Assembly: GCA_018398765.1 (NCBI GenBank)
Contig: JAHBMJ010001485.1
Coordinates: 1 to 30,211, forward strand
From: Chromera velia
Lineage: Eukaryota; Sar; Chromeraceae
DNA: 30,211 nt
Direction: 5' to 3'
Of the stretch, positions 1 to 30,211 are shown piece after piece (within the stretch, counting starts at the first letter, position 1; every line of letters begins with the position of its first letter). Under the pieces are notes generated by a model, which ran no database searches, had not been told where the DNA came from, and worked only from the letters and a program-made list of their open reading frames with translations. Position numbers and translations under genes: made by a program.

Positions 1-997
1 CGAGTGAAAAGTATTGCGAGCGGCGTGATCGCATGTTTGAGTGCATTAACGTCTGACTCCTTGATCGAACAGTAAGACTGTACGAAGGCTCGGTCTGCTC
101 AGTCGGTTCATGATCGCGAGCATCCTCAGATGGCAGTCTGATCAGTCTGTGTATCACGTTTGGAGCATCGAAGTCCCGCGCATTGGATCGAACGCGCGGT
201 CTTCGTTTAAGTGAATTCTAGATTGCCGTCTCCTTGAATTTCTCTGTCGTTACTGAATGGATTTTCCTGTCTGGACTGAGGACTGTGACCCGGTAGGTCA
301 GACTTCCCGTTTAGCTGTTTGAGCGTTACCCATTTTCGTTACCTGACTGTTCTAGTCTGTTCTAGGTAACGTTTACCGTCACAGTTTGTGTCAAAAAAAA
401 AACTGAATTAATGCATGCATTCAAATTTCTCGTAATTTGCGATTTGCATTAGTGGATTATCGATCAATCGCTCGTGTGTGCGCGCGGTTCTTTGAACAGC
501 CTTAATTCAGGTCAAATCTACTATACTGTATGGCTTGTATATATCAATATATAGACCCGGGTAATGTTAATTGTCGATACATCTGAAAAGGGACAGAAAC
601 GGGGAAAATGAGTTCTGCAATGTTTTGTATATTTCTATCCAAGTGCCTCAGTTTTTTTGTGGAGACAGACAACCTAGTTCAATTTGTTATGATCTTCTGA
701 TTTGACTCCTCTCTCAAGCTCCAGTCTCGATCCGTTCCGGTATATTTTCTTCACCGGGCGACTCTTTTTCCAGGCAGTAGGGGTCGAATGCACTTCAAAA
801 AGATTTTATACCTCTTGAAGTTTTGCAGCCACACCTCCTCCGTCCCTTCAGTAGGTCTCCAGCGTCCAGCATACTTGCCGTCTCGTAGTCTTGCTTTACC
901 GTCTCCTTCCGTGCTTGGCAGCAAAGGAGGGCCAGACAACGGTATTCCCATTCCCAGTCGTGTTGTGAGTCCCTTTGCTCTTCTGAACTCATGCAGA
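1..997. other. Intergenic, no gene seen
   Basis: I find no coding sequence with domain-like character here. There is an AT-rich palindrome-like stretch near 538-553 (tatatatcaatatata) and a short A run near 393-401. Open frames before 998 have no recognisable content. The region may hold the promoter of the candidate exon that begins at 998, but no core promoter can be assigned. Confidence 0.4.
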
Positions 998-1170
998 ATG
1001 AACAGTACGCCTGCGGAAAGCGGTAGTGGTGCTGCTGCTGCTGCTCCGGCGGAGGCTCATGCTGTGGTACGGATTTTACTAGGGATTTTAGAGGCAGAAC
1101 CGAATCTGATGGTGTCGCTCTTTTGGAATGGAACTCGAATGAATTTGAACCGCTTGAAGGATGGTAGGTG
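998..1170 (+). CDS. Candidate first exon, unknown protein
   Basis: An ATG at 998 opens a frame beginning MNSTPAESGSG, followed by a run of five alanines from a (GCT)n tract, then a moderately hydrophobic stretch (VVRILLGILEAEPNLMVSLF) ending in NRLKDG. The frame runs into two candidate splice donors, gtaggt after 1162 and the stronger gtgaga after 1167, so this is more like an exon than a whole gene. A plausible acceptor lies at the end of the pyrimidine-rich stretch near 1380-1412. I do not recognise the protein. It could be the N-terminus of the GTPase gene that follows, with VVRILLGIL as a weak membrane anchor, but the link is inferred only from order and strand. Confidence 0.3.
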
Positions 1171-1171
1171 A

Positions 1172-2602
1172 GAGACGAGAAACGATGTGAGGGCGGGTAT
1201 TTCATTTTCGTATCGGCAAACATGTCGGAGTGGCTCGGCTTTTTCTTTTACGGGTTCCGTGACGTCTCAGATAGACAAGTGTTTTTGCTGCTCAACTGTA
1301 TTCCGTTGTTGCTGTGTACTGTCTGCATCTGCGAAACGGGACGGCGTGCCTGTGTTTCCCACCTCATCTTCTGTTTGCTCCTTCTTTTTTTGTTTAGCTG
1401 GTGTGTGTGCAGCTGCAAAGCCGGTCTCGAAAACTTCTCCCCCGCATCAAGATTAATGTCGAAAAGACCCTCAACAAAGGAAAGCCGAGACCAAAAAGCG
1501 ACCATTGAGCAACGAAGAACTTGCTTGACAAAAACTTAGTTTCTCAGTCTGTTAAAAAAAAAATCGCGCATTCAGCTCTGGTCCCTTCTTTGAGCTTTGT
1601 AGCCATGGTGTTCTCTTTTGAGCAGAGATCGAGAAAAAAAAGTCATCTCGTGTCGTTGGGTGTGGCCCTGCACAGCATTATTTTTACTGCCTGACTGGCG
1701 GGATCTTCGGAGAACTCAAGCGAGTGTCTTTCTCACCGTCTCTTCTTTCAAAGGTCAGTCAGAAGCGGTCAGAAGACTTTTGGACGGGAGGAAGAAAAAC
1801 GTGCACTTTGTTCCAGGCTAGAGAAAAAAAGGAACAAAGAGCAAGGGGCAAGAGAATCAAGTCGGCTTCCAGATGGTCCAGTGCATGAGTGTCGGTATGT
1901 CAGTGAGACGACACCGATCAAACAATCGAGCATGAGTGCACGTTGATGACTTGCTGTGCATGACTGGTTGCCTTTCCTGGCATTCATGCGTCTCTATGTC
2001 TGTGCATACCTGCCAAGCGACCAGTATGCTTGACAACGCCTGATTAAATTGGTGTCTGTGTGTATGTCCTCTCCTGTGGATACTTGCATGCAGGTCTTCT
2101 TTGTGTGTGCGGCTGGTCGGCCTGGTTGTGAAGTGTTTCGTCATGGAGGGTGACGTGTTTTAGGAGGACGGTCAGTCTCTGCTGCTGCTGTCTTTTGGTG
2201 GCTGATAGCTTTGCTTTCCTTTTTGTTCTCTGTCCTCCCCGTCTTGTTGGTGCGCGTGGGTGCAGGCTCTTTCTTGGCAAATAGGCAGGCAGGAAGACAG
2301 AGGCAGACAGTCAGTTTCTTATTCTGTTACGTCCTTTCTTCTTGCATGGGTGCTCTTGTCTCTGCATAAGTAGGATCGGCAGACTCATTCACCATGTTAG
2401 TATTAACCCCTGACTGTGTGTCCCCGTGTCTGTACAGTGACTCTTCGCTGCCGTTGGGATTGAAACATGCAGGAGACAATGCGGACTCCTCATTCTGAAC
2501 TGCCATGGTTGCGCTCCTGATTCTCCTCCTACTTTAAGGTCAGTCGACAGGGGGGTGACGATCTGTACTCTCTTGCATTCCAGAGAGCATTGTTTGACTG
2601 CT
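1172..2602. other. Long gap, no supported exon
   Basis: This stretch is T/G- and pyrimidine-rich and looks like intron or intergenic DNA. A possible exon starting near 1412 (after gtgtgtgcag) has a short open frame with basic residues, but its phase and end cannot be fixed. A short leader with the hydrophobic reading MVALLILLLL sits at 2504-2533 just before a stop. It would suit a membrane anchor, but no donor keeps it open. Confidence 0.35.
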
Positions 2603-2665
2603 GCGTGTGTGTGTATGTGTGTGTGTGTGTGTATGTGTGTGTGTGTGTGTGCATATGTGTGTATC
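2603..2665. repeat. (TG)n microsatellite
   Basis: Almost pure TG dinucleotides with scattered TATG interruptions. It directly precedes the pyrimidine stretch and acceptor (ctttcccttag) of the Walker A exon, so it lies inside an intron. Its Cys-Val-rich translation is an artefact. Confidence 0.9.
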
Positions 2666-2675
2666 TTTCCCTTAG

Positions 2676-2776
2676 GTGCAGTGTGTGTCTTTTCTGGAGA
2701 CGGTCGGAGGAAGAAGGGACGGGCAGTGGTGATGCTGGGACCGAACGGGGCTGGAAAAACGACGCTCTTCTACCTG
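2676..2776 (+). CDS. SRPRB: Exon with GTPase P-loop, SRP receptor beta-like
   Basis: The exon is bounded by the acceptor ctttcccttag (ending 2675) and a donor gtcagc at 2777. It encodes a basic lead-in (GDGRRKKGRA), a hydrophobic beta strand (VVML) and the P-loop GPNGAGKT at 2738-2761, followed by TLFYL. P-loop followed by TLFYxL is how the SRP receptor beta subunit G domain begins, and the next exon continues in phase with a TVTSL stretch of the kind SR-beta shows at G2. In that family the protein sits in the ER membrane and anchors SRP receptor alpha for co-translational targeting. A bacterial-type ABC ATPase (LptB-like) has a similar P-loop and is the main alternative, but its Q-loop and signature are absent. 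I could not find the DxPGH (G3) exon or the membrane anchor. Confidence 0.5.
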
Positions 2777-3009
2777 GTCAGCTGGCATCTTTATTTGCTG
2801 TGTGTCTCTCTGCATTTCTGCATCCATCATGCCCCTGAACCTTCCTGAGGTTCAAGCCTTGTCTTCGTCAGCATCTCTGCCTGCCACAGTACTAAACATC
2901 TTTCCCGAATCTTGCAGACACCGCTCTGCCCCTTAAACTTGAATGAGCCTTTCATCCTACGTCTTCGTACCCCAATTCGTGTCTTCCTGCTTTTTGTCCT
3001 CCTACGCAG

Positions 3010-3165
3010 TTGCGGAATGAGAAAGTGTTGGATACTGTGACTTCCCTGTCAGAGAACAGGGACAAGCTCTTCTTCCTGAGACAGAAGAAGAAGGCGGCAA
3101 GCGGGAGGTTGGAGGGCCGGAAGTTAAAGGAAAAGGAAGGGCTTGAGCTGATCGGGAAGTCACTA
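3010..3165 (+). CDS. SRPRB: Next exon of the SR-beta-like GTPase
   Basis: The acceptor is tttttgtcctcctacgcag, ending at 3009. Joining it in phase 0 to the preceding exon gives FYL followed by LRNEKVLDTVTSLSENRDKL, which fits the switch I region of SR-beta (a short loop, then T-x-T-S and polar residues). After FFLRQ the exon becomes very lysine- and arginine-rich (KKKAASGRLEGRKLKEKEG), an insertion-like segment not typical of animal or plant SR-beta. The right border is uncertain: the frame stays open to 3255, but coding character fades near 3165, where a possible donor gtgctc lies. The G3 and G4 motifs expected downstream were not found within 2 kb. The gene may have a long intron, be broken, or be mis-assigned. 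Confidence 0.42.
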
Positions 3166-3254
3166 TGGTGCTCATCTCCTGCCACAACAATGTGTGTGTC
3201 TTTTGTGTACCGAGTCCCCGCGGATGTTTCCTTCGCAGTCTCTTCAGACCCGTA

Positions 3255-3700
3255 ACAGAATCTTGTGCACATTTCCGTCAGGCCTCCAACAGAATCCCCT
3301 CCCCCTCTGTTACCATCCACCTCCCCTGTTTCCGTCATCCCCCCTGTTTCCGTTCAAATCTTAGATGTTTCCTCTGTTTTTGTCAGACCTCCGATGGAAC
3401 TCCCCTCCACCTAGCTGTTGCCGTTCACCTCCCCTGTTTCTATACAAACAGAATCCCCCCCCCCTGATTCCGTTCAGATCTTAGCTGTCTCCCCTGTTTT
3501 TGTTAGACCTCCCCTGTTTTTGGCAGACCTCCTACAGAATCCCGCCTCTGCTTCCGTCAGACCCCTCCTATTTCCGTCAGACCTCCTACAGAATCTCTTC
3601 CCTGTTTCTGTTTACTTTTCAGATGGATTTCCTTCAGACCTCCCACAGAATCCTTCTCCCATTTCTGTCAGGCCTTCTTCAGAATCCTTTGTATACGGGT
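3255..3700. repeat. Degenerate pyrimidine-rich minisatellite
   Basis: About a dozen imperfect copies of a 25-40 base unit with the core cctgtttccgtcagacctcc followed by acagaatcc. Unit length varies by internal duplication and loss. The strong pyrimidine bias of the plus strand and CAG-like ends resemble repeated polypyrimidine/acceptor signals, but no exon lies between units. The open frames across it are low-complexity artefacts. Confidence 0.8.
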
Positions 3701-3928
3701 GAATATACGATTATATATATGTATGTATACGCCTTTTGCCCTGCTCTCTACATGTGCAGCTGTGTGGCTGAGAAAAAGAAGCGGCGCCCGGGGCGCTTGC
3801 TGTTCGACTCAAAGGCGCCCCTCTGCCCCCCCTATGATTAACAGAAATCCAATGGATTCCTCTATCTGAGCATTGCTCCAAAAAATCGGTCAGTTATCCT
3901 TCTTTCTTCAAATGGTTTCTATTACAGC

Positions 3929-3987
3929 TGGAAGGAATGCTGGCTTATGACTGTTGTGCCTGCTGCTGCTACTGCTACTCGTTGCTG
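3929..3987 (+). CDS. Candidate small exon, unknown
   Basis: A 59-base segment lies between a good acceptor (tggtttctattacag) and a consensus donor (gtaagt at 3988). Two frames are open, one with a WKECWLMTVVPAAATA-like reading. It is rich in GCT/CTG triplets. The exon does not join in phase to the ATG frame at 4184, so what it belongs to is unknown. Support is splice-site quality alone. Confidence 0.3.
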
Positions 3988-4183
3988 TAAGTTTGGGTAA
4001 CCAGGTATGACAAGAGAGAGACGTGGTGGTGATAGTTTTAGTCGAGATATAGGGGCTCATTAAAAAACTTTTGACGATCCGTACCCACTGTTGATCGTAC
4101 ACACAAGCACCCACTGCTTAAGTATCGTACTGCTCCATATCGTACAGACAAGTCCGTATCCTTCTCTCGCTTAGGTACTACAG

Positions 4184-4465
4184 ATGACCAACATGACGAG
4201 AAGAATCACACTTTCTGTCCCCGATGACAGGATGTGGCAGGTACTTCAACAGCTCCTCCAGTCTGAGGGTTTGAATGCCCACAATGTGCTTTGGGAGTTG
4301 ACCGCTATGGCTGCAGCAACCGAAAATAATACTACACAGGCGCACTCCTCGCAGTGCCCCAGCATGGTAACCACTGCCAGTGATGAGGAGGACGACAGCG
4401 GTGCTAGTGAGAACGACGATGATGATAGCACCTACACAGAAGTGGACAGTGATGAGGAGGATTAG
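4184..4465 (+). CDS. Small protein with acidic tail
   Basis: The frame starts at an ATG right after a pyrimidine-rich stretch and CAG (ttctctcgcttaggtactacag), so it may be a terminal exon entered by splicing. The first 45 residues look folded: a short strand-like RRITLSVPDD, then an amphipathic helix (MWQVLQQLLQSEG). The second half is low-complexity acidic (runs of D and E with S and T) and ends at TAG. The strand-helix start loosely recalls ribbon-helix-helix proteins, but the second helix is not convincing. No family is recognised. The acidic tail, even composition and splice-like start argue for real coding; the lack of a known domain argues for caution. Confidence 0.42.
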   Translation: MTNMTRRITLSVPDDRMWQVLQQLLQSEGLNAHNVLWELTAMAAATENNTTQAHSSQCPSMVTTASDEEDDSGASENDDDDSTYTEVDSDEED

Positions 4466-4844
4466 AACCACTGAGCCGTCGGACTCCAATGATGATGAGA
4501 GCGCGACAATTAACGGTGTCTCACACGGAGTGATAGTCATATGTGCGTGGCGTTGTGGGGATATTCAAACACGATTGCATATAGCAGCAGGCTTTATAAA
4601 TTTGCCTGTTGCACATAGTCTATCATTGGTTTAAAAAAACTGCTAGGAGGCTATATTACCCGGGCTAAATCTAGGCTTAGGATTGAAGTTTACATTAGTT
4701 TACATCCAGAGCAGGCTAGAGAGCACGCGTGACGCGTTTAAAATTCACCCTATTGGAAGCCTACTTGGAAGCTAGCTTGGAAGCAATGTTGATGAGAAAC
4801 TGAAAATGATTGAGGTGAACCCCATAATGGCCCCCATTCATAAA

Positions 4845-6097
4845 CGCACGGACGTGGGTGGGTGGGACATGAGGGGGGTCTTAATTAAACGGTAGGACCT
4901 CATACGAAGCCAAAAACGTGCAGTATGGCCTTATCTGGCGGCCCCGGTGGCCCTAGAGGCCCGCGACCTACCAAAATGATCGTCAGGACCCCGGCATTTC
5001 AAATCTAGCAAAATTTTGACCGCAACTTTCCGGGGTTACCCTCAAAATCACCAAAATATCTGAAAAAACCTCAGAAAGCTCACAGCATCTGATGTCTGTA
5101 GAGGGCCAAGTTCGTTCCCTCTTGCCTTGCTTTCCTTCTTGTTGTACGTCCAGAGCAGTAGTGGTGGTAAAAGTCGCACCATTCTCCTCCTTTAAGACCA
5201 GACAGCTTGTGTCTGTGTCAGGGTGAAGTCTTGTTGCACCGCTAGTCTACTTAGATAGGTTTGGCAGTTCATACTGCGAACAGTCAGGAATTGGCCCTTC
5301 TGGCCTTCTGAGCAACATTCCTTCTTTTCACCAGGACGCCCCGAAATCGATTCCCGACAATTTTGCCCAGTGCCTCTTATCAGTTGACATCCTTCTAGGG
5401 CAGTGGAATGGGTTGCTGGTGTGTCTGCTGGTTGTGGGAAGGTGAAATTCTTTTGTGTCTTTGTTGTGGTGAAGTGATGTCTCTGGAGCATTGATCGACT
5501 TCCACTTCCCCGGGTAGGTCGTTCTGTCTTGCTCATTCCCTCTAGACATGATCGTATGCGTGTTGGGCAGTACCTCTGTGCGCTGAATGCAGGTTGAAGG
5601 CACTCAAGAAAGAGAAAGGTCTTCCGACGATTTCACATAGGCTGCCCCCTGGAGTGTATCTTTCTGTTCCTGGGCAGACTTGTCACTTGAAGTCCACAGT
5701 GCACCAACCATTCGTTGTCTCCTGTTGGAACTAAGTTACCTGGACCAGATGGAGTGTGTCGGTATGCATTTTATCATCATTGATGCATCATAGCCCTTTA
5801 TTTACTTCTGAGTCCAGGGAGGCCTCTTTGGCCTCTTCAGGTGTCAGAGCTCAGACGTCTGTTCTTTGCACTCCCTGTGTGTATTGGAGTCGTTCTTTCT
5901 GCACCAAGCAGCTAGAGAGAGTCTAAAGAGGCGAACTGACGTCTCCTAGGTGAGTTGGATGGGGTTCAGAAGCGGGAAGAAAGGAAGGCAGGGCTCTCTT
6001 CTCCTTTCCCTATACGAGGCCAAAATCGTGCAGTGTGGGCGGCGGGGTCCGGTTTGATTAAGACCCCCCTCATGTCCCGCCCGCCCACGTCCATACG
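4845..6097. mobile_element. TIR DNA element, 1.25 kb, non-autonomous
   Basis: Terminal inverted repeats of 46 bases lie at 4845-4890 and 6052-6097. They match at 41 of 46 positions, and all five mismatches are C/T or A/G transitions. The core is ggacgtggg followed by G-rich sequence, gacatgagg and ggtcttaat. Just inside, a 28-base block (catacgaagccaaaaacgtg... at 4901-4928) recurs in the same orientation at 6011-6038. The interior has no convincing transposase; minus-strand open frames at 5192-5603 have no recognised domain. No clear target duplication is visible (flanks read taaa and aaat). Probably a non-autonomous element moved in trans; superfamily unknown. Confidence 0.7.
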
Positions 6098-6727
6098 AAA
6101 TTGTACGTGTTTTAAAATTTAAGAACGATAATTAACTGATTCCATATCATCGAAAATAATATTTTAAATAAATCTAGAACTAAATATACAGCATTGCCAA
6201 AAGTATAGGAAATAAGACGAAAGATATATAGACACTGTTTAAAAAAAAATTCCGAAGTTATTTTTCGAGCCTGCGCTTCTACTAGCGCTTCTACCCTGAA
6301 TCTACAGTCAATCGGTTTTTATGGAGGAAGTCTAGGAGGAAGTCGTCTTGCTCACTTTTGAAAGGTGCATAGGAAAGTGCTGACCTAGGTGCTGACGAGT
6401 GAAAGAAACGATCATTCTCAACCCAACGAAGTTGCATGCTACTAACTCAGATAGTAACTTTCCTGCTTTCTTGGCTCGTTCTATCAAAGCTCTCTCAAAA
6501 ACAGACAAGAACTCTACACGAGAAACCAACAACCTGCTTCAAGGGTTCGAAAGAAAACAGAAAGATCGTCCAAACATCCCCTGTTCCAACCGTTGTGTTT
6601 CCATTCGGAACAAGCAAAAAGCATCGAAAGAGAAATAACGTGCATGCACACAAAAGTACTCGACTGCAGTAGAGAAGTGCACAAAGAGAAAGTAGCCTGC
6701 CTCCTTGACTTCTGACTTTCTTTCTCT
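6098..6727. other. AT-rich gap, no gene seen
   Basis: The first 200 bases are AT-rich with A and T runs. The rest has overlapping open frames in several registers, none with domain character. It lies just past the 3' end of the minus-strand ankyrin-type pseudogene and may hold its terminator, which cannot be pinpointed. Confidence 0.4.
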
Positions 6728-8881
6728 CTAGTGACCTGTACACCGACCAACCTGCATAAGCAAGGTCGCAAGCTTCCACTTCCTGCGGATTGCCATTTCA
6801 GCAGAGCCACCGAACCTCACGAAGCTTCTGTCCGAGACAACGTACGCCAGAGCCTGAACCCTCCTCTGGAGGTGAGGCTCCTCAAAACTCTCCTTCAGAT
6901 CCGCCCCCCCCCTCTCAATCATCAGTCGCATGAGCATCTCATCCTTGAGACGGCAAGCAAGCAACAGAGCTGAGGGAAGAGTAAAATTATTATATGAGGA
7001 CGGACTCTCTCCAGTCTGGAACCTCACTTCGGCCATGGTGGAGGAGGAGCTTCATTGGTTGGAAGGAACTTCGATGCATCGATCAACTTGGATCATGATG
7101 CATCATCGTCTCTGGAGTAGAACCACGAACAGATGAGTGAGTGCCTCGAGAGGAGACATCAATACCACAGGATCAACTACAGGGGCACTAGCTTTTCTCA
7201 TGCAATAATTTTCTAGCTCGTCCATGCGCCCACCAGGTCTAGCTGCCCCGCAGTGGAGCAGCAGCGCAACCAGCGCCACGCGTGTGTGCCTTCCCCCCAA
7301 AATTGACTCCACCAAAGGCACACGCCCAGGAAATGAAGCGGACATACCGGCAACCCCCCCGACCCCTCCAGCAACGACCTCCCTCCCCCCTCTTCCCCCC
7401 CCAATTCCAGAGGAGAAGACTGAGGGAGTCCGGCCAGCCCCACAGTCCCTGTCAACTTCTGAGCAGAAGCTTCGCTGTCAGGAACAGGCCTGAACGGCAC
7501 GCCAGAGACAGGAAGGGGCGTGTGACCCTCTTCTGTGTTCACATCCAAGTCGGCATGCCCCTGCGTCTGCCAGAACCTCCAGCAGCTCAAGTGCCCGCTC
7601 CTGTTCGACCATCCTTGCCCCTCCACACTGCACGACATACGTAACCGCCCTCCTCTCCCATACCTCCTTCACCCCCCCCTGCCACACGGTGTTCGGATCC
7701 GGCCCCCCCTCTCACAAACCCTCCGCACAAGGTCCACGTCTTGAGAGTGACAGGCACCCGACAGTGGGGCAACGAGATTCACAGTAGAGGGAGGGAGGTG
7801 CGTTTGAGGACTGGCTGTGTAAGGAGATGGGAGAATTAAGGGGGGCATCGCGCGCCGTGCGCAATCAGGAGTTCTGCAATGTGCACCCGCAGTGCGACCC
7901 GTTCAACCGTTTCGGGACTCTTGGGAAGAAAACTCGGCCCCCAACTCTTCAGTCTACCAAACGGTTGCAACGCAAGAACATGCGCTGACTGGGTCTACCC
8001 CCCTCATGAACAGAGCCCAGACAACTCTCTCCTCCCGTTCCTGCCAAACCAAAAACGCCAAACCGATTCGGGTCTGCACCTCGTCTGGCTCTTTCTGCCG
8101 TTCCTTCTCTGGGCGCACGAATCTCCCAAGCGCACACGTCCACCCGAGGGACAACAGATCTGCACACCCGACTTTGTCTGCCTCAATCAAAGCGACAAGG
8201 AACGGCAGCCACTGCGGATGCGGAGTTTCAAACCATGTGTTTGGGTGCACCATCTTTCCTTTCAGCAAAGAATGAAGACGGTAAACAGCCAAGGCAGAAA
8301 CTGCAGTCAGCGTGAAGTCTTGCGACCAGACTGAGCCGTCTTGGGTAAGGAAGTACTCCATACACTTGTGGGACTGAGTTCTCGAGCACCCGTCGCAGGG
8401 TTTATCCCTCTCAACGCGAGCATCCGTTCAAGGGTTTTGACGTTGTCTCGCTCGAGGCAATCCTACAGAAGTGTCCAAACTTCCTCTCGTTAAAACGGAG
8501 TCGAACGAAGGACATCGCTCCAAGACCGAGAGGCGAAGCATCATCTCTCATGGCAAGCAGCCCCTTTGACAGAGAGGATGCTCTCCAAAAGCCGCGATAC
8601 CCCAAGATGCCGTTGTAAGACAGAAGACGCGGGACATCAGAAATTTCAATGGAGTTCGTTGTTATTGCGACAGAGGCAGAAGCGATTTTGTCAATTCAGT
8701 GACCTTCTGAAAGCTCGATCGACAAGCTGCTCGGGATATGTGACCCATATGAGCTTCCTCAGCATGAAAGCGTGCGCAGGCGAATAGGGATCAAGACCGG
8801 AGTACGGTAGAGCGTTAGCTGAGAACAGAAAACTTGAGGCCGGATCCGCACCGCACAAAAATCGATCGGTCTTCTCGTCAC
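6728..8881 (-). pseudogene. Decayed ankyrin-type gene, many frameshifts
   Basis: Read right to left, the minus strand shows protein-like sequence that jumps between all three frames: 8881-8690, 8645-8411, 8460-8345, 8361-7954, 7945-7690, 7687-7478, 7530-7213, 7345-7103 and 7036-6728. Segments carry ankyrin-like helix pairs and turns, for example LLACRLKDEMLMRLMIERGG near the end, VALVALLLHCGA, HIAELLIAHGA, LELLEVLADAGA, and GADP or GVDP turns. Such repeats form protein-binding solenoids. Several frame changes fall in G or C runs (for example 7705-7712). With at least eight shifts and stops, a pseudogene is the simplest reading. Short introns or homopolymer sequencing errors could explain some breaks. 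No full repeat consensus survives, so the ankyrin label is moderate. Confidence 0.55.
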
Positions 8882-9087
8882 GCGGAATCAGCCCGAGTCA
8901 GCTCATCTCAGCCCAGCTGAGAATCACCCTCTGTCTACCATGGCTATATGTGTTCTTTAGGGGTCGTCTGCAGGTCGACTGGATTTGAAAGTTCTGCAAT
9001 TCTAAATCTGTTCTCCAGCTTGCATCACTGCTACATGAATTCACTCCATGCAAGACAATGACAGTTGAATGACTTGTCTGACTCCTC

Positions 9088-9211
9088 ATGGCCCGGAAAG
9101 CGAAGCTGAGAGGGCACTTAACAAAAAATACACCCCCCAGACTACACGGATGGCCCGGAAAGCGAAGCTGAGAGGGCACTTAACAAAAAATACACCCCCC
9201 AGACCATACGG
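9088..9211. repeat. Tandem duplication, 62-base unit
   Basis: Two adjacent copies begin at 9088 and 9150, each starting atggcccggaaagcgaagct and running to a C-run and agac. They differ by two transitions. The unit is a diverged relative of part of the 150-base repeat further right (shared cggaaag, gctgag and ggcactt blocks), so both belong to one repeat family. Confidence 0.85.
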
Positions 9212-9215
9212 ATTG

Positions 9216-9413
9216 ATTGAGGTTTTTGTTATGCATGCCGCGTCCCCGTGTATGAGGGGCGGATCTAGCCTAGTCTGTCAAAAGGTTCCGGTTCGTCCCA
9301 TCTGTTCAGACCATACGGATGGCTGCGTCCGACGTTTACAGGAAGATCTGACGTACTAGGCTAGATCCGCCCCTCATACACGGGGACGCGGCATGCATAA
9401 CAAAAACCTCAAT
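9216..9413. repeat. Perfect 59-base inverted repeat, 80-base spacer
   Basis: Positions 9216-9274 and 9355-9413 are exact reverse complements over 59 bases. The spacer (9275-9354) contains ccatacggat and ggctgcgtccgacgtttaca, blocks that also occur in the repeats to either side. The structure could fold as a long hairpin. Identical arms contrast with the diverged repeats elsewhere in the window, which points to recent origin or ongoing gene conversion. Confidence 0.9.
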
Positions 9414-9417
9414 CACA

Positions 9418-9695
9418 GATCTGACGCACGCAAAACTCGGCCCCGGAAAGATAATTCAGCTGAGGAGGCACTTTCCAAATTTAAAGCAGGGGCAACAAAA
9501 AGAAATTTCGCTTTCCAGGCCATTCGCACAGAGTGCGTTAGATGGCTGCGTCCGACGTTTACAGGAAGATCTGACGCACGCCAAGTTCGGCCCCGGAAAG
9601 ATAATTCAGCTGAGGAGGCACTTTCCAAATTTAAAACAAGGGCAACAAAAATAAATTTCGCTTTCCAGGCCATTCGCACGGAGTGCGTCAGATGC
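9418..9695. repeat. Tandem repeat, 150-base unit, 1.85 copies
   Basis: The unit beginning gatctgacgcacgc occurs at 9418 and again at 9568, with about eight substitutions over the shared 125 bases, six of them transitions. The end of the unit (ggctgcgtccgacgtttaca) is also found at 9320, in the spacer of the neighbouring inverted repeat. The period is exactly 50 codons and one frame is open through both copies on each strand, but no domain is recognised, so I call it a repeat and not a gene. Confidence 0.85.
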
Positions 9696-9868
9696 ATGAC
9701 TAGTTCATGAGTCACGCGCGTCCATCACGCGTCCGTCGATCTCCATGCATGCATACTCACAAATTTCTCTTTCGTAGACCGCGCGCGCTCATTTTTTTTC
9801 CGGGGCAGGCTTTCTAGAGTGGCCCTTTTTAGCACACAACGCCAACCAACGCCAATCAGCCAGGCGTC

Positions 9869-10511
9869 ATGCCTCCAGGGGGTGGCTCAGCTCCCAGGGG
9901 ACGCCGGAGAGGCCGTATTCGCCCTTCTCCTACTCTGATATTCCCAATGATCGTCAACCAGCCCAAAACGCCTGACCTTAATGGCATGCTTTCACAATCT
10001 GTCGCCTCCTCTCCACCACTTTTCCACTCGTTGCCGCAGGCCGTCACACTAGCCACCGTCTACGCCTTCGGCTTGTCTATTCTCTAGCAGCAGAGCGCAG
10101 CGGAATCCATTACGTCGCTCGCGGTGGTGATGACACTCCTTGGCCAAATTGACTGGCTCGACTGCATCGTACAGGCAATAGTAATCGGCTTTGCTGTTGC
10201 CTTACATCTACTCCTCTATACCCTCTGTGCCTTCGCCAGCTGCCTTAATTGCCACCATAATCTCTGCAGTGGTTAAGACAGGTTTCGAAGTTGGGGTTAT
10301 TGCCCTTGAAGCGACAACCTTTGTCTGGAAGGTGGTGTGGGTCTCCCTGGAGGCCACATTCCTCGGGGACAAAGTCGAGCCAAGGCGGGCAACATGTATA
10401 TATTCTATCAGGGAGCTGTTCCGCAAAGCCAGGTCAATTCGTTTTGCAGGCATCATTGTCCTGAGTGCTAGCTTGTATAGCGCTAGCAGTCTGCGTAGGC
10501 AGAGCCGCGTC
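9869..10511 (+). pseudogene. Element ORF1: basic N-terminus, membrane-like segments
   Basis: Starting at ATG 9869, the frame has an arginine-rich head (PRGRRRGRIRPSP), then a hydrophobic segment ending LSIL and a TAG at 10085. The same frame continues past the TAG with QQSAAESITSLAVVMTLLG and a strongly hydrophobic stretch (IVQAIVIGFAVALHLLLYTL) to TAA 10274. A second frame takes over near 10233 with two more hydrophobic helices (AALIATIISAVV, FAGIIVLSASLY). Non-LTR ORF1 proteins are usually nucleic-acid chaperones with coiled coils, RRMs or zinc knuckles. A multi-helix membrane-like ORF here is unusual. I cannot assign a family. It could be a separate captured gene. Confidence 0.4.
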
Positions 10512-11485
10512 ACCTCTTACAAGTGCTACAATCTTTCCTTCCCTCCCTGGCTCTGGCCATATGTGTGCAAGCAGAGCAATCTCGCTCACTGGAGGAATTC
10601 ATACCAGGGTGACCCTCAAGGGAGTAACACAGACAGGTACCCCCGTTTTCGATGCTGTATCCAGCACGGAGGCGGCCCTGCCCTCTTCCCACGGCTCAAC
10701 CTCATCCTCAGGCCTACGTAGGCCCAGGGGGAAGTCAAAGCAGAGGGAGGGATGGAAGGGAAGGGCGGTCCCCCCTTTTCACCCACACCAAGAAGGAGTG
10801 GAGGTCGAGCCAGGCGGGGTGCAGGCCGGCGATCTCTATAAAGAGAACGGGGTTTTAAGGTGGGAGAGGGTCTGGCACCCCAGGTAGGGAAGGCACCAGC
10901 CAGGGCGGACCTATTCCTACGGCGGTGGAGCAACCACCCGCCCAGGCCCAGAGGCCTCGAGGTGGGGAGGCGCCGACCAGCTGGTGACAGCTGGCCTCCA
11001 CCCTTAGCAAACGCATGCGGCAGAGAGGGTTGTCCAGCGACGTCAGGGAGGGCCTGGGCGTCTTCTCACGGCGTTCGTATTCTCTTCCCTCTTTCTTTCG
11101 CAGATGCAGCAGGTAGGACTCCAGGGCCGTCGGCCTCCCCCTCCCAACCTCGAGGCATGGCACCTGCTAGCCCGTATAGGGGGATTCGGGGGGGACATCA
11201 ACAGGGCTGTGCACTCCATCAAGGGCAACATACCGTCACTAGAAGGAGACAACAACCGGAGGGACCGCCACGGGGGGGAATCGGACAGAGAAGATGAGGA
11301 GCTGTGGACCCAGGGAGAACTGATCGAACCAGACGAGCTTTCTCCTTGTACCAGGCCTCCCATTGCTCCTTCTAGAATCAACTTGGAGACCTGCTTTGCG
11401 CGGCACCTCCATCTGATACAGCGTTGGTCAAATCCCGTCCTAGCGGTTACAGCACCCCAATTTGCGACACCCGGGGCCTAACGAG
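10512..11485 (+). pseudogene. Proline/arginine-rich coding-like region of the element
   Basis: Open frames at 10465-10887, 10860-11297 and 11104-11481 overlap and are rich in P, R, G and S. The last is the most protein-like (a predicted helix around HLLARIGGFGGDINRAVHSI, then charged residues). They probably represent one disordered region of the upstream protein, broken by frameshifts. No domain is recognised, and GC-rich composition alone can keep such frames open, so confidence is low. Confidence 0.25.
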
Positions 11486-11659
11486 CACCACGCCAGGCCG
11501 TAGGGGGGATGAGACAAACGGGGAGAGAGAAAAGACGGATACAGAATGTGCCACTTCCTTCAAACCACGGGCCACAGCGGAGATAGGATGTATCTGACGC
11601 AAGCTCAGCCTCCGCCTCAGTGAGCAGTTTTGCTCCCGCTCCCGCCTCCTTGCTGACAG

Positions 11660-12343
11660 ATGCTCACAGGGCCAGGCCCGCTCCAAATAGCAAATTCAGC
11701 CTCGGCCTCGGCCTCCGCCTCCGCTTCTTCCTCTTCTTCCTCTTCGTCTTCAATGCCTGCCCCCTCCCCCAGAGAGAATGCATCGGCTACCACGTTAGCG
11801 TTGCCGATGCCCGCGGCGTTGTTTCCACTAGCAGCAGCAGCGGCCGCGGCGGCGGCAGCCCCCAGGAGGTCACCGACAGCATCAGTAGTGTCTCGTTTCT
11901 TGCTCACCCCCGTGAGACAGTCCATCGTAGAGATATCCCTCCGGGCAAGGCAACAAGCAGGAGAGGGCGCAGAGCAGCGGGCGGCAGCGGGCTTAGCGCC
12001 GGGGGGGGACTTCTCCTCAGGGAGCCGACACCGCCCGGGGGATTTGCAAAACGCGGTGGCATCTCGAGCACCCAGAGACATAGATTCCGATCCAGAGGAA
12101 ACATGAAGCATGGGGGTTCCATCTCCTCAAGACGAAGGCATGGGGGGCGTAGAAGGCGACCGTCACGGCACGGGGGTCCAGATTCCTCTTTCTTCGGATC
12201 CCCCCACAGGAGAAGGAGATAACCCGACGGATGGACAAGCAGAGACGGCAATGGCAGCAAACGGACAGGCCCCAGCGCAGGATGAGCAAGACCAGCGAAG
12301 CGAGGTAGGTAGTGACGGAGACCCAGACGACCATGCTGTCTAA
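11660..12343 (+). pseudogene. Ser/Ala-rich, acidic-tailed ORF of the element
   Basis: The frame begins with alternating Ser-Ala, poly-Ser and poly-Ala tracts, then a short helical stretch (PVRQSIVEISLRARQQAGE) and reaches a TGA at 12104. The same frame continues with an acidic, polar tail (GDNPTDGQAETAMAANGQ, then a D/E-rich end) to TAA 12341. That terminal stop falls inside the inverted repeat that begins the AT-rich insertion. Acidic coding-like sequence (starting ADDGG) resumes directly on the other side at 13266 in another frame, so the insertion probably interrupted one reading frame. Confidence 0.3.
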
Positions 12344-12569
12344 ACCTGCCGAGGGCGCCTGGGGTACCCCAGACACACCGCAGGTGGCCCACCTGGGGTA
12401 CCCCGGCATTATTTATAAACTTATCGCAGAGTGGAAATTTACTTTGAAAAATTATTCAGAAAATTTGATTTAATTCTTTTCTATAAAATAATATCTAGAA
12501 TTACATAAAAATTTTGATTTATTGATTCAATTTGAAGCATTGTAAATGAATCTTTAAAGTTGCGTTCAG

Positions 12570-13190
12570 ATACTAAATCCTAGAATAAAGGCATTTTTAA
12601 ACTTTTTTCAACGTTTTTCATACTATAGAGAGAATACAGAAAGACCCCCTGACTGCCTGGGGTGNCAGTCCGTAAGGACCGCCTGGGGAAGGTCATATAT
12701 AAGACCCCAGGCGGCCCTGACATACTAAATCCTAGAATAAAGGCATTTTTAAACTTTTTTCAACGTTTTTCATACTATAGAGAGAATACAGAAAGACCCC
12801 CTGACTGCCTGGGGTGCCGCAGGCAGTCCGTAAGGACCGCCTGGGGAAGGTCATATATAAGACCCCAGGCGGCCCTGACATACTAAATCCTAGAATAAAG
12901 GCATTTTTAAACTTTTTTCAACGTTTTTCATACTATAGAGAGAATACAGAAAGACCCCCTGACTGCCTGGGGTGCCGCAGGCAGTCCGTAAGGACCGCCT
13001 GGGGAAGGTCATATATAAGACCCCAGGCGGCCCTGACATACTAAATCCTAGAATAAAGGCATTTTTAAACTTTTTTCAACGTTTTTCATACTATAGAGAG
13101 AATACAGAAAGACCCCCTGACTGCCTGGGGTGCCGCAGGCAGTCCGTAAGGACCGCCTGGGGAAGGTCATATATAAGACCCCAGGTGGCC
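12570..13190. repeat. Four tandem 158-base repeats with hairpins
   Basis: Copies start at 12570, 12722, 12880 and 13038 (each atactaaatcctagaataaa). Copies 2 and 3 are 158 bases long and essentially identical; copy 1 is six bases short at the ambiguous base n (12665). Each unit has an AT-rich half and a GC-rich half with two stems: ctgcct...aggcag, and ccgcctgggg...ccccaggcgg (12837-12872 in copy 2) whose loop holds tcatatataaga, a TATA-like string. The fourth copy changes its right end to a caggtgg variant. The period is not a multiple of three, so open frames through it are not genes. Confidence 0.95.
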
Positions 13191-13210
13191 CGTCAGGGCC
13201 ACCTGGGGTC
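13177..13210. repeat. Perfect 15-base hairpin, 4-base loop
   Basis: The arm gaccccaggtggccc, loop gtca, then ggccacctggggtc preceded by g form a perfect stem. It closes the 158-base array and resembles the stems inside the units and the ggtggcccacctggggtacc palindrome near 12383. A role as a transposase or replication signal is possible but not shown. Confidence 0.85.
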
Positions 13211-13265
13211 ATGACGGGCCGCCTGGGGTCAGCGCAGGCAGTCATTGTGAAGGTTTAGACAGCAT

Positions 13266-16200
13266 GCAGACGATGGAGGGGATGCTTTAGAGCGGCCGGC
13301 AGGGTGGGAAAATAAATGGGCCTTCTGGAATTCTGTCGATTGGACAGTGGAAGGGTGGGACGACTTGGACATTCCTACTGATAGGCACATCAATCCGAGA
13401 CTGCGCCCCGCCTTGGCAGCTGTCATTGAAGAGATTGTAGACCGGATAGGGGACGAAGACGCCATCAAAGCAGAACGTGCATGGAAAGCTCTGGCCTATT
13501 TCCCTTCGATCTTTTTCTGTAAGAACAGACGAGGGGGACCTGCTTCTTTGTTAGTGTGCAAGCGGCGGATCAAAGCCTTTTGGGAGGGAGACTTTGAGTC
13601 GCTAGTGCGAGTTCTGTGGGAGGACGTGCATGGTGCGTATGAGGGAGAGATAACGGAAGGGCCAGGAGAGGAGGGGGCGTCGTTCCACCCAGCAACGTAC
13701 GGAAGACGACCTGGTTTCCAAATGAAAATAAGTGCAGGGTCTGATAGAGGAGGAGGCGCTGTCAAAAGCCGCCTCCCGTCTCTAATCCTTCGGGGTGGTC
13801 CCAGCATCACCAGCTACCTTCAGGAAGGTAGCAGATATGTTTCCGCGTAGAGCCCATCTTCTTCTCCTCCGGGGCCCGCCCCAGAGCGACTCTCAATCAC
13901 AGTCCTCAGGCTCTCAGTCTCCTCTGCTCACACTGTTTTGTGACAATCTGCTCGAAACGATCAGGTCTGCGCCAAAGGGATCAGCACAGGGGGTCACGGG
14001 ATGGCGTTACAAACACTTGAGCTACTTTCTCCCCAGAGACGGCTCAGTACAGGCACGCATCCTTCATATTGCCACATGTCTTGCAAGAGGAGACGCCCCA
14101 GTGGGTTTTATCTCACTGCTCGCGGGGGGTAGGTGCTTCGCCTTGAATAAGAATGCCAGAGGAACAGAGGTGAGACCCATTGTGGTAGGGGACGTCCTTC
14201 GTTGGTGGGTGACGAGGGCAATCCTGCTGGAGTTCGGCATACAGTTCGAGCGGCACCTGGGCCCCTTACAGTTTGCAGTGCGTACAAGGGCAGGCACAGA
14301 GAAATTGTTCGGAATCCGTTGTGTACAGACGTACTTGCAGCGGTCCCCCTCGTCAGCTATGCTGAACTTAGACGCATCGAACGCTTTTAATACATGTGAC
14401 CGGCAGGTGATTATGAACCAGGTTTATGCTCATTTCCCCCAGTTGTACTCTTTCTTTGCTTTGTGGTATAGAACTCCTTCAGATTTAGTCTTCAGAGACC
14501 AGTCAGGGCTCCTCCGGAGGATCATATGCGAAGAGGGGGTACAACAGGGGGATGTGGTGGGTCCTTTTCTCTTCTGTATGGGGCTAAAGCCTTCCCTAGA
14601 TGGGTTGGCAATGCTGGGGGATTTGCAGGCAAAGCACAGGGGAAGGGGGTGTTTCGTTGGCGCTTTCATGGACGACGCATCTATGGTTTTCCCCCTCTGT
14701 CCTTTCCAGCAGATCCCCACAGACGGACACGACGACAGCATCTTGCATGCGTGGAGGGTGGACGCAGCCAGGTTGCAGAGTTTTGGGTTAACCCTGCGAC
14801 CTGACAAGAGCTCGGTCCACTCACCTTCGTGGCAAGGGCTTAGGGAATGTCCGAGCGCATACCCATCACCGCCTGGAATCACCCCATCCCTTCCAGGTTT
14901 CCGACTCTGCGGGGCAGCCAGTGGGACTACAGAGTATCAGAGTGCACACTTTGATAAAAAGCTGAGAGAGGCGTGGGAATTGAGCCAGGCAGTGGAAGAG
15001 TACGGTGACCCCCAAGGAGCCTACCTCCTTTTCCGGTTCTGTGTTCTGCCGAAGCTGATTTATCTGACAAGGATTATGGGGGACGTCATTACGCTAGGCG
15101 AATGGTCTCAGGCGGACAGAGAGCTAGGTGAATCGTGGGCGCGTATCATGGGTATGACGGAGCAGGAATGGGTGTACGGGGAGGTGCGGAACCAGGCGTA
15201 CTTACCGCAGTACCAGGGTGGACTAGGTCTTATCTGCTTTCGAGCGACCGCAACGGCAGGTCTGCTAGGCAGCTGTGGGGCAACCCTGTCGACGGTGATA
15301 GAACGTCTCACCGACCAGTCCTTCTTCTTGGGCCCCAGTCAGTCCCCAGACAGAGATGCCTTTTTTGTACTCCCCTGGCTGCAGGCGTCGAAGAGGGAAT
15401 ACGAGAGAGCAGAGAGTGCGATGGAGTCTGTGAAACTGAAGGCCTACCATCCTCTGCACCGAGGATGGGACACTCAGTCAGGATGCTGGTGGAGAGCCCC
15501 TCATACCCAAGAGCAGCAGAAGATAACGGACTCTCTCCATCAATCCCGCAGGGTCTTCTTCTTCTCTAAGGTAGGGCTGTCTGAGCATGTCCGTCTCCAT
15601 TCATGTTCTCGCAATGGAGCCTCCGCGTGGTTTAGCGCCATCCCGTCATCAGGTTAGTTGCACTTCCCTCCGGCAGTGTACAGAGTCGCACTCCACATTC
15701 GTTTGGGCCTCCCAATCGGATTTTCCGAGATGCGAAGGGCAGGTGTGTATGTATGTGGGTCACTGCTCGACCCTCGGGGCCACTATGCATAGAAATGCCC
15801 GAATGGGGGTGGAGTGCACTGGCGGCATGAGCAGGTGAAAGGTGTATTTACCCAGATCCTGAGGGGTCTCCGACATACTCATGTGCTTGAGGAGACGACT
15901 TTTGGGCACTTCGGAGTGGCGACGGACTCAAGACTCACCGAGGAGCGCAATAAACGAGTGGACCTTTTCGCCTCTCTATCGAATGGAGACACCCTCCTTG
16001 CGGACGTTTCTATGACTTTTTTTATTTCTTCCGATGCTTCCCACCTGCGTACAAGGTCTAAAACAGCAGGAGCAGCAGCAAAGACGAAGAGCGAGGAGAA
16101 AGTGTGGAAGTACACAGTAGCAGCACGCGCTGTAGGATTGCGGTTTGTCCTATTGGTCTTCGAGACCTTTGGACATCCGGATAGGGAGACTGTCTCTTTC

Positions 16201-16386
16201 GTCAAAGAGCTGGTCAGTGTGGCTAGCTCGAGGGCAGGGTTTTCAACAGAGGGTGAGCTGATGGCTGTACAGGCTCGGTTGACTGATCGTTATTGGAAGA
16301 TCCTCGGTTGCACGCTGCAGAGATATGTGGCGATCAATGTTCTAACCTCTGCATTCCACGGCAGGGGTCAGAGGGGGCCGTTCTAG
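13266..16386 (+). pseudogene. Reverse transcriptase plus restriction-like endonuclease (ORF2)
   Basis: An N-terminal region (13266-13735, WENKWAFWNSVDWTVEGWDD onward) is in another frame. A shift near 13735 and a TAA at 13783 lead into the RT frame, open to 15654. RT motifs: RPIVVGDVLRWW, motif A LNLDASNAF (Asp at 14371), motif B GVQQGDVVGPFLF, motif C FMDDAS (Asp pair 14671-14676), and a D-like GLTLRPDKSS. After a TAG at 15655 the same frame gives a VYRVALHIRLGLPIGF block, then C-x7-GH-x4-C-x6-RH across a second TAG at 15790. A PD-(D/E)XK-type domain follows (RVDLF, Asp 15961; LLADVSM, Asp 16003; KVWKY; LLVFETFG). These enzymes nick target DNA and prime reverse transcription there. After the final TAG at 16384 the frame stays coding-like to TGA 16480. 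Confidence 0.75.
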
Positions 16387-16480
16387 CCAGTCTCTCTTCT
16401 CGGTCAGGAGTTTTCCATGCAGCTGTCTCATGAGAGAGACCGCTTTGACAACGTGCAGGAGGACCCTAAGTCGGCTGCGT

Positions 16481-17060
16481 GAAGGGAATTAATCAGACTA
16501 TGATGATTATATGTCTCTCGTTTTTTGGCTGTGTTAGTTTTGTTATCTGCGTGCTTGCATGCACTCCATAAAGTGGATCCAAGTTGCCTTTGGGAGTATT
16601 GTTTGTGTATGCAAATTACTTCAACTGTATTTTGTTGAAGCAAGTATATATATGGTGCATGATACGCCGCGGAGTGGTGTGCTTTAACCCTGATTTTAGG
16701 ATCTTTCCGGCATTGCTCTCGCTTGCACTCTGCCTATATTGCATCCATATTTTTTTTTGTAGTTTCCTTCATGTCGCGCTTTTTGTAAGTTCCCCTCTGA
16801 AGTGTGCATACTCTGGACGTCGTGTCTCTGGATGGGATTTTTCTTCTCTGGGTTTCTTTCGGTAACAGAAGAGCATCGTCTTTCAGTTTCATGACTGGCC
16901 TCGGTTTTTCCAGGTCTTTGCTTCCCTTGCTTGAGTGCGCTTGCCTCTCTAAGCCTGGTGTTAGTCAATTCCGTCTGGATCAGCCGGCCTCCGTGTCATG
17001 TGGCTTTGGTCGGTGCCTAAGTTTTTGACCCTATGGTGTACGCTTCTAGGGCACAAACCT
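16481..17060. other. Gap, no gene seen
   Basis: T-rich, low-complexity plus strand with several short open frames lacking domain character. It follows the retrotransposon and may include its 3' untranslated region. No poly(A) tail or target duplication was found that would mark the element's end. Confidence 0.4.
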
Positions 17061-17440
17061 ATGCCGGCGCCTAGGCCTGGTGGTGAGCTCAATATCATCT
17101 TTTTAGCACCGCGGCTGCGCCGCGGTCCTTTCCAGGCCCCTCTACGGCGGCGCCCCCCTTCATTTGGGATATGGCCCCATATACTCAAAAAAACGGTTTT
17201 TTTTGCACGCCACAGGCGCCAAAAAATTTTTTTTAAGGTGTTCCAACGATGAATTTGATGAATTGCTGATTAATTTGGTTTAACTGACCTCAGAAAAGGT
17301 AAGGATCGGAAGAGCCATGCCGCGGTTCCCACCCTTTCTTCCAAGTTTTACAACCGCGGCGTGCCGCGGTACGCCTTTTAGGCGCTCCGCAGCGCTCGGT
17401 GCCATGGAGCGGCGTTTGACCATAAACGCCACGGTGTTGA
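17060..17440. repeat. Cluster of GC palindromes around an A/T core
   Basis: Short perfect palindromes built on CCGCGG recur: ccgcggctgcgccgcgg near 17110, accgcggcgtgccgcggt near 17354, and smaller gcgctccgcagcgc near 17380. Between them (17189-17280) is an A/T-rich stretch with runs of A and T. The arrangement looks like two ends of a small degraded element in inverted orientation, but I cannot align full arms, so this is a description only. Confidence 0.45.
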
Positions 17441-17559
17441 GAAAGCCTGTTCTGGAGCCGAACATTTAATTGACATTTGGATGGCATCTGCAATATTCTG
17501 CAATGCTGCAATCTGACTGCAATACTTCTTCACTGAATCTTCAGTTGTTTTACTTTCTT

Positions 17560-18010
17560 TTCAAGCAGACCACAGAGACCATCCCCAGCAATTTTTCCTA
17601 AGGCCCCTTACCTATAGACGTCCCCACAAAACAGTGGGACAAGCTTCTGATGCATGATCGTGCTGAGAAGAACGAGGATACACCCCCACCATCAGATGAC
17701 TGTCAGAAGAAAACACCATTCCGTCCTTTAACCAGGTGACCATGAAACACCCCCCAAACAATTTTTCCCAAGTCTTCTGGTCTATAGTCATCGTCTGTAA
17801 ACAGCCGGACAAGCCTCCAATGAGCATACCTGCTGAGAGTAGGCGCGATGGTCCAGGACCTCCCACCCTCCCGTGAAGAATGGGCAGCCCCCTTCAGTTC
17901 TTTGCATAACCCCCCCCGTCCCTCAACTGGCAAGACCACAAAAACAGCCCCAAGCAGCTTTTCCTTAAGTCCCATGTCTGCAATCACCCGTTTAGAGCAG
18001 GGGGATGGAC
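17560..18010. repeat. Three diverged copies of a ~180-base repeat
   Basis: Three blocks begin near 17569, 17742 and 17934 with a shared pattern of accacaga or accatgaaa, CCCC, then caatttttccta or agcttttcctta followed by ccc and a further similar segment (cgatccatgc-like and acaagc). Spacing is about 173 and 192 bases. On the minus strand the shared part reads as a K-L-(F/L)-G-x-x-F-V pattern in open frames, so it could be a decayed repeat protein. The similarity is too weak to name. Confidence 0.45.
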
Positions 18011-18350
18011 CTCTACTGTGCGTGCCTGCCATAGAGAGGAGAGAAAGCCCAGGCACCCTGCTGTCAAGACGGAGGCCCTCGGAGGCGGAGAGAGGCGCAC
18101 CTCATCAGGTAAGCCCCCACAGTCAGTCAGGAAGATGCCAAACGAGAAGCCCGCCTCACAACTGAAAATTGATCTCAGAAAAAAATTTTGTAGCAAAGAT
18201 TTACGGACTTCTTCAAATAAAGAACCGCGACAAATGATCCTCAAGTATTTTTAATCAAGGTCTCCACAAAGACTGAGGCTCTTGCATGTGGGGATACCCA
18301 TTTTCCAATGAACCATTTTAGACGCTTTTTAGCGCTGAAGATCAGCAGTA
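18011..18350. other. Gap, no gene seen
   Basis: No supported gene. An open plus-strand frame to 18165 continues from the repeat region and is proline- and serine-rich without a domain. The last 100 bases become AT-rich towards the transposon boundary at 18351. Confidence 0.4.
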
Positions 18351-18889
18351 AACTGATTGTACTGACAATTGAAACTTTTATACTAGAAAGTGACTTTTAA
18401 AAAATTGGTTTCTAAAACATTAAAATAGATAGTTTAACCTTTAAACTAATTGATTTTCATAATTCATTTAAGACTATTTAAGCTTAGTAAGATGTTTAAA
18501 AAATAAAATAAAAAAATGTATATATAGAGTATATATTTTTTCAAAACCATAAATTATCTGGTACCTATCATCGTAAATTAACGGTAAGACGAAAACACAA
18601 TAAAAAATGTATCTGAATGCCTCTGAATCGATCTGATTGAAGCATTGCTTCTCATGATCATAACTGTTTTGTTTTCAATTCATATGAGGCACTGCTCAAC
18701 GGCAGGCGTGTCAGGGGCAGGGGGGGGGGAGGGGGGGAGCATCTCAGTATATATTAAACATGCACACCCGTAAACGCCACCTGCAGAAATACGTGCACAT
18801 AAACAGAAAGTCAGTCAAATCGCCAGAATACACATAAAAGCATGCATACAAATATAACCTGTATTTTTAATTTGCATCAGAATGATACA

Positions 18890-19320
18890 TAAAAGCAGGA
18901 AGACCAAAATTGGGAAAGCAATCGGACGGGCAGGAAGGCCAAAATCGGGAAGGCAATCAGGCGGCCAGGAAGGCTAACATTAGAAGGCAGTCAGGCCGCC
19001 AAGAAGACCGAAATTGGAAGGCAGGCATGTGGGCAGAAAGAACGAACTCTGGGAGGCAGTCAGACACACAAGAAGGCCGAACTTGGGAAGACAGTCGGAC
19101 TAGCAGGAGGAACAAAATTGGGAAGGCCATCGGGCAAGCAGGATGACCGAAATTATGAAGCGTTAGAAGGAAACTTAGGCGGGAAGGAAGGCCAAAATAG
19201 GGAAGGCAATCAGGCAGGCAGGAAAGCCAAAATTGGGAAAGCAACTGGACAAGCAGGAAGGCCGAAATTGTGAAGTCAGTCAGGCAGACAGAAAGGCCAA
19301 AATTTTGAAAGCATTGAGGC
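18890..19320. repeat. Degenerate 30-40 base minisatellite
   Basis: About twelve imperfect copies of a purine-rich unit around caggaaggccaaaattggga with aggcaatcaggcaggc. Copies vary in length and sequence. Open frames on both strands are low-complexity products of the repeat (QEGQN- and RRQSGRQ-like). It lies within the 18.35-20.43 kb element. Confidence 0.85.
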
Positions 19321-19690
19321 AGGTAGAAAAAAACACAGGCTCGGCACGTAGGGGCGCTGCTCCCTTTCGCAGTCTGAAGACTGCGGCCTTAACAAAGATG
19401 TAAAGACCTACCTCTGGAGGAGTTGAGGAAGGACTGGGAGCCAAAACAAGCATCTTCTGGAGGAGACCCACGACCTGCAAAGAGCAGAGGAGGGGGGCAG
19501 GGGTGAACAACACACGCAAAGGGAGACGGCAGTTTTATGCCTTGCCGAGGGCAGACCGGTCAGTCATTCAGAAACCATAATGGCCAGGTTGCAGCCACAC
19601 AGGAACACTCATAGACATCGTACAAAGCCTTCTGCATGCACTAAGAAGGCTCATCTCTGCAAATAAGATTTTTTCAATTCCCTCACTGGG

Positions 19691-19917
19691 AGGGGGGGGT
19701 GGACCCTCTCGCAGGGGTACGAAGCTGGCCAATTTGGTACCCCTGGTGGAGGGGGAAGGTCCGACCTGCTCTGCAGGTTTACGTCCAAAATGTGTCTAGG
19801 AGTGTTTCCTAGACACATTTTGAACGCAAACCTGCAGAGCAGGTCGGACCCTCCCCCTCCACCAGGGATGCCAAATTGGCCAGCTTCGTACCCCTGCGAG
19901 AGGGTCCACCCCCCCTT
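19691..19917. repeat. Long hairpin: 111-base arms, 5-base loop
   Basis: Left arm 19691-19801 and right arm 19807-19917 are near-perfect reverse complements, separated only by gtgtt. I count about five mismatches, all transitions. A transcript through it would form a nearly perfect long double-stranded RNA, so it could act as a small-RNA precursor. As DNA it would be an extreme cruciform. The open frame covering it on the minus strand is palindromic and is not taken as a gene. It sits in the right half of the TIR element, so it may be a foldback inserted within it. Confidence 0.9.
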
Positions 19918-20433
19918 GTTGCTGGTGGAACAATACAAAACGAACTGACCTGATTGAGCGACCCAAACCAGTCTGGCAACCCTTCTAGTTGTCAGACAAC
20001 TCCTTTACACCGAGGCAACCACTCCCACGAGCAACCGGAGGTGTCCAGCCAACACAGATACCGGAGGCAGTGTACTCCCTCCTTACATCAGTGTGCGAAT
20101 TCGGCGTATTCCATTAAAAGTAAAAGTTAGTTTGTTTGTGTATTACGCTGCGCATTGTCAGATGCCTGCAGAGTCTGCAATCACTCTCTGACATATCAAT
20201 ATACTATAACTCTTTTACCTCACTCACGTCCAACAATTTCCAACATACACACCACAAACCCATTAAACCTTATCTTTAAAAGTTGTTCATACTTTTATAT
20301 AGGTAAGAAACAATAAATAGAATCATTCTAAGTGCTTTAAAGACTTAGATTTTTATATAAACTTTAGTGTGATATATAAAAAATTAAAAGTCACTTTCTA
20401 GTACAAAAGTTTCAATTGTCAGTACAGTCAGTT

Positions 20434-20785
20434 AGTATAAAACATTGACATCATCTTCCTCATTTCCTCTCATCAATGATGTGCGATCAAGCTTCTAGAT
20501 CACACTAAATAAGTGCTAGACAGCTTGTTTTGATGCATGCTCAGTGAGGAAGGCGGTTCATCACGCAGCTCCATGGTGTACGTACATACAGCAAGATCGC
20601 AAACACAGTCCATCTGGTGTGCGGTCATCATTAGCAAATCATATGTTTATCGTTTTCCTCCTTTTTTTGTCCATTTCTCTGTATCTTTGCGTCTTCTTTT
20701 GTTTGCAAATTTATGGGAAGAGTCAAGCGCAAAGCGCTTGAGCCTGCATTCCAGCCCCGCGCCATCTGCTTCCGGCGTGTCGCTC
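20434..20785. other. Upstream region of the 20.8 kb gene
   Basis: No supported exon except a possible N-terminal ATG frame at 20713 (MGRVKRKALEP), which cannot be joined in phase as well as the ATG at 20786. A pyrimidine-rich tract lies at 20655-20700. Promoter elements cannot be assigned. Confidence 0.35.
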
Positions 20786-22022
20786 ATGGTGGGCAAGGAG
20801 GGAGAAGAGTCTCTAAAGACAGGTGGAGAGGGCTCAAACGATGAACGGCATGGGTGATGCCATGATAAAGTGTGCTCACGGTCAGCAAAAATCCATTACA
20901 ACCTTCATCCTCCTCCTTCTGACGACAGAAAGAGACTGCTGCTGAGGCGACTTCCCAAAAATCAGAGTCTTTTACCGAAGAGCTTTTGACATCAGTATAC
21001 AGAGGGCTTCCCTTGTCCAAACCTTTTTTCTTTCAACTGCTGGACGACATGATTGTTGAGGAGAAAGCAGGTGCACTGGTATAGTTTTTAAAGGTTCTCT
21101 AGAAAGAGGTAAGCTGCAAAGGATTCTATATGATAACAGATTTAATTTGACTTTGGGTTTCATTTCACGGTATGTTCTTCTTCTCCAAACGCAGCGTGGC
21201 AGAAGAAACCGAAGACGCAGAGATCAAGTGAGTCGGTGCGAGGGGGGGTAAGGTGGCTGGGCTGGAATCATCACATGGTTTTCACAAAACAGCAAAATGC
21301 TCTAATCGGGTCAAGAATTGAATCAAGGAAAAGCAAGGACTGCACGCAATAGAAAGAGTTTTTGACATAATTAAAACTGTTCTCCTGCCCTAAACTGACC
21401 TTGTGTATGCAGGAAGAAGACGTCGACAGACGACAACGTGCAGGAAGAACTCGAGGAGTCTGACTCCTCCGATGTATGTGGTTGTTCGCTGTTGCCCCGC
21501 TTCCCCGCCCTCTTTTCCCGCGGCGTTTCTTTTTCGCGGCTTCAGAATCTCTGATGCACGCATCAACCCATGCAGGCTTTCATTTGCCTGCAGTCAATCT
21601 TTCTCCCCCTCTCTGTCGCCATCTCTCTCTCTCTCTCTCTCTCTCTATGCGCACATATGTGTGCATGCGCTTTTACATGGCTCTCTGTGCTTTTCGTGCT
21701 CTGCCGGTTTTCTTTTCTCCTTTTCTCTCGCTTGCACTCTCTTACACTTTTTTTGTTTCGCTTTCCCAGCTCCTTCATTTTTGCTTTCTGGAATCCCCTC
21801 TCTTCATTGTTTTTTTTGTCTGTTCGCAATCTTTTCTGCTTTTTCCGTCTGCACGGGCATTTTAAAACCTTTTTTCTTTGTGCATGCGCTCTGTTTCTCT
21901 CGCAGACCGAGTCAGAGGGGTCCATGGATTACAAAATGAGAAAGAAACTGTGTGGGACGTTCATGAATGAAGGAGTCAGCAGCTTCTTCATTGTGTGGGA
22001 ACTTGCTCACGACGCTGTCTGA
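20786..22022 (+). CDS. Five-exon small acidic/basic protein, unknown family
   Basis: Exons 20786-20822, 20933-21070, 21203-21227, 21413-21473 and 21906-22022 join in phase throughout (378 bases, 125 residues). Donors are gtggag, gtgcac, gtgagt and gtatgt; acceptors end AG, the last in ctgtttctctcgcag. The protein starts MVGKEGEESLKT. It then has a folded-looking segment (SFTEELLTSVYRGLPLSKPF, FFQLLDDMIVEE), an acidic Ser/Asp-rich linker typical of nuclear proteins, and a basic-aromatic end (MRKKLCGTF...FFIVWELAHDAV). The final TGA at 22020 may be secondary: the same frame continues to TAG 22101 with sequence matching the later exon copies (NPxxxxFDELVEFLHKRYPDLL). Exon 3 is only 25 bases. The start and small exons are by-eye choices. 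Confidence 0.5.
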
Positions 22023-22144
22023 CACAACCCACGCAATTGTGGGTTTGACGAACTTGTCGAGTTCTTGCACAAGAGGTATCCCGACCTCTTGACAAGGAAG
22101 TAGGATAAGAAACCCAACCCTTCACATCAAAACAGGATAACAGG

Positions 22145-22230
22145 GTGTGTGTGTGTGTGTATGTGTGTGTGTATGTGTGTGTGTGTGTGTGTGTGTCTGT
22201 GTGTGTGTGTGTGTATGTGTGTGCATGTGT
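22145..22230. repeat. (TG)n microsatellite
   Basis: A TG dinucleotide run with a few TATG and TCTG interruptions, lying between the first and second copies of the duplicated exon, hence probably intronic. Confidence 0.9.
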
Positions 22231-22505
22231 GCTTGCGCGTTTGTAGTAAGGGTGTGCATGTGCTCTTGTATGCCTTTGTGTGGCTTCATGTACCCTTCTA
22301 TTAGTTTTTTCTTCGTTTGCTCTCCCTTACACCCCCTTGTATTTTTTTTTTTTTCGTTTTGCTTTCCTATGTCCTAATATTTGCTTTCTTAAATTCCCTC
22401 TCTTGATTGATGTCTCTCTCTGTTCATAACCTTTTTTGTTTTCTCTGTCTGCACGGGCATTTTCGAACCTTTTCTTTTTATGCACGCGCTCTGTTTCTCT
22501 CGCAG

Positions 22506-22700
22506 TCCGACTTCAAGTTTTGGGAAGATCATGGGAAGAGAAAGAAGCTGGCCTGATTCAACTACTTCGCTGCTTGGGAAGTAGCTTATGAGACCGTGCA
22601 GAGCAACCCTCACGACATAGAGATTGACGGTCTCCTTGAGTCCTACTATAAGAAGTATGGGGACTTGCTTCAAAAGACAGATACAAAACCTTCCGGCTAA
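22506..22700 (+). pseudogene. Second copy of the duplicated terminal exon
   Basis: It is preceded by the same acceptor as copy 1 (gctctgtttctctcgcag) and by about 120 bases of homologous intron (shared ctgtctgcacgggcatttt). The frame reads SDFKFWEDHGKRKKLA, then TGA at 22554, then FNYFAAWEVAYETVQSNPHD and DGLLESYYKKYGDLLQKTD to TAA 22698. Compared with copies 1 and 3, roughly six codons are missing around the TGA, so a small deletion created or accompanied the stop. Could be an unused alternative last exon. The sequence on to 22848 has another open frame ending at a gtgagc donor, status unclear. Confidence 0.5.
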
Positions 22701-23376
22701 GACTCCTCCTCGAAGTCAAAAGAGTCTACGCAGCCTATATGGAGTACATCCTTCCCGGTTGCTTACCAAAGAGGACTGGCTTCTCCTAGTGATGGCATCT
22801 ATGGAGGTGGTCTCTGCTTTTCGTCAGAGAATTGAAGAGGTGAGCTAGCCAACAAGTTGTTTATGTTTTTTCCTGTATGGCACTACGTAGCATATGCTTT
22901 TCTGTTGTCTCTTTGTGCTTTCGAAATATCCCTGCCAGTGGCTATATCTCCGCGTGTTTGTGTTGTATGCTACCTAGGGGGACAAAATTAATGCATATTT
23001 TTTTTTAAAAAAAACGAAGATTTGAGTTTGTCAGATAAAAGGGCCGGCGTTGGACCAAGCTGCCCAGGTAGACTTAGTGAAGACTTATACTAACTAGTTG
23101 GGTCCTATGGGCCTCACATTGGGTCAAAATTTTAGTTTGAAGTCCTAGGATTTTTTTTTAATTCCTAGAGCGCTCCTAGACTACTATTTTTTCAATTTTA
23201 CAGATTTGACTTATAAAACAAAAGGAGAGAGCTATATATAAATAGGAAGTTATCTTTTAGTCTAACATTAGATTACTTTTACTAGGGTGCCACAAGCCCA
23301 TAATGATTGTGTTGAAGATAAGGTTCCTGGATATGATATGCATTAATTTTGTTCCCCTAGGTAGTATCGTATTTCA

Positions 23377-23378
<2 letters not shown>
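22701..23378. other. Gap between exon copies 2 and 3
   Basis: The first 150 bases have an open frame ending in FRQRIEE at a donor-like gtgagc (22840), possibly a further exon. The remainder is AT-rich with T and A runs near 23000 and 23150 and no coding signal. Confidence 0.35.
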
Positions 23379-23429
<51 letters not shown>

Positions 23430-23590
23430 CATATACACATACTCTCTCTCTCTCTTTCGCTTGCTCTCTCTCTCTTTTTCTCGCTCTCTGAGACTCTCTT
23501 TCTCTCTCTCTACCCCTCTCTTTCTTTCTGTCTATCTATCTGTCTATTTCTCTATCTATTTCTATCTATTTCTCTGTCTCTCTTAGACTA
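23379..23590. repeat. Compound (CT)n-(CA)n-(CT)n / TCTA microsatellite
   Basis: A (TC)n run, a (CA)n run of about 14 units, then more CT and TCTA-like repeats. It directly precedes the acceptor of exon copy 3 and so extends its polypyrimidine tract. Confidence 0.9.
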
Positions 23591-24033
23591 TCTCTCAGTT
23601 GTGTACACGCTCTGTTTCTCTTACAGTCAGAGCCTAAGTTTTGGGAGGATAACAGAAAGAGAAAGAAGCTTCTGGGAATATTTTTAAAGGAGGCTGGAGT
23701 CAACTTCTTCGTTCCCTGGGAAGTGGCCATAGTTGCACTAGTACAGTACAGTGTAGAGGCAAAACTAGTACAGTACAGTTCAAGCGGCCCGCCCTGCTCT
23801 ACTTCCCACTACTTTTTTATAAGCTTTTAAGCTAAGTTTTAGGCTACTTAATTTATTGTAACTTAAAGTCTATTTTTTTTTATGTTTTTAATAACTTTTT
23901 ACTAGTGTTTCAGTAAGTGTTCATTATGTTTTTATAGTAAACATAAATTAGAAAAAAAGATGGCTTTAAGTGAAGCCTCTCAACCACGGGAATACAAGGT
24001 TTTTGTTCCACCCCTCGGGTCCTTAGATGAGGT

Positions 24034-24555
24034 TTAAATTTCTATGTTGAAGTTGAGGGGCGGAGGAAATCCAGGGCAACGATGTCCTTGTAGATGACGT
24101 CGGAGTGGCGCAAGGCAGTACAGGCTGCGACACCCCCTCTTCAGCTTAACTGTATATTGTCGGGGATGATAGTGTCGCACCTGCTTACAATACAGACACT
24201 CCACCTCCACCTCATGAGGCCAATAGAAGTGATACTTCTCATTCGATTCATCATTAGACGAATCGATGATGATTCATTTGTACCGAGGAGCAATACTCTT
24301 CACAGCAACTTGCAGGTACCCCTTACTTTCAAGGAAATCTTGAAACTCCTGTCTTTTTGACTGGTACTCTCTATAAGCTACACGTGAGAGCTGCTGAAGC
24401 CTGATGTAACGAGAGGAGGGGACGTCGGACATCGTACCAAAAATTCTGGGAAAAAGCGTCAGCGATTTTAGTGAAGCTCTGTGCCCAACTGGGTTGAAAT
24501 TTCTGTTGAGGTCCGGCGCGCACTGCAACAAAATACAGCCTGAAGCAAGAAGCAC
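24034..24555 (-). pseudogene. Zinc-binding-like protein remnant inside the transposon
   Basis: Reading leftwards, the frame gives SRYIRLQQLSRVAYREYQSK and RQEFQDFLESKGYLQVAVKS, meets a TGA at 24274-24276, and continues in the same frame with IIIDSSNDESNEKYHFYWPH and a Cys/His cluster: C-x2-C (ECLYC), later C-x5-C (GCRSLYC), then H and HRC. It ends at TAA 24034-24036. The cluster could bind zinc, perhaps as the DNA-binding part of a transposase or of a captured host protein. I do not recognise the family. One TGA in an otherwise good frame over 170 codons suggests a young pseudogene. Confidence 0.5.
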
Positions 24556-24564
24556 GCATTTTTA

Positions 24565-25005
24565 AGTTTTGAGCGCGCCAACATCGTAGCCTTGAAGCTC
24601 ATTGCCGACAAGGTGGACAACCTCTCCTGGTGGCACCGGGACGATCTTGTGGAAGCAGCCCCCAAGAACGCCTCCCTCACCATGGAGGTCTTTCAGGCTG
24701 TTAACGTGGGGGAAGTCTGTGAGCAGGGGTTCTCTCTCTATGACTAGGTTTACTCTTAGAAGAGAAACCGTCTCACCCAGCCACACCAGGACTTGCTGGT
24801 CACCACACATACCAACCTCCACCTCCAGAAGGTTCATCAGAGGAACGCTGGGCACTACAGGAGAGAGACCCAGATTTTGGGAATCCAAGGACTCGACCTT
24901 GCATTGGACAAGTCTGCCGAGGCATTTGATGATGAACTAAATGGAGAGATGGCAGTTGAATACTTGAAGAGCATCGGACTGGAGTTCAGAGAGGCTCCTT
25001 TCTAA
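24565..25005 (+). pseudogene. Coding remnant inside the transposon, unknown family
   Basis: One frame runs from about 24565 to TAA 25003 with only two in-frame stops, TAG at 24745 and TAG at 24757. It reads FERANIVALKLIADKVDNLS, WWHRDDLVEAAPKNASLTME, then QGFSLYD before the stops and KRNRLTQPHQDLL after, ending GEMAVEYLKSIGLEFREAPF. The composition is that of a folded alpha/beta protein. Both stops would read as glutamine if CAG. No family is recognised. It starts within 15 bases of the minus-strand remnant, so the pair is divergent. A minus-strand frame also covers 24562-24888, but the plus frame looks more natural. Confidence 0.42.
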
Positions 25006-25383
25006 GTCACTGTAATTCATGATCACTATATCATAACTTAGCACACGTTCATAGAGCATTAACGTAGGTTAAGAGACCCCCTAGGACGCTAAAAATAGAA
25101 GAAATTTTTTTTAAAGGTCTAGTACAGTAGTACAGTACAGTGTAGATATTATAGTACAGTAGTACAGTACAGTACAGTGTAGTACAGTGTAGTACAGTAT
25201 ACTTATGCAACTATGGAAGTGGCTCATGATGCTATGAGGAGTAACCCTCGCGAGACAGACTTCGACGGTCTTCTCCAGTTTTCATATGGGAAGTGTGGGG
25301 ATTTCCTTCGCAAGACAGACTCAAAACTATATAAAACCATGAATCGGGAGAGAAAGACGCAGAGACAAGGGGGAAGAGAGTGA

Positions 25384-25866
25384 ACGAGGGAGCGAGGGAG
25401 GGGGAAAGTATGGGAAAATCATTTTTCTTAGTAGCTTTGACATACTTTCACGACGGATGAACAAAGTAGGAAGACCTTCGATTGAAACAAATCAATTTAT
25501 AAATTGACTAATCAATCAAAATATTAGTCAAAATAAGCTTTATACTAGGTAAATTGATGTTTAAATTGTAATTTATAAGAGAGATACATATGCAGACATA
25601 TTGAGTAGTAGATTAAGTAGTACTGAGTAGCATTGATACTATACATTTGAAAGAAATGAATCGACTTAATTATATAGAACTAGATACCAATATATATCCC
25701 CAAAACAGTTTTTCTACCGTTTTTTTTTTAGTTCTAACTTGAGTTGCAAACCACGTTTTGGGGAATTAAATCCCCAACCCCAAAACACCTCCAATTTTAC
25801 AAAGGGAAATTGTATATTCTACAAATATAGAGTGAAATTTATCGAATTATTATAAACTTGCATGGA
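25384..25866. other. AT-rich gap, no gene seen
   Basis: After the end of exon copy 3 the sequence is strongly AT-rich without open frames of note. It forms the left flank of the LTR element and could contain a poly(A) signal for the upstream gene (several aataaa-like strings), none decisive. Confidence 0.4.
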
Positions 25867-25871
25867 AATAG

Positions 25872-26147
25872 TGTTGTGTTCCACCCTGACGCGGCCCACA
25901 CAGTTGCCCCGGCAGACCTGGCACGCCTCTCCCTGTGTGGTGCGGAGCGCCTGCATTTATTCCATCCACAGCACCTCCATGAATATTTCTGGCTCAGCAC
26001 AGCGTTCTCTATCACTGCTTTGTCCAGGTGATCGATGGAATCAAGCCTCTCCTCCTATATGATAGACTCACGTGACCGCGATCTGTAGATTTATTGTATC
26101 ATGCCAAGACTGCATGCCTGTATATGGAATCTAGCTGGTACACAATA
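25872..26147 (+). repeat. 5' LTR
   Basis: A 276-base direct repeat of the 3' LTR. It shares gatcgatggaatcaagcctc and other exact blocks. It lacks the roughly 19-base extra segment (gcagactagggtgcagagcg region) seen in the 3' copy. TATA or poly(A) signals are not obvious. Confidence 0.9.
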
Positions 26148-26160
26148 TGGTAGCAGAGCC
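26148..26160 (+). promoter_or_regulatory. Primer-binding site (tRNA-Met type)
   Basis: The sequence tggtagcagagcc abuts the 5' LTR with no gap. It begins with TGG, complementary to the CCA tail of a tRNA, and differs by one base from the tggtatcagagc site typical of Copia-type elements. Confidence 0.8.
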
Positions 26161-26457
26161 TGGTTTTAGGTCACGTTTGAGTATCGCCGCTGCCTCTGCT
26201 GCAATCCGTCTCCTTCTTAAAAATTCGCTTTCGCAGAGCTCGTGCCTTTGGCAGCTTGTTCGCGTATCGATTATTGAAGGGACGTATAGACATACATCGT
26301 GGCGTGCACTTCTTCTCTTCTCTCGCACTTGATTTCCTCTCTTAATTAATCGAACTCTCTTGATTCATTTTCAGTCTGTCTCCTGTTGTGTCAAGGTGTA
26401 TCTTTTTTGTTTGCGCTAGCCACTTCTTTTGGGATGTTTTCTTTATTTGGTGAAATG

Positions 26458-27170
26458 TCTGTCGTTGTGATAGAACAGTTACTTCAACAGGCATGCAACC
26501 AGGCTATAGAGACAAAGATCCATGACGTTGAGACCTGCTACGCTAACCTCGCAACTGCTGCCAAGAAATTTCTTTCTCTTGCTTCTCGCAATCGCCTCGT
26601 TACAGAAGCACACAGGATCCGACAGCGTCGCGGGAAGCGTGGTTCAGGCACCAAGGGGAAGAAGAATCTATCTCCTCCTGTGATGTTTACTTCCTCTGTG
26701 GATTCTGCAGTCTGTTTGCCGACTTCAACATCGCATCCTCCACTGATTGCGAACTCTCCTCCCACCTAGCCTCCCACCGCCCAACCGCCTATCTCTGGCA
26801 CTGCAGCACCTGTGTATCATGAAAAATTTAATCAACTCTGTCCTCTGTCCTCTTCCGCAGGACCAGTCGCCCAACCTTCTTCGTCGTTGCATTGCTAGTA
26901 GAGTCTGCAACCTCCCCCAAATCGCACAGCTGACTGACTTCTTTTTTTAGAACTCTTTTGGAAAGGAAGCCTGAAAATGAATAGAGCAAGCAGCAGCCCC
27001 TGCCACCCTCCACTCCTGCAGATATAACCATGACGGTCAGCATGACTGCCCCCCATAGTCAGGTAGAGGTTACGGTTCCCTTACCGTCATCCTCTCTTCT
27101 AACTCCACCCGCAGCCGTTGATAAGACTCCTTCTAAGCCACCCGATCCGCCTCTTAAACCGAAACTCTGA
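26458..27170 (+). pseudogene. Gag-like remnant of the LTR element
   Basis: From ATG 26458 (or earlier in the same frame) the product starts MSVVVIEQLLQQACNQAIET with a helical region, then a basic stretch (RRGKRGSGTKGKKN) and a Pro/Ser-rich part to TAG 26767. The frame continues as PPTAQPPISGTAAPVYHEKF and onward, to a TAG-TAG pair at 26896-26901, then to TGA 26935. A further frame at 27030 (MTVSMTAPHSQVEVTVPLPS) runs to TGA near 27168. No zinc knuckle or protease motif is visible. It is most likely a shortened Gag. All three TAGs fall where glutamine would suit the local sequence. Confidence 0.4.
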
Positions 27171-27465
27171 CCTCCATGAAGTGGACGAATTCTGCCACCG
27201 TCTCCCTTGTGGTGAGGAAGAGCGGGATGCAGCGGCAAGGATCCTTCAGATGGACGGATCGACCCGCCCGATGCTTCCACGAGTATGGAATCTACTATAG
27301 ATTAATCCAACAACGCTGCCTCTTCCTGATGAACCGATGTTTACTGCCATGATAACTGTGAGAACCGCTTCCGCCAAACGCTTGCCCGAATCTGCTCGGC
27401 ACCTTGAAAGTTCCTTGGTGGGAGTGGTACTGGATATGATTTTGCCCTTGTCAGCTCCAGAATTT

Positions 27466-27485
27466 GAAAGAGAAGAAAAGAGGAA
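27466..27485 (+). promoter_or_regulatory. Polypurine tract
   Basis: An unbroken A/G run (gaaagagaagaaaagaggaa) four bases before the 3' LTR, placed as expected for the plus-strand primer of an LTR retrotransposon. Confidence 0.75.
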
Positions 27486-27489
27486 TCTG

Positions 27490-27784
27490 TGTTGTGTTCC
27501 ACCCTAACGCGGCTTACACAGTTGCCCCGGCGGACCCAGCATGCCTCTCCCTACACGGTGCAGACTAGGGTGCAGAGCGCCAGGGCCCTACATTTATTCT
27601 ATCCGCAGCACCTAGCTCTATAAATATTTTTAGCTTAGCACAGCGTTCTTTGTCACTGTTTTATCCAGGTGATCGATGGAATCAAGCCTCTCCTCCTGTA
27701 TGACAGACTCACGTAACCGCGATCTATAGATCTATTGTATTATGCCTAGACTGCCTGCATATGGAGTCTAGCTGGTCCATAATA
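27490..27784 (+). repeat. 3' LTR
   Basis: A 295-base direct repeat of the 5' LTR. Differences are almost all A/G or C/T changes, plus one insertion of about 19 bases and a short gap near the end. It is followed directly by the target duplication aatag. Confidence 0.9.
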
Positions 27785-27789
27785 AATAG

Positions 27790-28084
27790 TTTTAATTAGA
27801 GCTACGCTATTTTTTCTAGCACTTCTCAAATATATTTTGCAGGGATTAAAAAGAAGTCATGTTCTAGCTAGGCATATCATAGCAAAAAAAAAAAAAGAGA
27901 ATTAGCTTAAATTATTTTGTTCTTTTTTTTTTTTAATGCAACTGCTAAGCAACACTTGTGTAACACTAAATTGTGACTAAAACCACCTATGAGTTATTTT
28001 CAAAAACAAAAAAAATCAAAAAAAATAGTTATTTTCACTTTTTTTTTCTTTTTATATAATTTAAGGAATGTCTGGTTCCTTCCC
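27790..28084. other. AT-rich gap with poly(A)/poly(T) runs
   Basis: Runs of A near 27885 and of T near 27925 and 28040. No gene or repeat unit seen. Confidence 0.5.
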
Positions 28085-28345
28085 TGCAAAAATGAATGAA
28101 TTTACAAATGAATTTAACCCTACAAAACCAGGTTAAATTCCCCAGGAATTTAATGGAACTTAATGGAATTTGCCCTTATAATTTAGTGGAATTTGATGGA
28201 TTCAGATGAATTTACATGAATTTATAAGCAGTGAATTTAGATGAATTTAGGCGAATTTCAGTGAATTTACAAGTGAATTTTAAATATAAATTCACTAATG
28301 AATTTAGCTTTAAATTTACTATATGAAATGAATTTAGGTGAAGTT
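28085..28345. repeat. Degenerate GAATTTA short-repeat array
   Basis: The heptamer gaattta or its variants (gaattt, ggaattt, gaatttag) recurs about twenty times every 8-15 bases, mostly in plus orientation. Spacing is irregular, unlike a normal microsatellite. It carries GAATTT half-palindromes, so some pairs could pair locally. No function is evident. Confidence 0.75.
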
Positions 28346-28789
28346 GAAGTACTGGTAGCTATCGGAGTACTGTGCCACACATTGGGCCATGGGCTTGGCC
28401 AGGCTTGTGTTACATACGCGTGTTGCGCACATGCAGCGAATAATCGCCACACTGAGCGATTATCGCGTAGACGTATTGTTTTCTCATTTCTGTGCGTATT
28501 GTACTTTTGATGGCATACAAGATTGGATTCATTGCTTTGCTTTCGGATTGAGAGTATTACTATTACTTTTACAGACTTTTCCAGGAGCTATACAGACTTG
28601 GGCACAGACTACAGAGACTTACCTGTCATGACACCTTGATATACATCTCTACCTTACCTAAGTTCTGCGGTTAATAGCCTACAGTGCTTGCTGTTGCTGT
28701 GTTGCAGTTCGGACGGTTTTGTTTCTCTCACGATGTTTCCCCACCTTCTCTCTCTATGACTGAGGACCGCCCCTCTTCTCTTCAAGCAG
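28346..28789. other. Gap, possible exon not resolved
   Basis: An open plus frame at 28389-28631 contains a hydrophobic stretch (FGLRVLLLLLQTF) but has no recognised domain or clear splice sites. It may belong with the hydrophobic frame that follows. Confidence 0.3.
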
Positions 28790-29071
28790 CCTCAGGGCAT
28801 TCCTCTATTCTTTGCAATGCATCTGTTTGCGCAGCCTGGTCCTTTCAATCATGTTCTTGCTTTCGTGATAGAAACCCTCCTGGCAGTTGTGTACTCAGCT
28901 GTTATGAATCTGTTTGATTTTATGGACAAGGTGAACGACCTGTCTGTTTGTGCACATCAGATACAAGCAGGAGTGGAGAACTGGTCCTCAAGGGGGTCTT
29001 CCCTTAATCTGCAGAAGGAGAAGGAGTCAGGTAGACTACAGTCCATGAAGCATTACGGCTTTTGGTTGTGA
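28790..29071 (+). CDS. Candidate exon, hydrophobic protein of unknown family
   Basis: After a pyrimidine-rich acceptor (ctcttctcttcaagcag ending 28789) the frame reads PQGIPLFFAMHLFAQPGPFN, then HVLAFVIETLLAVVYSAVMN and LFDFMDK. A good donor (aaggtgaac at 28931) follows; read through, it continues with a polar tail to TGA 29069. The exon 28790-28930 is 141 bases, exactly 47 codons. The middle looks like one membrane helix. I do not recognise it. Whether it ends at 28930 or 29071 is open, since the only nearby acceptor would make a 40-base intron. Confidence 0.35.
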   Translation, partial: PQGIPLFFAMHLFAQPGPFNHVLAFVIETLLAVVYSAVMNLFDFMDKVNDLSVCAHQIQAGVENWSSRGSSLNLQKEKESGRLQSMKHYGFWL

Positions 29072-29749
29072 AGGAAAGGAGACAGCTTGGATGACCTTCT
29101 GCAATAGCGCCTCTGAGCAGTCAAGGATGACTAACAGAGGTATCTCTGTGGATCTCTCAAGTGCAGCTTCTTGTTGGGATTGGAATCTGTTTTGTAAGTG
29201 AAGGAAAACCTTGTAAACGACCTCCCGCGGTGTGTTGATCTATCTCTTTCTCTCTCCTTCATGGTTTTTTGCGTCCCTCAGTTGACACTGTAAACAGCCT
29301 GTGCTGTCTCTTCCTGGTCTTCGATGTTCTACTCTACTTATGAGTGGTGACTGAACAAACCAGGAGACAGGTCTGCACTAGTTTTGTTTTCTTGTCATCT
29401 CACCCTGCGTAAAGTCTTCCAGAGGAAGAAGAAAAGAGTTCTGATCGTATAGTACAAACTTCTGGTTTTCTTTTCTAAAAGAGGACAGAGCGGGGGAGAG
29501 ATCAAAACAGATTGGATTGATGACGTAACTATTACATACAGGAAGTCTTTGCTTTTGACGAAACTTTTTGACTTCTTACCTCAATCGGTAGTGTAATGAA
29601 CTAGAGAGTCCAGTCAAGGACAGTCCAGTTAATCTTATGGTTCTCTATACAGGAATAATACTGTACGACTTCTGTCCGGCTTCTACTCTCATCTATTGAG
29701 AGTTGCTTTATCAAATCACTCGAAGTATTGCGCGAATCAACTTCACAAC
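29072..29749. other. Gap, no gene seen
   Basis: No exon is supported. Part of this region may be the 3' LTR of the minus-strand Copia element at the right edge, but its partner LTR is outside the window and cannot be compared. Confidence 0.35.
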
Positions 29750-29803
29750 ATGGATCAATACATGCATGCTCTCCATATGGATCAATACATGCATGCTCTC
29801 CGT
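29750..29803. repeat. Tandem duplication, 27-base unit
   Basis: Two copies of atggatcaatacatgcatgc plus tctcc, starting at 29750 and 29777, with an embedded TGCATGCAT-like core. Confidence 0.85.
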
Positions 29804-29918
29804 AATGCCTCCAGCCACAGTGCCCCGATAAGCAACGCCGCGGCTCGAGACCGGCCGAGTCGGGCTGACCACTGCACGCCCGCCGCCGCCTCTCTATAAG
29901 TGGCTGATTACATGACTT

Positions 29919-29946
29919 CCTTTTTTTTTTTTTTTTTTTTTTTTTT
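29919..29946. repeat. Homopolymer T run (poly(A) on minus strand)
   Basis: A run of T preceded by cttcc. On the minus strand it directly follows the stop of the Copia Pol, so it is either the polypurine tract or a poly(A) remnant. Confidence 0.85.
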
Positions 29947-30211
29947 ACAGGACAATCGGAAAATCTGATGGGGACGATGTCACACTGTCAGGACGAGGGG
30001 AGAGGGAAGTGAAATAAGGGAGTAAAAGCTCAATTGACATGGGCTTTGTGAAAGGGTCAGCCACATTGGAATGGGAAGGGATGAACGAAAGGCGGATGGA
30101 AGCTTCATCCAGCGCATCACGGAGGGAAAGGGTGTGCAGGACGAGTGTGCAGGGCGATTTTTCGATGATGCAGAGCTGAAGTGACTCTATGACGGATTGG
30201 AGGGCACGCTC
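29945..30211 (-). CDS. Copia-type Pol, RNase H C-terminus (partial)
   Basis: The minus strand is open from the window edge to a TAA at 29945-29947, giving 88 codons. It reads SVIESLQLCIIEKSPCTLVL, then LRDALDEASIRLSFIPSHSN followed directly by VADPFTKPM. The pattern (I/V)-x-(L/Y)-x-(Y/F)-(I/V)-P-(S/T)-x-x-N-x-A-D-x-(F/L)-T-K-P is the signature end of the RNase H domain in Ty1/Copia polyproteins, where the enzyme removes RNA from the RNA-DNA hybrid. The stop is followed, on that strand, by about 22 A residues and ggaag, which could be the polypurine tract before a 3' LTR. The rest of the element lies beyond 30211. No frameshift is seen in this part. Confidence 0.82.
   Translation of the reverse strand, partial: ERALQSVIESLQLCIIEKSPCTLVLHTLSLRDALDEASIRLSFIPSHSNVADPFTKPMSIELLLPYFTSLSPRPDSVTSSPSDFPIVL

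Follow-up and report, generated by a model that had tools for sequence, protein, structure and literature searches.

Background

Silenced transposons of plants and vertebrates gradually acquire C-to-T and G-to-A changes on both strands, at rates that depend on the next base and with genes less affected. In species that have only DNMT2, the existence of a working DNA mark is disputed; DNMT2 is the class best known for tRNA methylation. C-to-T changes are reported to make up more than 95% of the mutations in an isolate of Zymoseptoria tritici whose dim2 is functional, and more than 98% of these changes to fall at CA (PMC8016269). According to a 2022 review, no exploitation of methylation mutagenesis other than RIP is known as yet (PMC9246332). 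A mutation pattern of the kind described below was not reported for any non-fungal organism among the matches listed in a literature search (titles and abstract openings, most subscription journals being outside its coverage).

Results

The window analysed here is a 30,211-nucleotide stretch of Chromera velia DNA (contig JAHBMJ010001485.1). All features are given on its forward (+) strand, and pair counts are given as transitions:transversions. A preliminary description had listed six repeat pairs in the window with almost no differences other than transitions, and these counts were reproduced upon re-alignment. A 1.25-kb element (family A, 4845..6097), recognised by TIR alignment and by its genome copies, has 46-nt TIRs (4845-4890/6052-6097) that differ by 5:0, and a 2-kb element recognised in the same way (family B, 18351..20433) has 50-nt TIRs (18351-18400/20384-20433) that differ by 2:0 and holds a hairpin (19693-19915) with arms at 19693-19801 and 19807-19915 that differ by 5:0. 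Units of a 62-nt tandem repeat (9088..9211) starting at 9088 and 9150 differ by 2:0, and those of a 150-nt tandem repeat (9417..9694), compared at 9417-9544/9567-9694, by 6:2 over 128 columns. The sixth pair comprises the 5′ LTR (25872..26147), supported by LTR alignment and genome matches, and the 3′ LTR (27490..27784), supported by LTR alignment, of a 1.9-kb element; aligned at 25871-26147/27489-27784, these show 29 transitions, 19 of which are at CA/TA, and 2 or 3 transversions depending on the alignment. The five small pairs pooled (20:2) depart from a 2:1 expectation (binomial p = 0.009) and from the gene-duplicate ratio given below (p = 0.0002), as does the LTR pair alone when taken as 29:3 (p = 0.002 and p = 6e-6, respectively). 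Directly after the 5′ LTR, at 26148-26159, lies TGGTAGCAGAGC, which we take to resemble a primer-binding site. A 5-bp target-site duplication can be read in the motif AATAG, which occurs at 25867-25871 and again at 27785-27789; on this reading, the LTR differences of this element most likely arose after insertion.

The wider claim that repeat copies here diverge almost only by transitions stood for these six pairs and failed for several other repeats in the window. The 35-nt arrays at 18.9-19.3 kb are unbiased (61:33, 25:20, 16:9, and 13:7), and a repeat at 3277-3512 is intermediate between the biased and unbiased repeats (14:4). A duplicated intron/exon-like stretch (21659-21910 + 22252-22510), used as a non-transposon control, gave 37:20 with no clear next-base preference. 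Family D is a 401-bp MITE with 32-nt TIRs (34 copies listed besides that in the window), and its window copy (22967..23367) carries private changes of 3 transitions and 5 transversions. Given the lack of bias in the intron duplication, the 35-nt arrays, and the MITE copy, the effect applies to the six listed pairs but not to all repeats in the window.

A query with the window LTR gave 43 genome matches, and 40 of 52 candidates were scored. Seventeen same-locus LTR pairs from two LTR families, of which two (L001 and L096) consist of neighbours in inverted orientation instead of a usual 5′/3′ LTR arrangement and one (L009) is a close head-to-tail pair, together gave 334:46, or about 7 transitions per transversion. 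This rose to about 10 without the two most diverged pairs; one pair showed no bias (4:4). For the second family, mates were sought for 10 LTRs and found for 2. Kept out of the pool were L006 (14:8), the L007 array, whose pairs overlap (232:40, for example), and the 61-nt array at L014 (77:65 and similar). In ten LTR pairs, the fraction of sites differing was.241 at CA,.261 at CG,.093 at CC, and.096 at CT, with CAA, CAC, CAG, and CAT all at.20-.30. In eight pairs of the second family, the sites differing were 41/340 at CA, 34/308 at CG, 6/292 at CC, and 14/425 at CT, placing CpA at 4-6 times CC/CT.

The preliminary description had read the pattern as C-to-T change acting on repeats, and this direction is apparent in the private changes of six copy sets (families A-E and the second LTR family), which comprise 626 C-to-T, 90 A-to-G, and 112 transversions. 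Family A, found at 39 other loci among 40 scored of 212 candidates, contributed 143 C-to-T, 20 A-to-G, and 30 transversions in 19 copies, a count that, like the six-set pool, leaves out the two most diverged copies, L042 and L043, with which it becomes 145, 47, and 54. Family B gave 96, 14, and 21, respectively, in 13 copies over its first 979 nt only. Family C, recognised by copies and by a domain match in a reverse-transcriptase open-reading frame (RVT_1, 13795..15657) that probably belongs to a non-LTR element, gave 245, 28, and 23 in 9 copies. Family E, a piece of a dispersed element recognised by its copies (23726..24400), gave 72, 8, and 10 in 7 copies, its window copy having 9 transitions and no transversions. 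Pooled, families A, B, C, and E show 556 C-to-T, 70 A-to-G, and 84 transversions; the family D MITE is weakly biased (44:21 over 15 copies). Transposons exceed non-transposon DNA in this directional excess, direction having been scored in the transposon sets, and the gene control having been assessed by transition/transversion ratio and context. A comparison of family A with a 75%-identical relative in L082 (about 15:15) had suggested that fixation in active lineages yields unbiased changes, an idea that was dropped because columns common to many copies within families are also transition-rich (18:0 in A, 22:1 in B, and 49:2 in C). In a random 72-kb sample, pairs between loci gave 35:10 and 31:7, one locus compared with another gave 20:2, and older matches were weak (35:20 and about 15:15).

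The rate of C-to-T change depends on the next base (p = 4e-23, six sets pooled). CA and CG are changed about twice as often as CC and CT in the pooled sets, with CpA about 1.7 times CC/CT and CpG equal to or above CpA; family E lacks the CpA excess (CA 15/73, CC 19/68). All four next-base contexts, including CC and CT, are raised over A-to-G, so a putative mark would have to be broad. No effect of the previous base was found in the six sets pooled (p = 0.55); effects weaker than that of the next base showed in single sets, namely the ten LTR pairs (p = 4e-4; TC not raised, and change least frequent after G), B (p = 0.02), and E (p = 0.04). A plant-type CHG (CMT) pattern was considered and rejected, CAG being changed at 36/162 and CTG at 15/148, with CAA, CAC, and CAT as high as CAG.

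Five chosen pairs of duplicated light-harvesting (LHC) gene loci, comprising seven aligned stretches that share loci, gave 141:125; many pairs that overlap one another, among them L064/L066 (8:0) and L069/L071 (4:6), stand outside this pool. The bias of the LTR pairs is thus absent from the pooled gene duplicates (Fisher p = 5e-23) and exceeds that of the intron duplication (p = 4e-5), both p values being rough as the columns are non-independent. The near 1:1 ratio of the LHC duplicates indicates that the C-to-T effect is not a general mutation bias. The preliminary description had named an equal ratio in single-copy DNA as evidence against its reading; in gene duplicates, through which this comparison was approached, the chosen pairs lie near 1:1, though three of the aligned gene pairs lean to transitions (24:10, 8:0, and 5:1). 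The LHC duplicate L068/L071, 98% identical over 1272 columns, gave 9:12 with 1 of 162 CA sites differing, and another gene duplicate with its flank gave 12:11 over 762 columns. CA is the lowest context in gene duplicates (.029), and CpG differences are raised there (.108 vs.056 for CC and CT, p = 0.0002), so that the excess peculiar to transposons is confined to CpA. Histone genes, searched as a second gene control, had too few copies.

For the 17 LTR pairs, a model with transitions proportional to transversions (-lnL 74.51) did almost as well as one with an offset (74.19), in a comparison of weak power given the few pairs. The best offset, 0.016 per site, gained only 0.3 log units, and the burst model was not retained; the optimiser gave numerical warnings in this fit, and the offset was zero without the two most diverged pairs. 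A hint of a transition plateau in the first LTR set (about 20 at one transversion, 25-38 at 9-10) was gone once the second LTR family was added. C-to-T and G-to-A changes formed no strand tracts along copies of families A, B, and C (permutation p =.71,.54, and.75, respectively). Family B carried 38 C-to-T vs 58 G-to-A changes (p = 0.05), and the strands of the other sets were even. No TpA excess was found in 12 copies, four each of A, B, and C (TpA/ApT.60-.79).

Profile searches with PF00145 and TIGR00675 found the same three C5 methyltransferase loci in the genome, all DNMT2-like, and no other, although split exons could hide some. Within the limited sensitivity of these searches, there was no RID/DIM-2-like methyltransferase among the three. 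Two stretches at C2797 matched the SRA domain over the cut-off (E = 1e-12 and 1e-9), and the sole APOBEC_N match (E = 0.88) fell below it.

Discussion

Gradual deamination of an inferred CpA/CpG cytosine mark on silenced transposons is, in our judgement, the best reading of these results, with a probability of roughly 60%. On this view, cytosines on both strands of inserted, silenced copies would be marked, most likely as 5-methylcytosine, with CpG and CpA sites marked most densely and CpC and CpT sites more sparsely, and marked cytosines would turn to thymine by deamination over time, which would leave LTR copies with about 7 transitions per transversion and gene duplicates with about 1. The mark would lie in heterochromatin, and its writer may be a DNMT2-type protein or a methyltransferase missed by the searches. 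Of the two causes named in the preliminary description, methylation decay, offered there as the simpler, fits better than a RIP-like process, since no offset is needed, no strand tracts are seen in families A, B, and C, and the long gene duplicate is spared.

True RIP, a burst of homology-triggered mutation that strikes duplicated DNA of every kind during the sexual cycle, would explain C-to-T change in repeats with CpA among its targets, and a length threshold would account for the weak effect on short elements. However, the 1.3-kb, 98%-identical LHC duplicate was spared by any such process, and the lack of clustering in families A, B, and C, the dispensable offset, the low TpA/ApT values, and the purely DNMT2-like set of methyltransferase genes found also speak against RIP, which we consider distinctly improbable. 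Active methyltransferase-dependent mutagenesis in dividing cells, raising C-to-T beyond passive deamination as with Z. tritici Dim2 and the near-exclusive CA changes described there, would suit a CpA excess seen in transposons and not in genes, but, in contrast to Z. tritici, CpG and CpA are affected to a similar extent here, and the three loci include no DIM-2-like gene; we regard this as unlikely.

Another explanation dispenses with a DNA methyltransferase, in that unmodified cytosine would deaminate everywhere and repair would be poor in condensed transposon chromatin. The excess of all four next-base contexts over A-to-G agrees with this, as does the somewhat raised CpG in genes, yet plain deamination should not favour CpA in transposons only, given the strength of the next-base effect and the low rank of CA in genes, which makes it rather improbable. 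Editing of transposon DNA by an AID/APOBEC-like deaminase would give C-to-T on both strands, and its trace could be seen in the dependence on the previous base that the ten LTR pairs show and families B and E weakly echo. AID/APOBEC motifs differ from the LTR-pair pattern, with its lack of a rise at TC and its lowest value at GC, and the dominance of the next base over the previous one in the pooled sets and the sub-threshold APOBEC_N match argue against such an enzyme, leaving this very improbable. An ordinary genome-wide transition bias, showing in repeats by chance, would match the three transition-rich gene pairs, but both the pooled genes and the intron duplication differ from the LTRs, and we find it hardly credible.

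If decay of a cytosine mark is the right reading, a transposon-specific mark, unusual in its CpG-plus-CpA context, becomes visible from mutation spectra alone, and this in a photosynthetic eukaryote in which all methyltransferases found belong to the tRNA-methylating class. It then becomes testable whether DNA can be marked by DNMT2-type enzymes or by a methyltransferase that escaped the searches, and whether control of transposons by mutation has arisen outside fungi. A transposon defence of this host's own, with a CpA/CpG mark written by DNMT2-type enzymes or another methyltransferase, read by an SRA protein, and actively turned to T with gene duplicates exempt, is conceivable if unlikely.

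The host resembles DNMT2-only organisms in that the methyltransferase genes found are all DNMT2-like, and differs from them in that an SRA domain together with the transposon mutation pattern suggests a working DNA mark. The pattern resembles decay of 5-methylcytosine in plants and vertebrates in affecting inactive transposons on both strands, depending on the next base, and touching genes less. Unlike plant CHG or vertebrate CpG, CpA is about equal to CpG here, the third base after CA is irrelevant, and only DNMT2-like enzymes were found. With ascomycete RIP, it shares C-to-T change in repeats and CpA among the favoured sites, and it departs from RIP in needing no burst, in the absence of visible strand tracts, in a spared long gene duplicate, in CpG equalling CpA, in the lack of a RID/DIM-2-like gene among those found, and in its photosynthetic host. 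The Dim2 system of Z. tritici is likewise marked by transposon-linked C-to-T change at CA, reported there to be tied to the 5-methylcytosine machinery (PMC8016269); in that fungus, CG is described as carrying methylation without a high mutation rate (PMC8016269), whereas here CG and CA are affected alike.

Transition bias of repeats within the window

Six repeat pairs in the window had been reported in the preliminary description to differ almost solely by transitions, with C-to-T decay of repeats as the proposed cause, and a recount came within one or two of the claimed figures. The strongest case came from the two LTRs of a 1.9-kb LTR element (25872-26147/27490-27784), with 29 transitions against 2-3 transversions, 19 of the 29 being CA/TA differences. 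Since AATAG lies on both flanks of this element and the stretch after its 5′ LTR resembles a primer-binding site, the two LTRs were most likely identical when inserted, their differences having arisen by mutation in place. Normal behaviour was found for an intron-type duplication (37:20, transitions:transversions) and for 35-nt arrays (61:33 and similar). Four near-identical 158-bp tandem copies at 12570-13191, with one transition and zero transversions among aligned copies, are much younger than the window's other repeats.

Directional C>T change in transposon copies across the genome

The window corresponds to contig C1483 in a genome of 178 Mb, where 58 light-harvesting matches, with each exon counted separately, identify the host as a photosynthetic eukaryote; on contig C63, one light-harvesting match lies ~8.5 kb from a copy of the 2-kb TIR element. 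Copies of the window families were fetched and the best candidates alone were scored, so that copy numbers are lower bounds, and the direction of private changes was set by polarising against the other copies. Private C>T, A>G, and transversion counts were 143, 20, and 30 in 19 copies of the 1.25-kb TIR element (family A, 4845-6097), 96, 14, and 21 in 13 copies of the 2-kb TIR element (B, 18351-20433), 245, 28, and 23 in nine copies of the RVT_1 reading frame (C, 13795-15657), 30, 14, and 21 in 15 copies of a MITE (D, 22967-23367), 72, 8, and 10 in seven copies of a dispersed-element piece (E, 23726-24400), and 40, 6, and 7 in 25 rows of a second LTR family. Normalised to the sites available, C>T exceeded A>G by 4.6- to 11.8-fold. 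Ten same-locus LTR pairs gave 258:37 and eight pairs of the second LTR family 95:10, or 334:46 over 5221 columns for the 17 pairs combined, one pair being common to both sets. A head-to-tail array of ~1.75-kb units, about 86-94% alike, carries pieces of the window LTR (locus L007, C3906:2700-12699).

The MITE was weakly biased (44:21; p = 1e-6 versus family C, 0.002 versus E, and 0.04 for a slight excess over the gene control), its window copy giving 3:5 and the adjoining family E copy 9:0; short elements may be less marked. This 401-bp element has 32-nt inverted ends, sits between tandem-duplicated exon-like stretches, shows no C>T bias in its window copy, and has at least 34 further copies at 89-93% identity among the best 40 of 1250 candidates for the whole query.

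Sequence context and controls

When the six copy sets were pooled, the per-site frequency of C>T was.345 at CA,.457 at CG,.196 at CC, and.211 at CT, with a strong effect of the next base (p = 4e-23) and none of the previous base (p = 0.55). Examined one at a time, five sets showed a next-base effect and the sixth, the MITE, did not, and family E had the CG excess without the CA excess. The contrast was sharper in the second LTR family (CA.121, CG.110, CC.021, CT.033). A CHG context was rejected because CAA, CAC, CAG, and CAT were alike and CTG was low. In the ten LTR pairs, CGT (.11) fell below CGA, CGC, and CGG (.30-.34), and, blurring the picture, the previous base also mattered (p = 4e-4, minimum after G), an effect that was weak in families B and E. 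Strands were about equal, with 131 C/T versus 127 G/A summed over the ten LTR pairs and splits of 71/74 in family A, 38/58 in B, and 122/123 in C.

Duplicated light-harvesting genes gave 141:125 (five chosen locus pairs, seven aligned stretches, mostly coding and unpolarised), far from the LTR pairs (Fisher p = 5e-23). One such pair (L068/L071) showed 9:12 over 1272 columns, introns and flanks included, with 8:6 in the non-coding part; another gene duplicate with its flank gave 12:11, and some gene pairs leaned to transitions (24:10, 8:0, 5:1). In genes, CG differences were raised (.108 versus.056, p = 0.0002) and CA was the lowest context, which makes the CpA excess the part special to transposons. 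The C>T change in transposon copies is a real, directional process, with a CpG-plus-CpA context whose CpA part genes do not share.

In 72 kb sampled at arbitrary positions on eight long contigs, between-locus pairs gave 35:10 and 31:7, with one more at 20:2 against another locus, and older matches were weaker (35:20, about 15:15). Within-locus repeats of this sample were mixed (1:1, 1:4, 8:20, 4:13, 5:2, 10:6, and others; 17:6, 17:4, and 7:3 within locus L087). A 61-nt tandem array at 1-1361 of locus L014 is a repeat without bias, its ratio being near 1.1.

Origin of the C>T changes

Transitions scaled with transversions (proportional fit 74.51 versus 74.19 with an offset; 17 pairs, modest power), and no clustering of C>T and G>A was found along copies of families A, B, and C, so that the tempo fits slow decay. 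Gradual decay of a putative cytosine mark, with an equally putative writer, is the best explanation, to which we give a probability of about 0.6. A dependence on the following base is characteristic of C5 methyltransferases; AID/APOBEC enzymes read the preceding bases. An APOBEC_N search returned a single match below the cut-off (E = 0.88).

Profile searches with PF00145 and TIGR00675, from which intron-rich genes could conceal additional methyltransferases, found an identical three loci. Two are plainly DNMT2-like, their best solved relatives being DNMT2 or tRNA C38 methyltransferases; for the third, this assignment depends on less strong matches (best E = 4e-4 and 0.03) and on the PPCQPYT and FTKGYG motifs in its exons. 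The three are separate in this one genome (L022; L021; L023 with L079), and DNMT2 is usually single-copy. The third gene (L079) has many short purine/pyrimidine and CA/GT simple repeats in its introns. A split SRA domain, of the kind that reads methylated cytosine, occupies two stretches at C2797:69898-70705 (genome G000) and is a candidate methylcytosine reader.

In three papers on DNMTs, a term search of the main text found no mention of Chromera (PMC9998398, PMC12344493, PMC5890265). No report of this C>T pattern outside fungi was among the matches listed, in a search outside which most subscription journals fall. RIP in the strict sense is unlikely here; two sources describe it as fungal and mostly ascomycete (PMC9246332; PMC12543289). 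A study of Z. tritici with functional dim2 describes mitotic mutation of CA, not CG, in 5mC regions (PMC8016269).
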